In this document: piece by piece, positions 1 to 64,000 of the stretch
How positions within the stretch are numbered: position 1 is the stretch's first letter
Layout of the letters: every line of letters begins with the position of its first letter
Assembly: GCF_034314045.1 (NCBI RefSeq)
Contig: NZ_JAVIWL010000001.1
Span: forward strand, 4,464,001-4,528,000
From: Glaciimonas sp. CA11.2
GTDB taxonomy: Bacteria > Pseudomonadota > Gammaproteobacteria > Burkholderiales > Burkholderiaceae_D
DNA length: 64,000 nt
Direction of reading: 5' to 3'
Position numbers and translations under genes: made by a program
Notes under the pieces: model-generated
Told to the model about the DNA's origin: nothing
What the model saw: only the letters and a program-made list of their open reading frames with translations
The model's database searches: none

Positions 1-1343
1 TAATGCTGAAAATCGTTTTTTACCGCCAGCGTAGCTGAGGTAAAAATCCAGGTGCGTGGAACACCTTCACGCTGTTTATTAAAAATCGGCGCAATGGAAA
101 GCGGGGTCTGATGCAATTGTAATGACGTAGAAAATGCCTCCACCCACAACACGCGGCCTTCAGCGTCGCCGTGTACCGCATCTTTAATACTGCTGGTCTT
201 GACTTTGGATTTAACCGACTCCGGCTTATTCCAGGCATCAATCCGCATCCCAAGTTCAATCGCCCGAGTGCGGCATTGCTCGATAGTTTCAGCACGTTCC
301 GCCTGTTTTTCCAGCGTCGCGATCATTCCGTCAAACTCTTGGCGCAAAGTCTCCAGAGCAGAAAAAAACACGCTAGAAGGCGCAATCTGGTTGACCGCCA
401 GGCGCACCACATCTTGCGGGAACGCCAGCCGCAAATCACGGGCGGCTTTCTCGACCGGCATCACTACTTTGGCCCAGTCAGCGCCATCGCGGGCATGCGA
501 CAGGCCTTCTGCCAACACGTCGCGGCATAGTTCGAGAATATGCGAGGTGGAAACTGTATCGCCAAAAAATAATGTGGCGACTTCAGGTAATTGATGGGCT
601 TCATCGAAAATGATCGTATTGGCGGAGGGCAGTAGCTCAGCTACGCCGGTATCCTTTAAGGCCACGTCAGCAAAGAACAGATGATGATTGACCACCACGA
701 TATCTGCTTGCTGCGCCTCTTTACGCGCCTTCATGACAAAACAATCCTGATAGTACTGACACTCTGCGCCAAGACACGTGTCGCGCGTCGACGTAACCAG
801 ATTCCAGATGAGCGCAGTTTCGGGGACTTTTGACAATTCGGCCTTGTCACCGGAACTGGTGGTCTTCATAAAGCGTGAAATCTCGCGTAAATGACCGGTG
901 TCCTCGCGAGAAGTCATGCGTCCATTCTGAAGCGTTCGCTCCAAATGAAAATGGCATACATAATTGGCGCGCCCCTTTAGTAGCGCTATCGACACCGGGG
1001 CGCTGAGAGCTTTGCGTACTGTGGGAATATCACGTAAAAATAATTGATCCTGCAAGTTCTTCGTGCCAGTCGAGACGATAACTTTACCACCCCATAATAG
1101 GGCTGGAACCAGATAGGCGAACGTCTTTCCCGTGCCGGTACCTGCCTCTGCAATAAGTGTTGTCTGCTGCGCGATAGCTTCCGCAATCGCTTTCGCCATT
1201 TCGGTCTGGGCCATTCGCGGGCGAAATCCACCGACAATCTGTCCTAACGGGCCACCAGGACCAAATAGTTGATCGATATCGGCGTCGTGTGTGCCAGCAA
1301 TTTTGGCGCTTTCGGCAATGGTAATGGATGTATCTTCGGTCAA
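1..1343 (-). CDS. ATP-dependent DNA helicase, DinG/YoaA (XPD-like) family, C-terminus beyond window
   Basis: Superfamily 2 Fe-S helicase expected to unwind DNA 5'-3' in repair or replication. The reading frame is open from 1343 to the left edge, so about 447 N-terminal residues are present and the C-terminus is missing. Visible in order: Walker A (AEAGTGTGKT), a first Cys in NYVCHF, three more in TCLGAECQYYQDC giving the four Fe-S ligands, the DEAH box (IIFDEAHQ, near base 610), and the TSATLA motif near the left edge. The first ATG (1214) lies after the conserved IDQLFGPGG segment, so I chose the TTG at 1343; no strong ribosome site supports it and the start is uncertain. Family assignment is firm; dinG versus yoaA cannot be decided here. 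Confidence 0.85.
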   Translation of the reverse strand, partial: MTEDTSITIAESAKIAGTHDADIDQLFGPGGPLGQIVGGFRPRMAQTEMAKAIAEAIAQQTTLIAEAGTGTGKTFAYLVPALLWGGKVIVSTGTKNLQDQLFLRDIPTVRKALSAPVSIALLKGRANYVCHFHLERTLQNGRMTSREDTGHLREISRFMKTTSSGDKAELSKVPETALIWNLVTSTRDTCLGAECQYYQDCFVMKARKEAQQADIVVVNHHLFFADVALKDTGVAELLPSANTIIFDEAHQLPEVATLFFGDTVSTSHILELCRDVLAEGLSHARDGADWAKVVMPVEKAARDLRLAFPQDVVRLAVNQIAPSSVFFSALETLRQEFDGMIATLEKQAERAETIEQCRTRAIELGMRIDAWNKPESVKSKVKTSSIKDAVHGDAEGRVLWVEAFSTSLQLHQTPLSIAPIFNKQREGVPRTWIFTSATLAVKNDFQH

Positions 1344-1499
1344 AGTAACTGTCAGTAATAGGCTTGAAGGATAGGTTTTAAGGCCTTAGGAGCTTGGCAC
1401 CTGAGATAAAACGAAAAGGTATCGCTAAGATAAAGGAGCCTAGCGGTCATCCTCACCTGAGGGAACTGCGACTACGCTATCTCATTCACTTAGGTTTAT

Positions 1500-1700
1500 C
1501 TATGCTGGAATATCCGGAATTAATTGCATTTTTAAGAGCGTAATGTGATCTTTTAGTTGCAGTTTGCGTTTCTTCAGGCGTCGCAATTGTAACTCTTCGC
1601 GCCTTACCTCGTTAGCCATCACCTCAATCACAGCATCGAGATCACGATGTTCGACTTCAAGCTCGATGATTCGGCGGTGAATATCTTCACGATCTAACAT
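1500..1700 (-). CDS. YdcH-like small protein (DUF465)
   Basis: A 66-residue, highly charged and helical protein with heptad-like leucines (the LEVEHRDLD segment, then RREELQLRRLKKRKLQLKD), matching the DUF465/YdcH family, whose members are short cytoplasmic coiled-coil proteins of unknown function. The ATG at 1700 is chosen because GGGA lies 8 bases upstream; a GTG two codons earlier (1706) is also possible. It stands alone between the helicase gene and the divergent phosphatase gene. The function is unknown and none is inferred. Confidence 0.8.
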   Translation of the reverse strand: MLDREDIHRRIIELEVEHRDLDAVIEVMANEVRREELQLRRLKKRKLQLKDHITLLKMQLIPDIPA

Positions 1701-1739
1701 AGTCACGTTCCCGCATTAAAATTCTATAAATGTTAGGAA

Positions 1740-1766
1740 AATATCTTATCTTTGATACAAGATATT
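1740..1766. promoter_or_regulatory. Inverted repeat in divergent intergenic region
   Basis: Two 8-bp arms (AATATCTT and AAGATATT) separated by 11 bp lie between the ydcH-like gene and the PP2C phosphatase gene, where both promoters must be. The symmetry and place suggest an operator, but no T-run or known consensus identifies it. Confidence 0.3.
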
Positions 1767-1930
1767 CCTGCGTATAATAATTTTTTAGATAATCCCAGAA
1801 AGCTAGCGACTTGTCGCCCTTACTTTTAATTGCATGTATCTGCAAACAAGGACGCATCTTTGGGTCAACAGCTTTTTAAATTACATTTCTAAAACACACA
1901 TCAACAGCGCAGTTTAATCTACCCGAACGA

Positions 1931-2722
1931 ATGAGCCAATATAAAGTCGATGCAGGGACCGGTCAGCACATAGGTGACCGCACTGAACAACAGGACCGGG
2001 TCGCCCTTTTAAGTGCGGGCAAGGCGCCTGGATACATGATGGCAATATTAGCGGATGGAATGGGCGGGCGCACAGGCGGCGATCTTGCCGCTGAACAACT
2101 CATTATCACTGCGAAACAGCTCTTCAATGAGTTTTCGCCATTGACCGATACGGTGGAGCAACTACTTCTTAATATCGCTCTCGAAACCCGCGCCATCATC
2201 AAACTTTCGGCCGCTACTAGTGATACGGATCCCCACAGTACCATGGTTGCCCTGGTGTTATCACCGGATGGATTGGCAACTTGGGGTCATGTAGGGGATT
2301 CACGACTGTATCGCTTTGAGGGGGCAAAATGTATCGAACATACGATTGACCATTCGTACGTAGAAAAAATGACCAGCGAGGGCAAGATATCGCCCGCCGA
2401 GGCGCCATCCCATCCGATGTCAAACGTATTAATAAACGCGATCGGCTCAACTACCGAAATTCCATTCGTATCAATAGGCCGTCATACCGGATTAAAAACC
2501 GGGGATGCGTTTTTATTGTGCTCAGATGGATTTTGGCCATACTTTACAGAGACGGAAATGGGTCTGGCAATTGACAGAGCCACAGTGCGCGAGGCGGCCG
2601 AAATGTTTATTGCCAGAGTGCGTGTGCGTACGGTCAACATAGCTGCCGATAATTGTACTTTGGCGATCATCAAACTGGTTACACCATCAAAATATAGAAA
2701 AAACGCAGACCTGCTCGTATAA
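1931..2722 (+). CDS. PP2C-family serine/threonine protein phosphatase
   Basis: A 263-residue soluble PP2C/PPM phosphatase that would remove phosphate from Ser/Thr residues using two metal ions. The family motifs are visible: DRTEQQDR near residue 16, ADGMGG at 41-46 (metal-binding Asp42), GHVGDSRLYR in the middle and LCSDGFW with another metal-ligand Asp toward the C-terminus. The length suits the bacterial Stp1/PphA group. There is no membrane segment or extra domain. No Ser/Thr kinase gene is adjacent, so the partner kinase must be elsewhere. A hairpin overlaps the stop codon. Confidence 0.88.
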   Translation: MSQYKVDAGTGQHIGDRTEQQDRVALLSAGKAPGYMMAILADGMGGRTGGDLAAEQLIITAKQLFNEFSPLTDTVEQLLLNIALETRAIIKLSAATSDTDPHSTMVALVLSPDGLATWGHVGDSRLYRFEGAKCIEHTIDHSYVEKMTSEGKISPAEAPSHPMSNVLINAIGSTTEIPFVSIGRHTGLKTGDAFLLCSDGFWPYFTETEMGLAIDRATVREAAEMFIARVRVRTVNIAADNCTLAIIKLVTPSKYRKNADLLV

Positions 2723-2734
2723 GACAGTCTGCGT
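2703..2734 (+). terminator. Hairpin over the PP2C stop codon
   Basis: An 8-bp perfect stem (ACGCAGAC/GTCTGCGT) encloses the stop codon and is followed by a short GTTTAA, so it is a weak intrinsic terminator at best. Confidence 0.4.
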
Positions 2735-2868
2735 GTTTAACGTACGTTCGGGGTATCTGGAACATTAAAAGATGCAATGGGGCTTCCAGATATATTGGAA
2801 GTACCACACAATTTTGAAAGCCACCGGTTCACGCTCTCTCTTTTACGCCCTCTATTGCGTCAAAAAAA

Positions 2869-3273
2869 TCAACCTGGGATAACTTTGATTTGGTTGACTT
2901 CCAGTTTAGAGGGACCAAAACGGTTCTTGTCGAATTCTCCAGTGATTTCAACAACGGTATTTTCGTTAATTGTCTGATTCGCAGGAAAGTATTTTGGCGA
3001 AATTTTTGTCTTGATTTCACCAGTGGCATCAGCAAAGACATAGTTTTTACTTCCACCGTGGCTAATTAATTTGCCGGTTAAAGTGACGTACTGATCGTCT
3101 TTTCCATCGTCCAGTAATTGTTTCACAGTCATCTTTGAAATACTGGACGGGCCAGTATATTGGGTATTAGCGCCAGCTGCACTGGCAGTCGGTCCCGTAT
3201 AGCTTTGCGAAATCGCAGCTGCGCAGGAAACTGTTAACACGGTGATGGCGATTACTTTGGCGATGCGATTCAT
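2869..3273 (-). CDS. YgiW/YdeI-like BOF-fold periplasmic stress protein
   Basis: A 134-residue exported protein with a Sec signal peptide (about residues 1-22) and a C-terminal bacterial OB-fold (BOF) domain: the pattern QYVTLTGKLIS, then YVFADATGEIKTKI, then VVEITGEFDKNRFG is characteristic. Family members (YgiW/VisP, YdeI) are periplasmic proteins linked to stress tolerance and ligand binding. The gene lies downstream of a QseC-like kinase and QseB-like regulator, mirroring the enterobacterial ygiW-qseBC neighbourhood, though here it follows the pair instead of diverging from it. AAGGGA precedes the ATG. A PmrA/QseB-type box lies about 90 bases upstream, suggesting control by the neighbouring regulator. 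Confidence 0.85.
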   Translation of the reverse strand: MNRIAKVIAITVLTVSCAAAISQSYTGPTASAAGANTQYTGPSSISKMTVKQLLDDGKDDQYVTLTGKLISHGGSKNYVFADATGEIKTKISPKYFPANQTINENTVVEITGEFDKNRFGPSKLEVNQIKVIPG

Positions 3274-3362
3274 GAGATATCCCTTTTGACAACGGTGTGT
3301 GTAATAGTTGATTCAGCGCGTTCGGAGACTGCGCTGGACTGTTGCTATTAAACTCCCTCAAC

Positions 3363-3379
3363 ATTAACGTTATCTTAAG
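3363..3379 (-). promoter_or_regulatory. Putative QseB/PmrA-type response-regulator box
   Basis: On the minus strand this reads CTTAAG-N5-GTTAAT, two TTAA-core half-sites 11 bp apart, the arrangement of PmrA/QseB-family direct repeats. It lies between the kinase stop and the BOF gene start. Confidence 0.5.
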
Positions 3380-3438
3380 AAACAAAAATCTTACGTTCGC
3401 CACTTAAACTCGGTAATGCTTCTGCACAGGTGATCGCT

Positions 3439-4821
3439 TCACGCTGGAAAATCCAGGAAAACACCGAGGCCACGTGTATGCAAACCGCGCCCAAACGATA
3501 GTTTTGCACCATGTAACTCAGCGATGCGACGTACGATAGAAAGCCCCAGTCCATTGCCAGCCTCGCCACTACCAAGCACACGAAAAAAACGTTCGCCCAA
3601 TCGACTGTGTTGCTCTTCATTAACACCCGGACCATCGTCGCAAATAGCAATACGCACCACACCGGACGCGGTCCTGATTTTAATCTGTATCGTGCTTTTC
3701 GCTGGACAATAACGCAATGCATTATCAAGAAGATTGCGCAAAGCGATATACATTAATTCCGGATTTATATTTAACGACTCAACCTGGTTTTGTAATTCGA
3801 CGCTTATATCGCGGCGGCCAGCATTAACGGCATGGGCATCAATCAACCCCTGAAGAAACGGGGTTAGCGCAACCGACTGTCGCTTCAAGCCATCTTGATT
3901 GATGGGGTCCAGCCGCGCCAGTGCCAATAGGTTCTCGACCAAAGCCGTCGTGCGATCAACATCGTTACGCAGTTTTTGAAAGGGGATAGCCAACTCAGCA
4001 TGTTGACGTTGTAACAACTGAACGTGCATGCCTATTGCCGCAAGCGGTGTGCGGAGCTCATGCGCTGCATCGGCAGTAAATCGACGCTCTGCTTGCAGCG
4101 CCGAATCCAAACGCAACAGCATGCCATTTAACGCGTTGACGACAGGTTTTAATTCAGTGGGCTGTTCCTCTAACAACACTGGTGTCAAATCATCGCGTGA
4201 TTTTTGGGTCAGTGCATGGGCTGTGAGGTTAATCGGTTTCATTACCCGATTAACGCAATACCAACTCACTGCACCCACCATAGCAAGCAATAACAAAGCC
4301 GGAATCGTGAGGCTTTCCGCCAGCTCATCAAGTATATCCAGACGTTTTTTAAACTTCTGCCCGACTTGCACTTCAAAATGCGCATCACTGCTGCGAACCA
4401 CAAAAATACGCCAGCTTTGGCCATCAATATCGATATTCTTAAAACCTTTGCGCTGGTCGAAATGTGGAATAAAAGGACTATCCGGTGCTTTGGTTGTGCG
4501 TTGGATCACCTTGTTATCCACCACGATCTGATACTGAATATCAACCTTACGGGTTTCGCTCGTGCCGCTATCGGTTTCGGCCAATAAGCCTCGCGCATTC
4601 AAGTCAGTGGTCGCGGCCATGATCAAATAACTGGACTCTTTCAAGGCGTCATCAAACACGTCGTTAGTTTCGTGCCATGCAATAAACACCATAATGGTGA
4701 TACTGGCGATCCACATTAAGGTACTAGTACCCAGAATCGTCCATAACAAACGCAGGCGCAGAGAATAGGAGCACTGCTTGGCAGAGTTGGTATCAACGTT
4801 GTCGGCTAAAGACTTAGGCAT
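3439..4821 (-). CDS. Sensor histidine kinase, QseC/PmrB-like
   Basis: A 460-residue inner-membrane sensor kinase. Two membrane segments (about 25-48 and 172-190) flank a periplasmic domain of roughly 120 residues. A HAMP-like linker follows, then the dimerisation box FTADAAHELRTPLAAI with phospho-acceptor His254, the N box RNLLDNALR (about 362-370), and ATP-lid motifs DDGPGV (395-400) and GNGLGLS (422-428). The start overlaps the upstream response-regulator gene by 8 bases, so the two are translationally coupled. The architecture and the regulator's HELRTP-class partner fit QseC/PmrB; the signal it senses cannot be read from sequence. Confidence 0.88.
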   Translation of the reverse strand: MPKSLADNVDTNSAKQCSYSLRLRLLWTILGTSTLMWIASITIMVFIAWHETNDVFDDALKESSYLIMAATTDLNARGLLAETDSGTSETRKVDIQYQIVVDNKVIQRTTKAPDSPFIPHFDQRKGFKNIDIDGQSWRIFVVRSSDAHFEVQVGQKFKKRLDILDELAESLTIPALLLLAMVGAVSWYCVNRVMKPINLTAHALTQKSRDDLTPVLLEEQPTELKPVVNALNGMLLRLDSALQAERRFTADAAHELRTPLAAIGMHVQLLQRQHAELAIPFQKLRNDVDRTTALVENLLALARLDPINQDGLKRQSVALTPFLQGLIDAHAVNAGRRDISVELQNQVESLNINPELMYIALRNLLDNALRYCPAKSTIQIKIRTASGVVRIAICDDGPGVNEEQHSRLGERFFRVLGSGEAGNGLGLSIVRRIAELHGAKLSFGRGLHTRGLGVFLDFPA

Positions 4822-5479
4822 TCTCTTCTTTTAAACGATAGCCAAGATTACGTACGGTAACGATAAAAGACGCCCCTAGTTTTTTGCGAAGATGGTGAAT
4901 ATGCACTTCAATTGCGTTGCTTTCCACTTCCTCGCCCCAACCATATAAGCCTTCCTCAATCTGAGCACGCGTAACAATTTGCCTGCGATGCAGCATCAAT
5001 GCATGTAGCACGGCAAATTCACGGGCGGTCAGTTCTACCAGTTCGTCATTACATGTCACTCGTTTGCTGGCGATATCTAAGCCGATATTGTCATGTTTGA
5101 TAATATTATCAGCGCGATGGGCATAACGCCGCATAGCGGCCCGAATCCGAGCTGACATTTCTTCCATATCTACTGGCTTGATCAAGTAATCATCAGCGCC
5201 CAGATCAAGTCCTTTGATGCGGTCTGCTAACGTATCTCTTGCAGTAAAAATGAGTACCGGCACGAGGTCTTTGTTAGCGCGCAATTGCATAAGAAGCTGA
5301 TCACCGGACGCGCCAGGTAAGCCGCGATCTAACAATACGCAATCATAACTGTGGGTTTGGAGGGCAATCGCGGCGGAATCCCCACGTTGCACCCAGTCGA
5401 CGGCATAGCCGTCAAGCTGAAGCCACGATTGAACGGTCGCACCCAGCGAGGGGTCGTCTTCTGCAAGGAGGATACGCAT
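4814..5479 (-). CDS. OmpR-family response regulator, QseB/PmrA-like
   Basis: A 221-residue two-domain regulator. The receiver domain has acidic residues in AEDDP (7-10), phospho-acceptor Asp51 in LLDRGLPG and Lys101 in LIKPVD. The C-terminal winged helix has the typical VELTAREFAVLHALM and VHIHHLRKKLG segments. It is coupled to the kinase gene by an 8-base overlap. A ribosome site (AAGGAGGATACGC on the plus strand is the coding end; upstream lies GAGTTAAGATCAATCTC) is weak. A CTTAAT/GTTAAG direct repeat 24-40 bases upstream suggests autoregulation. Confidence 0.9.
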   Translation of the reverse strand: MRILLAEDDPSLGATVQSWLQLDGYAVDWVQRGDSAAIALQTHSYDCVLLDRGLPGASGDQLLMQLRANKDLVPVLIFTARDTLADRIKGLDLGADDYLIKPVDMEEMSARIRAAMRRYAHRADNIIKHDNIGLDIASKRVTCNDELVELTAREFAVLHALMLHRRQIVTRAQIEEGLYGWGEEVESNAIEVHIHHLRKKLGASFIVTVRNLGYRLKEENA

Positions 5480-5502
5480 GAGATTGATCTTAACTCGGTT
5501 AA

Positions 5503-5519
5503 ATTAAGGCAGTCTTAAC
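5503..5519 (-). promoter_or_regulatory. Putative autoregulatory response-regulator box
   Basis: The minus strand reads GTTAAG-N5-CTTAAT, with half-sites 11 bp apart, 24-40 bases before the response-regulator start. It has the same form as the box before the BOF gene. Two more TTAA cores follow closer to the start codon. Confidence 0.5.
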
Positions 5520-5812
5520 ACCGCAATAGTTACTCGGCATTTGGTAGTTTGGGTGCCTTAAACATTTTTAAGACCGTCATGCTTAGGAAAGTTGAACGTC
5601 GACCAGCTTATCGATGCACGCAAAAGACGCTACCCGACGTGGCGCTACGTTCTGATGCGGCAGATTACGTAGTTAACAACAACACAGTCCAATACACAAC
5701 CATTTCTGAAAAATGACGAGAAATGGTTTTCCCCCTTGCGTTGGAAATTTTACCTGCGCTCAACCACTTTACATTGAACCAGTTCCGAAGTTTTTAAGCT
5801 CAAAGTGCCACT
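5520..5812. other. Intergenic region without recognised gene
   Basis: Apart from the response-regulator box at its edge, I see no convincing reading frame, RNA gene or strong hairpin here. It must hold the promoter of the two-component operon and the 3' end of the exported-protein gene. Confidence 0.5.
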
Positions 5813-6862
5813 TTAGGGCTGGGCTGGCGCTGGTGCACTGGAAGGTGAAGTGACTGCCGGCGGACTCACTGCTGGAACTGCAGATGCCTTTTTCTCCGCA
5901 AGATCGCGCGCTTTTTCTGCTTTTTTGTCAGCTACTTCACGCTGACGTGCAGCCGCATCCTGGCCTTTTTTGATAAATGCAGCTCTGTTAGCAGCGCGTT
6001 CTGATGCTTTAGCAGTTTCATTTTGCTGTATTTTATTTAATTTATTGGCATTGTCTGAGATGCGTTTCTCAGCCTCGCCTGCATGGAGCTTGGTATTCGC
6101 CGTAACAGCGGCATCTTTCTCCCCGCTTTCTTTTACCTTATTTGCAATTGAACTCTCTTTTTCCTTTTGGTCTTGCTGCAACTTAGGCGCAGAAATATCA
6201 TTTTTGGTTTGCTGTTCTGCCAGCGCTTTATCGCGATCATCCGCTGTAGCACGTCGCTTATAGGCGTTTGCCTCAACCTCCAGAGGGCGAATTTGCTTTA
6301 ACGCCAAGCGGCGTTGCTCTTTCGCGGCATTTAAACAAGGATTAGTAAAAAACTTTTTGTAACAAACGCGCTGCTCGTTCAGAGTGCGTAACTCGACCTC
6401 GGCACGTGCCTTTGTCACATCGGTCAACACATTGTCTGCACCGGCCACCGAACTGACAGAACCGAGCGGATGACGCGTTGCAAATTCTGCGGCAGGAATA
6501 GAAGAATCGAATACTTTATTAATATCCCTAGACTGAATCGGATTATCTGTAGGGTTGGCAGATTGCTTAGCGTCTTTATTGACGTTGGACGCATCACTTT
6601 GAGATGCGTCTTGGTTGACGCCTGCTGTATTTTGCTCAGAGCCAGGTTTTGCGTCGACATTTGCTGTGGATTTGCTGTTGGATGTAATGCCGTTATATTG
6701 ATCCGATTTCGTATCGTCCTGCGCATGCGCCCTGCCAGCCATCCCACCACCCAGAAATAGCAAGGTAGTCAGGAGCGCAAACGTTGATATCACGGGCAGA
6801 GAGAGGCCGTTGGTTTTGATCGCTGAAGACTGCATTTTAATAACAAAAGAAGCGAATCTCAC
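5813..6862 (-). CDS. Exported coiled-coil protein of unknown function
   Basis: A 349-residue protein, not recognised as a named family. Visible parts: an N-terminal hydrophobic signal segment (about 20-48) ending GRAHAQ, a Ser/Asn/Asp-rich linker (50-115), a short conserved-looking module with two cysteines (CYKKFFTNPC, then ArRLALKQIRPLEVE-like helix, about 166-205), a long Ala/Lys/Glu-rich coiled coil (205-320) and a Pro/Ala-rich tail. The two-Cys module followed by a basic helix is a pattern I associate with uncharacterised betaproteobacterial periplasmic proteins. An alternative start is the Met at residue 10. It stands alone, with no operon partner. Confidence 0.65.
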   Translation of the reverse strand: MRFASFVIKMQSSAIKTNGLSLPVISTFALLTTLLFLGGGMAGRAHAQDDTKSDQYNGITSNSKSTANVDAKPGSEQNTAGVNQDASQSDASNVNKDAKQSANPTDNPIQSRDINKVFDSSIPAAEFATRHPLGSVSSVAGADNVLTDVTKARAEVELRTLNEQRVCYKKFFTNPCLNAAKEQRRLALKQIRPLEVEANAYKRRATADDRDKALAEQQTKNDISAPKLQQDQKEKESSIANKVKESGEKDAAVTANTKLHAGEAEKRISDNANKLNKIQQNETAKASERAANRAAFIKKGQDAAARQREVADKKAEKARDLAEKKASAVPAVSPPAVTSPSSAPAPAQP

Positions 6863-7024
6863 GTGTTTCCATCCATTCTTTACATTGCATTGTTCGGTTA
6901 ATCAACATCGCATAACGTCGGGGCCGTGTAGCGTCGGAACAAGTGGGCCGGTCCTTCGCGGCCTATTTGCCGCGTTACATCAACATTAAGCACAATCCCG
7001 TTTCGGCGTCCGGCATATTAGTGA

Positions 7025-8122
7025 TTATGCAATAGCGTCTGCCGTACCCCGTTGCTCGGAATCCATATATTCCTTAGACTGCATCTCACTGATACGTGAT
7101 GCCGTACGATGGAATTCGTTTGCCAGCATGCCTTGGGTATACAACTCTTCTGGCGCAACCGCTGCCGACATAATTAATTTTATTTTGTGATCATAAAACA
7201 CATCGATCAACCAGGTAAATCGGCGTGCTTCCGACGACATTGCTGCCGACATTTGCGGAATACCGGACAATATCACTGTATGGAACCGACTGGCAATTTC
7301 GAGATAGTCATTCTGCGAACGTGGCCCCCCACACAACGTCGCGAAATCGAACCAGATAACCCCACCAGCGCGCCGTAACGACTTAATTTTACGCGCTTCA
7401 ATATCCACGACCGGGTCCTGATCTGCCATTTCGGCAATCCCAGCAAAAGCGTGACGCAAGGCGCGGTCACTGTCGCCATTAAGTGGCGTGTAGTAACTAT
7501 CCACTAAATCCATCGCAAGTCGACGGTAGTCTATTCCCGCATCGATATTAATAACATCGAGCTTATCCCGCAATAGCTTAATGGTCGGCAACATGCGATC
7601 ACGGTGTAAGCCATCCGGATACAGTGTACCCGGCTCGTAATTGGACGTCATCACGAATGAAACGCCGTTATCAAACAAAGCTCTGAGCAAGTTGTACAAA
7701 ATCATCGCATCAGCAATATCGGATACATGAAATTCGTCGAAACAGATCAAACGATATTTTTTTGCGATCCGCTTAGCCACTTCATCAAGAGGATCCTCTA
7801 CGCCTTTCAATTCATCCAACTGGCGATGTACTGCGCGCATAAACTCATGAAAATGCAGACGTACTTTACGAACCACGGGCACAACGGAATAAAAACTATC
7901 CATGAGAAACGATTTGCCGCGCCCGACACCACCCCACATGTATACACCACGCGGCACGTCAGGACGATTAATTAGTCGCTTCAAAGAATTCGAGCGTTGC
8001 GCTTTGAAGGCCACCCATTCATCATAAGCTTGCTGAAGCCGCTCGACCGCCAGCAACTGTGCAGGATCAGAGGTAAATCCACGCTGCCTCAACGTCTGCT
8101 CATAAAACTCTAGGACGTTCAT
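7025..8122 (-). CDS. zapE: Cell division protein ZapE (AFG1-like ATPase)
   Basis: A 365-residue P-loop ATPase of the AFG1/ZapE family, which in Escherichia coli associates with the constricting Z-ring. The Walker A motif GGVGRGKS is at 64-71 and Walker B LICFDEFHVSDI follows near residue 125. Further family motifs (TSNYEPGTLYPDGLHRDRMLP, IWFDFATLCGGPR) are present, though written here only as landmarks. The start is the ATG at 8122, preceded by GTGAGG; an upstream in-frame ATG at 8158 would add 12 atypical residues. It ends the minus-strand gene series that begins with sdh, a placement common in Burkholderiales. Confidence 0.92.
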   Translation of the reverse strand: MNVLEFYEQTLRQRGFTSDPAQLLAVERLQQAYDEWVAFKAQRSNSLKRLINRPDVPRGVYMWGGVGRGKSFLMDSFYSVVPVVRKVRLHFHEFMRAVHRQLDELKGVEDPLDEVAKRIAKKYRLICFDEFHVSDIADAMILYNLLRALFDNGVSFVMTSNYEPGTLYPDGLHRDRMLPTIKLLRDKLDVINIDAGIDYRRLAMDLVDSYYTPLNGDSDRALRHAFAGIAEMADQDPVVDIEARKIKSLRRAGGVIWFDFATLCGGPRSQNDYLEIASRFHTVILSGIPQMSAAMSSEARRFTWLIDVFYDHKIKLIMSAAVAPEELYTQGMLANEFHRTASRISEMQSKEYMDSEQRGTADAIA

Positions 8123-8185
8123 GATTGTCAACCTCACATGCTCAACTCCCCCGTCCATACTTAGCTATCAGAACGACCGGGTAAA

Positions 8186-8214
8186 ACAAAAATGGGCGAG
8201 CCATTGCTCACCCA
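8186..8214 (-). terminator. Intrinsic terminator after the lipoprotein gene
   Basis: On the minus strand a 9-bp stem with one mismatch (TGGGTGAGC/GCTCGCCCA) with a 4-base loop is followed by TTTTTG. It would end the lpdA-lipoprotein transcript before zapE. Confidence 0.7.
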
Positions 8215-8239
8215 CACTTAGATGTTGCGACTCTTGCAA

Positions 8240-8644
8240 CTATAGTCGGTCCATTTCAACCGATATCTGGCTTGGATAGGCCCCATTTTTATTGTCAACA
8301 CTGGTCGGAAAACTGGTCCCCTGACCTAAGCCTATGCCACCACCACCCGCAGCACTACCTCCCATACTTGGTAAGCCAGCCCCCGGTGGCGCTTTAAAGA
8401 TGATGACCCCACTCCGATAACCTCTTTTACTACAGTCAACATGTAAATCACCGTCTGCAGCCGATATCACTACTTCGGCTGGGGTCGTCAGGTTCCAGGT
8501 TCCACCATCCGTTTTGACTACGCAACGAGCGGCGGTCAAAGGCTGCCCATCCGATTTGGTTTGGATCTGGATTCGACCATTATCTGACCCAGTTGTCGCG
8601 CAGCCAGCAAGTAAAACTATCGATAACAGGGTCAGATGACGCAT
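8240..8644 (-). CDS. Small glycine-rich lipoprotein of unknown function
   Basis: A 134-residue predicted lipoprotein: a short signal peptide ends in the lipobox LLAGC (lipidated Cys near residue 14). The mature part has a beta-rich segment with two cysteines (RCVVKTDGG and VDCSKRGY) that may form a disulfide, resembling PEGA-like or uncharacterised envelope domains, and a Gly-rich stretch (GGSAAGGGGIGLGQG) toward the end. The second ATG (8644) is preferred because AAGGA sits 7 bases upstream. It lies 11 bases after lpdA and before a terminator, so it is probably cotranscribed. The function is unknown. Confidence 0.75.
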   Translation of the reverse strand: MRHLTLLSIVLLAGCATTGSDNGRIQIQTKSDGQPLTAARCVVKTDGGTWNLTTPAEVVISAADGDLHVDCSKRGYRSGVIIFKAPPGAGLPSMGGSAAGGGGIGLGQGTSFPTSVDNKNGAYPSQISVEMDRL

Positions 8645-8655
8645 CGTCATTTCCT

Positions 8656-10083
8656 TTAGAAGTTGAGCGAGCGCTTATCAACTGCCAGAGCAGCTTCTTT
8701 GGTCGCCTCAGACAACGACGGATGTGCGTGGCAAATACGTGCAATATCTTCGGCAGAAGCACGGAATTCCATTGCTACGACTGCTTCAGAAATGAGTTCC
8801 GAAGCCATCGGTCCAATGATATGGACACCAAGAATTTCATCGCTTTTTGCATCAGCTAAAAACTTCACCATACCGGCAGTATCGCCCAGCGCGCGCGCCC
8901 TGCCATTCGCCAGGAACGGGAATGTGCCCGCTTTATAAGCAACGCCTTCCGCTTTCAATTGCTGCTCGGTTTTTCCAACCCATGCGATTTCTGGTGACGT
9001 GTAAATAACCCATGGAATCGTATTGAAGTTGACATGACCGTGTTGGCCCGCGATCCGTTCCGCGACAGCAACACCTTCTTCCTCGGCCTTGTGTGCGAGC
9101 ATTGGGCCGCGTACCACGTCACCGACCGCCCAAACGTTTGCCAGGTTAGTTTTGCAATCACCGTCAACATTGATGAAGCCGCGCTCATCCAGTTGCAAGC
9201 CAACGCCTTCAGCGTTAAGTCCAATGGTATTAGGTGTGCGGCCGATTGAAATGATCAATTTGTCGAACACGGCTTTTTGGGCTTCGCCTTTGGCATCGGT
9301 ATACTCAACCGTGACCTCTTTTTTGCCCGCAGTGATAGAGCCAATCTTGACACCCAGACTGATATTCAACCCTTGTTTGGCGAACAGTTTGGCTGCTTCT
9401 TTAGCGATTTGATCATCTACTGCGCCAAGAAAAGCTGGTAACGCTTCCAGGACGGTGACTTCTGCACCCAGACGACGCCAGACGCTTCCCATTTCAAGAC
9501 CGATGACGCCAGCGCCAATAACACCGAGTTTCTTCGGTACAGCGCCAATTGTCAGCGCGCCAGTGTTGGACAAAATCAATTTCTCGTCAAAATCAGCGCC
9601 CGGCAATGCACGCGCATTGGATCCCGTTGCCAGAATGATGTGCTTACCGCTAATCGACTCTTCGGTCTTGCCAGCAACCTTAATTTCGTAACCGTTAGCG
9701 TCGCCTTTAACAAAAGAGCCACGTCCGTGGAAAAAGGTCACTTTATTTTTTTTCAACAAATACAAAATGCCATCATTGTTCTGTTTAATGACCGTATCTT
9801 TACGCGCCAACATCTGTGGCAAATTCAAGGTTAGTTCCTTGATATCGATACCATGATCTGCGAAGCTGTGGCCAGCATGTTCGAAATGTTCAGAAGATTG
9901 CAGCAACGCTTTTGATGGGATACAACCAACGTTGGTACAGGTTCCGCCTGGTGCCGGACCGCCACTGGCGTTTTTCCACTCATCAATACAAGCGGTATTG
10001 AATCCAAGTTGAGCAGCACGAATTGCTGCGATATAACCACCAGGACCGCCACCGATAACGATAACGTCAAATTGCTTACTCAT
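8656..10083 (-). CDS. lpdA: Dihydrolipoyl dehydrogenase (E3 of 2-oxoglutarate dehydrogenase)
   Basis: A 475-residue flavoprotein that re-oxidises dihydrolipoamide on E2 and passes electrons to NAD+. The N-terminal FAD motif is GGGPGGYIAA; the redox disulfide is in GGTCTNVGCIPSK; an NAD motif GAGVIGLEMGSVW lies in the middle; the C-terminal His-Glu pair is in HAHPSLSE. It is the third gene of the odhA-odhB-lpdA set, separated from odhB by 368 bases that contain repeats and a long hairpin. Family assignment is firm; the complex assignment rests on context. Confidence 0.95.
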   Translation of the reverse strand: MSKQFDVIVIGGGPGGYIAAIRAAQLGFNTACIDEWKNASGGPAPGGTCTNVGCIPSKALLQSSEHFEHAGHSFADHGIDIKELTLNLPQMLARKDTVIKQNNDGILYLLKKNKVTFFHGRGSFVKGDANGYEIKVAGKTEESISGKHIILATGSNARALPGADFDEKLILSNTGALTIGAVPKKLGVIGAGVIGLEMGSVWRRLGAEVTVLEALPAFLGAVDDQIAKEAAKLFAKQGLNISLGVKIGSITAGKKEVTVEYTDAKGEAQKAVFDKLIISIGRTPNTIGLNAEGVGLQLDERGFINVDGDCKTNLANVWAVGDVVRGPMLAHKAEEEGVAVAERIAGQHGHVNFNTIPWVIYTSPEIAWVGKTEQQLKAEGVAYKAGTFPFLANGRARALGDTAGMVKFLADAKSDEILGVHIIGPMASELISEAVVAMEFRASAEDIARICHAHPSLSEATKEAALAVDKRSLNF

Positions 10084-10224
10084 AGTTTTTCCTTCGTTCT
10101 TTTACGGCGCTCTTGGCAACAAGGCATCACGCACTACTTCAGGTAAATTCGGTATTTTTCGACTTCTTACGACAAAGCCAAGGCTAACTTAGCGGCAACG
10201 CATTGCATAACTGCCGCTCACTTC

Positions 10225-10282
10225 TTTGGTGCTTACTTTGATGCTTACTTCTTTAATAATCACGTCTTTTAATCACGTCTTT
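10225..10282. repeat. Two adjacent short tandem repeats between odhB and lpdA
   Basis: TTTGGTGCTTAC/TTTGATGCTTAC (12-bp units, one difference) is followed by two copies of AATCACGTCTTT one base apart. They look like recent slippage duplications in non-coding DNA. Confidence 0.75.
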
Positions 10283-10386
10283 GATGCAGATTTTTTACAT
10301 CGCAATAAATCGTCATTCCGTTGTTTACCCCACTTGTACGCTAATTTATTTAATTCAACCAACATGACGTAAAGCAGTCCACTTCA

Positions 10387-10427
10387 TGCCTTCCGGTCAA
10401 TTCCAATGAGGTATTGACCGAAAGGCA
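10387..10427 (-). promoter_or_regulatory. Long RNA hairpin downstream of odhB
   Basis: Two 15-bp arms with one C/A mismatch (TGCCTTCCGGTCAAT and ATTGACCGAAAGGCA), separated by 11 bases. There is no T-run on the minus strand, so a plain intrinsic terminator is unlikely; it may protect the odhAB message or attenuate read-through into lpdA. Confidence 0.5.
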
Positions 10428-10451
10428 GTAAAGCGCAATTACTTTTAGAAA

Positions 10452-11714
10452 TTACAAGTCCAGCAACATGCGTGCAGGATCTTCCAGCGCATCCTTGATA
10501 GCGACTAATGCCAATACTGCTTCACGACCGTCGATGATACGGTGATCGTAAGACATTGCCAGATAGTTCATCGGACGAATAACGATTTGGCCATTTTCAA
10601 CGACAGCACGGTCCTTAGTGGCATGAACGCCCAAGATCGCAGACTGTGGAGGATTGATAATCGGCGTCGACAGCATCGATCCGAATGTTCCACCGTTTGA
10701 GATTGAGAAAGTACCGCCGGTCAGATCTTCCATTGTCAGCTTGCCGTCACGTGCTTTAGCACCGAACTCGCCAATTTTCTTTTCGATCTGCGCGATCGAC
10801 ATTTGATCAGCATCACGCAACACAGGGACGACCAAACCACGTGGCGAACCAACGGCGATACCAATATCAAAATAGCCATGGTACAAAATATCGTTACCGT
10901 CAACGGAAGCATTAACGACAGGGTATTTCTTCAACGCTGCGACAGCTGCTTTGACAAAGAAGGACATGAACCCAAGCTTAACGCCGTGCTCTTTTTCAAA
11001 TTTATCTTTGTACTTGGTCCGTAAATCGATAACAGGTTGCATGTTGACTTCATTGAATGTAGTCAAGATTGCGTTAGTCGCTTGCGATTGCAGTAAACGT
11101 TCAGCGATACGCGCGCGCAAGCGGCTCATCGGCACGCGCTCTTCCGGACGCTCTTCTTTGCTAGCTTTGTTTGGCGCAGCAACTTGTTGCAAGGCTGGTT
11201 TAGCAGCCGGAGCTGCAACCGCTGGTGCTGGCGTGGCTGGCTTCGCTGCCAACGTTGTCAGCACATCACCTTTAGTTACGCGACCATCTTTGCCGCTACC
11301 TGCGACCTGCGTTGCTGAAAGGTTATTTTCCGAAAGTAACTTGGCTGCTGCCGGCATAGCAATACCCGCTGCGGAGGTGCTTGCAAGTTCTGGGGCGGCA
11401 ACAGGTGTCGTTGCATGGCCAGGTTGCGGCACCGGTATCGGCGTTACTTCCATCGGGCTTACTTTAGCTGCTGCATCAGTATCGATAATCGCGATGATCT
11501 GACCTGCAACAACAGTAGCGCCATCCGGCTCCACAATTTGTACGACTACGCCATCATTTGGCGCTGGCAATTCCAGCACCACTTTATCTGTTTCAATATC
11601 GATTAGGTTCTCATCGCGTGCGACTGGATCGCCTACTTTTTTATGCCATTGCAACAGGGTTGCTTCAGCGACAGATTCTGAAAGTTGGGGGACTTTAACT
11701 TCTATAAGTGCCAT
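10452..11714 (-). CDS. odhB: 2-oxoglutarate dehydrogenase E2, dihydrolipoyl succinyltransferase
   Basis: A 420-residue E2 core enzyme that transfers the succinyl group from lipoyl to CoA. The lipoyl domain (1-77) carries Lys in [12 protein letters not shown]; a Pro/Ala linker follows; the peripheral subunit-binding domain (about 118-155) contains [11 protein letters not shown]; an Ala/Pro linker leads to the catalytic domain with [13 protein letters not shown] near the C-terminus. The start lies 61 bases after odhA, so the two are probably one transcript. The DHR(I)IDG active-site motif and length match SucB/OdhB. Confidence 0.95.
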
Positions 11715-11775
11715 GGAATTCTCCGTATGGGTTTTGCATCCGGCACGCCTTGTTTGTGGCGTGCCTTTGCTTCAG

Positions 11776-14631
11776 TTATTTGGTAAGAACAAAGCCCTTA
11801 AGCTTTGAAAATGCAGTATCAAGCAATGTTTTTAGTTGCGCGTAATGCTTGTCGTAGTAACCCACGGCAGGCGATGCACTGGCTGGACGACCTGCATAAG
11901 CAAGCTTTTGACCATCACCCAGATTTTCAAAAATATTATGTTGAATCTGCAACCACGCACCTTGGTTTTGCGGCTCGTCTTGCGCCCAAACCAATTCATT
12001 AAAGTTTGGAAATTGCTTCAATTCAGCTGCAAATGCCTTGTGCGGGAACGGATACAGTTGTTCCAGACGAATAATAGCGACGTCGGCTTGACCGCGTTCT
12101 TTACGCGCATTAACCAGATCGTAATAAATCTTGCCAGAACAAGCGATGATACGCTTCACCTTTTTAGCATCGATCTTGTCATCAACTTCACCGATGACGG
12201 TCTGGAATGAACCCTTTGCCAAATCAGACAAAGGCGAACCGGCATCCTTATTACGCAGCAATGATTTCGGCGTCATGATAATGAGCGGCTTGCGGAACAG
12301 ACGAATCATCTGACGGCGCAGCAAATGGAAAATCTGCGCTGAAGTAGTCGGCTGAACAACCTGCATGTTGTTATCTGCACATAATTGCAAGAAGCGCTCG
12401 AGACGTGCCGACGAGTGTTCCGGTCCCTGGCCTTCATAGCCATGTGGCAGCATCATTACTAACCCTGACGCACGCCCCCATTTCACTTCGCCGGAGCTGA
12501 TGAATTGGTCAATAACAACTTGTGCACCGTTGGCAAAATCGCCGAATTGCGCTTCCCAAATCGTTAAAGTATTCGGTTCTGCTGTCGAATAACCGTACTC
12601 AAATCCCAGAACCGCTTCTTCAGATAATACAGAGTCAATAACATTGAAAGGCGCTTGCTGATCAGAGACATTTTGCAGCGGAATATAACTACCGGCATCC
12701 CAACGCTCACGATTTTGATCATGCAATACTGCGTGACGATGTACGAAAGTACCGCGACCGGCATCTTGCCCGGTTAAGCGAATCGTATAACCGGAAGACA
12801 CCAGAGACGCATAGGCCAGATGCTCGCCCATACCCCAGTCAAGGTTGAGTTCGCCGCGGCCCATAGTCGCACGATCATTGAGCACTTTTTCGACCAGCGC
12901 GTGGACTTTAAAATCATCCGGCACCTTTGTAATGCGCGCAGCTAAACGTTTCAGTTCAGTCATTGGCACAGCAGTATCGGCAGCGTCGGTCCATTTGCGA
13001 TTTAAGAACGGCAACCAATCAACGGCATACTTGCTCTTAAAATTGGTAATGACAGGGTCGATTGTGTGCTTACCTGCATCCATCGCATCGCGATAGGCCT
13101 TGACCATAGCATCGCCCTCACCGGCTTCAATTGTGCCTTGTGCGGTCAATTTGTCGGCATACACTTTACGCGTACCCGGATGCTGTGCAATCTTTTTGTA
13201 CATCAGCGGTTGTGTCAATGCTGGTGTATCTTGTTCGTTATGGCCAAGTTTGCGGAAGCAGATGATGTCCACAACAATGTCTTTTTTAAACTCAACGCGA
13301 TAGTCAAGGGCGATCTGAGTTGCGAAAACAACTGCTTCTGGATCATCCGCATTGACGTGAAGAACAGGTGCTTCAATCATCTTGACCACGTCTGAGCAAT
13401 ACAGCGTCGAACGTGAGTCGCGTGGATCGGAAGTAGTAAAGCCAATCTGATTGTTAATGACGATGTGAACAGTACCACCGGTGCCGTAACCGCGAGTTTG
13501 CGCCAGGTTTAACGTTTCCATTACAACGCCTTGCCCTGCAAATGCGGCATCGCCATGCACCAGGATTGGCAAAACTTGCGCGCCGTCTTTGTCGCCACGA
13601 CGTTCCATACGTGCCTTGACCGATCCCTCGACCACTGGGTTGACGATCTCAAGATGCGATGGATTAAACGCCAGCGACAGATGGACAGGGCCGCCTGGGC
13701 TAGTGATGTCCGATGAAAAACCTTGATGGTACTTTACGTCACCGGCAGGCAAATCATCGCCGTGCTTACCTTCAAACTCGGCAAACAATTCTTGCGGCAT
13801 TTTGCCCAAAGTATTGACCAGAACGTTAAGGCGGCCACGATGGGCCATACCGATAACGATTTCCTGGATACCTTTTTCGCCGCCGCGTTGAATCGTTTCA
13901 TCGAGTGAAACGATAAAACTTTCGCCGCCCTCTAGTGAGAAACGCTTTTGTCCGACATAACGTGTGTGTAGATAGCGCTCCAAACCTTCAGCAGCTGTCA
14001 AACGTTCAAGAATGTGTTTTTTCTTTTCAACCGTCAGCGTCGGTGCAGAGCGAGTCGACTCGAGACGTTCTTGTATCCAGCGCTTTTCAGTTGGGTCACT
14101 AACGTACATATACTCAGCGCCAATCGAACGGCAATAAGTATCGCGCAATGAATTCAACAGATCGCGAAGCGTAGAGGTCTCTGTGCCGAAATAGGTATTG
14201 CTGATGTTGAACACAATGTCCATGTCCGCATCAGTAAATCCATAGAACGTCGGATCCAGCTCAGGAATAGCCAAACGTTCTTGGCGCTGCAGCGGATCTA
14301 GATTGGCCCAGCGCGAACCGAGGTAACGATATGCAGCGATTAGCTGAGTTGCGGCTACGCGTTTACGTCCCATTTCAGCATCAGCTGAAGCGGAAATTGT
14401 CCGAATTGGACCTTGCTTTGCGCGTTCGGCAAATGATGCTACGACCGTTGCATGCGCTACATCGGGCTTATCTGTGCCATCGACGGCAGGCACATGTTGC
14501 ATGGCGTCAAAGTACGCACGCCAGTTATCTGAAACAGATCCGGGATTATCAAGGTACGACTCGTACAGTTCTTCAATGTACGGTGCGTTACCTCCGAAGA
14601 GATACGAATTGGAGCCATATTGCTGCATCAT
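11776..14631 (-). CDS. odhA: 2-oxoglutarate dehydrogenase E1 component
   Basis: A 951-residue thiamine-diphosphate-dependent decarboxylase, the first enzyme of the 2-oxoglutarate dehydrogenase complex. The short N-terminal E2-binding helix (SYLFGGNAPYIEELYESYL) is present, followed by GMAHRGRLNVL, the substrate-site AFNPSHLEIVNPVVEGSV, the ThDP/Mg motif (HGDAAFAGQGVV through NNQIGFTT) and a C-terminal transketolase-like domain with PHGYEGQGPEHSSARLER. The ATG at 14631 (MMQQYGSNS) is preferred over a GTG three codons upstream because AAAGG lies 8 bases before it and homologues start this way. Confidence 0.96.
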   Translation of the reverse strand: MMQQYGSNSYLFGGNAPYIEELYESYLDNPGSVSDNWRAYFDAMQHVPAVDGTDKPDVAHATVVASFAERAKQGPIRTISASADAEMGRKRVAATQLIAAYRYLGSRWANLDPLQRQERLAIPELDPTFYGFTDADMDIVFNISNTYFGTETSTLRDLLNSLRDTYCRSIGAEYMYVSDPTEKRWIQERLESTRSAPTLTVEKKKHILERLTAAEGLERYLHTRYVGQKRFSLEGGESFIVSLDETIQRGGEKGIQEIVIGMAHRGRLNVLVNTLGKMPQELFAEFEGKHGDDLPAGDVKYHQGFSSDITSPGGPVHLSLAFNPSHLEIVNPVVEGSVKARMERRGDKDGAQVLPILVHGDAAFAGQGVVMETLNLAQTRGYGTGGTVHIVINNQIGFTTSDPRDSRSTLYCSDVVKMIEAPVLHVNADDPEAVVFATQIALDYRVEFKKDIVVDIICFRKLGHNEQDTPALTQPLMYKKIAQHPGTRKVYADKLTAQGTIEAGEGDAMVKAYRDAMDAGKHTIDPVITNFKSKYAVDWLPFLNRKWTDAADTAVPMTELKRLAARITKVPDDFKVHALVEKVLNDRATMGRGELNLDWGMGEHLAYASLVSSGYTIRLTGQDAGRGTFVHRHAVLHDQNRERWDAGSYIPLQNVSDQQAPFNVIDSVLSEEAVLGFEYGYSTAEPNTLTIWEAQFGDFANGAQVVIDQFISSGEVKWGRASGLVMMLPHGYEGQGPEHSSARLERFLQLCADNNMQVVQPTTSAQIFHLLRRQMIRLFRKPLIIMTPKSLLRNKDAGSPLSDLAKGSFQTVIGEVDDKIDAKKVKRIIACSGKIYYDLVNARKERGQADVAIIRLEQLYPFPHKAFAAELKQFPNFNELVWAQDEPQNQGAWLQIQHNIFENLGDGQKLAYAGRPASASPAVGYYDKHYAQLKTLLDTAFSKLKGFVLTK

Positions 14632-14659
14632 ATTGCTCACCTTTCTTCGCGTTTCGCGA

Positions 14660-14928
14660 GATTAGCGGGTTAACAAAACCTTCCGCGACACGGCCTGACC
14701 GGTTAGCGGATTGCACATCAAGTTGTGGGGAAGGGATCAAATTACAACTTCTTATTACTGTATTCTTTTCAACTAACGCAATTAGTTCTAAACGTGTGCT
14801 CACACTTTGCAATTTTGTCATCTTTGCCACTTCAATTAAGGACGCAATACAAAACCTGAAGCTATCCGTTGCAAACGCGATCAAAACTATTGATGCAGTA
14901 GAATAGCATAACTCCTATTCAACAATAC
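14660..14928. other. odhA upstream region, no gene recognised
   Basis: These bases lie between the odhA start and the gltA terminator and should hold the odhA promoter. The short open frames here have no protein-like features. Confidence 0.5.
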
Positions 14929-14959
14929 AAAAAAAGCGAATCATTCGATTCGCTTTTTT
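14929..14959. terminator. Intrinsic terminator after gltA
   Basis: A run of A, the palindrome GCGAATC-ATTC-GATTCGC and a run of T form a symmetric hairpin 11 bases after the gltA stop. It separates gltA from the odh transcript and could work on both strands. Confidence 0.9.
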
Positions 14960-14969
14960 GATATTTACA

Positions 14970-16283
14970 TTACTTACTTGCAGTACGACTTTCGATTGAC
15001 ACGACATCGCGAGTCGGAGAACCGATAAATAATTGGCGCGGACGACCAATTTTTTGCTCAGGGTCCGAGATCATTTCGTTCCATTGCGCGATCCAACCTA
15101 CAGTACGCGCCATTGCGAAGATTCCGGTAAATAGAGAAACTGGAATGCCCAATGCTGATTGAACGATACCTGAATAGAAGTCAACATTCGGATAAAGTTT
15201 GCGAGAGACAAAATATTCGTCTTCTAGCGCGACTTTTTCTAGCGCCATGGCTAGCTTGAATAAAGGATCGTTTTCCAATCCCAACTCTGCCAACACTTCG
15301 TAGCAAGTTTCACGCATCAACTTGGCACGTGGATCGTAGTTTTTGTAGACACGATGACCAAAGCCCATCAGCTTAACAGTCGAGTTTTTGTCCTTAACTT
15401 GTCTTACGAATTCAGGAATATTATCGACGGTACCGATTTCTTTCAGCATATTGAGTGCAGCTTCGTTCGCGCCGCCGTGTGCTGGGCCCCACAAACAAGC
15501 AATACCAGCAGCGATACAGGCAAACGGATTTGCGCCGCTTGAACCAGCCAGACGCACTGTTGATGTCGAAGCATTTTGCTCGTGATCAGCGTGCAAGATC
15601 AAAATACGATCGAGGGCACGAACCAGAACGTCGCTGACTTTGTACTCTGCGCATGGCGTTGAGAACATCATGTGCATGAAGTTTGCGCTGTACGACAAAT
15701 CGTTACGTGGATATACAAACGGTTGTCCGACGTTATATTTGTAGGCCATTGCGACTAGCGTTGGCAACTTGGCGATCAAACGAATAGCCGAAACTTCACG
15801 GTGACGCGGGTCAGTAATGTCTAGCGAATCATGATAAAACGAAGACAACGCGCCCACTGTGCCAACCAATACAGCCATAGGATGCGCATCGCGACGGAAA
15901 CCACGGAAGAAAAATTGCATTTGTTCGTGGACCATGGTGTGTGTCGTCACGGTTGCGTCAAAGGTTTCTTTTTCTTCTGCTGTTGGCAATTCACCATTCA
16001 GAAGCAAATAACACGTTTCCAGAAAATCGCAATTTACAGCTAATTGCTCAATCGGGTAACCGCGATAAAGTAGTTCGCCCTTGTCGCCATCGATATAGGT
16101 AATCGATGAATTACATGCAGCGGTCGACATAAAACCGGGGTCATAAGTAAACTTGCCGGTCGCACCATATAACTTACGGATATCGATAACTTCAGGACCC
16201 ACGGTCCCTTTGTAGATTGGAAAATCGATCGATGGGCTACCATCAGAAAATGATAGTGTGGCTTTCGTTTCAGCGTTGGTCAT
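14970..16283 (-). CDS. gltA: Citrate synthase
   Basis: A 437-residue type II (hexameric, Gram-negative) citrate synthase that condenses oxaloacetate and acetyl-CoA. Landmarks: the N-terminal beta-rich region ([16 protein letters not shown]), [20 protein letters not shown], catalytic His regions in [19 protein letters not shown] and [13 protein letters not shown], and the catalytic Asp in NVDFYSGIV. The ATG at 16283 (MTNAETKA) follows GAGGGAAGAGCC; an upstream in-frame start at 16355 would add 24 atypical residues. It follows sdhE and is closed by its own terminator. Confidence 0.96.
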
Positions 16284-16407
16284 GGCTCTTCCCTCTTTAG
16301 CAGGTAATGCTTGAATCAAAAATAAAATACGTTTATACGCACTGCTTCGCCGCATGCTGGCTTATGCATCACACTGACAATATGGTCAATGGCGGGTTTA
16401 TCTTTGC

Positions 16408-16677
16408 TCAGATTACGCGTAATCGCGCTACCAAAGCATGAACCTGAGGCAAATCCACTTCGCCCTCGGCCTCGTTGCGTCCCATCAGCAAATTCATCAG
16501 ATCACCGTCGGATAAGTCCATCAATCGCGTGAAGGCATCGACATCAACGTCCGTCATGGTTGACTCATTTGCATCCAAAAATCTGGTGAGAATTAAATCA
16601 TTTTCCAAAAGACCGCGCCGCGCGCGCCAGCGCAATCTTGCGCGCTTTGCTGGGTCGTCCTGGTGGGTGATGGTCAT
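16408..16677 (-). CDS. sdhE: FAD assembly factor SdhE
   Basis: An 89-residue SdhE/Sdh5 protein, which helps attach FAD covalently to SdhA. The diagnostic RGxxE motif is seen as RRGLLEND (about 20-27), followed by the helical FTRLMDLSDGDLMNLLMGR segment. Its place between sdhB and gltA fits the role. It is separated from sdhB by 344 non-coding bases. Confidence 0.92.
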   Translation of the reverse strand: MTITHQDDPAKRARLRWRARRGLLENDLILTRFLDANESTMTDVDVDAFTRLMDLSDGDLMNLLMGRNEAEGEVDLPQVHALVARLRVI

Positions 16678-17021
16678 GATTTACTTGATTCCAATTAGTG
16701 CAATGGCAATGTTAAACCACTGTCGATGTAAACTTTATCCCGCAGCAGTTACTGCGAACCAGACAAGTGACAATATGAAGTTGTTTTTGAAACCTTGTGT
16801 CAGGCACACATAGTGTGTTCTGTGACTGAGCAGCCCAAATGGTCTTCTCGTAAAAAATACAAAAAAACTTTGCGTGAATAACCTGCAGCATCCTCACTTT
16901 GTGTCTGATCGGCTTTGCTTAGACTGCAATTCAAAACAATGTTGTTTCTTAATTGTCGACTCACCTTCCAGTTACGATGATCCGTCATAGACGAATCATC
17001 GACTGATAGTGCTTATACTAT
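16678..17021. other. Gap between sdhB and sdhE
   Basis: No gene is recognised. Just after the sdhB stop lies an imperfect hairpin (16975-17001: 10-base arms CGATGATCCG/CGAATCATCG with one mismatch, 7-base loop including the flank) without a T-run. A small ACACA-TAG-TGTGT palindrome lies near 16807. Confidence 0.4.
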
Positions 17022-17732
17022 TTATACCGCGCGACGAACCATCAGTTCTTTAATCTTGCCGATTGCTGCATTAGGGTTCAATCCCTTAGGGCAAACATCA
17101 ACGCAATTCATGATTGAACGACACCGGAATAAACGATACGGATCTTCCAGGTTATCCAAGCGCTCACCAGTAGCCTCATCGCGACTATCAGCGATAAAAC
17201 GGTAAGCTTGTAACAAACCAGCCGGACCGACAAACTTGTCTGGATTCCACCAAAATGACGGACAAGACGTAGAACAGCAAGCACAAAGAATACACTCGTA
17301 CAAGCCATCTAGCTCTTCACGCTGCTCTGGGGTCTGCAAACGTTCTTTTTCCGGCGGAATACTGTTGTTGATCAGGTATGGCTTAACTGAATCGTATTGT
17401 TTGAAGAACTGCGTCATATCAACGATCAGATCGCGAATCACCGGCAAGCCTGGTAACGGCCTTAGGATGATCGGCTCAGACAATTCATTCAAATTAGTTG
17501 TACACGCCAAACCATTTTTGCCGTTGATATTCATGGCATCAGAACCACAAACGCCTTCACGACATGAGCGACGGAGTGACAACGAATCATCAACATCTGC
17601 CTTGATACGTTGCAATGCATCAAGTAACATCTTATCCGTCGGCAATAGTTCAACCGTCAGGTCTTGCATGTAAGGCTTTGTATCCTTGTCCGGATCGTAG
17701 CGATAGATTTTAAATTTAACTGTACGTGACAT
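17022..17732 (-). CDS. sdhB: Succinate dehydrogenase iron-sulfur subunit
   Basis: A 236-residue complex II subunit that carries electrons from SdhA to quinone. The three cluster motifs are visible: SCREGVCGSDAM with the later NGLAC for [2Fe-2S], CILCACCSTSCPSFW for [4Fe-4S], and CRSIMNCVDVCPKGLNP for [3Fe-4S]. The length is normal. It starts 12 bases after the sdhA stop and is part of sdhCDAB. Confidence 0.97.
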   Translation of the reverse strand: MSRTVKFKIYRYDPDKDTKPYMQDLTVELLPTDKMLLDALQRIKADVDDSLSLRRSCREGVCGSDAMNINGKNGLACTTNLNELSEPIILRPLPGLPVIRDLIVDMTQFFKQYDSVKPYLINNSIPPEKERLQTPEQREELDGLYECILCACCSTSCPSFWWNPDKFVGPAGLLQAYRFIADSRDEATGERLDNLEDPYRLFRCRSIMNCVDVCPKGLNPNAAIGKIKELMVRRAV

Positions 17733-17744
17733 GGCTAGACCTTA

Positions 17745-19523
17745 TTAGAAAGTACGTGGTTTTGGCTTGAACGTATCAACCGTCAGGGGCTTGGTAATCA
17801 CCGGTTTGTAATCGAGACGATTACCTTCGGAGTACCACAACGAGTGCTTCATCCAGTTCTCATCGTCGCGCTTTTCGTAATCTCGATGCGCGTGAGCGCC
17901 GCGTGACTCCTTACGGGCAGCGGCGGCCGTAATAGTTGCCTTGGCTACTTCGATCATGTTATCGAGTTCAAGTGCTTCAACCCGCGCAGTGTTGAAAACC
18001 ATCGACTTATCTTTGAACGAGACATTCTTGCGACGCTCATCAAGGATCATAATTTCTTTGTAACCTTGCTGGAGCAATTCATCCGTCCGAAACACGCCAC
18101 AATAGTGCTGCATCGTCTTACGGATATCATTGGCAACATCTTGTACGCGCTCAGTACCTGTGCTTGTTTCCAGTTTTGCGACACGCGCCATAGAAGCGTC
18201 GGTTGCATCAGCAGGAAGAGGTTTATTGCTGCGCTCTTTTAGCTTGCTGTCAACAATATGGTTACCGGCTGCGCGACCAAATACAACCAGATCCAGCAGT
18301 GAGTTAGTACCCAGTCGATTAGCACCGTGCACCGATACGCAGGCACATTCGCCAATCGCATACAAGCCATTTACAATCGCGTTAGGAATGCCATCTTTCG
18401 GCACTACTACCTGACCATAAACGTTAGTCGGAATACCACCCATTTGATAATGGATCGTTGGTACGACCGGGATAGGCTCTTTAAGCGCATCGACGTTGGC
18501 AAACTTGTGACCGATTTCAAGGATGGATGGAAGGCGCTTTTTGATGGTCTCAGCGCCAATGTGGCGAAGATCCAGCATCAGGTGATCTTTATTAGGACCG
18601 CAACCGCGACCTTCTTTAATTTCCTGGTCCATTGACCGCGACACGAAGTCACGTGGTGCCAGATCCTTCAATGTTGGAGCATAACGCTCCATGAAACGCT
18701 CACCTTCGGAATTGATGAGAATACCACCTTCACCCCGAACGCCTTCAGTAATCAACACACCAGCACCGGCAACACCGGTTGGGTGAAACTGCCAAAACTC
18801 CATATCTTCCAACGGAATGCCAGCACGCGCCACCATACCCATACCATCACCGGTATTGATAAATGCATTAGTTGACGCCGCCCAGATACGGCCAGCACCA
18901 CCAGTTGCCATGACAGTTGTCTTGGCTTCCAGCATCATGATCTCGCCAGTCTCCATCTCAAGAGCAAGTACTCCGAGTACGTCGCCGTCAGCGTCTTTCA
19001 CCAAATCAATCGCCATCCACTCAACGAAGAAGTGGGTCTTGGCGCGAACATTACGCTGATATAACGTATGCAACAATGCATGACCGGTACGGTCAGCTGC
19101 AGCACAGGCACGGGCGACCGGTTTTTCACCGAAGTGAGCCGAATGACCACCGAACGGACGCTGATAAATCGTACCGTCAGCGTTACGGTCGAATGGCATA
19201 CCCAAATGCTCTAGTTCGTACACGGCTTTCGCCGCTTCGCGACACATAAACTCAATAGCGTCCTGATCACCTAAGTAATCAGAACCCTTGACTGTGTCAA
19301 ACATGTGCCAGTACCAATTGTCCTCTGACATGTTTCCCAGAGAGGCACCGATACCGCCCTGCGCTGCAACTGTATGCGAGCGCGTAGGGAAAACTTTAGA
19401 CAAAACGGCGACATTTAAACCAGCTTCCGCCAACTGTAGCGAAGCACGCATACCGGAACCACCGGCACCAACGATTACCGCATCAAAGCGGCGTGTAGGA
19501 ATTGTGGGTTTAATAGCTGCCAC
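17745..19523 (-). CDS. sdhA: Succinate dehydrogenase flavoprotein subunit
   Basis: A 592-residue flavoprotein that oxidises succinate to fumarate. The FAD motif is [14 protein letters not shown]; the covalent flavin His is in [13 protein letters not shown]; the active-site segments [21 protein letters not shown] and [21 protein letters not shown] are present. The GTG at 19523 ([14 protein letters not shown]) is the likely start because GGAGAG lies 7 bases upstream and it is 2 bases after sdhD; a longer frame to 19577 would overlap sdhD. Confidence 0.96.
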
Positions 19524-19525
19524 GA

Positions 19526-19891
19526 TTACACTCTCCACAAAATCTGCGCCGCCCATCCGGCACAACCGACTAGCCACAAAATTGTGGCAACTTGCAATAC
19601 CAGTCGCAGAGCAACCGGCTTAACGTAATCCATCCAGATATCACGCACGCCAATCCATGCGTGAAAAAACAGTGCTGCCAGCGCGACGAAAGTCGCCAGC
19701 TTAAACCACTGGTGCGAGAATAATCCCGCCCAACCTTGATAACTAAAATCGCTTGCGGTCAAAAAGGAGATCAACAGAATAACGGTATAAATCGCCATTA
19801 CAACTGCGGTAGCGCGTTGCGCAAGCCAGTCACGCAAACCGTAATGTGCACCAACGACTAAGCGCTTAGCCCCAATATTATTATTCGCCAT
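19526..19891 (-). CDS. sdhD: Succinate dehydrogenase membrane anchor SdhD
   Basis: A 121-residue hydrophobic anchor with three membrane segments (about 28-48, 58-80 and 95-118). The heme/quinone-site region is [19 protein letters not shown], with the conserved His, Arg and Asp-Tyr. It sits between sdhC (2 bases) and sdhA (2 bases), a tightly packed operon. Confidence 0.94.
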
Positions 19892-19893
19892 TT

Positions 19894-20310
19894 TTAGAAT
19901 GCTCCGAACAGTTTTAACGCGACCACTAGCGCCAGCGGCAAGCTAATTGCAAATACGCCGACTGCGGATTTGCGGGCGCTATCCTTGTCGAGGCCGACAT
20001 GGTTATCCATGACCAGATGACGAATACCAGCGCAGAAGTGATGCAGATATGCCCATGACAGCGCCAGGATAATCAATTTGACGAACCAGTTGGATGTAAT
20101 GCCCTTGAAGTATTCAAATGAACCTTCAGACACCAGACTTGTGTCAAGCAGGAACAGAATGAAAGGCAATAACAAAAACATCAACAAGCCGCTAATACGG
20201 TGCAAAATCGAAATAAAACCTGCCAAAGGCAAGCGATATCCAATAATTTGACTTATGTGAATGTTACGAAATTGTGGCCGCTGATTTTTTTCGGCTTCGG
20301 CATCAGACAT
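19894..20310 (-). CDS. sdhC: Succinate dehydrogenase cytochrome b556 subunit
   Basis: A 138-residue membrane anchor that with SdhD binds heme b and ubiquinone. The quinone-site SILHRISG (Ser and Arg) precedes the first membrane helix, and the heme ligand His is in HHFCAGIRHLVMD. Three membrane helices are visible. The ATG at 20310 (MSDAEAEKN) follows GAGGAG 10 bases upstream; an extension to 20376 is not family-like. It begins the sdhCDAB operon. Confidence 0.95.
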   Translation of the reverse strand: MSDAEAEKNQRPQFRNIHISQIIGYRLPLAGFISILHRISGLLMFLLLPFILFLLDTSLVSEGSFEYFKGITSNWFVKLIILALSWAYLHHFCAGIRHLVMDNHVGLDKDSARKSAVGVFAISLPLALVVALKLFGAF

Positions 20311-20592
20311 AACGGGGGTTCTCCTCAGTTTTAAAACAATTGCGTGATTTTCGCTTATTTTGGTGCAGCACACCATTAGTTCTTAAGTATTCAGCAAAAT
20401 TACCTCAGAAAAATCCAATTATCATCTAATTGGCAGAGTTAATTTAGTCATAAAGCCTTTAAATATCATTCCAATCTAGCATCTTACGACAACCTGCTAT
20501 TCGGTGAAATTGCGCCCCTATTTATTGTATTGCTCGCTTTTTCCACACCGATTTAGTCGGTATTACACTGCGCCGACTTCCCTAAAACACAC

Positions 20593-21381
20593 TTAACTCA
20601 ATTCATTCTGATAGTGATGGCGATCAGTAACATACAGCCCACGCCTAACTTCCACCGGTTTGTCGCCATACGTGAACGACACGCGCTCGACACTTAATAA
20701 CGGTGACATCGGCGGCACAGACAGTAATTGTGCCACTTCCGTATCCGCGCTCGCAGCACGTATTTGCTCAGTGGCGCGAATCATTCGTGTAGCAAATTCA
20801 GTCTCAAACAAGCCATACATGGGCCCACGATATTCAACTAGCCGCTCCAGGGTTAAGCTCTTGAATATCGCGCCAGGCAACCATAACTCCTCAAGTATTG
20901 TCGGCGCACCCTCAAATGACATAACGCGCTTGACGAATACTACCGAATCTCCGGATTTCATGTTTAGGAGGCGTGCAATTTCCGCCGGAGCGCGTAAACG
21001 CTTAAGCTCAATAACTCTTTTATCGGCCGGCTTAGGCTGTCCATCGTCAGGCATTAAACGCAAAAATCTAAATTGCGCCTTGTCTTCGTGGTGCGTCGCA
21101 ACAAAAGTACCTTTTCCCTGACGTCTCACCACTAAGTTTTCTGCGGCTAATTCGTCGATCGCTTTACGGACAGTTCCTTGACTTACCTTGAATCTGTTCC
21201 CTAGCTCTACCTCGCTGGGAATAAGTTCGCCCGGCTTCCACTCTCCCGACTGTAAGCGCAGCATAATAAGTGCTTTAATTTGCTGATAGAGCGGACTAAA
21301 GGTTGGGGATGCTGCAGGGACGACAGCACTGCCGACGTTGACTGGATCAGTGCTAATCATATTGGATGGGATGGAACTCAT
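20593..21381 (-). CDS. GntR-family regulator with UTRA domain
   Basis: A 262-residue HutC-subfamily repressor. The N-terminal winged helix (about 30-97) shows PLYQQIKALI, GELIPSEVELGNRFKVSQGTVRKAI and VVRRQGKGTFVA; the rest (about 110-255) is a UTRA ligand-binding domain (PTILEELWLPGAIF). It lies between sdhC and the divergent mdh gene, directly beside both halves of the TCA gene block, so a role in TCA gene control is likely but not shown. A palindromic candidate operator lies about 62 bases upstream. The effector is unknown. Confidence 0.88.
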   Translation of the reverse strand: MSSIPSNMISTDPVNVGSAVVPAASPTFSPLYQQIKALIMLRLQSGEWKPGELIPSEVELGNRFKVSQGTVRKAIDELAAENLVVRRQGKGTFVATHHEDKAQFRFLRLMPDDGQPKPADKRVIELKRLRAPAEIARLLNMKSGDSVVFVKRVMSFEGAPTILEELWLPGAIFKSLTLERLVEYRGPMYGLFETEFATRMIRATEQIRAASADTEVAQLLSVPPMSPLLSVERVSFTYGDKPVEVRRGLYVTDRHHYQNELS

Positions 21382-21442
21382 AACTTACGATTTCAACACA
21401 TAAACACCCATATAGTCCAGCACAAAATCTCTTGGTAAGATG

Positions 21443-21454
21443 TCTTATATAAGA
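21443..21454. promoter_or_regulatory. Candidate GntR operator palindrome
   Basis: A perfect 12-bp palindrome TCTTATATAAGA, followed closely by another ATAAGATA half, lies in the gntR-mdh divergent region. Its AT-rich symmetry fits HutC-type operators; the assignment to this regulator is inference. Confidence 0.45.
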
Positions 21455-21752
21455 TATAAGATAGTCATTGACAGACCAACTTCACGCGCCTACACTCGCG
21501 GGAAACCGTTATTAGATTGAGGTTATTTGTTTATTGGCTGCTTTTGGTCACAGGAAACATCTGACCAATAAAATATCTGATAAACGTTGCTGCTTCTGAT
21601 TTTTTTTGCTTATCACTGCTTTCGTCGTCCGTCAGCATTGATATTGGCTATAAGCTGTTCGCTAAAACAAACTGACGCACGCTGTTTTCGACGGTATCAT
21701 AGTAGATCAGGTATACAGATTACGCTTTTCATCACCACTCTGGAGATTCAAC

Positions 21753-22742
21753 ATGGCTAAAACCCCAATGCGTGTTGCCGTAACCGGCGCAGCTGGTCAA
21801 ATCGGTTATTCCCTTTTATTTCGCATCGCCAACGGCGACTTGCTCGGCAAAGACCAACCGGTCATTTTGCAATTGCTAGAAATTCCTGACGAAAAAGCCC
21901 AAAAAGCACTAAAGGGCGTCATTATGGAAATCGACGATTGCGCATTCCCGTTACTGGCTGGCGTTACTGCACATAGTGATCCGCTAACCGCGTTTAAGGA
22001 TATCGACGTCGCCCTACTAGTCGGCGCACGTCCTCGCGGCCCTGGCATGGAGCGTAAGGATCTGCTCGAAGCCAATGCGCAAATTTTTACCGTTCAAGGT
22101 AAAGCTCTGGATGCAGTCGCCTCACGCAATGTGAAAGTATTGGTCGTTGGCAATCCAGCTAACACTAACGCTTACATCGCGATGAAATCGGCACCTAACC
22201 TGCCAGCGAAAAACTTCACTGCAATGCTGCGTCTAGATCATAACCGTGCATTGTCGCAAGTCGCGGCTAAGTCCGGCAAGCCAGTCGCCTCTATTGAAAA
22301 AATGTTCGTTTGGGGTAATCACTCACCAACGATGTACGCTGACTATCGCTACGCGACAGTTGACGGCCAGTCGGTAAAAGATTTGATCAATGATCATGAG
22401 TGGAATAAAGACGTTTTCTTGCCAACAGTTGGTAAGCGCGGCGCCGCCATTATTGAAGCACGTGGTTTATCGTCGGCAGCATCGGCAGCCAACGCAGCAA
22501 TTGATCATGTGCGTGACTGGGTCCTTGGCACCAACGGCAAATGGACTACCATGGGTGTCCCATCGGACGGTTCATATGGCATTCCGGAAGGCACTATTTT
22601 CGGCTTCCCAGTGACGACCGAAAACGGCGAATACACCATCGTTCAAGGCTTGGAAATCGACGCATTCTCTCAAGAGCGTATCAACGTCACGTTGAACGAA
22701 CTGTTGGAAGAGCGTGAAGGCGTTAAACATTTGGTTGGCTAA
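21753..22742 (+). CDS. mdh: Malate dehydrogenase
   Basis: A 329-residue NAD-dependent malate dehydrogenase of the LDH-like (cytosolic) subgroup common in Burkholderiales. The nucleotide motif [11 protein letters not shown] is at 10-20, substrate-binding arginines lie in [12 protein letters not shown], catalytic Asp-Arg in LDHNRA and catalytic His in [11 protein letters not shown]. The ribosome site CTGGAG is 8-12 bases before the ATG. It is transcribed divergently from gntR-sdh. Confidence 0.96.
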
Positions 22743-23101
22743 TCTGGTGCATTAAAACGTGCGATCTTTAACCGGTCGCATGCTGCAAAACTGATGCGGG
22801 CAACATTTTTCAGATTTGCCTTCGTCAGTTGTTTCAAGCGCATTGATACACATAGTTTGATACACAGAAATTGTTTACTGTAATAAGAATAAAAGAACCA
22901 AGAACCAAGAACCAAGAATTAACTTGAGAAATAAGAACCATCTGTAGTAATTATCATAAATAGTTAGTTATATTTAGTTGTTAGTAGCCGTATGATGTTT
23001 TAAATAAATAGCAATTTGATCGCTGTTAAAAATTATCGCATCGTTATTGCAACTCGCTGGCAATACCCCTAATTGAGTTCATTTAAGTCAAGCTAAGTCG
23101 T
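22743..23101 (+). other. Gap between mdh and the lyase gene
   Basis: No gene is recognised. It is AT-rich in its second half and holds a 7-bp tandem repeat (22893-22920). Confidence 0.4.
22893..22920. repeat. 7-bp tandem repeat AAGAACC
   Basis: Three exact copies of AAGAACC and a fourth degenerate copy (AAGAATT) in tandem, in non-coding DNA. Confidence 0.85.
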
Positions 23102-24076
23102 ATGAATCCTACCGAGGTTTTATTCCTAGGCAAACATCCACCGGTCTTATTGCCGGCGTGTGACCATTACGCCGGTTCAGAAAAGCTCATGCGCAAATCG
23201 GTCTCGCTTCAACACGACCTAGGCCCGGTATTTGATATTACGTTCGATTGCGAAGATGGTGCGGCTGCCGGTAATGAGGCTGCTCATGCACGATTGGTAT
23301 CAGAGGTTATTGCGAGTGCCGACAATCGGTTTAACCGTATCGGTGCGCGCGTCCATGACATCAGCAGTAGTTTTTTCGAGCAAGATGTAGAGATTATTTG
23401 CCGGAAAGCGGCGACTCTTGCCTACCTGATGGTCCCCAAGGTGGAAAGCCTTGCCGATGTCAGCACCGCTATCGATCTGATCAATCACCATAGTCAACGC
23501 GCTGGCCGCGAGACTTTACCAGTCCATGTTCTGATTGAAACTCACGGCGCGCTTGCCGATGTCGCAGCGATCGCTGCCCTTCCCCAGGTTGAGTCGCTGT
23601 CGTTTGGAATTATGGATTTTGTTTCATCCCATTACGGCGCAATTCCCGGCGCTGCTATGCGTTCACCGGGTCAGTTCACCCACGCTTTGGTGACGCGCGC
23701 CAAGCTTGAGATATCTGCCGCCTGTCATGCACACGGCAAAACCCCTTCGCATAACGTCACGACAGAGATACACGACAGCGCAGTCGTCGCAGACGATGCC
23801 CATCGCGCCAGAATGGCATTCGGTTACACGCGGATGTGGAGTATCCATCCGCAGCAAATACGCTTCATTTTGGGCGCATTTTCTCCAACCGAGTCAGAAG
23901 TGAGCGACGCGACTCACATTTTACTTGCCGCCCAAAAGGCGGATTGGGGTCCAATCCAGCATCTCGGCACATTGCATGATCGTGCCAGCTATCGGTATTA
24001 TTGGACCGTTTTACAGCGAGCGAAAAACAATGGCGTAGTACTGCCGCCGCTTGCTAATAGTTTATTTACGAATTAA
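23102..24076 (+). CDS. CitE-like CoA-ester lyase (HpcH/HpaI superfamily)
   Basis: A 324-residue TIM-barrel enzyme of the citrate lyase beta-subunit/malyl-CoA lyase group, which cleaves or forms C-C bonds in 3-hydroxy-acyl-CoA (malyl-CoA or citramalyl-CoA type) substrates. Motifs: FDCEDGA (acidic metal ligand), YLMVPKVES, VLIETHGAL (Glu ligand), LSFGIMDFVSSH and a C-terminal WSIHPQQI. No citrate lyase alpha or gamma subunit genes are nearby, so it is not a citrate lyase complex part. Its place between mdh and acnA is a known betaproteobacterial arrangement. The exact substrate is unknown. Confidence 0.82.
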   Translation: MNPTEVLFLGKHPPVLLPACDHYAGSEKLMRKSVSLQHDLGPVFDITFDCEDGAAAGNEAAHARLVSEVIASADNRFNRIGARVHDISSSFFEQDVEIICRKAATLAYLMVPKVESLADVSTAIDLINHHSQRAGRETLPVHVLIETHGALADVAAIAALPQVESLSFGIMDFVSSHYGAIPGAAMRSPGQFTHALVTRAKLEISAACHAHGKTPSHNVTTEIHDSAVVADDAHRARMAFGYTRMWSIHPQQIRFILGAFSPTESEVSDATHILLAAQKADWGPIQHLGTLHDRASYRYYWTVLQRAKNNGVVLPPLANSLFTN

Positions 24077-24159
24077 ACATTGCACTTTTTTTAGCTTACT
24101 AATATTGTAGCGCGCCCATTGATGTAATTAATAACTGCCCAACCAACAGTTCAGACAAT

Positions 24160-24687
24160 ATGAAAAAAACTCTCTCTATTCTTAGCTTGCTGTGCGCTAG
24201 CTTGATGATAACGGCACCATTAACATCCATCGCACAAACCACTACAGGTCAACCAGCAGCAACGAAAAAAGTAGTGAAGAAAAAAGTTGCCAAGAAAAAT
24301 ACCGGCAAGAAAGCCATCCCTGCAGCAGAAGTGGACGACGGTGAAGATGAAGGCACTCCCGATATCAAAGTCGCCGTGGCGGTCGAATACAACTGCGAAC
24401 TGGGAAATAAATTAACCATTTATCGCAACGCCGCAGACCCCAAACACATTGCATTACGTTGGGGAAAAACCCTGCATCGTCTAACCAATGTAGCGACGAC
24501 GACTGGTGCAGACCGATTTGAAAATCACAAATATGGCTTGGTATGGATCGGCATTCCGGCAAAAGGCATGCTGCTCGATTCTAAAAAAGGACAGCAATTG
24601 GCCAACGAATGTAAATCGCCGGAGCAAAATGTGGCTCCTGCGGCAGCACCGGCGGCTAACCTAATAGCTGAGCCAGTGCACGGTTAA
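24160..24687 (+). CDS. Exported MliC-like protein (lysozyme-inhibitor fold)
   Basis: A 175-residue exported protein. A signal peptide (about 1-26, ending SIAQ) is followed by a Lys-rich repeat-like stretch (KKVVKKKVAKKNTGKK), an acidic patch (DDGEDEG) and a domain of about 80 residues with the pattern YNCELGNKLTIY, GKTLHRLTNV, TTGADRFENHKYGLVWIGIPAKGMLL and a closing NEC. The two cysteines and the Gly/Trp pattern match MliC/PliC-type c-type lysozyme inhibitors, but the usual SGxxY site is TGADRF here, so inhibitory function is uncertain. It has an Ala/Pro tail. Confidence 0.6.
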   Translation: MKKTLSILSLLCASLMITAPLTSIAQTTTGQPAATKKVVKKKVAKKNTGKKAIPAAEVDDGEDEGTPDIKVAVAVEYNCELGNKLTIYRNAADPKHIALRWGKTLHRLTNVATTTGADRFENHKYGLVWIGIPAKGMLLDSKKGQQLANECKSPEQNVAPAAAPAANLIAEPVHG

Positions 24688-25013
24688 TAGAATTAAAATG
24701 CAGTAATACACCCGCATACCGGGCTACGACGATCATCATGGCTAACTCATGAAGAGCAGCCATGGTTGTGTCGCGCTCTTGTCCTATTACATTGTCCTAT
24801 CATTTTGTAAGTGGTACAGCAGCATTCAAAGTATCTTTTTGGTATTTTTGAAAGTGAAAAAATATGTGTGTAAGAAGTTGACGTTTTTGACGCGCAGTAC
24901 AATAAATTTTGCGTTAAAAATCGATGTCAATTACCTATTCAAACCGTCCCAAAAAGCAACTTAAGCTAAGTACCAAGTACCGTTTTACTCAGATTGTAAA
25001 TCAAGGAGAAACC
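24688..25013. other. acnA upstream region
   Basis: No gene is supported. The 71-codon open frame here is AT-rich and overlaps the acnA leader. A loose inverted repeat (AAGAGC...GCTCTT near 24753-24781) is the only structure seen. Confidence 0.4.
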
Positions 25014-27737
25014 ATGTCACGCAACACGTTGAACACCCTCAAGGAATTTAAAATTTCCGATACCAAGAAAGGCAAATTTTATTCCTTGCCTGCACTTGAA
25101 AAGAAACTTGGCATCAACATTTCACGCCTTCCGGTCTCCATCCGTATCGTGCTGGAATCAGTGCTGCGTAATTGCGACGGCAAGAAAGTAACGGAAGAAC
25201 ATGTCCGCCAATTAGCTGCGTGGAACGCAACTGGCGCGCGTACAGAAGAAATTCCGTTCGTCGTCTCTCGTGTTGTACTGCAAGATTTCACCGGCGTCCC
25301 GCTGCTGGCTGACTTGGCTGCTATGCGTAACGTTGCCGCACAACTCGGTAAAGACCCGAAGAATATTGAGCCGTTGGTGCCGGTTGATCTGGTCGTTGAC
25401 CATTCCGTACAGATCGATCATTTCCGCGAAAAGAAAGCACTCGACCTCAATATGAAACTGGAATTCCAGCGCAATAATGAGCGCTACCAGTTCATGAAAT
25501 GGGGCATGCAAGCCTTTGATACGTTCGGCGTCGTTCCTCCAGGTTTTGGTATCGTCCACCAGGTTAACCTGGAATATCTAGCACGCGGTGTGCATAAAAA
25601 GGGTGACGTATTTTATCCAGATACATTAGTCGGTACTGATTCCCACACCACCATGATTAACGGTATCGGCGTAGTCGGCTGGGGCGTTGGCGGTATTGAA
25701 GCAGAAGCCGGTATGCTCGGTCAGCCAGTATATTTCCTGACACCAGATGTCGTCGGCGTCAATCTGGTCGGCCAATTGCGCGAAGGTTGTACTGCGACTG
25801 ACTTGGTCCTGACCATCACAGAACTACTGCGTAAAGCAAAAGTTGTTGGCAAATTTGTTGAGTTCTTCGGCGAAGGCACAGCGTCCCTCAGCCTGACTGA
25901 TCGCGCAACTATCGCCAACATGGCACCAGAATATGGCGCAACGATGGGTTTCTTCCCAGTCGACGAAGCAACGCTTGACTACTTCAAGGGCACTGGCCGC
26001 AGCAAGGCAGAAATCTCAGCTTTCGAAGGCTATTTCCGCGCGCAAAAATTGTTCGGCATTCCAAAAGAAGGCGACATCGATTACACCACTGTCATCGAAC
26101 TTGATTTGAGAACAGTTGCACCATCATTGGCGGGTCCGAAACGTCCACAAGATCGTATCGAAATTGGCAATGTAAAAAATAACTTCGCTGAACTATTCAG
26201 TAAGTCTGCTGCAGAAAGTGGATTCAACAAAAAAGCAGAAGATCTTGACGCTAAATACGTCAACACCGACGGCGTCGGCCTGATGAACGGCGATGTATTG
26301 ATCGCCGCGATTACTTCATGTACTAACACATCTAACCCAAGCGTCATGCTGGCGGCTGGTCTGCTGGCTAAAAAAGCAGTTGAAGCGGGTCTCAAAGTCT
26401 CACCGCACATCAAGACCTCGCTAGCACCTGGTTCACGTGTTGTGACTGAATACCTGACCGCTGCCGGTCTGCTTCCGTACCTGGAAAAGCTGGGCTTTGG
26501 TGTCACCGCATACGGTTGCACCACTTGTATAGGTAACGCAGGTGATTTGACGCCGGCGATGAACGAAGCGATTGTCAAAAACGACGTCGTTGCGTCAGCA
26601 ATTTTGTCCGGCAACCGTAACTTCGAAGCACGGATTCACCCGAACATTCGCTCCAACTTTCTGGCATCGCCACCGTTGGTCGTGGCATACGCCATTGCCG
26701 GTAACATGACACGCGATCTGATGACTGAGCCAGTTGGCCGTGGCAAAGGCAAAGATGGTAAAGCCAAAGACATCTATCTTGGCGATATCTGGCCGACTTC
26801 GCAAGAAGTTGCCAAGCTCATGAAATTTGCGATGAATGCCAAGACTTTCAAGGCAAACTACGCAGACGTCAAAGGCGCACCTGGCAAGTTGTGGGAAGGC
26901 ATCAAGGGCGTAGCCCAAGGGGAAGTCTATAACTGGCCAACTTCGACGTACATTGCCGAGCCTCCATTCTTCCAAGATTTCACTATGGAACCAAAGCCAG
27001 CTGCTACTGGCATCACTGGCGCGCGGGCATTGGGCGTATTCGGCGACTCCATCACAACCGACCACATCTCACCAGCCGGTGCGATCAAAGAATCCAGCCC
27101 AGCTGGTAAATGGTTAGCTGAAAACGGTGTCTTGAAAGCCGACTTCAACTCCTACGGTTCACGTCGTGGAAACCATGAAATCATGATGCGCGGCACTTTT
27201 GCCAACGTGCGTATCAAAAATTTGATGATTCCGGCAATGCCAGACGGTTCACGTGTTGAAGGCGGCATTACACTGCATCAACCAGCCGCTGTAGAGATGT
27301 CAATTTACGATGCTGCGATGCAATACGTCCATGATGGCGTTCCGACCATGGTCTTCGCTGGCGAAGAATACGGTACAGGTTCGTCGCGTGACTGGGCAGC
27401 TAAAGGTACACAACTACTAGGCGTAAAAGCAGTTTTCGCGCGTTCGTTTGAGCGTATTCACCGTTCGAATCTGGTCGGCATGGGCGTGTTGCCATTGCAG
27501 TTCCTAGGTACCGACAGCGTTGATACACTTGGCATTACAGGCGATGAGACTTTCGACCTTAAGGGTATCGATGGAGAAATCAAGCCACAACAAGATGCAA
27601 CACTTGTGATACATCGTGCAAATGGCGACATCCAGGAAGTCACGGTTCTGTTACGCATCGATACACCAATCGAAGTTGACTACTACAAGCATGGCGGTAT
27701 TCTGCCATTCGTGTTGCGTCAGTTATTGGCTGCCTAA
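25014..27737 (+). CDS. acnA: Aconitate hydratase A
   Basis: A 907-residue monomeric [4Fe-4S] aconitase that interconverts citrate and isocitrate. The cluster cysteines are in SCTNTSNP and in [10 protein letters not shown]; other landmarks are [19 protein letters not shown] and the swivel-domain [15 protein letters not shown]. The ATG at 25014 ([12 protein letters not shown]) is preceded by AAGGAG; a longer frame from 24924 would add 30 atypical residues. It is followed by a strong terminator. Confidence 0.96.
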
Positions 27738-27836
27738 AATAATCTGAATTAGATTATCTGAAATTGGCCGGGTTACTTGTTACTCTAAAGAACCCTGCTT
27801 CGGTATAGTAGGCTGGATTTAAAGCGTACTGACAGC

Positions 27837-27876
27837 AAAAAACGCCGGACTATTTACTTGGTCCGGCGTTTTTTTT
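27837..27876 (+). terminator. Intrinsic terminator after acnA
   Basis: AAAACGCCGGAC and GTCCGGCGTTTT arms with a 10-base loop, flanked by A-run and T-run, about 100 bases past the acnA stop. Confidence 0.95.
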
Positions 27877-27964
27877 CGTCCCTGCATGCATACTCCACTA
27901 CAATAGAAGTATTCAATTCGGCAGTCTGCTGCCTCATTCAACACGCTAAGTATCAAACACCTCT

Positions 27965-29221
27965 ATGCGCCGTCCGTCTAAATCACCTCGTAAGTTCTCC
28001 GCTGACAGCCACCGACTGACTGAACTCGCACAAGCCCTTGTACTTGCCTCTAGTCGTATGGAACAACGTGCTTGGGAACACGATATCGATACTCATCTGA
28101 ATAAACTCTTGAAGGGCCATCATCAAGAACCAATCGACAGCGCACTAGAACAATTATTCCCGGACCAGGCCGACGCTTATGATGCTTTGATGGATGCAGT
28201 GGAAGCCTGTAGCGAATCGTCCGTGATTGAGCAAAATGGGATTCAATACGATACCCTTTTAGTCGCAATGCCAATATTGGCATGGACCCGATTTTCCATT
28301 GCATCCGGAAACGTGCCACCCGACATGGTCACCACACTGACTAGCCATTTGCACGCGCACATACTGGCCCCTGGCGTCCTCGTCGCACTCATGCCTACCT
28401 TGTACGCCATAGATCAGTTGCCGCGCTCCCACGCTGACACCTACACATTGATGCAGCGTATGACGCAGGCGGCGCTCACAGGAACAATCGTTACCAATCC
28501 ACCTAATGCACCTGAAACTGCGCCATTTTTAGCCGACACCCGCTATTTACTAGCCACGCTGGTAGTCCCGACCGGGCATGCGTTCTTTTGCTGGCAACCG
28601 GGCGCTGCCAGCGTTACCACCATCGGCACAGCCAGCACCGCGATGAAAAAGGCCGTCGCACTCGAACATTGGCAGGCGCAGGTAACGCCGAATATCAGTC
28701 GCCTTTTACCTGGATGCGGTATCGATTTATTGTTGCCCGAAGCGTATTTTGTCGCTTGCCGTGAAGGCGATAAACAGATCCGTCCGGTCTCTTTACGGGC
28801 TGCAAGTTATTACCTTGCCACTACGCTAGAAATCGAAAGCAAGGATCTGCATGTGACAATCGGACGATTTAGCGAAGAACCTGAAAGCAACCGAGTTGAT
28901 GAATATAGGATCGGTTTTTCTATCGGGCAAACTAGCGAAATCATCTACGGCGTCGTCTGGCCACTGTACGGCCAGGAAGAGGCCATTGAAGAACCAACCG
29001 ATCAGGCTGAATCCGACGCAGAAAGCCAAACGCCGTTGGAGCAAATTTTGTCGTTATTGCGCGAGTGCGGCATCAATGACATACAACGCCACGATGAGTT
29101 ATTTGCGATGGAATTCTGTGACGATTGCGGATCACCATTTTATGCTGACCCAGAAGGCGAATTAGTACACCCTGAAATGCCAGAGGACGCACCGCCCAGC
29201 GGATCGACACATTTTCACTAA
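27965..29221 (+). CDS. DUF2863-family protein
   Basis: A 418-residue cytoplasmic protein typical of Burkholderiales and assigned here to DUF2863. The N-terminus is basic (MRRPSKSPRKF) and the C-terminus carries a zinc-ribbon-like CDDCGSPFYADPEGELVHPE segment. No catalytic motif is recognised. It has its own terminator and no operon partner. The function is unknown. Confidence 0.8.
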   Translation: MRRPSKSPRKFSADSHRLTELAQALVLASSRMEQRAWEHDIDTHLNKLLKGHHQEPIDSALEQLFPDQADAYDALMDAVEACSESSVIEQNGIQYDTLLVAMPILAWTRFSIASGNVPPDMVTTLTSHLHAHILAPGVLVALMPTLYAIDQLPRSHADTYTLMQRMTQAALTGTIVTNPPNAPETAPFLADTRYLLATLVVPTGHAFFCWQPGAASVTTIGTASTAMKKAVALEHWQAQVTPNISRLLPGCGIDLLLPEAYFVACREGDKQIRPVSLRAASYYLATTLEIESKDLHVTIGRFSEEPESNRVDEYRIGFSIGQTSEIIYGVVWPLYGQEEAIEEPTDQAESDAESQTPLEQILSLLRECGINDIQRHDELFAMEFCDDCGSPFYADPEGELVHPEMPEDAPPSGSTHFH

Positions 29222-29255
29222 GATAAACGCGTGCAGTCGACACAAGATCGATTGC

Positions 29256-29296
29256 AAAAAAAATGCCGCGACGATAAAACGTACGCGGCATTTTTT
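29256..29296. terminator. Bidirectional terminator between convergent genes
   Basis: ATGCCGCG and CGCGGCAT arms flanked by A-run and T-run lie between the 3' ends of the DUF2863 gene and the convergent M14 peptidase gene. Confidence 0.92.
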
Positions 29297-29315
29297 ACAT
29301 CTGCCGACAATTTTT

Positions 29316-30437
29316 TTAAGCAAACGCCTTCAAAATCGGTTGTAAACTTGCGGCGCCAAGTCGTGCACTCCGCGCACCGTTCCAACCATTTGTAACGTCG
29401 GGCAAATTCGCATTATCCTTAAATGGCAACTCCAGCGTCAACGACAAACATTTAAATGTATGGCCAACATATTTTGAAGCAAGCGCCAACATCTCGGCAT
29501 TGTACTTACCCGCACCATAGCCATATTTGCTCTGAAAATCCGGGCTAGCACTTTCAAAGTTCGCGATGAATTTAATTTGCTCCATCGCCTGTTCTGCCGT
29601 AAATCCTTCCAGCATCTCAGAACCCGCAACAAAGATGTACGGCAATGCCTCATCACCATGAACATCTAAAAACAAATCACAACCAATTTCGTGAATCTTA
29701 TTTTTGACTAAAAACACTTCCGGACTATTCTCAATAGAAGGTGTCATCCATTCACGATTCAAGTTAGCGCCAGCGGCATTAGTCCGCAAATTACCACGTA
29801 CCGAACCATCCGGATTCATATTCGGGACGATGTAAAATACCGCCTCCTGCAAAACCCGTGTAGCGATGGGATTAGCGCCATCCAGCAACGCATCAACCAG
29901 CCCTTCAACAAACCATTCAGCCATCGTTTCACCTGGATGCTGACGCGCAATCACCCATACTTTTTTCGCCGCAGATGGATTCCCGATCACTAGCATATTC
30001 AAATCGCGACCGTCTACCGTAGAACCTAAATCTTCAACCGTTACCAAGGATGAGCGCCCTGCCCGCCCCAACAATCCCAAATGACGTTCCCATGTATAAG
30101 GCTCAAAATAAGCGTAATACACGCTATCGTGCTCAGGCGTATGCGATATGTTAAGAACCTGTCCATCAAAAGTGGTCGGCACACGAAACCAGGCCTCACG
30201 ATCGTAACTGGCAACCGCCTGATAATCCTTCCAGCCGTTAGTATAAGTAGCCTGTCCAGCATTCATCAGGCTAATATCACAAGCCTCACCACGCGCCCCT
30301 TGCAATCGAAAATAAAACCACTGACAAAAATCCGCATGCGAGTCACTGCGAATATTCAACTCAATATGTTGAGGCTGTTCCGCCCGCAAAACTACGATGG
30401 CGCCACCATCAAAATGCTGGCTGATTTTTATTGGCAT
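29316..30437 (-). CDS. M14-family metallocarboxypeptidase (AGTPBP/Nna1-like)
   Basis: A 373-residue zinc carboxypeptidase of the cytosolic carboxypeptidase (Nna1-like) subgroup. An N-terminal beta-sandwich domain (about 1-120) precedes the peptidase domain. The zinc ligands are His167 and Glu170 (RQHPGETMAE) and His260 (DVHGDE); the substrate-binding NMNPDGSVRGNLRTN and NLNREW segments and catalytic Glu336 (LTLELPFKD) are all present, so it should be active. There is no signal peptide. The physiological substrate is unknown. Confidence 0.9.
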   Translation of the reverse strand: MPIKISQHFDGGAIVVLRAEQPQHIELNIRSDSHADFCQWFYFRLQGARGEACDISLMNAGQATYTNGWKDYQAVASYDREAWFRVPTTFDGQVLNISHTPEHDSVYYAYFEPYTWERHLGLLGRAGRSSLVTVEDLGSTVDGRDLNMLVIGNPSAAKKVWVIARQHPGETMAEWFVEGLVDALLDGANPIATRVLQEAVFYIVPNMNPDGSVRGNLRTNAAGANLNREWMTPSIENSPEVFLVKNKIHEIGCDLFLDVHGDEALPYIFVAGSEMLEGFTAEQAMEQIKFIANFESASPDFQSKYGYGAGKYNAEMLALASKYVGHTFKCLSLTLELPFKDNANLPDVTNGWNGARSARLGAASLQPILKAFA

Positions 30438-30570
30438 AAGATAATTAGGTTAACTTGACGACGGCAACTTCATTCGATGATTGAAGACAACGCTACGTCG
30501 CAATTTAGTTGAGACTTTAATAATCCACGTGGATTAAATTGCCCCTGCCCTGATATAATAACAGGCTAGT

Positions 30571-30647
30571 CGGGGCGTAGCGCAGCCTGGTAGCGTACTT
30601 GGATGGGGTCCAAGGGGTCGAGTGTTCGAATCACTCCGTCCCGACCA
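30571..30647 (+). tRNA. tRNA-Pro (anticodon GGG)
   Basis: A complete 77-base tRNA with encoded CCA. The acceptor arms CGGGGCG and CGTCCCG pair with one G-U, the D-arm is GCGCAGCCTGGTAGCG, the anticodon stem CTTGG/CCAAG encloses the loop ATGGGGT (anticodon GGG), and the T-arm contains GTTCGAATC. A TATAAT-like box lies 12-17 bases upstream. It closely resembles E. coli proL-type tRNAs. Confidence 0.97.
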
Positions 30648-30656
30648 ATAGAATCA

Positions 30657-30695
30657 AAGACTTAGGCCAATCTTGCGATTGGCCTTTTCGTCTTT
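30657..30695 (+). terminator. Intrinsic terminator after tRNA-Pro
   Basis: AGGCCAATC-TTGC-GATTGGCCT followed by TTTTCG and then TCTTTT, with outer AAAGAC/GTCTTT arms extending the stem. Confidence 0.9.
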
Positions 30696-30717
30696 TAGGG
30701 CTCTAGAATAAAAATTA

Positions 30718-30782
30718 GGGTACAAAATGGCGACCGTGTATCGATGCCTTGAAATTCTTCTGTCAGCAAAATCTGGGTACAA
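30718..30782 (+). repeat. Two direct GGGTACAA repeats downstream of tRNA-Pro
   Basis: GGGTACAA occurs at 30718-30725 and 30775-30782 just past the tRNA terminator. Such direct repeats are seen beside tRNA genes used by tyrosine integrases as arm-type sites. No integrase gene is in the window, so this may be a vestige or chance. Confidence 0.3.
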
Positions 30783-30964
30783 CTTTGTTTCAGATATTTT
30801 TACTGGGCAGCGAAGCTATGATCAACGCCTGTAATGCACAAAAGTATCCCCAAGAATCAATAAAACCACGTCTAATTTAATTTTCGTGCCCAATTCTTGC
30901 CAGCTTGTGCTTCCCAAACCACCAATTCACGGCGACTGCTAAGGAACCACAAGTCTGTCCCTGG
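30783..30964. other. Non-coding stretch before the catabolic region
   Basis: No gene is recognised between the repeats and the ligase gene; the short open frames have no protein-like features. It may mark the edge of an acquired segment. Confidence 0.35.
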
Positions 30965-32635
30965 TCAGGGAGCGTGGTAACGCACAGCTTGTGGTTGCAC
31001 ACGACCGCTTTGCACCCATTGCGTCAATTCACGTTTGAGGATTTTCCCGCTTGGGGTCATTGGAAACTCTTCCACCACCATGAAGTATTCCGGCATTTCA
31101 TACTTGGATAAACCTTGTTCTGCGAGGTGCAGCAGTATCTCCTCGGCCGCAGGAGCTCTTTCATTAGCGATGATGGCGAGGCAGACCTTTTCGCCTAGTC
31201 GGGAATCTGCTACGCCGAATGCGACAGCCTTCTTCACGCTCTCGTGCCGAAGCGCAAAATCCTCAATGTGGGATGGATAAATATTGTAGCCGCCGCGTAT
31301 GATGATGTCTTTCTTGCGCCCGATGATTTCCAGATTGCCCTCGTTGTCGAAGCGTCCGAGGTCTCCGCTCATGAACCAGCCGCTGCTATTGAAGGAGGAT
31401 TCGGTTGCCGACTGATTGCTGAAGTAGCCTAACATCAGAACGCCTCCGCGGCCGCCAATTTCACCGATATCACCAGGTACTGCTTCTAAATCCGGATCGT
31501 CAGGTTGCCATAATCGAATTTCGTAGCCGGAACACGCTTTGCCGCAAGTACCGGTTATTACGCCAAAAGAGTCGGTCGGTTTGGTGTACTGATGCGAGCC
31601 GTTTTCGGTCATGCCATAGACGTTTTGAGGCTTAGCGCCGAGCGATAGTAGCCGGCTTGCGGTTTTATTCGGGATGTTTGATCCTGCCATGTAAAACACC
31701 TCGACGTCGCCAATGCGGGTAACGCCGCGCCGCTCAACTTCCTGCAACAAATCGATCGCGTGGGTCGGTACTCCCATTACATAGGTAGTCCGGGTGAGTT
31801 CGATCCAGTCGAGTGGCGCGATCCCGGCTAGGGGATCGTACATGACCAGCTCACATCCCGTCACCAGCGCTTGCTCCAGTGCAACGATGGCGACGTGGTG
31901 ACTCATCGGACTTAAGGTCAGCACAATGGTCTTATGAGTTGGTCCCCAGTCAGCCACCAATGCACGACCGTTAGCCAACAGAGTGTTGTCGCTGTGCATG
32001 ACCGCCTTGGGCATTCCGGTGGTGCCACTGGTAAATGCGAGGTACACAATCTGATCAGGGTGGGTACTCGGTAGCGGCAGCGGAATACGAGACGGTTGTC
32101 CAGTTAAGGGCATGTGGTACGCGCCAGGTGGCATATCGGTATCGGGTGCAAGTAGCGGCGGTAATGCATAGACCCGTTTCATCCCGCTTAGTGCGATGGC
32201 CTGCGCGAAAATATCCGAGGTTGCAGCGTCTGCTCCCCATCCGGGTTGCGCGAAAAGGGCCCGGCTTTCGATTCTTGTCAGCAACGTGACGATCTCTGCC
32301 ACGGTGTAGTTCTGGTGTAATGAGGGATTGCAAATATACCCGTTGCGCGAACAGGCCAGCAGCACGACTACTGTTTCCACCCGGTTTGGTAGCCAGATCG
32401 AGACTCGATCACCGCGTCGCAATCCACTGTCATACAAATTAGCTGCCACGGCATCCACCCAGGCGACCAGCACGCGCCAGGTCAACCGGCGCGTGCTGTC
32501 ACGCAGCGCGTAAGCGTTGCCACACTCCGTCGCATTGCGGCTCGCCAGAGAATACAAGGTATCCGTCTGCCATACGCCTGCGAGGTAGTTCTCCCTGGCA
32601 GCGGCCGGATCATGCAAGGTAAGAAGATGTGACAT
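30965..32635 (-). CDS. Acyl-CoA synthetase (AMP-forming), paralogue 1
   Basis: A 556-residue adenylate-forming ligase that would activate a carboxylic acid to its CoA thioester. The P-loop motif YLAFTSGTTGMPKAVMHSD, the A5 motif YGMTENGSH, the GDLGRFD motif, the hinge IGRKKDIIIRGGYNIYP and the catalytic Lys in SGKILKREL are present. It is clearly a paralogue of the ligase at 42209-43927 (same N-terminal start and near-identical motif blocks). It follows the family III CoA-transferase gene by 233 bases and both could come from the sigma-54 promoter at 34153-34168. The substrate is unknown; context suggests an alicyclic or branched acid. Confidence 0.85.
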   Translation of the reverse strand: MSHLLTLHDPAAARENYLAGVWQTDTLYSLASRNATECGNAYALRDSTRRLTWRVLVAWVDAVAANLYDSGLRRGDRVSIWLPNRVETVVVLLACSRNGYICNPSLHQNYTVAEIVTLLTRIESRALFAQPGWGADAATSDIFAQAIALSGMKRVYALPPLLAPDTDMPPGAYHMPLTGQPSRIPLPLPSTHPDQIVYLAFTSGTTGMPKAVMHSDNTLLANGRALVADWGPTHKTIVLTLSPMSHHVAIVALEQALVTGCELVMYDPLAGIAPLDWIELTRTTYVMGVPTHAIDLLQEVERRGVTRIGDVEVFYMAGSNIPNKTASRLLSLGAKPQNVYGMTENGSHQYTKPTDSFGVITGTCGKACSGYEIRLWQPDDPDLEAVPGDIGEIGGRGGVLMLGYFSNQSATESSFNSSGWFMSGDLGRFDNEGNLEIIGRKKDIIIRGGYNIYPSHIEDFALRHESVKKAVAFGVADSRLGEKVCLAIIANERAPAAEEILLHLAEQGLSKYEMPEYFMVVEEFPMTPSGKILKRELTQWVQSGRVQPQAVRYHAP

Positions 32636-32869
32636 GCTGGTATTCTCCGAAAATGTCGTTCTTCAGTATCTGAAATGCGTTGGATCAGGCGTACCGTGCC
32701 TGATAAATAGAGGAGCCGACTAGAGAGGCCGGTCCATGTCACTGGTCCTTATTGCGCCGCCTGAAAACAAGTCTAACGCTGATCTAACCGACGGCTTTTT
32801 AAGCATGCGTGGGCGGATCGGCGTCTCCTGGATAAAGCTGGCGCCCTCGAACGACATAAAATCACCCCC

Positions 32870-34114
32870 TCAGATAATGCCTTTTGTACGCAGGTGTTCC
32901 AGCTCTGTACTATCGCTATTGAGCCAGGAACGCAGGATTAGGTCAGTATGCGCCCCAAGTCTGGGCGGCGGCATCTGCGTGCCTTCCGAATGTCCGTCAA
33001 ATCGGATTCCCAGACCCACTTGAGGAATGGGGCCGTCTTCTCCTTCAGTTTGGTAGATGAAACCCGACTCGCGTAGCGCGGGATCGCTGGCAACGTCGCC
33101 TACCGTATTGAGTGGTCCGGCCGGAACGCGGGCACGCGTGAGCAAATCTAACCATTGCGCACGAGGCTTGCTTAGCAGTATCCCTGCTATCAGTTCGACG
33201 ATTTCTCCGCGCCGCGCACAACGCATTGCATTGCTTGCAAACTCCGGAAGGAGGGCCACCTCGGGCCTCTCCACCGCTTCCCAGAAACGCTTCCAGATCG
33301 CGTCGTTGCCTAAGCCTAGCGTGATGGGTTCATCGGCCGTATCGAACACCTGATAGATCGCGATGACACTATCGCGGCCGCCAGATCTGCGGGTAAGTTT
33401 GCCAGATCCGAGGTAAGGCATCAGCCTCGGCGCTATGAAGCGTGACATGCTTTCCACCATCGATATGTCAATTTCGCAACCTGCACCATTCCGCTCGCGA
33501 CGCAGCAATGCGGCCAGTACGGCCATTGCAGCATCATGCCCTGCTAGCAAATCCGCTGCGGGAGTACCCACCTTTTGCGGGGCACTATCCGGCTCGCCGG
33601 TGAGATCCATGACGCCGGAATATCCTTCCGCGATCAGGTCATAACAAGGCATATCCGCACGTGCTCCGTGGAGACCAAAACCTGTCACTGAAACATGGAT
33701 CAGGCCCGGGTTCAACAAGCGTAGCGATACTGCATCCACACCTAGTTTGTGCTGTACCCGCGCGACCAGATTAATTAGAATGACGTCGCATTCGGCCACC
33801 AGTTTGCGCAGAATGTCCCGTCCTTCCGGTACGCTGAAATCCAGGGTAATGCTATGTTTGCCCCGATTAACGCTCATAAACCAGAGTGATTCCCCATGTA
33901 GAAAAGGAGGTCCCCAGGCGCGTGCATCATCACCTTTCCCTGGCTTTTCCACCTTGACGACGGTAGCGCCCATATCGGCAAGCAACTGGCCAGCATAAGG
34001 GCCGGCAACCGATGAGGTGAGGTCGAGAACTTTCACTCCGGCCAGCAGATCAAGCGCTGGTGTCGACTTCAAAGGCAGATCATTCATGGGTAATTGTTTT
34101 TGTAGTGTGGACAT
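32870..34114 (-). CDS. Family III CoA-transferase (CaiB/BaiF), paralogue 1
   Basis: A 414-residue CaiB/BaiF enzyme that moves CoA between acyl groups. The N-terminal VLDLTSSVAGPYAGQLLADMGA and VEKPGKGDDAR segments are typical, and the catalytic Asp is in MPCYDLIAEGYSG. The C-terminal RVPAGPLNTVGDV motif is also present. The ATG at 34114 is preferred over a GTG four codons upstream. A sigma-54-type promoter lies 39-54 bases before the start. With the following ligase it gives two alternative ways to form the CoA ester. Confidence 0.85.
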   Translation of the reverse strand: MSTLQKQLPMNDLPLKSTPALDLLAGVKVLDLTSSVAGPYAGQLLADMGATVVKVEKPGKGDDARAWGPPFLHGESLWFMSVNRGKHSITLDFSVPEGRDILRKLVAECDVILINLVARVQHKLGVDAVSLRLLNPGLIHVSVTGFGLHGARADMPCYDLIAEGYSGVMDLTGEPDSAPQKVGTPAADLLAGHDAAMAVLAALLRRERNGAGCEIDISMVESMSRFIAPRLMPYLGSGKLTRRSGGRDSVIAIYQVFDTADEPITLGLGNDAIWKRFWEAVERPEVALLPEFASNAMRCARRGEIVELIAGILLSKPRAQWLDLLTRARVPAGPLNTVGDVASDPALRESGFIYQTEGEDGPIPQVGLGIRFDGHSEGTQMPPPRLGAHTDLILRSWLNSDSTELEHLRTKGII

Positions 34115-34152
34115 TATGTTGCTCACTCAGGCATGGATACTTAAATTCCTTG

Positions 34153-34168
34153 AGCAAACTCTGTGCCA
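34153..34168 (-). promoter_or_regulatory. Sigma-54 promoter P1 (-24/-12)
   Basis: Minus strand TGGCACAGAGTTTGCT: GG-N10-GC with full TGGCAC and TTGCT elements, close to the consensus TGGCACG-N4-TTGCW. It lies upstream of the CoA-transferase gene. Confidence 0.75.
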
Positions 34169-34588
34169 TACCATGGTTAGTGTCTCACGCTAAGGGAGAC
34201 TGGCGATAGCCGGTCCTGAGTGGGCCGGACCTGATCGCAAAATAAGCGTTTGGGTGTCTTTACCGAAGACAAACGAAGGACTATTGCCCTCGTTGCAGAC
34301 ATAAGAAATTGCGTTGTGGAGACACGTTTTATATCTTTGGGTTGTGTCACTGGCATGTATCACCTTCGGGCGATCCCAACGTTTCTGACAGATGGGCTGG
34401 TCGACCGTGCCTACGGAATCCACGACGGCGAAGTTCGCGCAGCGGGACCGTTGATCAAATTGGGGAACTGGCTTTGGCTAAGGAATACTTATAGGCGGTA
34501 TTACGAAGCATTATTATAAAGCGGCGTAAAGCAGATTCCGGGTCGATCACAACCGTGTGATAGAGGGTGATCGCTACCCGGGATAAGT
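34169..34588. other. Gap upstream of promoter P1
   Basis: No gene is supported. An imperfect inverted repeat (GAGACAC, 18-base spacer, GTGTCAC; 34319-34350) lies about 150 bases upstream of P1, at a distance suitable for activator binding, but the arms differ at one position and it is weak. Confidence 0.3.
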
Positions 34589-36313
34589 TTAGCCTTCCGA
34601 CTCCGGGACATGCATTTGCGCCAGGCGCTTGTAAAGATAGGAGCGTGAGATGCCGAGTTCAGTAGCAACCTGTTTTTTGTTACCACGGCAGCGCGCCAAT
34701 GCCTGACGAATGAGTTGTTCTTCCACTTGTTCGACAGCGCGGCTGACGCGCATGGGCTCTGCCGGGTCTGCCTTTGGTTCGCGCGCAATTTTATCCTCGA
34801 ACGTATCTGAAGGTGCTGCCTGCGACACTTCGGAAGCATCTGAATCAATGTGACCGAAATCGGCAGGCTCGATCACATCGGACTCGGTAAATATTGCCGC
34901 ACGCTCTACCATATGTATCAGCTGGCGTACGTTACCAGGCCAGCGCTGACCTTTCAAAAATACCAGTGCCTGATCTGAGAGTGTCTTCGGACGTTGTCCG
35001 TGCCGCTCGGTAAACTGGTTAAGCGCCATTTCAGCCAGCAAAGGAATGTCTTCAAGTCTCTCCCGTAATGACGGAAGCCGAATCGTGACAGCACCGATAC
35101 GGTAAAAAAGATCCAACCGGAAAGTACCATCGGCGATCATCGCCTCGAAGTTACGATTGCTGGCCGTGACCAGCCGAAAGTTCGAGTGATGCGACTCGTT
35201 CCCACCGACCCGTTGAAACGAACCGTCCTGCAAAACGCGTAGCAACTTTACCTGAACTTCGGAAGGCATATCGCCCACCTCGTCGAAAAATAAGGTGCCG
35301 TTATCAGCTTGCTCGATCTTACCTTTTCTGCCTTTGCGCTCTGCACCCGTAAACGAGCCCGCCTCATAGCCGAACAGTTCGCTCTCGACCAGTGTGGCTG
35401 GCAGCGCGGCTGCGTTGACCATCACCATCGTGGCATCGCGTCGGGAGCTCAGCTTGTGGATGGCATGCGCAGCGAGTTCCTTGCCGGTGCCGCTTTCCCC
35501 GGTAAAAAGGATAGCGACATCCATCGGTGCGACTTTCACGATCTGCTGCTTGAGACGCTGCATAGCCGGGCTTTCGCCGACCATCTGATCCAGCCCGTAG
35601 CTGCGGTTCTTCAGATCGCTTAACTCACGACGGTAAAAGGCTGCTTCAGACTTGACCTTTGCCAGTTCACCCGATAATGCCCGCAGTTGTTCCGGGCCCT
35701 TAAACATGATCTGTCCGATAGCCCCGACCATTTCTCCCCGGCTGTTGCGTATCGGATTGCGCGTCACCACACGGGCCACGCCACGCATTTCCTGAATTAA
35801 CCCGATTTCGGCCTTGCCTGTTGCGGCGACGTGATGCAGCCTTGTATTCTCAATAACATCGGTCACGTGACGCCCTGCAGCGCTGCCCGCCTTAAGACCA
35901 AAAAACCGCTCATGCACCGGGTTCATGTAGCGCAGCACACCTTCCCGGTCGACCACGGTAAGGGCTTCAAACGGATTCGTAAGCAGATGGGCGAGGATGT
36001 CGCCTCCAAAGTCGATGGAGGCGACCAGTTCAAACAATGCGTCACGACCCTCGCGCTGCATCGCTACCAGCACCGTCGCGTCAGGAGTCGGAAGAACGAT
36101 CACAACGACATCAGTATCATCCGGGCCCTCTATAGAAAACAGGTGTTGCTGATTGCGACGTGCATCATGCCATCCACGGACGATACGAGCGGCCATTTCG
36201 CCCTCGGCGGCGATACCGCCTGCAGCCAGTTCTTTTCCATCAGCACCCAAAATTAGTACGCCGCGCAGGGAACTCGGCGTCACGCCTGCGGGGCTTATGT
36301 CTGGTATTTTCAT
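34589..36313 (-). CDS. Sigma-54-dependent transcriptional activator with PAS domain
   Basis: A 574-residue enhancer-binding protein. An N-terminal region of about 105 residues and a PAS domain (about 108-205; LTVVDREGVLRYMNPVHERFFG) precede the AAA+ domain: Walker A GESGTGKE (272-279), the sigma-54 contact loop GSFTGA (319-324; the usual GAFTGA has Ala at the second place), Walker B LFFDEVGD and the sensor region FRLDLFYRIG. A Fis-type helix-turn-helix (NKKQVATELGISRSYLYKRL) ends the protein. It is the only sigma-54 activator in the window and lies among genes with -24/-12 promoters. The PAS domain may sense the pathway substrate or its CoA ester. Confidence 0.92.
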   Translation of the reverse strand: MKIPDISPAGVTPSSLRGVLILGADGKELAAGGIAAEGEMAARIVRGWHDARRNQQHLFSIEGPDDTDVVVIVLPTPDATVLVAMQREGRDALFELVASIDFGGDILAHLLTNPFEALTVVDREGVLRYMNPVHERFFGLKAGSAAGRHVTDVIENTRLHHVAATGKAEIGLIQEMRGVARVVTRNPIRNSRGEMVGAIGQIMFKGPEQLRALSGELAKVKSEAAFYRRELSDLKNRSYGLDQMVGESPAMQRLKQQIVKVAPMDVAILFTGESGTGKELAAHAIHKLSSRRDATMVMVNAAALPATLVESELFGYEAGSFTGAERKGRKGKIEQADNGTLFFDEVGDMPSEVQVKLLRVLQDGSFQRVGGNESHHSNFRLVTASNRNFEAMIADGTFRLDLFYRIGAVTIRLPSLRERLEDIPLLAEMALNQFTERHGQRPKTLSDQALVFLKGQRWPGNVRQLIHMVERAAIFTESDVIEPADFGHIDSDASEVSQAAPSDTFEDKIAREPKADPAEPMRVSRAVEQVEEQLIRQALARCRGNKKQVATELGISRSYLYKRLAQMHVPESEG

Positions 36314-36640
36314 TTCAAATATTATACTTCTATTTTAGTTGCCCTTGCCGCCGGGAGCGACCGCCTTTCACTGAACAAATGTAATTACTACGAACACTAA
36401 GCAGATTAACGTGACCGGTGACGAAATCGTCGCGTTTGTGGTGGGTGACAAAAATCTGCCTAGAATTTTGACGGCGCAATGGTCATTTCCTCATTCGATG
36501 TATCCCGCACTGCATCATCCAATGTGCGACATCACAAAGTGATTGTTTACGTCGCGTTCACTCCCTTATAAACACTGAAATAATTCGATGCGCTATTCAA
36601 CAGTCAGGCAAGTTGATTTGGATAAATTTTGGCTAAATTG

Positions 36641-36682
36641 CGTCAGGTAAATCCGTAGAAGCTGTTTTACATTTACCTGACG
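36641..36682. promoter_or_regulatory. Perfect 12-bp inverted repeat upstream of the activator gene
   Basis: CGTCAGGTAAAT and ATTTACCTGACG, separated by 18 bases, about 330-370 bases before the activator start. There is no T-run on either side, so it is probably a protein-binding site (candidate upstream activator sequence) and not a terminator. Confidence 0.5.
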
Positions 36683-36829
36683 AATGTAGTCCGCTCGGGC
36701 GACTTATACGGAGGTGTTAGTGCAACTGAGTTATTAAGGCGAAAATCATTACCCACTGCGCACCCATTCGACTGGCCGCTTACGCTTAACACGCGCTCTC
36801 AAAATATAATGATGACGACCGCTTTATTA
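36683..36829. other. Remainder of gap before the CoA-transferase 3' end
   Basis: No gene is recognised. The whole 36314-36829 interval is non-coding except for the inverted repeat. Confidence 0.4.
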
Positions 36830-37957
36830 TTAAAGCTCTCCGATTAACGCTGTATTACTCTGTCCCAGCTCAGGTGCACCCGCCGCCTGGGTTTGTCGAA
36901 ATACATTGCATATCGGTACTGGCAGCGCTGGGATTGAATCGCCCTTGCCGCTATCCAGCGTCTGCGTGAATAGCCCGCGTCCGATAAAATGTGGATCGGC
37001 GACCGCATCCTCCAGATCGGCTACTAATCCCACACATACTTCCCTGCCCTTAAATTTCTCTAACCAGTAATCTGCTGAATGTTGGGCGATGGCAGCGGCC
37101 ACCCTTGCTATAGCTTGCTGATCATCGGCGGCAAGTTCCTCCTGTGGTATCCCGATGATTTCAGTAAAATTAGTCCAAAATTTATCCTCAAGCGGTGCCG
37201 CCGCAAGATAACGATTGTCGCTGGTCCGGTAGACCTGATAACGCGCCGAGCCACCTGTCACCAGTTCCTTGCCGCGCTTCGGCCATTCACCAGCGCTGAA
37301 GCCGTTACCAAGTCCCCAGTACATAAAGGTAAATAAATTGTCGGCCATGGCAATATCGAGATGACATCCGAGACCGCTCTGCGCGCGCGCTTGCAACGCC
37401 AGCAAAATATTCATCACTGCCGGATAAGCTCCACCGGCAATGTCAGCCACTAGCGCTGCCGGCAATACCGGCGCGCCGTCCGCACCGGTCGACAGCGCCA
37501 GCATGCCGCTATCGGCAACGTAGTTCAGATCATGTGCGGCGATCTGTGCTTTAGGACCGGACTGGCCGTAACCAGTGATAGAGCAATAGATAATCTTCGG
37601 ATTGATGCGCGAAACAGTTTCATAATCGAGGCCCAGACGTTGCATGACACCTGGACGAAACTGCTCAACGATGATGTCGGCGCTGCGCACCAGTTCTTCC
37701 AGACGTGCGCGTTCCGTCACTGATTTGAGGTCAATCGCAATCGATTTCTTCGCTCGGTTAAGGAGAGCAAAATTGACGCTATCATTCCCAAATTTGGGTG
37801 TGTAACTGCGCATCTCATCGCCGTTGCCAGGGCGCTCGATCTTGATGACTTCAGCACCCGCCTCAGCTAGCAGCAGCGTCGCCATAGGACCAGGTAACAG
37901 AGTGCTGAAATCGAGGACGGTGATACCATGCAGGGGCTGGTGGTGAGGCTGTCCCAT
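36830..37957 (-). CDS. CaiB/BaiF protein, alpha-methylacyl-CoA racemase-like
   Basis: A 375-residue family III CoA-transferase-fold protein. The segments VLDFSTLLPGPMATLLLAEAGA and IERPGNGDEMR are typical; AAHDLNYVADSGML carries the His and the Asp-Leu-Asn-Tyr motif of alpha-methylacyl-CoA racemases, and LVADIAGGAYPA carries the second acid residue. That pattern fits a racemase (AMACR) better than a CoA-transferase, but both remain possible. It is the last gene of the operon that begins at 44728, 2 bases after the preceding gene. Confidence 0.8.
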   Translation of the reverse strand: MGQPHHQPLHGITVLDFSTLLPGPMATLLLAEAGAEVIKIERPGNGDEMRSYTPKFGNDSVNFALLNRAKKSIAIDLKSVTERARLEELVRSADIIVEQFRPGVMQRLGLDYETVSRINPKIIYCSITGYGQSGPKAQIAAHDLNYVADSGMLALSTGADGAPVLPAALVADIAGGAYPAVMNILLALQARAQSGLGCHLDIAMADNLFTFMYWGLGNGFSAGEWPKRGKELVTGGSARYQVYRTSDNRYLAAAPLEDKFWTNFTEIIGIPQEELAADDQQAIARVAAAIAQHSADYWLEKFKGREVCVGLVADLEDAVADPHFIGRGLFTQTLDSGKGDSIPALPVPICNVFRQTQAAGAPELGQSNTALIGEL

Positions 37958-37959
37958 AT

Positions 37960-38628
37960 TCAGTCTCCCTGACTATGCGCCATTGCCATCTGTGCTGCAC
38001 GCGCCGGTGCATAGGGTTCCTGGCGCAATGCCTGGTAAAGCTGCTCGCTGACCCGGCAATGATCGGCCAGACCAGTACGCTTGAGTAGCGCAATCGGACC
38101 CTCCGGATAACCGAGACCCAACCTTAGCGTCATATCCATGTCCTCGGCGCTTGCCAATTGCTCATCAAGTCGACGCAGCGCCGCGTTGTAATAAGGCCGC
38201 ACAAGACGGTTGACGATTCTGCCGGGAAAGTCCCCACACACTGCGACGACCAATCCGGCTGCTTCGAGTGCCCCCTTTGCGGCCGCCAGTGCGACCGGCG
38301 ATGTTTGTGGCAGACGCACCAGTTCAATCAGATTACTAGGTTCAGCATCGCCCAGACGAAAACGCGCAATACCAACCACGTTAGTCCGAACGGCAGGAGC
38401 ATTTGTATCGACATGCACACCGAGACATTCGATATCGAGTTCAATAGCGATAAATACAGCGTCAGTTACTGTTGGCGAAGACCGGTAGGCGGCCCCGGCC
38501 TGAGCGCCCAGATAGACTGTCGCGATAGCATCGCTATCAGCTTGCGCAATGAATGAATGGTCGACCGGAAACGAGCGGCTGATGCCGGATGAAATAATAC
38601 AATAAGGTGTCTGCATAGGTGTTTCCAT
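37960..38628 (-). CDS. Stand-alone 3-hydroxyacyl-CoA dehydrogenase C-terminal-type protein
   Basis: A 222-residue protein that lacks a GxGxxG nucleotide motif. Its C-terminal half (GDFPGRIVNRLVRPYYNAAL, then LRLGLGYPEGPIALL) is the 3HCDH C-terminal domain; its N-terminal half resembles the degenerate second Rossmann-like part found in long PaaH-type proteins, such as the one at 45523-47085. With the gene just upstream (38630-39505) it forms a split version of that fused architecture. The ATG at 38628 follows GGAG and lies just past the upstream stop. It may be a structural or non-redox partner; catalytic function is doubtful. Confidence 0.65.
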   Translation of the reverse strand: METPMQTPYCIISSGISRSFPVDHSFIAQADSDAIATVYLGAQAGAAYRSSPTVTDAVFIAIELDIECLGVHVDTNAPAVRTNVVGIARFRLGDAEPSNLIELVRLPQTSPVALAAAKGALEAAGLVVAVCGDFPGRIVNRLVRPYYNAALRRLDEQLASAEDMDMTLRLGLGYPEGPIALLKRTGLADHCRVSEQLYQALRQEPYAPARAAQMAMAHSQGD

Positions 38629-38629
38629 C

Positions 38630-39505
38630 TCAAGCTCCGAACATTTTAGTATTGGTATAGTTGAGGAAGCCCTTACCGGATTTTTTGCCAAGTCGGCCAG
38701 CAGCGATCATGCGTTTGACCAGCGGCGGACAGGCTGCCCGCGGTTCGTTGGTCAACCCGTACATCGCCTCACATAACAGCCGTTGCGTATCAAGACCCAC
38801 TAGATCAAGCAACTCCATTGGTCCCATCGGATAGCCCAGCGCGGTCTTGATAGCCAGATCAATATCGGCCGCCTCGGCCACGCCCTGCTCAACTAAACGG
38901 ATAGCATCGTTGTGATATGGAATTAAAAAATAATTCAGGATGAAGCCGGGCGTGTCCTGAGTCCGTACAGGCTTTTGCCCCATGGCCTTACTAAACTCCC
39001 AGGCTGCAGCAAATGTCTCTTCGCTGGTGTTCATGCCAGCTGACATCTCCACCAGCTTCATCAATTGTGCAGGAAGGCAAAAATGCATCCCTACAAAGCG
39101 ATCATCACGGCCACAACCGCCTGCGATCTCGGTAATCGAGATGGTCGACGTATTCGAAGCAAAGATGGTGTGCGGCGGGCAAACCGCATGCAATCGCTGA
39201 AACAATTGATGCTTGACAGCCAGGTCCTCAAATACTGCTTCGATAATAATATCGCAATCCGCCATACCTGCTGCATCAGTGCTGCCAGACCAGTTCTGCA
39301 TGATCTGTTCCAGTTGAACCGGTTCCAGCTTCTTGCGTTGCACTGATTTTTCTAGAAAGGCGAGCGTCTGCTGACGCGACTGCTCCAATGCTTCCTGTCT
39401 GGTATCGAGCACCTTGACACGAAAGCCTGCGCGAGCGGCTACAATCGCGATGCCGGTTCCCATGGTGCCGCTGCCGACTACGCCGACGGTTTTAATTACT
39501 GTCAT
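38630..39505 (-). CDS. 3-hydroxyacyl-CoA dehydrogenase (HbdA/PaaH type)
   Basis: A 291-residue NAD-dependent dehydrogenase for L-3-hydroxyacyl-CoA. The NAD motif GVVGSGTMGTGIA is at the N-terminus, EAVFEDLAVK and ASNTSTISITEIA follow, the catalytic His is in GMHFCLPAQLMKLVE (the usual HFFNP is changed to HFCLP), and the C-terminal domain has DTPGFILNYFLIPYHNDAIR and GYPMGPMELLDLVGLD. It lies within the tight operon, 8 bases after the acyl-CoA dehydrogenase gene. Confidence 0.85.
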   Translation of the reverse strand: MTVIKTVGVVGSGTMGTGIAIVAARAGFRVKVLDTRQEALEQSRQQTLAFLEKSVQRKKLEPVQLEQIMQNWSGSTDAAGMADCDIIIEAVFEDLAVKHQLFQRLHAVCPPHTIFASNTSTISITEIAGGCGRDDRFVGMHFCLPAQLMKLVEMSAGMNTSEETFAAAWEFSKAMGQKPVRTQDTPGFILNYFLIPYHNDAIRLVEQGVAEAADIDLAIKTALGYPMGPMELLDLVGLDTQRLLCEAMYGLTNEPRAACPPLVKRMIAAGRLGKKSGKGFLNYTNTKMFGA

Positions 39506-39513
39506 GTTTGTTC

Positions 39514-40680
39514 CTATTTCAAAAGAAAGCTACGGCCAATGAGTTGACGGTGTACCTGATTGGTACCTTCCCAAATCTGGGTGATTTTAGCGTCACGCAT
39601 GAGCCGCTCAACGCGATAATCCTTGCAATAACCATAGCCGCCCAATAGCTGTACGGCCTCGGTGGCGATGCGCATCGCTGCATCGCTGGCGCGCATCTTT
39701 AATATCGATGCCTCGGTACCAAAATCTTTTTCTCCGGAATCGACCATTGCTGCTACACGCCACAACCAGGATTCACACATCACCAGCTCTGCAGCGAGGT
39801 CGGCAAGTAAAAATTGAATCCCCTGAAACTCGATAATTTTTTTGCCGGACTGCTTGCGCTCGTTGATGTAAGCCACCGCATCCTCGAAAGCCGCGCGCGC
39901 GATACCCAGCGCATGCGCCGCAACACTAGGGCGAGAACGATTTAGCGAGCCAAATAGTATTTTCAGACCATCGCCAGGATTTTGAAGAAGATTGGCGCGC
40001 GGCACACGGCAGTTATCAAAAGCCAGCGAAGCAGTACTGGAGCCACGTGTGCCCATCTTATTCTCTGTACCGGTCACGCTTAACCCTGGCGTGCCCTTTT
40101 CAAGGATCAACACTGAGATCGCTGCCTTTGGATCGTCAATTTCGCTCCATTTTCCGAACAGCAGATACTGGTCAGCAACGTCACCATTAGTAATGAAAAT
40201 TTTGCTACCGTTGATGACGATGTTGTCGCCATCCGGACGGAACGAGGTTTTCATACCAGTCGCGTCCGAGCCCGCCGATGATTCGGTGATGGCAAGAGCG
40301 GCCAGCGCTCCTTCTGCAATCTTTGGCAGAAACTGCGATTTCTGTTCGTGATTGCCGAACTCGATTAATGGCTTGATCGCATGAAAATTAGTGGCCCAGA
40401 TGATGCCAGTGGAAGCACACGCCTTGGAAATTTCCCGTACGCATGCCAGATAGCAGGTGAACGACAGCGGTGCGCCACCATATTCTTCCGGAACGAACAT
40501 CGCGTTGAGACCAAGCTGGTTGATGGCGTGGACATTATCCCAAGGAAACTCTCCACTTTCATCGACTTCCGCTGCTCTTGAAGCAATCTCCTTACGTGCC
40601 AGTGCTTGCACACTATCGAGAATCATTTTTTCATCTTCGCTCAGAGGTAAGCGATTATCTAATCTTTCCAGCACATTCAT
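39514..40680 (-). CDS. Acyl-CoA dehydrogenase (AliB-like position)
   Basis: A 388-residue FAD-dependent acyl-CoA dehydrogenase that introduces a double bond next to the thioester. The FAD-binding AITESSAGSDATGMKTSF and signature segments are present, and the catalytic base Glu is in QIWEGTNQVHRQLIGR. The context (SDR, hydratase and BadI-like gene upstream, dehydrogenase downstream) places it where AliB acts in cyclohexanecarboxylate degradation, but the family is broad. It starts 14 bases after the SDR stop. Confidence 0.87.
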   Translation of the reverse strand: MNVLERLDNRLPLSEDEKMILDSVQALARKEIASRAAEVDESGEFPWDNVHAINQLGLNAMFVPEEYGGAPLSFTCYLACVREISKACASTGIIWATNFHAIKPLIEFGNHEQKSQFLPKIAEGALAALAITESSAGSDATGMKTSFRPDGDNIVINGSKIFITNGDVADQYLLFGKWSEIDDPKAAISVLILEKGTPGLSVTGTENKMGTRGSSTASLAFDNCRVPRANLLQNPGDGLKILFGSLNRSRPSVAAHALGIARAAFEDAVAYINERKQSGKKIIEFQGIQFLLADLAAELVMCESWLWRVAAMVDSGEKDFGTEASILKMRASDAAMRIATEAVQLLGGYGYCKDYRVERLMRDAKITQIWEGTNQVHRQLIGRSFLLK

Positions 40681-40694
40681 AGCGCGTCCTTCTT

Positions 40695-41438
40695 TTAGTG
40701 TGCGACGCCTTGCGCGCCGTCAATATAAATTGTCTCACCGGACATAAATCCGCCAGGCATGGCAAACAAGAGGGCGACCAGTGCGCCTACGTCATCAGCT
40801 GTGCCGGGCGCCCCGTTTGGAATGCGTTTTTCAAGAAATGTGCGCAGCGGACCTTCCGACATAGATGCGCGGTTAAGGTCGGTAACGATATAGCCGGGGG
40901 CGACGTTTAGTACCCGCACACCAACGGAGGCCCATTCGACTGCCAGGCAGCGCGTGATCGCGCCGACTGCGGCCTTGGAGGCGCAATAAGCGAGGTTGCG
41001 CTTAACGCCCATTTTGTCAAAAAATGAACCTATATTGACAATCAGTCCGCCCTGCTCGCGCAAATACGGAAACACACTCTGACTGCCTATCACTACCGAG
41101 TTGGCATTGGTTTGCATTACTTTGTCAAATTCCTCCAATGGAAGCGACGCTGACTTGCCTTCCATATGGATGCCGGCATTATTCACGAGCCCGGCTATCG
41201 GGACGCTGCACCGAGACTGAATGTCTGCGATGGCCGCTCGCACCTGGCTAGCATTGGTCACATCGCAAGCGGCACTCAACCAACGTTGGCGTGCTTGCTC
41301 CGAAGCATCGGGCCGATGCGGAAGGTCGCCTGAGCGTGAGAGGCAACCAACCATGAAGCCAGCCTCCGCCAGACTTTCGGCAATTGCCGCACCGATTCCA
41401 CGACTGGCACCGGTTACGATAATACAAGACTGTTTCAT
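40695..41438 (-). CDS. SDR-family dehydrogenase (BadH/FabG-like)
   Basis: A 247-residue classical short-chain dehydrogenase. The cofactor motif TGASRGIGAAIA and GLVNNAGIH are at the usual places, and the catalytic Ser-Tyr-Lys set is in NIGSFFD and YCASK. A C-terminal GGFMSGETIYIDGAQG is typical. In the operon it lies between the hydratase and acyl-CoA dehydrogenase genes, suiting a 2-hydroxycyclohexanecarboxyl-CoA dehydrogenase (BadH) role; this is inference from context. Confidence 0.85.
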   Translation of the reverse strand: MKQSCIIVTGASRGIGAAIAESLAEAGFMVGCLSRSGDLPHRPDASEQARQRWLSAACDVTNASQVRAAIADIQSRCSVPIAGLVNNAGIHMEGKSASLPLEEFDKVMQTNANSVVIGSQSVFPYLREQGGLIVNIGSFFDKMGVKRNLAYCASKAAVGAITRCLAVEWASVGVRVLNVAPGYIVTDLNRASMSEGPLRTFLEKRIPNGAPGTADDVGALVALLFAMPGGFMSGETIYIDGAQGVAH

Positions 41439-41441
41439 GGC

Positions 41442-42212
41442 TTATTCATCCTTGAAATGAGGAGTCCGCTTTTCAACGAAGGCCTGCATGCCTTCACGTG
41501 CGTCGGCGGTTTGAAAGGCCAGCGTTGATAAGTCCGATTCGATGCGCAAACCGTCGATCAGCGGCAACGCTAATGCGCGCTGAATAGCCTCCCGGGCAAA
41601 CAACAGCGCACAGCGGCTAAAGCCGATAAATTGCTGCGCGTAAGTACAACCGATCGTAATCGGGTCAGCCGCTTCAACCACCAGATTGACTAAGCCAATG
41701 CGCTCTGCTTCGACCGCGTCTATGGTCTTGCCAGACAGGATGATTTCAAGCGCTTTGGCTTCGCCGACTAAACGTGGAAGGCGCTGAGTGCCGCCATAAC
41801 CCGGGATCAGCCCGAGCTTAATTTCCGGCAATCCCATCTTTGCCTTTGGCGTTGCAACCCGAAAAGTACACGCCATTGCCAACTCCAATCCACCACCAAA
41901 CGCATAGCCATGAATAACGGCAATCGATGGAATCGGCAGCCGATCCAGTTTGGCCATCACGCTTTGGCCTAGCTCTGCACCTTGCTTTTGCGCCAGCAGG
42001 CCGCGACCTTGCAATTCTTTAATATCGGCGCCAGCGCAAAAGGCTTTTTCACCGCTACCGACAATCACTAATGCACGCGCATCGGATGCCGCGACCTGAT
42101 CGATCGCCGCGCTAATCTGGCGCAGCACGTCGAAACTCAGTGCGTTCAAGACTTGCGGCCGATCTATCTGCAAAATCGCACATGATTCCTGATAGGTTAA
42201 TTGAATAGTCAT
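41442..42212 (-). CDS. Enoyl-CoA hydratase (BadK-like position)
   Basis: A 256-residue crotonase. The oxyanion-hole segment GEKAFCAGADIKEL and GYAFGGGLELAMAC (first catalytic Glu position) are seen, with LPEIKLGLIPGYGGTQRLPR carrying the second Glu, so hydratase activity is expected. The ATG overlaps the ligase stop by four bases (ATGA), showing coupling. It would hydrate the cyclic or linear enoyl-CoA made by the dehydrogenase. Confidence 0.87.
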   Translation of the reverse strand: MTIQLTYQESCAILQIDRPQVLNALSFDVLRQISAAIDQVAASDARALVIVGSGEKAFCAGADIKELQGRGLLAQKQGAELGQSVMAKLDRLPIPSIAVIHGYAFGGGLELAMACTFRVATPKAKMGLPEIKLGLIPGYGGTQRLPRLVGEAKALEIILSGKTIDAVEAERIGLVNLVVEAADPITIGCTYAQQFIGFSRCALLFAREAIQRALALPLIDGLRIESDLSTLAFQTADAREGMQAFVEKRTPHFKDE

Positions 42213-43927
42213 GCCGTTTTTCCTTCACTGATTAAAGACTTACCGGCTAAAGGCTGACCGGCGCTTGCAATTTCTCTCACTGCTTGCGGGACCAATTTAC
42301 CGGCACGCGTCAGTTCGATTAGTTCACGCTTGAGTACCTTACCGCTCGTCGTCATCGGAAAGGCGTCCATTTCAATGAAATGCTCAGGCAAGTCATACTT
42401 GGAAAGCCCTGAATCGAGGAGATATTTCAAGACCTCATCGGCACGCAGTGCGACACCATCACGCGGGATAACGGCAAGACAAACCTGCTCGCCCAAACGT
42501 TCGTGCGACACCGGATACACCGCTACCTTCAGAACGCCCGGATGCCGCTGCGCCAACTCTTCGATATTGACCGGATAAATATTGTGACCACCGCGTATGA
42601 TCAAATCCTTCTTCCGACCGACTAGACGCAAGCCGCCGTTTTTTTCGAATTGACCGAGGTCACCGCTGAGAAACCATCCACTGGCATTAAATGAATTTTC
42701 GGTCGCTTCCTGATTATTGAAATAACCGAGCATCAGCAAGCCACCGCGTCCGCCGATTTCGCCGATCTGTCCTGGCTCAGCTTCGATATCCGGATTTTCC
42801 TGATTCCACAGACGCACCTCATAGCCACGGCAGGCGCGACCGCAGGAAGCCACCAGCGTATCAATTTCATCCGCAGGCAATGGATATTGATGCGATCCAT
42901 TTTCTGTCATTCCGTAAATATTCTGTGGCACCACCCCAAGCGTCAAAAATTGCTCGGCAATTTTGCGCGGGATCAAGGTCCCCGCCATATAAAAGGTCTT
43001 TACTTTTCCCAGATGCTGTAAGCCTTGCTGCTGCAGCGCAGCCAGCAAATCGATCGCATGCGTCGGGACGCCCATCACGTAAGTGGCACCGGTCTCAATA
43101 ATCCAGTCCAATACCGACTTACCCGTTCCCGCATAATGCAGCACCAATTCGCAACCGGTCACCAGCATCTGCTCGCACGCAACCGTAGCGATATGGTGAC
43201 TGACCGGACTGAGCGACAAGATGACTGTGTCCGGTCCCTGATGCCAGTCACTGGCAAGCGCTCGACCATTAGCAAGCAGCGTATTATCGCTGTGCATTAC
43301 GCCCTTCGGCATGCCGGTAGTACCTGACGTAAATGCCAGATACGCGACCTTGTCGGGATTCAAGTCGGGAGGTGATGAAACCGATGCCGCATTAGGCTTC
43401 GGAAAGGACCGGCTTTTCTCAGGCAGCATCCATTTCACGCCATGAGATGGTAATACCGAGAAGACAGTTTTTATCGACGGCATCGTTAATGCACGCGTAA
43501 AAATTGAATTCTCCGATGCATCAGCACCATAACCTGGCATCGCGAACAATGCCCGACATTGCACCCGCTCAAGCAGGACCGCGATCTCCTCCACGGTATG
43601 ATTCTGATGCAGCGACGGCACGCACACATAACCGTTGCGTGAACAGGCAAGAAAGACGACGACTGACTCGACCCGGCTGGGCAGCCAGACAGCGACCCGG
43701 TCGCCGCCGTGCAAACCGGCCTCAGCCAGACCTTGCGCCACGCTGTCGGCCCAATCCACCAGTTCACGCCAGGTCAGACGGATCTCGGTATCACGCAGCG
43801 CCCATGAACCCGGACGCGTACTTGCATGGTTTTCGGCCAGGCTGTACAGAGTTTCACCCTGCCAGATCCCTGCCATGTAATACTCGCGCGCCTGCTGCGG
43901 ATTATGTAATGTTAAAACATTCTGCAT
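42209..43927 (-). CDS. Acyl-CoA synthetase (AMP-forming), paralogue 2
   Basis: A 572-residue adenylate-forming ligase, paralogous to the one at 30965-32635. The P-loop YLAFTSGTTGMPKGVMHSD, YGMTENGSH, GDLGQFE, GRKKDLIIRGGHNIYP and catalytic Lys in SGKVLKREL are all present. It has a slightly longer C-terminal tail. It follows the BadI-like gene by 21 bases and overlaps the hydratase gene. It would activate the pathway acid; cyclohexanecarboxylate-CoA ligase (AliA) is one candidate role, not proven. Confidence 0.86.
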   Translation of the reverse strand: MQNVLTLHNPQQAREYYMAGIWQGETLYSLAENHASTRPGSWALRDTEIRLTWRELVDWADSVAQGLAEAGLHGGDRVAVWLPSRVESVVVFLACSRNGYVCVPSLHQNHTVEEIAVLLERVQCRALFAMPGYGADASENSIFTRALTMPSIKTVFSVLPSHGVKWMLPEKSRSFPKPNAASVSSPPDLNPDKVAYLAFTSGTTGMPKGVMHSDNTLLANGRALASDWHQGPDTVILSLSPVSHHIATVACEQMLVTGCELVLHYAGTGKSVLDWIIETGATYVMGVPTHAIDLLAALQQQGLQHLGKVKTFYMAGTLIPRKIAEQFLTLGVVPQNIYGMTENGSHQYPLPADEIDTLVASCGRACRGYEVRLWNQENPDIEAEPGQIGEIGGRGGLLMLGYFNNQEATENSFNASGWFLSGDLGQFEKNGGLRLVGRKKDLIIRGGHNIYPVNIEELAQRHPGVLKVAVYPVSHERLGEQVCLAVIPRDGVALRADEVLKYLLDSGLSKYDLPEHFIEMDAFPMTTSGKVLKRELIELTRAGKLVPQAVREIASAGQPLAGKSLISEGKTA

Positions 43928-43948
43928 GACAGCTTTCTTTGCAAGGAA

Positions 43949-44728
43949 TCATTGGCCAAATTTGGACGCGTCAGGGCTGCGCCGCTCCGCAAATGCAGAC
44001 GCCAGTTCGGCATGTTCTTCGCTGTCCAGATAGCCTGGGAGCAACAAGTCATGCGCCATGCGCGCAAGACCGCTCACGCCACCATGGCGGGCATTGAACG
44101 CAGCCTTGATAGAAGCCAGTGCAAATGCGCCGCGATCGGCGATTTCCAGCGCCATCTTGCGGGTCTCTTTCTTTAGCATCGCATCCGGGACTACTTTATT
44201 GATCAGTCCGATCGACAGCGCTTCCTGCGCTGTCATCTTCGGATTACGAAACCAGATTTCTTTAGCCCGCTTCTTACCGACCAGATCTTCAAGATACCAG
44301 GTGCCATAACCGGCATCAAAACTGCCGACCATCGGCCCCACCTGGCGGAACACGGCGCTTTCCTTAGCAATCGTCATGTCACATACCATCTGCAGCACGT
44401 TACCGCCGCCGACCGCATAGCCGTTGACACAAGCGATCACCGGTTTTTGCAGCCGGTCAATACTTTCATACATATCCAATGTGGGTAACATACCGGCATA
44501 CAGCTGGGTGTCTTCCATACCTTCCTTCTTACCGCCGGTGCAAAAAAATTTATCTCCGGCGCCCGTCAGCACGATGACCCGGGTCCGGGTCTCGCGCCGG
44601 ATGGCGTTGATACAATCACGAATTTCATCGCACATCAGCGGCGTAAACATATTGCCGTCATGGGGGCGGTTCAGGGTCATGGTTCCGACTGGACCGTCTT
44701 CTTCGTAAGTAATTTCCTGAAATTCCAC
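43949..44728 (-). CDS. BadI/MenB-like crotonase, candidate ring-cleaving hydrolase
   Basis: A 259-residue crotonase. It differs from the hydratase at 41442 and shares with BadI and MenB the features FCTGGKKEG, GYAVGGGNVLQMVCDMTIA, VFRQVGPMVGSFDAGYGTWYLED and GKKRAKEIWF. BadI hydrolyses 2-ketocyclohexanecarboxyl-CoA to pimelyl-CoA; MenB closes a ring instead, but no menaquinone genes are nearby. The start is a GTG at 44728 with AAAAGG upstream. It is the first gene of the eight-gene operon (to 36830), about 190 bases after the sigma-54-type promoter P2. Confidence 0.75.
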   Translation of the reverse strand: MEFQEITYEEDGPVGTMTLNRPHDGNMFTPLMCDEIRDCINAIRRETRTRVIVLTGAGDKFFCTGGKKEGMEDTQLYAGMLPTLDMYESIDRLQKPVIACVNGYAVGGGNVLQMVCDMTIAKESAVFRQVGPMVGSFDAGYGTWYLEDLVGKKRAKEIWFRNPKMTAQEALSIGLINKVVPDAMLKKETRKMALEIADRGAFALASIKAAFNARHGGVSGLARMAHDLLLPGYLDSEEHAELASAFAERRSPDASKFGQ

Positions 44729-44917
44729 GTTATTTCCTTTTATTTAAGACTTGAATTGAATGGTCAGATGTCACCTGCACTGCGCAACGCATTGATTTTC
44801 GCTAAGTTTATTTCGCTATGCTCATTCCCACTTGCGCCGGCACTTCTGATTCAGGCTGTTCCGGCGGCAGTGCTGGCATGCGGTGGATCGTTTTTACGTT
44901 GTCATGCTTAGGCTAAC

Positions 44918-44933
44918 AGCAAATTGCATGCCC
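44918..44933 (-). promoter_or_regulatory. Sigma-54 promoter P2 (-24/-12), two mismatches
   Basis: Minus strand GGGCATGCAATTTGCT: the invariant GG-N10-GC spacing is kept and TTTGCT is perfect, with T-to-G and C-to-T changes in the -24 element. It lies upstream of the BadI-like operon. Confidence 0.5.
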
Positions 44934-45522
44934 GACTATTCGTCAAACGGTCGTCAGGCTACGCGTAGCAAATCCATTTTTGAAAGCTGCGGACAAATCG
45001 CAAACATGTGTTTTTCCGCTTTACTGTCCGCGCCAAATACTCGTCATACAGTCGACTGTCCGCAAGACGCACAAACCCCGGTCCATGCGGCTTGAGTTCG
45101 AAATGGATCTGGACGATCATGCCGAACCGACCACCCCGCAACTCAGCCAGGTAATGAAATCCACTATTTAGCTTTATTGGCCTAAAAAAAGGGTTTTCTG
45201 CAAGCATGAATGATTAAGTGCATGTCATGCGGACACCGCGATGCCGTCGCGTCCTTTCAATGGACAATCTGAGTGAGAGATATAGCGGCTAATTACACCA
45301 GACTCATGGTACATAGTTTGCAATTTACAACTGCTCAAGCCTGTCTCTGCGTTAATGTCTGTCCCTGCGTTAATAATCAAACTCAAACATTACTTCCAAT
45401 TTAACTTCACACCCATTCCAGCATCTTGCGCCCAAAATGCGACTATTCTGCGGTAAGGACAGCCTGTCTTCGCCGGCGCATGAACTAAAGCACAAAGGAT
45501 GCGATGTCAGGGAGCGAGATGT
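44934..45522. other. Long gap between the fused dehydrogenase and the BadI operon
   Basis: No complete gene is recognised. An 82-codon minus-strand frame (44959-45207) has protein-like composition (LRGGRFGMIVQIHFELKPHG) but no ribosome site and no family I can name; it may be a gene remnant. The rest shows nothing. Confidence 0.3.
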
Positions 45523-47085
45523 TCAGCCCACGCGGTCTGGCGCGGTCAGCGACAGTGATAAGCGCGCACGCCGCACGAGCCATGGTGATGGGCGGTAGCG
45601 CTGATCGCCGAATGTGGCATGCAATCCCTGAAGGATTTCCAGTATGTGTTTTGCACCCAAGCGATCACCCCACTCGAATGGCCCGGCCGGATAGCCCAGA
45701 CCGAGGCGCACAGCGACGTCAATATCAGCAGGCGATGCAACCCCTTGCTGCGCCATCTCGCACGCAAGATTGACGATACAGGCGATAACGCGCGGCGCAA
45801 CATAACCTGGTGAATCTGCAATTACAAACGTCGGAATCAATTGTGCGGCGAAAATGGTACGGGCCGCGTCGACAGTAGCCGCAGCGGTACCCGGGCTAAC
45901 CATCAGTGTGACCCCGGTTTTTCCACTAAAAAGCGGATCGATTGCGACTGCTTTAGACGGATCAAGTTGCAAGTCCGCAACGGTTGTAGAAAGATCGCGG
46001 CCTAATGGTGCCAGCAGAATGACGTCGGCCTCGCTCGCATCGTGCACTCGACTAACAGATTGAAGCAATGCAAGAAGCGAATCCGGTGGCGTGACAGGAC
46101 TGTTCTCCGGCCACCAGACAGCGACTGTGGCCGCCGCCGCGGTTTGTTGCGATACTAATTGCGGTGTGATATTTTTTTCTTGATAACTATAGAAACCCTG
46201 ACCGCTTTTTCGACCTAAGAGACCGGCCAGCAACCGGGTGCGAGCGAGTGTCACCGGACGGTACCGGTCATCGCCATAGTATTGGCTATGGATAGACTCC
46301 ATCACGGGAACCGAAACGTCCAGACCGGTGAGATCCAGCAACTCGAACGGTCCCATTCGAAAACCCGCGCACATGCGCAAGATGGTATCGATAACCGGAT
46401 GTTCGGCGGCGCGCTCAGCTAACAGTTTCAGTCCTTCCGTGACAAACGCGCGCCCCGCATGATTGACTACGAATCCGGGTGAATCAGAGGTAACAATAGC
46501 GCGATGGCCCACGCGCAGCGAAAGCGTTACCAACGCTTGCACCGCTTCAGGCTTAGTACGCGGCGCTTGTATCACCTCTACCAACTTCATGCGGGTCACG
46601 GGATTGAAAAAATGCCAACCGACAACCCTCTGGGGCAACGCGCAAGCTGCCGCGATCGCCGTCACGCTAAGTGAAGACGTATTGGTAGCAAGGATGCACT
46701 CCGGCCTGACCACCGCTTCCAGCTCCCGCATCAAGCTCTGCTTAGCGTCAAGATTCTCTAGGATAGCTTCCACTATCAGCTCGCAATCGCCCAGTTCCTT
46801 CACATCATGGGCGGGCAAAATACGACTAAGTGCGGCAGCCGCATCGGATTCGGAAATTTTACCTTTCGCTACTGCCTGTCCCAGGTCTTCGCGCACAAAC
46901 GCGATGGCACGCGCTACGGCTTCCTCCACACTGTCAAATAACCTGACCTGGCAACCAGCCGATGCGCATACCTGTGCGATGCCACGCCCCATGGCACCGG
47001 CACCGATGATCCCGATATGTTGAATTTCTTTTACGGCTTCTTTTGCCGCTTGATTTGGTGCTTGTTTAACTACTGCATTGACCAC
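45523..47085 (-). CDS. Fused 3-hydroxyacyl-CoA dehydrogenase, PaaH/PaaC type
   Basis: About 520 residues: an N-terminal NAD domain (IGIIGAGAMGRGIAQ), ATNTSSLSVTAIAA, catalytic HFFNPVTRMKLVEV, then a first 3HCDH domain (DSPGFVVNHAGRAF, RMGPFELLDLTGLDV), a degenerate middle domain and a second 3HCDH-like domain (DSPGYVAPRVIACIVN, LGLGYPAGPFEW). This matches the long PaaH-type dehydrogenases of Burkholderiales. GTG at 47085 is preferred (GGAG 6 bases upstream); a TTG at 47103 would add 6 residues. A perfect sigma-54 promoter lies about 170 bases upstream. It is transcribed apart from the operon at 44728. Confidence 0.84.
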   Translation of the reverse strand: MVNAVVKQAPNQAAKEAVKEIQHIGIIGAGAMGRGIAQVCASAGCQVRLFDSVEEAVARAIAFVREDLGQAVAKGKISESDAAAALSRILPAHDVKELGDCELIVEAILENLDAKQSLMRELEAVVRPECILATNTSSLSVTAIAAACALPQRVVGWHFFNPVTRMKLVEVIQAPRTKPEAVQALVTLSLRVGHRAIVTSDSPGFVVNHAGRAFVTEGLKLLAERAAEHPVIDTILRMCAGFRMGPFELLDLTGLDVSVPVMESIHSQYYGDDRYRPVTLARTRLLAGLLGRKSGQGFYSYQEKNITPQLVSQQTAAAATVAVWWPENSPVTPPDSLLALLQSVSRVHDASEADVILLAPLGRDLSTTVADLQLDPSKAVAIDPLFSGKTGVTLMVSPGTAAATVDAARTIFAAQLIPTFVIADSPGYVAPRVIACIVNLACEMAQQGVASPADIDVAVRLGLGYPAGPFEWGDRLGAKHILEILQGLHATFGDQRYRPSPWLVRRARLSLSLTAPDRVG

Positions 47086-47225
47086 ATTAAGCTCCAGTTT
47101 CAAATCTCGTCTTGACTGTAGTGAGGCTTCGGCCGTTCAGCCACTCGTGTCTGTATCGGCACCGAACCTTCCATTGTCGTGCTCACCAGCGACTTATTAC
47201 GGGTATTCATTGCTGGGATCCTTGC

Positions 47226-47245
47226 ATGGCACTTAATTGTGCCAT
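47226..47245. promoter_or_regulatory. Inverted repeat downstream of promoter P3
   Basis: ATGGCAC and GTGCCAT arms with a 6-base AT spacer lie just downstream of P3 on the minus strand. It may bind a regulator such as a repressor; no identity is offered. Confidence 0.35.
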
Positions 47246-47255
47246 ATGACCTTTA

Positions 47256-47271
47256 TGCAAACCACGTGCCA
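47256..47271 (-). promoter_or_regulatory. Sigma-54 promoter P3 (-24/-12), full consensus
   Basis: Minus strand TGGCACGTGGTTTGCA matches TGGCACG-N4-TTGCW at every defined position. It lies about 170 bases before the fused dehydrogenase start. Confidence 0.8.
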
Positions 47272-47487
47272 GGGAAAACGGATAACCCCGCTCCCTGTCA
47301 TTGTTTATCCGATGTTCTTTAATCTGACTTCCCCCCGCATGCCACCGCGCAATTTTGTTCATTTGGAAAACACAGCAGTGCGTACTGAAGACACTTCGAT
47401 ATCGGCACGGTGTAAAAAAGCATCTATCAAATTGAGTCGCACTCCTTGCGACTGTTCTCAGAACATATCTATACTGCGTAATAAAAG

Positions 47488-47688
47488 ACAGTGTCGAGCA
47501 AAGCCGACGTGCGCCATTACGACGAAGTGGCGCAGGCCATAAAAGTCACCGTTGACCGCTTTGTCTCGCTTGACATTTTGGTCAACAACGCTGTTCCGAA
47601 AGTTTGTTGTCCATCGGTTCAAATGAGCGCTTCGCGGTATGGCTGGCAGGGCCTGGCGAATAAGGCCCGGGTGCAATGTCCATCGTGA
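47488..47688 (+). pseudogene. Remnant of an SDR (2,4-dienoyl-CoA reductase-like) gene
   Basis: A plus-strand fragment encodes about 65 residues with DVRHYDEVAQAI, VDRFVSLDILVNNA and CCPSVQMS, the middle of a short-chain dehydrogenase of the dienoyl-CoA reductase kind. The cofactor-binding N-terminus (TGxxxGIG) and the Tyr-Lys catalytic part are missing, and stops bound the fragment. It suggests a further step was once encoded here or brought in by recombination. Confidence 0.6.
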
Positions 47689-48188
47689 GGTCGCAGCCAA
47701 GTGAACGAAGGGAATCTTAGCGGGGGAGGAATTGCGTGGAGCGACGCATTGCACCAGGGTTGCGCCAGGCTATTTTTACCAGTCTGCGAGGTGTTTAATT
47801 GTTCACGATGGATAGCTGAGGATGCTAAGCAGCAAACAGGCAGCGCATAGTGGTGGCAGTGACGTTGCATTTTCTTACCACGGAGGCGAACAAAGAATTG
47901 AAGCCGAAGGTCAGGACAGCAGTTTTAAGCTAACTCGATGCAAAGTATGAAACGTGATTTTAGCGAACGCGAAAATGGTCAGAGCTGCTGGAGCTTACTT
48001 GAATTTAACAAACGGTGCAGCTAATGACTTACCCAACCTAACCTGGCCGATCAATCCGACACGCACCTCAGGTCGGTCACGTTTATCCCGGATCAGCAGT
48101 CATGCTGATCCGGGACATTCATTTAGCCAGCCCTCCTTGGGAGGACCTCATCCAAAACCTGGCAATTATTTTTCCAGGGCTACAACAA
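47689..48188. other. Non-coding stretch with a perfect hairpin
   Basis: No gene is recognised after the SDR remnant. A perfect 12-bp stem (CCCGGATCAGCA/TGCTGATCCGGG, loop GTCA, 48087-48114) lies 74 bases past the 3' end of the solute-binding protein gene. Confidence 0.45.
48087..48114. terminator. Perfect 12-bp hairpin, possible terminator or REP-like element
   Basis: The stem is perfect and G+C-rich with a 4-base loop, downstream of the solute-binding protein gene, but no T-run follows on the minus strand. It may be a factor-dependent terminator, a message-stabilising hairpin or a repeated palindromic element. Confidence 0.4.
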
Positions 48189-49406
48189 TTACTTTTTCAC
48201 CAGTGCGCAAGATCCTTCACTCATCGGCTGATATGCCTGATCGCCTGGAATAGTTTTTACTATTTTCATGAGATCCCAGTCAGACTTGGATTCCAACGGT
48301 TTTTTGGCTTCTGCCAGATACATGTCATGCACCATCAGACCATCTTCGCGAATCCGGCCTTTCTTCGCAAAAAAATCATTGATTTCGGTGGCCTTCATTT
48401 TTTTCATCACTACTTCCGCATTGTCAGTACCTGCCGCCTGAACCGCGTTCAAATAATGCATCGTCGCGGAATACATACCGGCTTGAACCATCGTCGGCAT
48501 CTTTTGTTGCAGTGCGTAAAAACGCTTAGACCATGCACGGGTTTCATTATTCATATCCCAGTAGAAACCCGTGGTAAACAACAGTCCTTGCGCGAGAGGC
48601 AGGCCCATGCCTTTCAGGTCTGTGTCAAAAATTAACAGGGTTGCCAGCTTTTGGCCACCCTTAGTCAAGCCAAATTCAACGGCACCACGTACCGCGTTCT
48701 GCGTATCTCTGCCAGCATTAGCAAAACCGATAATCTTGGCTTTCGAAGCCTGAGCTTGTAGCAAGAACGAAGAAAAATCTGAGGCGTTAAGTGGATGCTT
48801 AATCGAGCCTAAGACTCTCCCTCCCATTTCATTAACGACCTGACTCGTATCTTTTTCCATCGATTTTCCGAACGCGTAATCAGCAGTCAGGAAAAACCAG
48901 GTATCGCCGCCTGACTCTACGATAGCGCGGCCCGTACCGGTTGCCAGCGCGTATGTGTCATATACATAGTGGACGCCATATGGGGAACACTCCTGATTGG
49001 TCAGCACAGTTGACGCCGATCCGGCAAATAACATCACTTTCTTTTTAATTGCCCCCAATTTTTGCAATGCAATAGCGGCAGAAGAGTCGGTCGACTCGAT
49101 GATCATATCAACATGATCGCGATCGACCCATTCCGATGCGCGTGCAACGGCGATGTCTACTTTATTCTGGTAGTCCGCTGAAACCATTTCAATCGGTTTG
49201 CCGGATACCTTGCCGCCGAAATCATCAATTGCCATTTTTACCGCGGCGACCCCTCCTGGGCCTCCAATCCCGGAGTAGACACCGGTTTTATCAACAATGA
49301 CACCTATTTTGACGCTGTCACCCGTAAATTGCGCCATGGCACTGCCGGGATTTAAACCAATGATGGACGCACTAAGAACGGCAAGGGCGATTGTGGACAA
49401 ATGCAT
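48189..49406 (-). CDS. ABC transporter substrate-binding protein (branched-chain amino acid type)
   Basis: A 405-residue periplasmic type I solute-binding protein (LivJ-like). The signal peptide (about 1-24, ending GSAMA) follows the ATG at 49406, which has AGGAG upstream; a frame extended to 49538 is not plausible. Domains: VKIGVIVDKTGVYSGIGGPGGVAAVKMAID at the start, then two Rossmann-like lobes. No permease or ATPase genes are in the window, so it is an orphan receptor that must use a distant transporter. A sigma-54-type promoter lies about 125-140 bases upstream. Homologues near aromatic or alicyclic acid genes often bind such acids, which I infer here. Confidence 0.86.
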   Translation of the reverse strand: MHLSTIALAVLSASIIGLNPGSAMAQFTGDSVKIGVIVDKTGVYSGIGGPGGVAAVKMAIDDFGGKVSGKPIEMVSADYQNKVDIAVARASEWVDRDHVDMIIESTDSSAAIALQKLGAIKKKVMLFAGSASTVLTNQECSPYGVHYVYDTYALATGTGRAIVESGGDTWFFLTADYAFGKSMEKDTSQVVNEMGGRVLGSIKHPLNASDFSSFLLQAQASKAKIIGFANAGRDTQNAVRGAVEFGLTKGGQKLATLLIFDTDLKGMGLPLAQGLLFTTGFYWDMNNETRAWSKRFYALQQKMPTMVQAGMYSATMHYLNAVQAAGTDNAEVVMKKMKATEINDFFAKKGRIREDGLMVHDMYLAEAKKPLESKSDWDLMKIVKTIPGDQAYQPMSEGSCALVKK

Positions 49407-49855
49407 GGTGTCTCCTATTATAGATTTAGGTAAATCAGGTTGAGTCATCGAAATGGCGGGTCCAACAGGAAAAGCAATTAATAAAGCTTCCTTGTTGCGA
49501 ACGCGATGCCGTGTACTTCGATAACAACTAGCAAACATCGCGCCATGCTGAATTACGGCAATTTAATGTCAGCAATCTTATTTGCTTAGCTATCGAAGAC
49601 GGCCGCTCTCACATGCGTCAGCCATGGTGTCGTCACGACGCACACAAGATGGCCGTGACAAACACAAAGAACAGATTGGAATGACCATTTCACGCGGTTG
49701 AACCGGGAGACGATTCTGGTACCCTTAATTTCTAAAGTCTTACAAAAGTAGGCGTTTAAATGATGCAAACCGCTAAATTGGGCTATCCGGGTGCACTCCA
49801 GAAAGTATCGACAGGTCAGCTCGCTGCCTAATCAATCCAAGCAAACGACGAGATA
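49407..49855. other. Upstream region of the solute-binding protein gene
   Basis: It contains promoter P4 (49530-49545). No gene is recognised in the remainder. Confidence 0.4.
49530..49545 (-). promoter_or_regulatory. Sigma-54 promoter P4 (-24/-12), one mismatch
   Basis: Minus strand TGGCGCGATGTTTGCT: GG-N10-GC spacing is exact and only the A of TGGCA is changed to G. It lies upstream of the solute-binding protein gene. Confidence 0.65.
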
Positions 49856-50392
49856 TCAATTGCAATGAGACGTCGACGTAAAACGAAATCCCCATAACCC
49901 CATCCATACCGGCGCACTATATATATGCTGACTGGTATTTATATTTTTCCAAATGTCATGACACACATAAATACGTTCATTATTTCCCGCTACTTTCACT
50001 GACAAAGCGTACCAATGCTGCGTCGCTCCTTTGCCGTCTTGCTTACTTAACACGGGCATTTGCTCAAGTCGAACCGGTTCGTCGGCCATGAGATAGTTTG
50101 AATAAAAAGCGAAAGCACAGGTGACCAGCACAACTCCTTGCCACATCAAACCAATAATCGCTAACCTTGTACCATTGCCAAGAATATGAAAAAAAGTCCT
50201 CTTGAGAGTCAGACATATTGCAGTGGCTAGTACGGCACCGATACCGAGTCCAAAAATTGCCAAGCGCCCGGCATCGAATGTAGCCTCAACCTGATCGCCA
50301 ACTAGAACAAGCGCTAATAAGCCGGTGAAGAAGGTCCCTAAAGCTGTATAGACCATCGGCTCCGGATTGCGGGATTGATGTAACACCATCAT
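49856..50392 (-). CDS. Membrane protein of unknown function
   Basis: About 178 residues with three predicted membrane segments in the N-terminal two thirds (roughly 14-34, 44-66 and 77-98 from the chosen start) and a C-terminal soluble part of about 75 residues with WYALSVKV, RIYVCHDIW and APVWMGLWGF. The family is not recognised. Start: AAGGA lies just upstream of two adjacent ATG codons (50392 and 50389); the longer frame to 50458 lacks a ribosome site. It stands alone between the catabolic region and the phasin gene. Confidence 0.6.
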   Translation of the reverse strand: MMVLHQSRNPEPMVYTALGTFFTGLLALVLVGDQVEATFDAGRLAIFGLGIGAVLATAICLTLKRTFFHILGNGTRLAIIGLMWQGVVLVTCAFAFYSNYLMADEPVRLEQMPVLSKQDGKGATQHWYALSVKVAGNNERIYVCHDIWKNINTSQHIYSAPVWMGLWGFRFTSTSHCN

Positions 50393-51059
50393 ATTCCTTA
50401 ATATGGTTACGTCATTTTTTGGTGTGTCATACGTATAAACATTCACGTTGAAATTCAACCTATAAGCTATTTAAGTAATTGGAGCGCTTTTCTCGTCAGA
50501 AGGTTGCGTGGCATGAAAACTATTCCCCATTTCTTGAGCTTATTGTTGCATTAACTGCAATTAATGCAGCTTACACAGGCCTTGTGTATTTGTCATAATT
50601 GTTTGTATATTGCGAGGTATAGATTGTGTATTGACTTTGCGTTATCAAATGCACAAATGTGACTTGGGAGAGAACTAGCTGCCCGGGGGGGGAAGTCCGT
50701 TACTTGCCCGGCTACAACTTGTTGACTAGCTTCTACCGCGTCCGTCTCACCAAGCGCAACGAACCGATTGTCACCCGCCCTTCGCCAAACCCGAAGTCGT
50801 CAGATACCTGACTAGCTCACGGTCGGGACATGCATATTCGATTCGGCGGCCAACAGCGCTTAAGCTGATCGAGGGACATTAACGCCAAGCAAGGGTTATT
50901 GCCTCATAAAAACTGATTTCTCAGGTATTGATTTATCTCATAAAAAGTTTTAAAAAAAAGCTGGACATCCTTTATTCTTCGGGTAAAATATGAATTGTTG
51001 CAGTGCACCATTTACTCGGATACCTGCATAACCTCATTATTGACCCATCAGGAGTTCTT
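50393..51059. other. Gap upstream of the phasin gene
   Basis: No gene is recognised. It holds an 8-bp inverted repeat (TGCATTAA-N6-TTAATGCA, 50547-50568), a run of eight G at about 50684-50691, a stretch at 50700-50860 that looks like decayed coding sequence, and a TTGCAGTGCA element (50998-51007) about 55 bases before the phasin start, which could be a PHB-regulator site. Confidence 0.35.
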
Positions 51060-51608
51060 ATGTTTTCGAATCTAGATAAATTCTCATCTGCAACCAAAGC
51101 CGCCTTTGAATCCCAGTTTGCCACTTCTAGTGCACTCGTAAGCAAGATCATGGAAAGCAGCGAAAAAGCAATTGCACTGAATATCGCAGCTGCTAAAGCG
51201 TATGCAGAAGAATCAAGCATTGCGACAAAACAATTATTGTCAGCAAAAGATCCACAAGCATTTTTCGCTTTGATCGCTTCACAAGCTAAACTGAACGCTG
51301 AAAAAGCCGCGTCATACAGCAGCCATTTGACCGAAATCGCTTCAAGCGTCAAAGCTGACCTCACGCAAGCTGCTGAAGCGCAAATTGCTGAATCAAAAAG
51401 CAAAGTGACTGCATTGGTTGAAGAAGTCGCCAAAAGCGCACCAGCCGGTTCTGAAAATGCTGTCGCCATGTTGAAATCGGTCGTCAGCAATGCAAATGCT
51501 GGTTACGAACAACTCTCTAAAACCACTAAGCAAGCAGTGGAAACAGTTGAAGCGAATGTTGCCAAAGCAACGACCCAGTTGTCCCAAGCTGCAAAAAAAA
51601 CTGCTTAA
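51060..51608 (+). CDS. phaP: Phasin (PHB granule-associated protein)
   Basis: A 182-residue, Ala/Lys/Glu/Ser-rich, helical protein without a signal peptide. The N-terminal pattern (SATKAAFESQFATSSALVSKIMESSEKAIALNIAAAK in outline) and the LLSAKDPQAFFALIASQAK segment mark a class I phasin that coats polyhydroxybutyrate granules. AGGAG precedes the ATG by 5-9 bases; a longer frame from 51003 has no support. A terminator follows. The nearby PHB-depolymerase-type esterase gives context. Confidence 0.85.
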   Translation: MFSNLDKFSSATKAAFESQFATSSALVSKIMESSEKAIALNIAAAKAYAEESSIATKQLLSAKDPQAFFALIASQAKLNAEKAASYSSHLTEIASSVKADLTQAAEAQIAESKSKVTALVEEVAKSAPAGSENAVAMLKSVVSNANAGYEQLSKTTKQAVETVEANVAKATTQLSQAAKKTA

Positions 51609-51662
51609 TATTGCATCACGGTTAACGACCGATCAGTAACTGAGTAACTGAAACAAGTAATA

Positions 51663-51694
51663 TCTCGGCCGCCAACGCGGCCGATTTCGATTTT
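51663..51694 (+). terminator. Intrinsic terminator after phasin
   Basis: A perfect 8-bp stem TCGGCCGC-CAAC-GCGGCCGA followed by TTTCGATTTT, 56 bases past the phasin stop. Confidence 0.88.
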
Positions 51695-52039
51695 AGCGAT
51701 GATGCCGAAACCACGCAGATAATTCAATTACGTACTTTGGCGCACGTTCCTTAACGTACGCACCGCATACAATATTTATGCCCCGGATTAAACATCCCAC
51801 AGCATCGGGGCTTTCGTCAACGTCATGCTTCAACGATTGACGCACGCTGCGCTCCTCCCTTCCTCCAAATGACTTATCGCGCTCTATTGTCGTTTTAGTT
51901 GCTGATTTCAGGCCAGCTAATCGTTTCTCCATTTTGGCAGTGAAGTAAAGGCCTGGATGTTCCTGTTAAATCGAGGTCGAACTAATCCAAAAAACGTGCA
52001 TAGATTAAATAAAATTATGCTCAAGGATGCGCCTTTAAC
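51695..52039. other. Non-coding gap between phasin terminator and RHH promoter
   Basis: No supported gene. A 79-codon minus-strand frame (51693-51932) has no ribosome site and no recognised family. Confidence 0.4.
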
Positions 52040-52067
52040 TTGACAAACATCGTTTACGACCTAAAAT
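52040..52067 (+). promoter_or_regulatory. Sigma-70-type promoter of the RHH/esterase pair
   Basis: TTGACA at 52040-52045 and TAAAAT at 52062-52067 are 16 bases apart, close to consensus. The predicted start point (about 52074) lies inside the adjacent inverted repeat. Confidence 0.7.
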
Positions 52068-52069
52068 AC

Positions 52070-52094
52070 CATCCATATAGATGGCATATGGATG
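52070..52094. promoter_or_regulatory. Operator-like inverted repeat over the promoter start point
   Basis: CATCCATAT and ATATGGATG (9-bp arms, 7-bp spacer), with a further GATGG copy in the spacer, overlap the start of transcription. Repeated short half-sites are typical of ribbon-helix-helix repressors, so autorepression by the next gene is likely. Confidence 0.55.
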
Positions 52095-52109
52095 TCATGC
52101 GGAGGTATT

Positions 52110-52523
52110 ATGAGCGTATTAGTGTTAAAGCCGAAAATCAGTGAAAGTGAAAAAATTACTATTAATCTTGGATTAATCGATTTAGGACAAATCGACTTAT
52201 TAGTCCAGGAAGGGTTTTATTCAAACCGAACTGATTTGATCCGTACCGCGATCCGCAATCAACTAGCAGTCCATGCCGATACAGTCAAACAAACTGTCGC
52301 TCGCAAGAGCTTGGTTCTTGGCTTGCAAACGTATTCCCGCGCGGATCTTGAAGCATTACGAGACGCGGGGCAAACACTGCACATTCAAGTACTCGGGCTA
52401 GCTACTATTGCTGCCGACGTCTCCGCAGAATTAGCCTTGGCAACTATCGCATCCATTTCTGTTTTGGGTGCATTCCATGCAAGCCCTGCCGTAAAAGCAG
52501 CGCTCGCCCAACGTATCCATTAA
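52110..52523 (+). CDS. Ribbon-helix-helix (CopG-like) regulator
   Basis: A 137-residue protein with an N-terminal RHH-type segment (KITINLGLIDLGQIDLLVQEGFYSNRTDLIRTAIRNQL), which resembles CopG/ParD DNA-binding domains, and a C-terminal region of unknown role rich in Ala/Leu. The ATG at 52110 follows GGAGG 5 bases upstream. It lies 44 bases before the PHB-depolymerase-like gene and downstream of a promoter with an inverted repeat, so it probably represses both genes. It is longer than usual for toxin-antitoxin RHH proteins and no toxin gene is next to it. Confidence 0.75.
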   Translation: MSVLVLKPKISESEKITINLGLIDLGQIDLLVQEGFYSNRTDLIRTAIRNQLAVHADTVKQTVARKSLVLGLQTYSRADLEALRDAGQTLHIQVLGLATIAADVSAELALATIASISVLGAFHASPAVKAALAQRIH

Positions 52524-52567
52524 AGTCAATTAATTATCTGTTAATTATGTCGATCTGAAAGGCTCCC

Positions 52568-53812
52568 ATGAATCTGACTGAATATTTACGCGCTCAACTG
52601 CGCCAGGCAACCCGTAAGCTAATGTCCGACGGAGCCTCAGAGGCAACCGCTGCAATTCAAAAAGCGCTCCAGACCTTACCTGGTCAGCCCAACGGTGCAA
52701 CACCGCCTTTGTCAAACGCCATGCCTAACAAAAATGCCACATCAGACATTGGTGATGCATCAGTTACGGTACCAAATTTTGTGTCTGACCTATTGAATCG
52801 GTTAGGTATTCCGGCCGCGTACGGGAATATAAATACTGGCAAAAAAGACGCCGAAGGAGACTTGCTTAGCCCTGAAGAGCTGGAATCCGGTAAGGCCACC
52901 GCAAATGGCCAGTTTTTAACCAAGTCGTTCACCAATCACGCCGGGACACGCAATTACAAACTGTACATTCCATCTTCTTATCACGGTCAAGCCATGCCGC
53001 TCATGGTCATGTTGCATGGCTGCACCCAAAATCCGGACGACTTTGCAAGCGGCACCAGGATGAATATTGTGGCTGAAGAGTCACCATGCTTTGTGGTCTA
53101 TCCAACGCAGACCCAGGCAGCAAATACTGCAAAGTGCTGGAACTGGTTCAAGGCCCTAGACCAGCAACGCGATCAAGGTGAGCCATCCATCATTGCAGGC
53201 ATCACTCAAACGGTCATTAATGACTATAAACTCGACGCTGGCAAAGTGTACATAGCCGGACTTTCAGCGGGCGGCGCAATGGCGATTATCATGGGAACCA
53301 CTTATCCCGATTTATATGCCGCTGTCGGCGTGCATTCAGGTTTACCGTACGCAGCCGCACATGACTTGCCGTCCGCGCTTGCGGCAATGAGGGGCAACGT
53401 GCCGATCTCGGGTTCAAAACATAAGCACGTTGCTGATGCACGCTTGCAATCGATTCCCATCATTGTTTTTCATGGCGATAAAGATGCGACGGTCAGTCCT
53501 CAAAATAGCGAGCAACTGATGGCGCAGAGCGTACCTGAAGTGATCTTTAACCAGCGTAATAACAAATACGATGCATCCAAACCGATTAAGCCAGTGGTAA
53601 TCGTTCAAGAAGATCAAGTGCCGAATGGACATCGTTACACGCGAACGTCGCATCACGACGCTCGAGGACGGTCGATCGCTGAGCACTGGATGATCCATGG
53701 TGCAGGACACGCCTGGGCCGGTGGCAATAAGAGTGGCACATATACCGATGGCAAAGGTCCTGATGCTTCGCGAGAAATGATGCGATTCTTTTCAACCCAA
53801 TCGCATGATTAA
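52568..53812 (+). CDS. PHB depolymerase-family esterase
   Basis: A 414-residue alpha/beta-hydrolase of the PHB depolymerase (LpqC-like) family. An N-terminal helical region of about 115 residues precedes the catalytic domain. The oxyanion segment is MLHGCTQNPDDFA (148-160), the nucleophile Ser233 is in GLSAGGAM, Asp306 is in HGDKDATV and His381 is in HGAGHAWAGG. There is no signal peptide, so it should act inside the cell, on PHB or oligomers, or on another ester. It is likely cotranscribed with the RHH gene. Confidence 0.85.
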   Translation: MNLTEYLRAQLRQATRKLMSDGASEATAAIQKALQTLPGQPNGATPPLSNAMPNKNATSDIGDASVTVPNFVSDLLNRLGIPAAYGNINTGKKDAEGDLLSPEELESGKATANGQFLTKSFTNHAGTRNYKLYIPSSYHGQAMPLMVMLHGCTQNPDDFASGTRMNIVAEESPCFVVYPTQTQAANTAKCWNWFKALDQQRDQGEPSIIAGITQTVINDYKLDAGKVYIAGLSAGGAMAIIMGTTYPDLYAAVGVHSGLPYAAAHDLPSALAAMRGNVPISGSKHKHVADARLQSIPIIVFHGDKDATVSPQNSEQLMAQSVPEVIFNQRNNKYDASKPIKPVVIVQEDQVPNGHRYTRTSHHDARGRSIAEHWMIHGAGHAWAGGNKSGTYTDGKGPDASREMMRFFSTQSHD

Positions 53813-54155
53813 GAGCCGGCGTTACGCTGCGATTTAAGAGGTTCAGCGGCAAGCGACTGCCTTGATTATGCACGAAAATACTGAAATCACTTCGTGAGGT
53901 GAGCGGTGGGTTTCTGGGGCAACACTCACCTCCACGCGGGTAATCCAAGTATTACCAGCGCCTCTGCTGGAGACGCTGCGCGAGCGTTATGTTGCGCACA
54001 GCGCTCAACGTCAATACTAACCAGCTAGAAAATGTGGCAGCGTACTTATAAATAGTTTTTAAACAAATGACGACATCTGCGTATCCAATAATGGTCGTTA
54101 TATCACGCACTCTTCCGCGTCGCAAAGCACGCGGAAGAGCCAGCGCAGCAGATAT
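53813..54155. other. Gap between convergent esterase and MFS genes
   Basis: No gene is recognised. It holds an 11-bp hairpin (54109-54138) near the MFS 3' end. Confidence 0.45.
54109..54138. terminator. Hairpin after the MFS gene
   Basis: CTCTTCCGCGT and ACGCGGAAGAG arms with an 8-base loop, 18 bases past the MFS stop. The stem is strong but lacks a T-run, so termination efficiency is uncertain. Confidence 0.6.
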
Positions 54156-55502
54156 TTAGACCTTGCCCAACTCACTCATCGGCGTGCGGAAGGTCTCGCG
54201 TGAGGTCGCAACGGAGATTGCCGAAATCACCGAGGTGATCGTTACAAACACCGCGACAGGAATCCAGCCATCCACACCCGGCCGAAGAATAGCTGCGCTG
54301 ATGGTTGGTGCGAAGCCACCTAATGCGAAGCCGATCTGGGTACCGATTGCCATGCCTGACAGACGAACACGGGTGTTAAACATTTCACCGTATAACGATG
54401 GCCATACGCCATTGGCAGCACTGTACACAACACCCGACAAGAGCAAGCCGATCACAAAAATCAACGGGATATTGGCATGACTAAGTGCCCACATGTAGGG
54501 CCAAATCAGGAGGGCTGAGCCTAGCGCACCGAACAGAAACACTGGCTTACGGCCAATACGATCAGACAGCATCGCGAAGGCTGGAATTGCCGCAAGCGCT
54601 AACACATTCGCCAGAACGAGAACCGTCAACATCGTCGCACGCGGGATGTGAACAGTGTTGACCGCGTATGACAAGGTAAAGACGCTAAAAATAGTGCTGA
54701 CCACCGATATCAACGCTGCAAAAATCACCCGAATCAGGTTTGCCTTATGGTCACGTAAAAGCACTGCAACCGGCAACTTAGCCTGCGTATGCGATTTCTC
54801 TTCCTCGTTAAATGCCGGTGTCTCGGGTAAAGTTCGACGTACCCACATACCCACCGCTACCACAATCGCGCTTAGGAAAAAGGGAATACGCCATCCCCAG
54901 GACAACAACTGGTCTTCTGGCAATGCCGAAATCGGCAGGAAGATCAGTGTCGCCAGAATCAGACCCGCCTGCGTTCCACTCAGGGTAAAACTGGTAAAAA
55001 ATGCGCGTCGATGCGCCGGAGCATGCTCAAGCGTCATTGAATTGGCACCCGCCTGTTCCCCGGCCGCAGACAATCCCTGCAACATACGCAGCACCACCAA
55101 CATGATCGGTGCCGCGATACCGACTTGTCCATAGGTCGGCAGCAAACCCACCATAAAGGTCGACACGCCCATTAACAACAAGGTAAAGGTAAGCACTTTT
55201 TTGCGACCATATTTGTCGCCAATATGCCCCAATAAAACAGCACCGATTGGCCGCGTCACATAACCAACCCCAAAAGTCGCAAACGCTGCAACAGTGGCCG
55301 TCACAGGGTCAAATGAAGGAAAAAATATTTTTCCGAACACCAGCGCTGCGGCAGTGCCGTAGATGAAAAAATCGTAATACTCAACCGCGCTGCCGATCCA
55401 GCTGGCGAACGCCGCTTTACGCGGTGAGCGCGTGGTTGATTTCTGTTCTTCGCCAGCGCTGCTTTTAGCGCTGGCTTGTTGCGAAAGCGTAGATGTAGAC
55501 AT
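54156..55502 (-). CDS. MFS metabolite:H+ symporter, shikimate/quinate type
   Basis: A 448-residue inner-membrane transporter of the MHS family (ShiA/KgtP/ProP group) with 12 predicted helices. Family marks: WIGSAVEYYDFFIYGTAA at helix 1, GHIGDKYGRKKVL between helices 2 and 3, and RRTLPETPAF after helix 6. The ATG at 55502 follows GGAGG; four residues upstream are not needed. It is the last gene of a set with porin, aroQ, dehydratase and aroE genes, so uptake of shikimate or quinate is the likely role, from context. Confidence 0.85.
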   Translation of the reverse strand: MSTSTLSQQASAKSSAGEEQKSTTRSPRKAAFASWIGSAVEYYDFFIYGTAAALVFGKIFFPSFDPVTATVAAFATFGVGYVTRPIGAVLLGHIGDKYGRKKVLTFTLLLMGVSTFMVGLLPTYGQVGIAAPIMLVVLRMLQGLSAAGEQAGANSMTLEHAPAHRRAFFTSFTLSGTQAGLILATLIFLPISALPEDQLLSWGWRIPFFLSAIVVAVGMWVRRTLPETPAFNEEEKSHTQAKLPVAVLLRDHKANLIRVIFAALISVVSTIFSVFTLSYAVNTVHIPRATMLTVLVLANVLALAAIPAFAMLSDRIGRKPVFLFGALGSALLIWPYMWALSHANIPLIFVIGLLLSGVVYSAANGVWPSLYGEMFNTRVRLSGMAIGTQIGFALGGFAPTISAAILRPGVDGWIPVAVFVTITSVISAISVATSRETFRTPMSELGKV

Positions 55503-55578
55503 GTCGTCCTCCATGATCTGTAGATAATGTTCACATTAAAAGAACGAATTCTTTTAATGCGTCCTCAAAGTGAAAACC

Positions 55579-56700
55579 TTAGAACCGATGCAGAATGCCA
55601 GCTTGCAGGCCCACCAAACTCCTGCCATTGATATCGGTACCGGCCAAGTTCGCCGTTGGACCAGCAGAACCACTAAACCGGAAACCGGCGTTAGTATCGT
55701 TCTTCATGTAATTAGCAAAACTATAGAGCGTAGTTCGCTTGGACATGTCGTAATAAACACCGACATTACCACCCTGCGCGCCCGAATTTCCGTTCGAGGT
55801 ATCTTTCATGACGCCATACAAAGCGCCGATACGTAACTGTGGAGTCAGACGATAATCAGCCGAAACCTGGTAAATGTTATACATCCGCAATACGCTTGAA
55901 TTATTACCCGCAAACGCGTTAGTCGGGATGCTGACATTGCTCAAGATAGCGGTTGCATTATTACCGTTTGCATTCGCCGTCACGTTGTTACTGCGCACGT
56001 AAGCAAGATAAATCTTACCTTTGCCGTAGTCGTAATCGGCATAGACATTGTGATAGACCACCGCGTCTGCGAACGCTGCATTCGCTAGCGGCTTGGCCCA
56101 CAACCCAGCGTAACCGGCACGGTAAGGGCCATTGGTGTAATCAACACCGGCTTGATAAACGCCGCGCGTACCAATACTTTCGCCTGCGGTTTCGGTCAAT
56201 GCGTAATGCAAATCGAACTGAAAATTAGCAAGACGCGGAGATTTGTACGAGATGTCATTATCGAAGCGCGATGGAACGCCAAATGTATTGATGATTGAGC
56301 CGAAAGTGGTCCGCTCGGTGTAATCAATAGCACCACCTATGAAAAATATGATGGTGTTCTGACGACCAATACGAAATTCACCCGCTGGTGTATTGATACC
56401 GACCCATGCCTGACGATCAAAAAGACGCGGCGCATCGGCCAATGCACCGGTATTGGCACCGAACCCTTGCTCTAGCGTGAACTTAGCCTGATAGCCGTTA
56501 CCAAGATCCTCGACACCACGAAAGCCGAGACGGCTTCGCAAAATAGCGCCGTCATTCAGACCGATGACACTCTTTCCACTGCTGCTATGGATGTAATCGA
56601 TGTATTGGTCAACATCTCCATAGATTGTTACATTTGATTGTGCTTGTGCGAAGGTTGAGCACGCTGCGAAACAGCAAGCGACAGCAATTTTTTTCCTCAT
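55579..56700 (-). CDS. Outer-membrane porin (Burkholderia/Neisseria type)
   Basis: A 373-residue general porin. The signal peptide (about 1-21) ends FAQAQS; the mature protein starts NVTIYGDVDQYIDY and shows GFRGVEDLGNGYQAKFTLEQGF, the LFDRQAWVGI and FRIGRQNT strands, and the C-terminal GILHRF with terminal Phe for BAM recognition. The ATG at 56700 follows GGGAG 5 bases upstream. It lies between aroQ and the MFS symporter gene, so it likely lets the aromatic precursor acids cross the outer membrane. Confidence 0.9.
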   Translation of the reverse strand: MRKKIAVACCFAACSTFAQAQSNVTIYGDVDQYIDYIHSSSGKSVIGLNDGAILRSRLGFRGVEDLGNGYQAKFTLEQGFGANTGALADAPRLFDRQAWVGINTPAGEFRIGRQNTIIFFIGGAIDYTERTTFGSIINTFGVPSRFDNDISYKSPRLANFQFDLHYALTETAGESIGTRGVYQAGVDYTNGPYRAGYAGLWAKPLANAAFADAVVYHNVYADYDYGKGKIYLAYVRSNNVTANANGNNATAILSNVSIPTNAFAGNNSSVLRMYNIYQVSADYRLTPQLRIGALYGVMKDTSNGNSGAQGGNVGVYYDMSKRTTLYSFANYMKNDTNAGFRFSGSAGPTANLAGTDINGRSLVGLQAGILHRF

Positions 56701-56902
56701 TACATCTCCCAAATAGTTCATTTTTATATTGTGTAGGTGACGCCCAAAAGGGCGTTACACCAGTTCTCCCCTCAAGGATTTTCCGAAGCGAGGGGCCTCC
56801 GTAGTTCAATTCATTAAATCAATGGCGGCACTCTAATTTTCAAGCGACAGCACCCAGCCATAACGACAGCTAAACGACTGCGCCAGCGTTCAATGCTTTA
56901 CT
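56701..56902. other. aroQ-porin gap with small inverted repeat
   Basis: CCCCTC and GAGGGG arms (56768-56773 and 56790-56795) with an inner GGATTTTCC palindrome. It may modulate read-through from aroQ to the porin gene; no gene is present. Confidence 0.35.
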
Positions 56903-57379
56903 TCAGCGTTTAAATTCTGCGGCAGGCTGCATGGCAAGCGCCGCAATCGCCAACGCATAACCTTGAATACCAAAGCCCAGAATCACTCCGTGCGCAACTG
57001 CCGATAACCACGAGTGATGCCGAAACGTTTCGCGCGCATGGACGTTCGAGATGTGTAATTCGATCAGATGCACCGAGGCGCCCTTGATCGCATCGTGCAA
57101 CGCTACAGAGGTATGGGTATAAGCGCCGGCGTTAAATATCACGCCGGCGAGATCGCCATTCGCCTGTGCAATACCTGCTTCGTGGATCCAGTCGATCAAT
57201 ACGCCTTCGTGATTGGACTGGCGAAAATCGAGCGCAAAGCCATGCTCTTCGCAGGCGTTGCAGCAAAGAATTTCGACGTCGGCTAAGGTCTGGCCGCCAT
57301 AGACTGACGGCTCACGACTACCTAGAAGGTTGAGGTTCGGTCCATTGAGGACGAGAACGGATTTTGGACCTGCTGTCAT
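56903..57379 (-). CDS. aroQ: 3-dehydroquinate dehydratase, type II
   Basis: A 158-residue type II dehydroquinase that converts 3-dehydroquinate to 3-dehydroshikimate. Motifs: NGPNLNLLGSREP near the start with the Tyr of the flexible loop in VYGG, RQSNHEGVLIDWI, FNAGAYTHTSVAL (usual INPGAYTHTS) and HISNVHARETFRHHS (catalytic His). In this context with 3-dehydroshikimate dehydratase and pca genes it is probably a catabolic paralogue, not the biosynthetic copy. Confidence 0.92.
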   Translation of the reverse strand: MTAGPKSVLVLNGPNLNLLGSREPSVYGGQTLADVEILCCNACEEHGFALDFRQSNHEGVLIDWIHEAGIAQANGDLAGVIFNAGAYTHTSVALHDAIKGASVHLIELHISNVHARETFRHHSWLSAVAHGVILGFGIQGYALAIAALAMQPAAEFKR

Positions 57380-57437
57380 ACTGTCTCCTTTAAAGCTGCA
57401 TTATTTTTTTGTTCAGCTATTTTGTACTGCGATATAA

Positions 57438-58325
57438 CTAAGCCATGGTTGGATGGCCAGCCGTTGGCTGTCGGACCTGAAGGCTGCGGCGAAGCACTTG
57501 ATCAGTCACCCACTTGGTAGCACGATGCGCGCGGCGAGCGACGATATCCGGTGATAGTTGCAAATAATCGTCGTTAAAGACTTCAAAACTATAGTCGCCA
57601 CGATAGCCGCCTCGGTCCAGTCGACGCAGCAGATCGGACAACTCTTGGGAATGCGCGCCCTCACCCGGGAATACGCGCAAATGTCGGGCTGTTTCCAGGC
57701 GTTCTTCTGCGCTGCGAATATCACGCCACATAAAATCCGATAGTTGCACCATCGCGATTTTGTCGCTTGGAATATCTTCAAGTCCATCAAAGTCAGCCTG
57801 ATTTGCCAGCATGTGGAACGAATCAATCACCACGCCCAGATTGGAATGATCAGCCATTTCAACCGCTTCCCACGACTGTGTATATTGATTAACGTGACGG
57901 CCCCACGACAATGCTTCATAACCAATCTTGACGCCCAACGGCACTGCAAGGGTTGCCAGCTTAGCCAGATGACGGGCAATCAGGGACATGTCTCCCGTGG
58001 CATGCGACGAAGTACTCGAACACACCATCAACAATGGTGCGCCGACCGCTTTGCACATTTGCAATAAATTTTTAGCGATGTCGAGTTTGTATTCATGCAG
58101 CGTGCCAGATAACCCTTCAAAATCACGCATGACTTGAATGCCTGTGACGCGAACTCCACTCGCCTTCACCAGCTGCACAGCTTCGTTTACGCCACCCGGA
58201 TGTCCAGCCAAATCTTTAGCCCACAGCATGATTTGAGAAAATCCGGCGACCTTGGACGCCATCAATTTCGACTCCAACGGACCAGCCAGCGTGATGCTGT
58301 CCATCCCGAAATTGCTGAGATTCAT
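57438..58325 (-). CDS. 3-dehydroshikimate dehydratase, TIM-barrel (QuiC N-terminal domain only)
   Basis: A 295-residue AP-endonuclease-2-like TIM-barrel enzyme that dehydrates 3-dehydroshikimate to protocatechuate. Candidate metal ligands are Glu137 (YEALSWGRHVN), Asp168 (VVIDSFH), Gln194 (VQLSDF) and Glu248 (FEVFND). In Pseudomonas-type QuiC1 this domain is fused to a C-terminal HPPD-like domain; here it is a separate gene and the HPPD-like domain lies two genes upstream. The ATG overlaps the aroE stop by four bases. Catabolic flux to pcaHG in the same window supports the call. Confidence 0.82.
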   Translation of the reverse strand: MNLSNFGMDSITLAGPLESKLMASKVAGFSQIMLWAKDLAGHPGGVNEAVQLVKASGVRVTGIQVMRDFEGLSGTLHEYKLDIAKNLLQMCKAVGAPLLMVCSSTSSHATGDMSLIARHLAKLATLAVPLGVKIGYEALSWGRHVNQYTQSWEAVEMADHSNLGVVIDSFHMLANQADFDGLEDIPSDKIAMVQLSDFMWRDIRSAEERLETARHLRVFPGEGAHSQELSDLLRRLDRGGYRGDYSFEVFNDDYLQLSPDIVARRAHRATKWVTDQVLRRSLQVRQPTAGHPTMA

Positions 58326-59170
58326 ATTGCCTCCAGCGCGCGGAAAGCGTCCGAAGACACGCCAGGCCAGCCGAATAACTCCAGATATAAAGGTGCCTGT
58401 TCAATCATCATTTCACGGCCTTTCTGGATACGGCAGCCACGTTGCTGCGCTTCGATCAATAAGCGTGTCATTTCGGTCTTCATGCCGCAATCAGCGACGA
58501 TGCAGGACGCCGAAACCTGACTTAAATCGACTGGCAACGGATCGTCAGGGCTCATCCCTAATGGCGTTGAATTGACGACCAGATCATAGCCCTCGGCATT
58601 CGGCGTGCCGATTACCACTTCCGTTGCGGGGAATGCTTGCTGCAAGCGCTCTCGCAGTGCCTCGGCCTGCGGCAAACGCGTATCGTAAATTGCAACGTGA
58701 CCAATGCCACGTGTTGCCAAAGATGCCGCGACGGCACAGCCGACACCGCCGCTTCCGACAACTAGCGCTTTAGCCCTTGCCCAATCAAAGGCTGCACCGT
58801 TTAAAGTGCGGTCAAAAGCACGGACAAAACCTTCGCCATCGATCAAATCACCAACTAACGTTTTACCATCGTCCGCTTTGAAAATCGCGTTGCAAGCGCC
58901 AGCCAGCAAGGCGCGAGAGGTGGGCTTATCCACTGCATCGACACTCATCGGCTTATGCGGAATCGACACAAAAATGCCACCCACGTTTTCAATCGACATC
59001 AGCGTACGAACTGCCGACATGTACGAATCAGGTGCAATTTTAAGGGGAATAACGCGCGCATCTATGCCGTGTTTCTCAAAATAGGCGTTGAATAGCGCGG
59101 GCGCTTTGACCTGCTCTACCGGCCAGCCAATGACAGGAAAAATACGCGTAGTACCGGAAATATTAAGCAT
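58322..59170 (-). CDS. AroE-like shikimate/quinate dehydrogenase, atypical substrate site
   Basis: A 282-residue protein of the shikimate dehydrogenase family. The NADP-binding VVGSGGVGCAVAAS, VSIPHKPM (conserved Lys), and GDLIDGEGF (conserved Asp) are present. However, the usual HSKSP segment with two shikimate-binding serines is QVKAP (residues 20-24), so both serines are lost; it belongs to an AroE-like subgroup and may use quinate or another cyclitol acid. The ATG at 59170 follows GGAGAACG and overlaps the upstream VOC gene by 8 bases, showing coupled translation. Confidence 0.8.
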   Translation of the reverse strand: MLNISGTTRIFPVIGWPVEQVKAPALFNAYFEKHGIDARVIPLKIAPDSYMSAVRTLMSIENVGGIFVSIPHKPMSVDAVDKPTSRALLAGACNAIFKADDGKTLVGDLIDGEGFVRAFDRTLNGAAFDWARAKALVVGSGGVGCAVAASLATRGIGHVAIYDTRLPQAEALRERLQQAFPATEVVIGTPNAEGYDLVVNSTPLGMSPDDPLPVDLSQVSASCIVADCGMKTEMTRLLIEAQQRGCRIQKGREMMIEQAPLYLELFGWPGVSSDAFRALEAI

Positions 59171-60047
59171 GGTCGTTCTCCAGATTGCTGACAACGAGTT
59201 CAAAACTGATGCCGCTCTTGTATAACTGTGTCAACGCACCCTTTTCGCTCGACTGCGTCGGTTCGCGATCGATGAAAATAATTCCACGTTGTTTCAGTTC
59301 TCTCACCGCAGCGAGTACATCTGGCGCACCTAAACCAACCCGAATCAATTGTTCATCCCATTGCAATCCGGCAGCGCCTTCTGGCGGCTCTACCAACTGC
59401 AAGTAAAATTGATGGCACGGACTTTCCAGCAAGGTTCCTTTAGGCAAGACCCCAAAATAGTGACCTTGCGGCAGCGGCCTGAAATCCATTAATTGCTGAT
59501 AAAAATCAATCCATTCAGGCGACCGGTCGCGGCCAATTGCCTGGACAACACCGAAGAAATGCAGCCCAGCTATCGCGGGCGGATTAACCGGCGCATTCGG
59601 AATTGGTTTGAAATCGACGTCATAGATAGAAAAATCACGAAAGCGGTCCACGAAATACAAAATTGAGTCGCCAGCGCCATGCACTCCGGGAATATTCAGT
59701 TCCATGACGCCAGCTCGGGTTTCAATTGCCCATGCACCCATTGAGATCGCATGACGATACGCGAGGTCAGCATCGCGCACACGTAGTCCAATGGCGCTGA
59801 TCACTGTGGTTTGCAAATCAGTGTCGGATTGCGGCAAAGCACGCGGATCGGCATTGACGATCACATTCATGCTGCCTTGTCGATATAAGGTAACTTCACG
59901 TGAGCGGTGACGTGCGGTTGATACGAACCCCATTTTTTCGAGCAGCGCACCGAGCGCCAACGGCTGCGCAGTTGCATACTCAACAAATTCGATACCATCG
60001 ATACCGAGTGGATTATTCGGTTCGGCGTTGTGCTCTTGCGCAATCAT
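59163..60047 (-). CDS. HPPD-like VOC protein (QuiC1 C-terminal-domain homologue)
   Basis: A 294-residue protein with two vicinal-oxygen-chelate modules related to 4-hydroxyphenylpyruvate dioxygenase: GIDGIEFVEYAT with a first module, ILYFVDRFRDFSIYDVDF, then HFFGVVQAIGRDRSPEWIDFYQ and the C-terminal GISFELVVSN. It closely fits the extra C-terminal domain of QuiC1-type dehydroshikimate dehydratases. One HPPD iron-ligand position seems lost (IRVGLGAPDV where HPPD has QHIAF), so dioxygenase activity is doubtful. It starts the operon that continues with aroE, dehydratase and aroQ. Confidence 0.72.
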   Translation of the reverse strand: MIAQEHNAEPNNPLGIDGIEFVEYATAQPLALGALLEKMGFVSTARHRSREVTLYRQGSMNVIVNADPRALPQSDTDLQTTVISAIGLRVRDADLAYRHAISMGAWAIETRAGVMELNIPGVHGAGDSILYFVDRFRDFSIYDVDFKPIPNAPVNPPAIAGLHFFGVVQAIGRDRSPEWIDFYQQLMDFRPLPQGHYFGVLPKGTLLESPCHQFYLQLVEPPEGAAGLQWDEQLIRVGLGAPDVLAAVRELKQRGIIFIDREPTQSSEKGALTQLYKSGISFELVVSNLENDHA

Positions 60048-60123
60048 GATGATCTTTCGCTAAATTGATGTGCGAAGTATAGGAACGGGTTGACAAAAAA
60101 AACAGTGGCAAAAAACGGCTATA

Positions 60124-60158
60124 CTGCGCTTATCGCTCAACCGGCGCGATTAGCGCAC
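60124..60158. promoter_or_regulatory. Two PcaR/PobR-like IclR boxes
   Basis: CTGCGCTTATCGCTC (60124-60138) and GCGCGATTAGCGCAC (60144-60158) resemble the palindrome GTGCGATTATCGCAC found before the second IclR gene. They lie between the divergent VOC-aroE operon and the IclR gene, 20-55 bases before its start. Confidence 0.55.
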
Positions 60159-60178
60159 AAGATCAGGATTATTTTCAA

Positions 60179-60961
60179 ATGAAAAAACCAGAGCTACAAA
60201 ATGTCGCAGTCGCCAAACGTGACCTGATTGATGGCTTGATCAAAGGCATTGATGTCATCACCGCTTTCAACGATGATTCGGCGCGTCTGACCGCGACCGA
60301 TCTGGCAGAAAAAGTGGCAATTAGTCGCAGTGCTGCGCGCCGTTACTTGTTAACGCTAGTGCATATTGGATTGGCTTCGACGGATGGGCGTAGCTTTTGG
60401 CTGACACCTAAAGTACTGAACTTGGGGCGTTCCTACCTTGATTCTGCACGGCTGCCGCGCGCCATCGTGCCGTTTCTTCAGCGCTTGACGCTACAGCTAC
60501 AAGAATCAACTAACTATTCCGTGCTGGAGGGCGACGACGTGGTGTATGTCAGTCGGGTAAATGCGCCAAAACTGCTCACTACTGGCTTCGAACCCGGCAC
60601 GCGCTTGCCTGCCTACACTGCCACCGCTGGCAGAGTACTCCTTTCAGCGCTGCCGGACACCGAGTTACGCGCCTATCTTGAACGGGTCGAACTGATCGCT
60701 TTTACCCATCTAACTACGCTCGACAAAGAGCAGTTATTCAAAGAGCTGATCGCGATCCGTGAGGACGGTTTCGGATTAACTGAAAATCAATATGAGATAG
60801 GTTTTCGTGGCATTTCCGTGCCAATCAAAAGCCGCCGTGGTGCACTGATTGGTGCGTTAAGCGTATCGATGATGATTTCGAGTTGCTCAAAAGCCGAGGC
60901 CGTCGCACGCTGCGTGCCAGCATTGCAAGCGACCGCAAATACCTTGATGTTATGGGTGTGA
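60179..60961 (+). CDS. IclR-family regulator, PcaR/PobR/PcaU subgroup (quinate/shikimate operon)
   Basis: A 260-residue IclR regulator. The N-terminal helix-turn-helix (LTATDLAEKVAISRSAARRYLLTL) is followed by the subgroup landmark FWLTPKVLNLGRSYLDSARLPR, and the effector domain has GTRLPAYTATAGRVLLSALP and EIGFRGISVP. The PcaR/PcaU/PobR subgroup responds to protocatechuate-pathway metabolites. It diverges from the VOC-aroE-dehydratase-aroQ genes, which it probably controls through the boxes at 60124-60158. Confidence 0.86.
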   Translation: MKKPELQNVAVAKRDLIDGLIKGIDVITAFNDDSARLTATDLAEKVAISRSAARRYLLTLVHIGLASTDGRSFWLTPKVLNLGRSYLDSARLPRAIVPFLQRLTLQLQESTNYSVLEGDDVVYVSRVNAPKLLTTGFEPGTRLPAYTATAGRVLLSALPDTELRAYLERVELIAFTHLTTLDKEQLFKELIAIREDGFGLTENQYEIGFRGISVPIKSRRGALIGALSVSMMISSCSKAEAVARCVPALQATANTLMLWV

Positions 60962-61087
60962 TGGTGTGGTTGCTTAATGGTGGGTCTAATTATTATTGAT
61001 TGCTTTTTTGCGGCAATGTTTTTGAAGGTGAATGAATTTAGACAATTCAAAGCACAAACTTCTCACCGAAATTACGTCGCTCAAGTT

Positions 61088-61918
61088 TCACAACAATGCC
61101 GCCAGTTCCACCTGCACCTTTAACAATGCAGGCAAGCAACGTTCGACGATATCCTCAATTGGAATACGCGCCGCGTGCACGCTGACATTCACCGCGGCGA
61201 CCGTTTCTCCGCGAAAATTCTTCAGCGGAACCGCAATCGTCCGCAGTCCCAATTCAAGTTCCTGGTCCACCACTGCATAACCTTGTGCACGGGTACGTGT
61301 GATTTCCAGCAAGAGCCGCTCTTTGTTGATGATCGTGTGTGCGGTAATTGGCTCAAGCTGCACGCGTGCCAATAGCGCCTCAATCTGCGGTTGCGACAAA
61401 CTTGCTAACAAAACGCGACCGTTCGCGGTGCAAAATGCGGGAACCCGCGTACCCGGTTGTAGTGTGGCAGACACCAATCGACCTGCGCTGACCGCAGCTA
61501 CACAAACCAATTCATCATGGTCCAAAACGCCAGCCGAAGCTGCCTCTTGCAGCGAATAAGCCAAGCGATAAAGTAACGGCTGGACAATCCGCGGTAGTCT
61601 GGCGGAATGCAGATACGATTGGCCCAACCGCAACACCTTGGGCGTCAATGAAAATACTTTTTGCTCATGTCTGACATATCCCAGATGCGTCAACGTAATC
61701 AAATAACGTCGCGCCGCGGCGCGAGTCAGCCCGACACGTTGCGCGACTTCGCTGATCGTTAGCCGGGATCGCTCCTGATCGAATGCTTCAATCACTTGTA
61801 GACCTTTTTCAAGTCCCGCAATCAAGTCGCGTTTTAGCGGTCCTTCTTCTAGTTCTCCATTTGGCGCATCTATTATTGCCAAAGACGGTCGTATCTTGAC
61901 GCTTTCCCCTTCAATCAT
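61088..61918 (-). CDS. IclR-family regulator, PcaR/PcaU subgroup (pca operon)
   Basis: A 276-residue paralogue of the previous regulator. The DNA-binding domain has LTISEVAQRVGLTRAAARRYLITL; VFSLTPKVLRLGQSYLHSARLPR and GTRVPAFCTANGRVLLASLS follow. The ATG at 61918 (MIEGESVK) has AGGAGG 4 bases upstream; an extension to 62008 has no support. It diverges from pcaHG and a perfect palindrome lies 15 bases before its start, so autoregulation and control of pcaHGB are likely. Confidence 0.86.
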   Translation of the reverse strand: MIEGESVKIRPSLAIIDAPNGELEEGPLKRDLIAGLEKGLQVIEAFDQERSRLTISEVAQRVGLTRAAARRYLITLTHLGYVRHEQKVFSLTPKVLRLGQSYLHSARLPRIVQPLLYRLAYSLQEAASAGVLDHDELVCVAAVSAGRLVSATLQPGTRVPAFCTANGRVLLASLSQPQIEALLARVQLEPITAHTIINKERLLLEITRTRAQGYAVVDQELELGLRTIAVPLKNFRGETVAAVNVSVHAARIPIEDIVERCLPALLKVQVELAALL

Positions 61919-61932
61919 AAATCCTCCTATTT

Positions 61933-61947
61933 GTGCGATTATCGCAC
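61933..61947. promoter_or_regulatory. PcaR/PcaU-type operator
   Basis: GTGCGATTATCGCAC is a perfect palindrome around a central T and is followed by a third similar half (GGGCGATAGC), matching the palindrome-plus-direct-repeat form of PobR/PcaU sites. It lies between the second IclR gene and pcaH. Confidence 0.65.
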
Positions 61948-62137
61948 GAAACGGGCGATAGCCGGTCGTCACGTCACATCCGGACCTTGTTGACCGGCTA
62001 TTGATCACCTATGATCCAATTCATTCATGACAAGATTCATCTAATGCGCTCGTTACGCCGCGCAAGTCATTTCGGCAAACTGACCAGCTTAAGCGACCTG
62101 AATTGCGTTAAACCCCAAAAATATAAAGGAGAACGGA

Positions 62138-62830
62138 GTGAAATTTCAACCCACAGAAACCGGGGTCTATCCAACCCTCGTCTATTTACCTTACGCTTCA
62201 ACGCTAAAACGTGGCCCGACCCAAGAACCGTTGCGGATTCGCGCCGCAGATCCAGTCAACACCAATATTGCAGCGTCCCGCAGCTTGATCCTTCCACACG
62301 ACACTGATCTCACCGCGCAAGGTCAAGCTGCGCCATTGGGCGAAAAAATCGTGGTCACCGGACGCGTACTGGATGAGGATGGTAAACCCATCCGCAACTC
62401 GCTGCTGGAAGTGTGGCAATGTAACTCGGCTGGTCGCTATTGGCACAAACGCGATCAACACGACGCGCCACTCGATCCCAATTTTTTCGGCTTTGGCAAG
62501 ATGCTGACAGATGACGAAGGCGGCTATCGTTTTGTCACGATTAAGCCCGGTCCTTATCCCTGGGGTAACCACCATAAAGCATGGCGTCCTGCCCACATTC
62601 ACTTCTCCTTATTTGGCAGCGTGTACGCACAACGTCTTGTGACACAGATGTATTTTCCTAGCGATCCATTGTTCGACTATGACCCGATCTTTCAAAGCAT
62701 CTCGGATGTTGCCGCACGCCAGCGATTAATTGCTCGCTTCAGCATGGTCGAAACAGTCGATGACAAAATGCTTGGCTATCAATTCGATATCGTGTTGCGC
62801 GGCCGTGATGCCACGCCAATGGATCTTTAA
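62138..62830 (+). CDS. pcaH: Protocatechuate 3,4-dioxygenase beta subunit
   Basis: A 230-residue intradiol dioxygenase subunit that holds the catalytic Fe(III). The ligands are visible as Tyr101 (GRYWHKRDQ), Tyr140 (PGPYPWGNH) and His153/His155 (RPAHIHFSLFG). It starts with GTG at 62138, 4-8 bases after AAGGAGAACGGA; the length is normal. It diverges from the pca-type IclR gene and precedes pcaG by 14 bases. With the alpha subunit it cleaves protocatechuate to 3-carboxy-cis,cis-muconate. Confidence 0.95.
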   Translation: MKFQPTETGVYPTLVYLPYASTLKRGPTQEPLRIRAADPVNTNIAASRSLILPHDTDLTAQGQAAPLGEKIVVTGRVLDEDGKPIRNSLLEVWQCNSAGRYWHKRDQHDAPLDPNFFGFGKMLTDDEGGYRFVTIKPGPYPWGNHHKAWRPAHIHFSLFGSVYAQRLVTQMYFPSDPLFDYDPIFQSISDVAARQRLIARFSMVETVDDKMLGYQFDIVLRGRDATPMDL

Positions 62831-62844
62831 AAAGGAAAAATAGT

Positions 62845-63363
62845 ATGGATCTCAACATTACCACCTCACAAACCATCGGTCCTTTTCCGCATGAGGCATG
62901 GCGCTGGGGCGTCGATGCGACCAGTACACTGATCAGTCACGTACCAACAATTACCATCAGCGGCACACTCCGAGACGGAGACGGCAATCCGATTAATGAT
63001 GGATGGATTGAAGTTTGGCTACCGGATGCAGTGACCGCCGAAGCCGAGCAAGCAATACCGGGGTTTCGCCGCATTCCTAGCGATGATCAAGGTGGATTTC
63101 GTATTGAAGTATCGCTACCGAAAGCAGCGACCAAAGGCAAGCCCGTCCTGTATGCAACGATCTTTGCACGCGGTCTGGTCAAGCATCAGTTTACTGCCGT
63201 TTTTCTCGAAGATGATACGGGTCTGGCGAAATCCGATATTCTCAATCAGGTTCCTCTCAATCGACGCAATACCCTGATTGCACGCAAGCAATCCGAGGCC
63301 GAATATCAGTGGGATATCTGGATGCAGACCGACAAAGAAACGGTATTTTTCGATTACTGTTAA
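62845..63363 (+). CDS. pcaG: Protocatechuate 3,4-dioxygenase alpha subunit
   Basis: A 172-residue intradiol-dioxygenase-fold subunit without iron ligands. The N-terminal SQTIGPFPHEAW, ISGTLRDGDGNPINDGWIEVW and FARGLVKHQFTAVFLED segments are typical. AAAGGAAAAATAGT precedes the ATG, and the gene follows pcaH by 14 bases, so the two are cotranslated and form the PcaHG heterodimer. Confidence 0.95.
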   Translation: MDLNITTSQTIGPFPHEAWRWGVDATSTLISHVPTITISGTLRDGDGNPINDGWIEVWLPDAVTAEAEQAIPGFRRIPSDDQGGFRIEVSLPKAATKGKPVLYATIFARGLVKHQFTAVFLEDDTGLAKSDILNQVPLNRRNTLIARKQSEAEYQWDIWMQTDKETVFFDYC

Positions 63364-63421
63364 TCGTGGAAGTCGTAGAAATCGCCGCAACGATTATTGC
63401 CAACAGACGAACGGAGCTCAT

Positions 63422-64000
63422 GTGAGCGTTTCAATATTTGATAGTTTTCTCACCACTCCGGACATGATCGCGGTATTTGACGATGCCGCAGTGGTGCAGG
63501 CCATGTTTAGTTTCGAGGCCGCTCTGGCAGGCGCGCAAGCAGCCGAAGGGATTATCCCGGACACGGCTGCGCGGGCTATCGCCAGTGTCTGCAAGGCGCA
63601 GTTATATGATATTCCGGCGATAGTGCATGCCAGTCGGCGCGCTGGCAGTCTGGCGATTCCATTGGTCAAAGAATTAACCAAAACGGTCGCACTTTTTAAT
63701 CAGGAGTCCGCCACATTTGTGCATTGGGGCAGTACTAGTCAGGATGTGATCGATACCGCGATGGTGTTAGTCACCCGCGAGGCGTTATCGTTACTTGATG
63801 ATAGGTTGCAAACTCTCACAGAGAGTTTATTGACGTTGGCGGAACGTCATCTGTCCACGCCAATACTGGCGCGCACATTGATGCAACCTGCACAAGTCAC
63901 TAGCTTCGGTTTCAAATTGGCAGGTTGGGCTGCGCCACTTGTACGCGCCCGTGTACAACTGCGCTCAACCGCACAGCGCGCGCTGCAATTACAACTCGGC
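63422..64000 (+). CDS. pcaB: 3-carboxy-cis,cis-muconate cycloisomerase, 3' end beyond window
   Basis: The first 193 residues of a fumarase/aspartase-superfamily enzyme. The N-terminal SIFDSFLTTPDMIAVFDDAAVVQAMFSFEAALA in outline and HWGSTSQDVIDTAMVL match PcaB. The GTG at 63422 is the start: the neighbouring ATG at 63420 is followed at once by TGA. GGAG lies upstream. It continues the pcaHG operon toward the beta-ketoadipate pathway; the frame is open to the right edge. Confidence 0.92.
   Translation, partial: MSVSIFDSFLTTPDMIAVFDDAAVVQAMFSFEAALAGAQAAEGIIPDTAARAIASVCKAQLYDIPAIVHASRRAGSLAIPLVKELTKTVALFNQESATFVHWGSTSQDVIDTAMVLVTREALSLLDDRLQTLTESLLTLAERHLSTPILARTLMQPAQVTSFGFKLAGWAAPLVRARVQLRSTAQRALQLQLG

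Follow-up and report, generated by a model that had tools for sequence, protein, structure and literature searches.

The window, a 64,000-nucleotide stretch of the Glaciimonas sp. CA11.2 genome, very likely holds a sigma-54 regulon that answers to one locally encoded enhancer-binding protein (EBP) and that includes the units behind promoters P1, P2 and P4 and probably that behind P3. The sequence-only reading had proposed that four -24/-12 elements and this EBP act together. For P1, P2 and P4 the in silico support for joint action is good: each is preceded at an offset of 82–91 bp by a palindrome that was learned only from other genomes and is invariant in a sister species. The part of the proposal concerning P3 was not borne out in this way: the palindrome there scores 10.2 bits and is absent in the sister-species genome G004, and another site is favoured when the matrix is trained on alphaproteobacterial regions alone. 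The features of the locus are collected in Table 1.

Table 1. Promoter elements, candidate enhancers (UAS) and genes of the locus.
Feature	Position	Strand	Description
P1	34153..34168	-	TGGCACAGAGTTTGCT; -24/-12 element 5' of CaiB2; exact consensus match
UAS1	34254..34272	-	TTGTCTTCGGTAAAGACAC; 86 bp upstream of P1; 20.7 bits, top-ranked in window
P2	44918..44933	-	GGGCATGCAATTTGCT; 5' of main operon (ECH1 to CaiB1); 2 mismatches, weak alone
UAS2	45024..45042	-	GAGTATTTGGCGCGGACAG; 91 bp upstream of P2; 12.1 bits, third best
P3	47256..47271	-	TGGCACGTGGTTTGCA; 5' of HCDH2; exact consensus match
UAS3 (possible, uncertain)	47355..47373	-	GTGTTTTCCAAATGAACAA; 84 bp upstream of P3; 10.2 bits, fifth best
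P4	49530..49545	-	TGGCGCGATGTTTGCT; 5' of substrate-binding protein gene; 1 mismatch
UAS4	49627..49645	-	GTGTGCGTCGTGACGACAC; 82 bp upstream of P4; 14.6 bits, second best
AMP-ligase 2	30965..32635	-	
CaiB2	32870..34114	-	Class III CoA-transferase; ATG 34114 chosen, listed start 34126
EBP	34589..36313	-	Sigma-54 activator; putative N-terminal alpha/beta domain, PAS, AAA+ with GSFTGA, Fis HTH
CaiB1	36830..37957	-	Class III CoA-transferase
orf243	37960..38691	-	Second subunit resembling 3-hydroxyacyl-CoA dehydrogenase; has only the C-terminal domain
HCDH1	38630..39505	-	3-Hydroxyacyl-CoA dehydrogenase with NAD-binding domain
ACAD	39514..40680	-	Acyl-CoA dehydrogenase
SDR	40695..41438	-	Probable hydroxyacyl-CoA dehydrogenase
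ECH2	41442..42212	-	Enoyl-CoA hydratase
AMP-ligase 1	42209..43927	-	
ECH1	43949..44728	-	MenB/BadI-like crotonase, probable ring-opening C-C hydrolase
HCDH2	45523..47103	-	Double-domain 3-hydroxyacyl-CoA dehydrogenase
SBP	48189..49406	-	Periplasmic substrate-binding protein; start 49406 chosen

Sigma-54 promoter elements

All four elements were recovered on the minus strand with GG-N10-GC spacing, close 5' of genes, and P3 is the full-consensus element it had been taken for, matching the string consensus used here (TGGCACN5TTGCW) exactly, as P1 does too. On the question of enrichment raised with the sequence-only reading, string matching gave a divided answer. The 5.5-Mb genome contains 26 exact matches, against 3 for the reversed pattern, and two of the 26 lie inside the 15.4-kb span (0.07 expected, P = 0.0024). 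Allowing one mismatch, 356 matches are found in the genome against 152 with the reversed pattern, and five in the span against 1.0 expected (P = 0.0036), of which three are P1, P3 and P4 and two are on the plus strand. Enrichment was seen for exact and one-mismatch strings in the span and not for two-mismatch strings in the window, where 52 matches against 44.6 expected were reached by 14 of 100 shuffles, so that the P2 string is no better than chance. String matching alone was set aside as too weak to prove enrichment. In G004 the -24/-12 bases are identical at 16 of 16 positions in each of the four elements. The Glaciimonas sp. CA11.2 genome has one rpoN gene.

The mechanically listed start of the SBP open reading frame, 49538, falls within P4. 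An ATG at 49406, after AGGAGA and at a signal-peptide-like stretch, is the more likely start, which would place P4 upstream of the gene. The listed TTG start of orf243 overlaps HCDH1, and its true start is probably downstream. A fifth promoter candidate, a plus-strand -24/-12-like site at 45306–45322 with a 9.0-bit palindrome, was not counted because neither element aligns in G004.

Enhancer palindromes

De novo search of operon-upstream regions in other genomes (36 regions outside this species, with the 64-kb window left out of training) yielded the 19-bp palindrome GTGTCTTCG-N-CGAAGACAC, which is the probable enhancer of the EBP. UAS1 is the only zero-mismatch core in the genome, and the summed score of the four UAS matches was reached by none of 200,000 random position quadruples; the fourth-best match in the window (34060) is inside CaiB2. 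At UAS1, UAS2 and UAS4 all 19 of 19 bases are identical in G004, so that around P1, P2 and P4 the promoter and palindrome are unchanged while the remaining intergenic DNA is 82–85% identical. UAS3 is not conserved in G004 while the P3 promoter is, making the membership of P3 less certain, and the matrix trained on alphaproteobacterial regions alone favours position 47376 over 47355 in this region.

Among the 26 exact sigma-54 sites of the genome, P1 and P3 alone have a palindrome scoring more than 5 bits at a distance of up to 300 bp; a search for further regulon members at the other 24 found none above 4.2 bits. Two further strong palindromes in the genome lack a nearby sigma-54 site, and of 11 other palindrome loci examined from the start of a longer list, none combines a sigma-54 site with a strong palindrome.

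The activator and the proposed mechanism

The EBP is, as had been claimed, the only enhancer-binding protein in the window, since its AAA+ domain matches no other open frame of at least 60 aa (phmmer). The architecture assigned to it, PAS plus AAA+ plus Fis, was likewise upheld: Pfam identifies Sigma54_activat (PF00158, E 6e-64), the AAA lid and the Fis HTH (HTH_8, E 2.5e-13), and the PAS matches, slightly below the Pfam cut-off, are complemented by a clear PAS fold in the predicted model, in a fold comparison that addressed the PAS part and barely covered residues 14–90. The motif G-x-FTGA is present in 24 of 24 aligned orthologues, and reads GSFTGA here. Upstream of the EBP, in 36314–36829, there is no -24/-12 site scoring at least 12. 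PAS-type sigma-54 activators such as PrdR, TyrR and PrpR control catabolic operons and have the order of sensor, AAA+ and Fis HTH in common with the EBP. Its best NCBIfam model is the PrdR equivalog NF041552, which it matches at 355 bits, far under the cut-off of 795, and it appears to represent a separate family linked to this gene cluster.

In the proposed mechanism, the sensor part of the EBP (PAS behind a small N-terminal domain) would detect a pathway compound, and its Fis-type HTH would bind the 19-bp palindromes observed 82–91 bp upstream of the -24 elements. The AAA+ domain would then, as expected from its family, open waiting sigma-54 RNA polymerase at P1, P2, P4 and probably P3. The units switched on would be the CoA-transferase and ligase, the eight-gene main operon, the 3-hydroxyacyl-CoA dehydrogenase and the periplasmic binding protein. 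Several start points are placed under one regulator because they have a special promoter type and a likely landing site in common, in a wiring that recurs in many bacteria.

Comparison across genomes

Orthologues of the cluster are found in both alpha- and betaproteobacteria, frequently as one operon divergent from the EBP. The survey covered the best 80 of 254 loci, which are not independent samples. A -24/-12 site (score at least 13/15, in our own weighting of the consensus rather than a published matrix) lies 5' of the operon at 32 of the 33 loci that have a divergent EBP and at 10 of the 43 that lack one (Fisher P = 2e-11). Lacking one here means that the stretch examined has no minus-strand EBP; short contigs may hide one, and L139 and L142, both in this class, have an EBP on the same strand. 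Four loci were left unclassified (L072, L079, L088 and L116), of which L072, L088 and L116 do have an EBP match. The control regions are longer than the EBP regions (383–440 bp versus 191–343 bp), and chance matches are therefore favoured in the controls.

A palindrome trained on 12 alphaproteobacterial regions scores 110, against a range of 35–44 in 10 shuffles; of 24 held-out regions, it identifies 23 at P ≤ 0.05. Shuffles were mononucleotide for this test and first-order Markov for the promoter survey and the de novo palindrome tests. Palindrome counts at loci with an EBP carry some circularity, whereas the window, alpha-to-beta, SBP and no-EBP tests are free of it. Promoter and palindrome are present together before first genes and at none of the CaiB1 (0/51), SDR (0/57), ACAD (0/66) or HCDH2 (0/22) genes elsewhere, and at only 3 of 23 SBP genes tested. 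The pair is kept in 6 of the 43 loci without a divergent EBP, whose EBP may be elsewhere. Many related genomes have the set as one run divergent from the EBP, with a single promoter and enhancer; in the present locus it is split into units, each with its own. Neither the cluster nor the palindrome, sought as two half sites, is described among the matches listed in the open-access literature. What were promoter-like strings become a testable triad of regulator, enhancer and promoter that recurs across alpha- and betaproteobacteria, and the enhancer sequence offers a handle on the inducer and substrate of a common, unnamed CoA-dependent pathway.

Alternative readings of the regulation

That the -24/-12 strings arose by chance, with transcription of the genes from sigma-70 promoters, is very improbable. 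In its favour, loose matches show no enrichment in the window and strings with one mismatch are common in the genome; against it stand the conservation of the elements in the sister species, their association with the EBP across loci and the shared palindromes at equal offsets. We also consider it improbable, if less so, that the palindrome serves another regulator, such as one repressing these genes. Its distance from the promoter ranges between 79 and 208 bp in 32 other loci, and it persists in some loci without a nearby EBP; against this, it sits in the gap between EBP and operon at enhancer-like distances, is symmetric, and co-occurs with the EBP and the -24/-12 site. Enhancers have usual distances to their promoters, and a dimer of Fis-type HTH is expected to bind a symmetric site.

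A real possibility, though not the reading we favour, is that the regulon comprises P1, P2 and P4 while a different activator of the genome acts at P3, the sigma-54 promoter upstream of HCDH2. Other activators exist, given the 12 matches to the EBP query in the genome. P3 has the best -24/-12 string yet the weakest palindrome, which is missing from G004 and not clearly placed by the alpha-trained matrix, and at no HCDH2 gene elsewhere (0/22) do promoter and palindrome occur together. Nevertheless, a 10.2-bit match at the common offset contrasts with the at most 4.2 bits at the other 24 exact sites, and relatives of HCDH2 are found in the same clusters in other genomes; inclusion of P3 under the local EBP is kept as probable.

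Pathway and substrate

The gene set resembles a ring-opening CoA pathway, the curated thresholds of the bad-ali route being missed. We lean slightly towards an alicyclic carboxylic acid as the substrate that the enzymes best fit, with activation, dehydrogenation, hydration, oxidation and hydrolytic ring opening followed by beta-oxidation. The best models for ECH1 are menB and badI, above every hydratase model and all under cut-off (BadI, 214.5 versus 467.6), and no protein anywhere in the genome exceeds the BadI cut-off. ECH1 also has a GSFDxGYG stretch common to MenB structures. Matches to AliA (261 and 228 bits, cut-off 792) and AliB (145, cut-off 575) are likewise under cut-off, and the BadH and BadK equivalogs are absent among the best 25 of 227 families for SDR and the best 25 of 73 for ECH2. 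Because the AliA, AliB and BadI scores are far below cut-off, membership in the cyclohexane carboxylate (bad-ali) route was rejected, and the route is retained as a functional analogy. Comparison with sequences of solved structures identified no substrate, SDR having no matches at the strict limit used.

It is quite possible, if not what we would expect, that the regulon is correct and the substrate an open-chain (branched or dicarboxylic) acid, with ECH1 acting as a hydratase or thioester hydrolase that opens no ring. CaiB2 is akin to dicarboxylate transferases (best NCBIfam model succinate-glutarate CoA-transferase, 294 bits, cut-off 750), ACAD is similar to short-chain enzymes, and no known ring-pathway model reaches its cut-off. 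Against these observations stand the ranking of MenB and BadI over all hydratase models for ECH1, its GSFDxGYG stretch, and the filling of the remaining bad-ali roles by SDR, hydratase, dehydrogenase and ligase.

According to PMC9795900, the bad-ali genes for cyclohexane carboxylate of Aromatoleum sp. CIB and Rhodopseudomonas palustris are controlled by BadR, a MarR-type repressor with a CAAN4TTG operator. Five proposed roles are in common with the present cluster (CoA ligase, acyl-CoA dehydrogenase, hydratase, SDR-type dehydrogenase and crotonase-type ring hydrolase), and both would be induced catabolic genes; the present cluster differs in its probable control by the EBP and sigma-54, and has two CaiB transferases and a binding protein in addition. 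The mrc monoterpene ring-cleavage cluster of Castellaniella defragrans (PMC4109377) likewise shares a hydratase, a dehydrogenase and a BadI-like hydrolase opening a substituted ring as the CoA ester. However, MrcE is reported there to be 88% identical to BadI, unlike ECH1, which is far under the BadI cut-off, and the gene set differs; that reported identity was the reason for discarding the mrc limonene route.

Composite origin of the locus

The locus looks composite, with the regulator module nearest Comamonadaceae and the main operon nearest Noviherbaspirillum in trees of 20 chosen loci and four genomes made by a quick method without bootstraps; the two parts would thus differ in ancestry. 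Remnants of an older EBP or CaiB2 were sought upstream of P2 and not found. We tentatively suggest a widespread, apparently undescribed proteobacterial system for alicyclic-acid degradation under its own EBP and the GTGTCTTCG-N-CGAAGACAC enhancer instead of BadR, whose activator may here have been swapped for a Comamonadaceae-type one, the promoters of the older operon staying in or joining its regulon. If true, this would be a natural regulator replacement enabled by a shared enhancer sequence, and the composite locus a natural test of a sigma-54 regulon surviving a change of activator.

Promoters and a shared palindrome

The four -24/-12 elements proposed in the sequence-only reading are present with exact GG-N10-GC spacing, and, as it held, the window contains a single sigma-54 activator (enhancer-binding protein, EBP). 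Its grouping of these elements into one regulon under the EBP appears largely correct: judged in silico, membership is firm for P1, P2 and P4, which share a palindrome 82–91 bp upstream that is conserved in the sister species (G004), and provisional for P3. The -24/-12 strings by themselves would be mixed evidence. Enrichment of sigma-54 sites is not apparent among loose consensus matches (52 in the window vs 44.6 expected) and is apparent among exact ones, of which the genome has 26 (reversed pattern, 3) and the 15.4-kb span of the four elements two (P = 0.0024).

Coordinates (window positions) of the features discussed; mismatches are to TGGCACN5TTGCW.
Feature	Position	Strand	Details
P1	34153–34168	-	0 mismatches; CaiB2, then AMP-ligase 2
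P2	44918–44933	-	2 mismatches; ECH1 (crotonase), AMP-ligase 1, ECH2 (hydratase), SDR, ACAD (acyl-CoA dehydrogenase), two 3-hydroxyacyl-CoA dehydrogenase-type genes, CaiB1 (CoA-transferase)
P3	47256–47271	-	0 mismatches; 3-hydroxyacyl-CoA dehydrogenase (HCDH2)
P4	49530–49545	-	1 mismatch; periplasmic binding protein (SBP)
EBP	34589–36313	-	
Palindrome	34254		20.7 bits; 86 bp upstream of P1
Palindrome	49627		14.6 bits; 82 bp upstream of P4
Palindrome	45024		12.1 bits; 91 bp upstream of P2
Palindrome	34060		10.9 bits; fourth best
Palindrome	47355		10.2 bits; fifth best; 84 bp upstream of P3
Palindrome	45218		9.0 bits; sixth
-24/-12-like site	45306–45322	+	faces HCDH2 3' end; palindrome at 45218
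HCDH1 and orf243	37960–39505		separate neighbors
36-codon open frame	47100–47210	-	downstream of P3
13-base palindrome	47453–47465		~180 bp upstream of P3
Short remnant	47485–47649		
Phasin, RHH_8 regulator, PHB depolymerase-type esterase	51003–53812	+	

Expectation maximisation applied to the 260-bp stretches preceding 36 -24/-12 sites (33 loci plus G001, G020 and G034, with the window and G004 left out) yielded a single palindrome of odd length, GTGTCTTCG-N-CGAAGACAC, the probable EBP enhancer. A matrix derived from 12 alphaproteobacterial regions alone scored 110, vs 35–44 on ten shuffled sets, and recovered a site in 23 of the 24 regions held out (P <= 0.05), G001 falling just short at 0.055. 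Six window matches reach at least 8 bits where 4.2 are expected (0.5 at 14 bits); because this number is near chance, the positions weigh more as evidence. None of 200,000 random position quadruples equalled the four promoter-linked matches. Among 27 sigma-54-like window sites scoring at least 12.5, only two besides P1–P4 are preceded by a palindrome above 5 bits: a site within the CaiB2 gene (10.9) and a plus-strand site at 45307 (9.0). Neither the latter site nor its palindrome aligns in G004. Genome-wide, P1 and P3 alone among the 26 exact sites have a palindrome above 5 bits within 300 bp (others at most 4.2), and the zero-mismatch core is unique to P1.

P3 is the weakest predicted member, though its -24/-12 string is the best, because the palindrome is absent in G004, where the promoter is unchanged, and the alpha-trained matrix favors a match at 47376 over that at 47355. 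At P1, P2 and P4, G004 is identical in 19/19 palindrome and 16/16 promoter bases, the remaining intergenic DNA showing 85, 82 and 82% identity, respectively. The perfect palindrome TGTTCTGAGAACA upstream of P3 is perhaps a site of another regulator, and the nearby remnant, which resembles open frames of related loci, is probably a decayed gene.

The cluster in other genomes

A clear EBP orthologue occurs in 4 of 39 relatives searched (97, 56, 52 and 52% identity). G001 (same genus), G020 (same family) and G034 (same order) carry the catabolic genes as a single series divergent from the EBP. In all three a -24/-12 site immediately precedes CaiB2, a class III CoA-transferase gene, and in G001 and G020 a further one precedes the SBP gene. 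A search of representative genomes with ECH1, a crotonase, returned 254 related places, and gene order was tabulated for the 80 that matched best. The cluster is present in Cupriavidus, Caballeronia, Pandoraea, Variovorax, Achromobacter, Azospirillum, Bradyrhizobium and others, and some copies are plasmid-borne; a Celeribacter plasmid copy has no EBP within the stretch seen.

In 33 of the 80 the EBP is divergent from the first catabolic gene, which is CaiB2 at 25 loci, AMP-ligase at 6 and ECH1 at 2; 43 lack this arrangement and 4 are unclassified. A -24/-12 site scoring at least 13 of 15 precedes the operon in 32/33 divergent-EBP loci (the remaining one reaches 12.5) vs 10/43 others (Fisher P = 2e-11), the control regions being longer and two of the 43 carrying a same-strand EBP. 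Promoter plus palindrome occurs before the first genes of units, namely CaiB2 (30/60), AMP-ligase (6/73), ECH1 (4/80) and SBP (3/23), and before none of the internal CaiB1 (0/51), SDR (0/57) or ACAD (0/66) genes, nor before HCDH2 elsewhere (0/22). In other loci the upstream ends of palindrome and promoter are 79–208 bases apart. The mechanism, sigma-54 with an EBP and an enhancer, is ordinary; the family is widespread, and the literature searched yielded no account of it. The own-genome loci L149 and L156 carry strong palindromes (19.8 and 20.8 bits) with no -24/-12 site within 260 bp.

Origin of the locus

The locus looks composite, the segments 30965–36313 and 36830–49406 differing in nearest relative. 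By score, the closest match is L132 (Comamonadaceae) for EBP, CaiB2 and AMP-ligase 2 (73, 73 and 72% identity), and L064 (Noviherbaspirillum suwonense) for ECH1, AMP-ligase 1, ECH2, SDR, ACAD, HCDH1, CaiB1 and SBP (73–87%); the EBP of L064 is just 53% identical to that of the window. For orf243, L064 ranks second (66%); HCDH2 fits neither. In quick trees the EBP groups with L132 (SH-aLRT 93) and L073 (96) and ACAD with L064 (99); CaiB2 is nearest L132 by path, and HCDH1 nearest L064, with strong support only for its pairing with G004. P2 (GGGCA-N4-ATTTGCT) resembles the L064 promoter (GGGCA-N4-ATTTGCA). We suggest, without proof, that it was once the native promoter of a CaiB2 gene since lost; remnants of lost genes were sought upstream of P2 and none found.

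Predicted pathway and gene boundaries

ECH1 is best described from its sequence as MenB/BadI-like: it scores 249.7 and 225.3 bits with two menB models and 214.5 with badI, all under cut-off, carries the GSFDxGYG stretch of MenB, and is the best badI match in the genome. Together with the ligase, dehydrogenase, hydratase and SDR, ECH1 might take on the enzyme roles known from the bad-ali route. Given this likeness and enzyme set, and with the AliA, AliB and BadI thresholds reached by none of the cluster's proteins, we propose an alicyclic acid as the somewhat probable substrate. According to the available text of PMC9795900, the bad-ali regulator is BadR, a MarR-type repressor, whereas the cluster here has an EBP and sigma-54.

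No -24/-12 site scoring at least 12 lies in the gap before the EBP gene. The listed SBP start, 49538, falls within P4; the ATG at 49406, preceded by AGGAGA and coinciding with a signal-peptide-like stretch, is likelier. HCDH1 and orf243 may jointly form one enzyme, since the Celeribacter plasmid has a single longer 3-hydroxyacyl-CoA dehydrogenase gene there. The 36-codon frame, whose stop overlaps the listed TTG start of HCDH2, is possibly a leader peptide. The phasin, RHH_8 regulator and esterase genes adjoin the cluster on the opposite strand.
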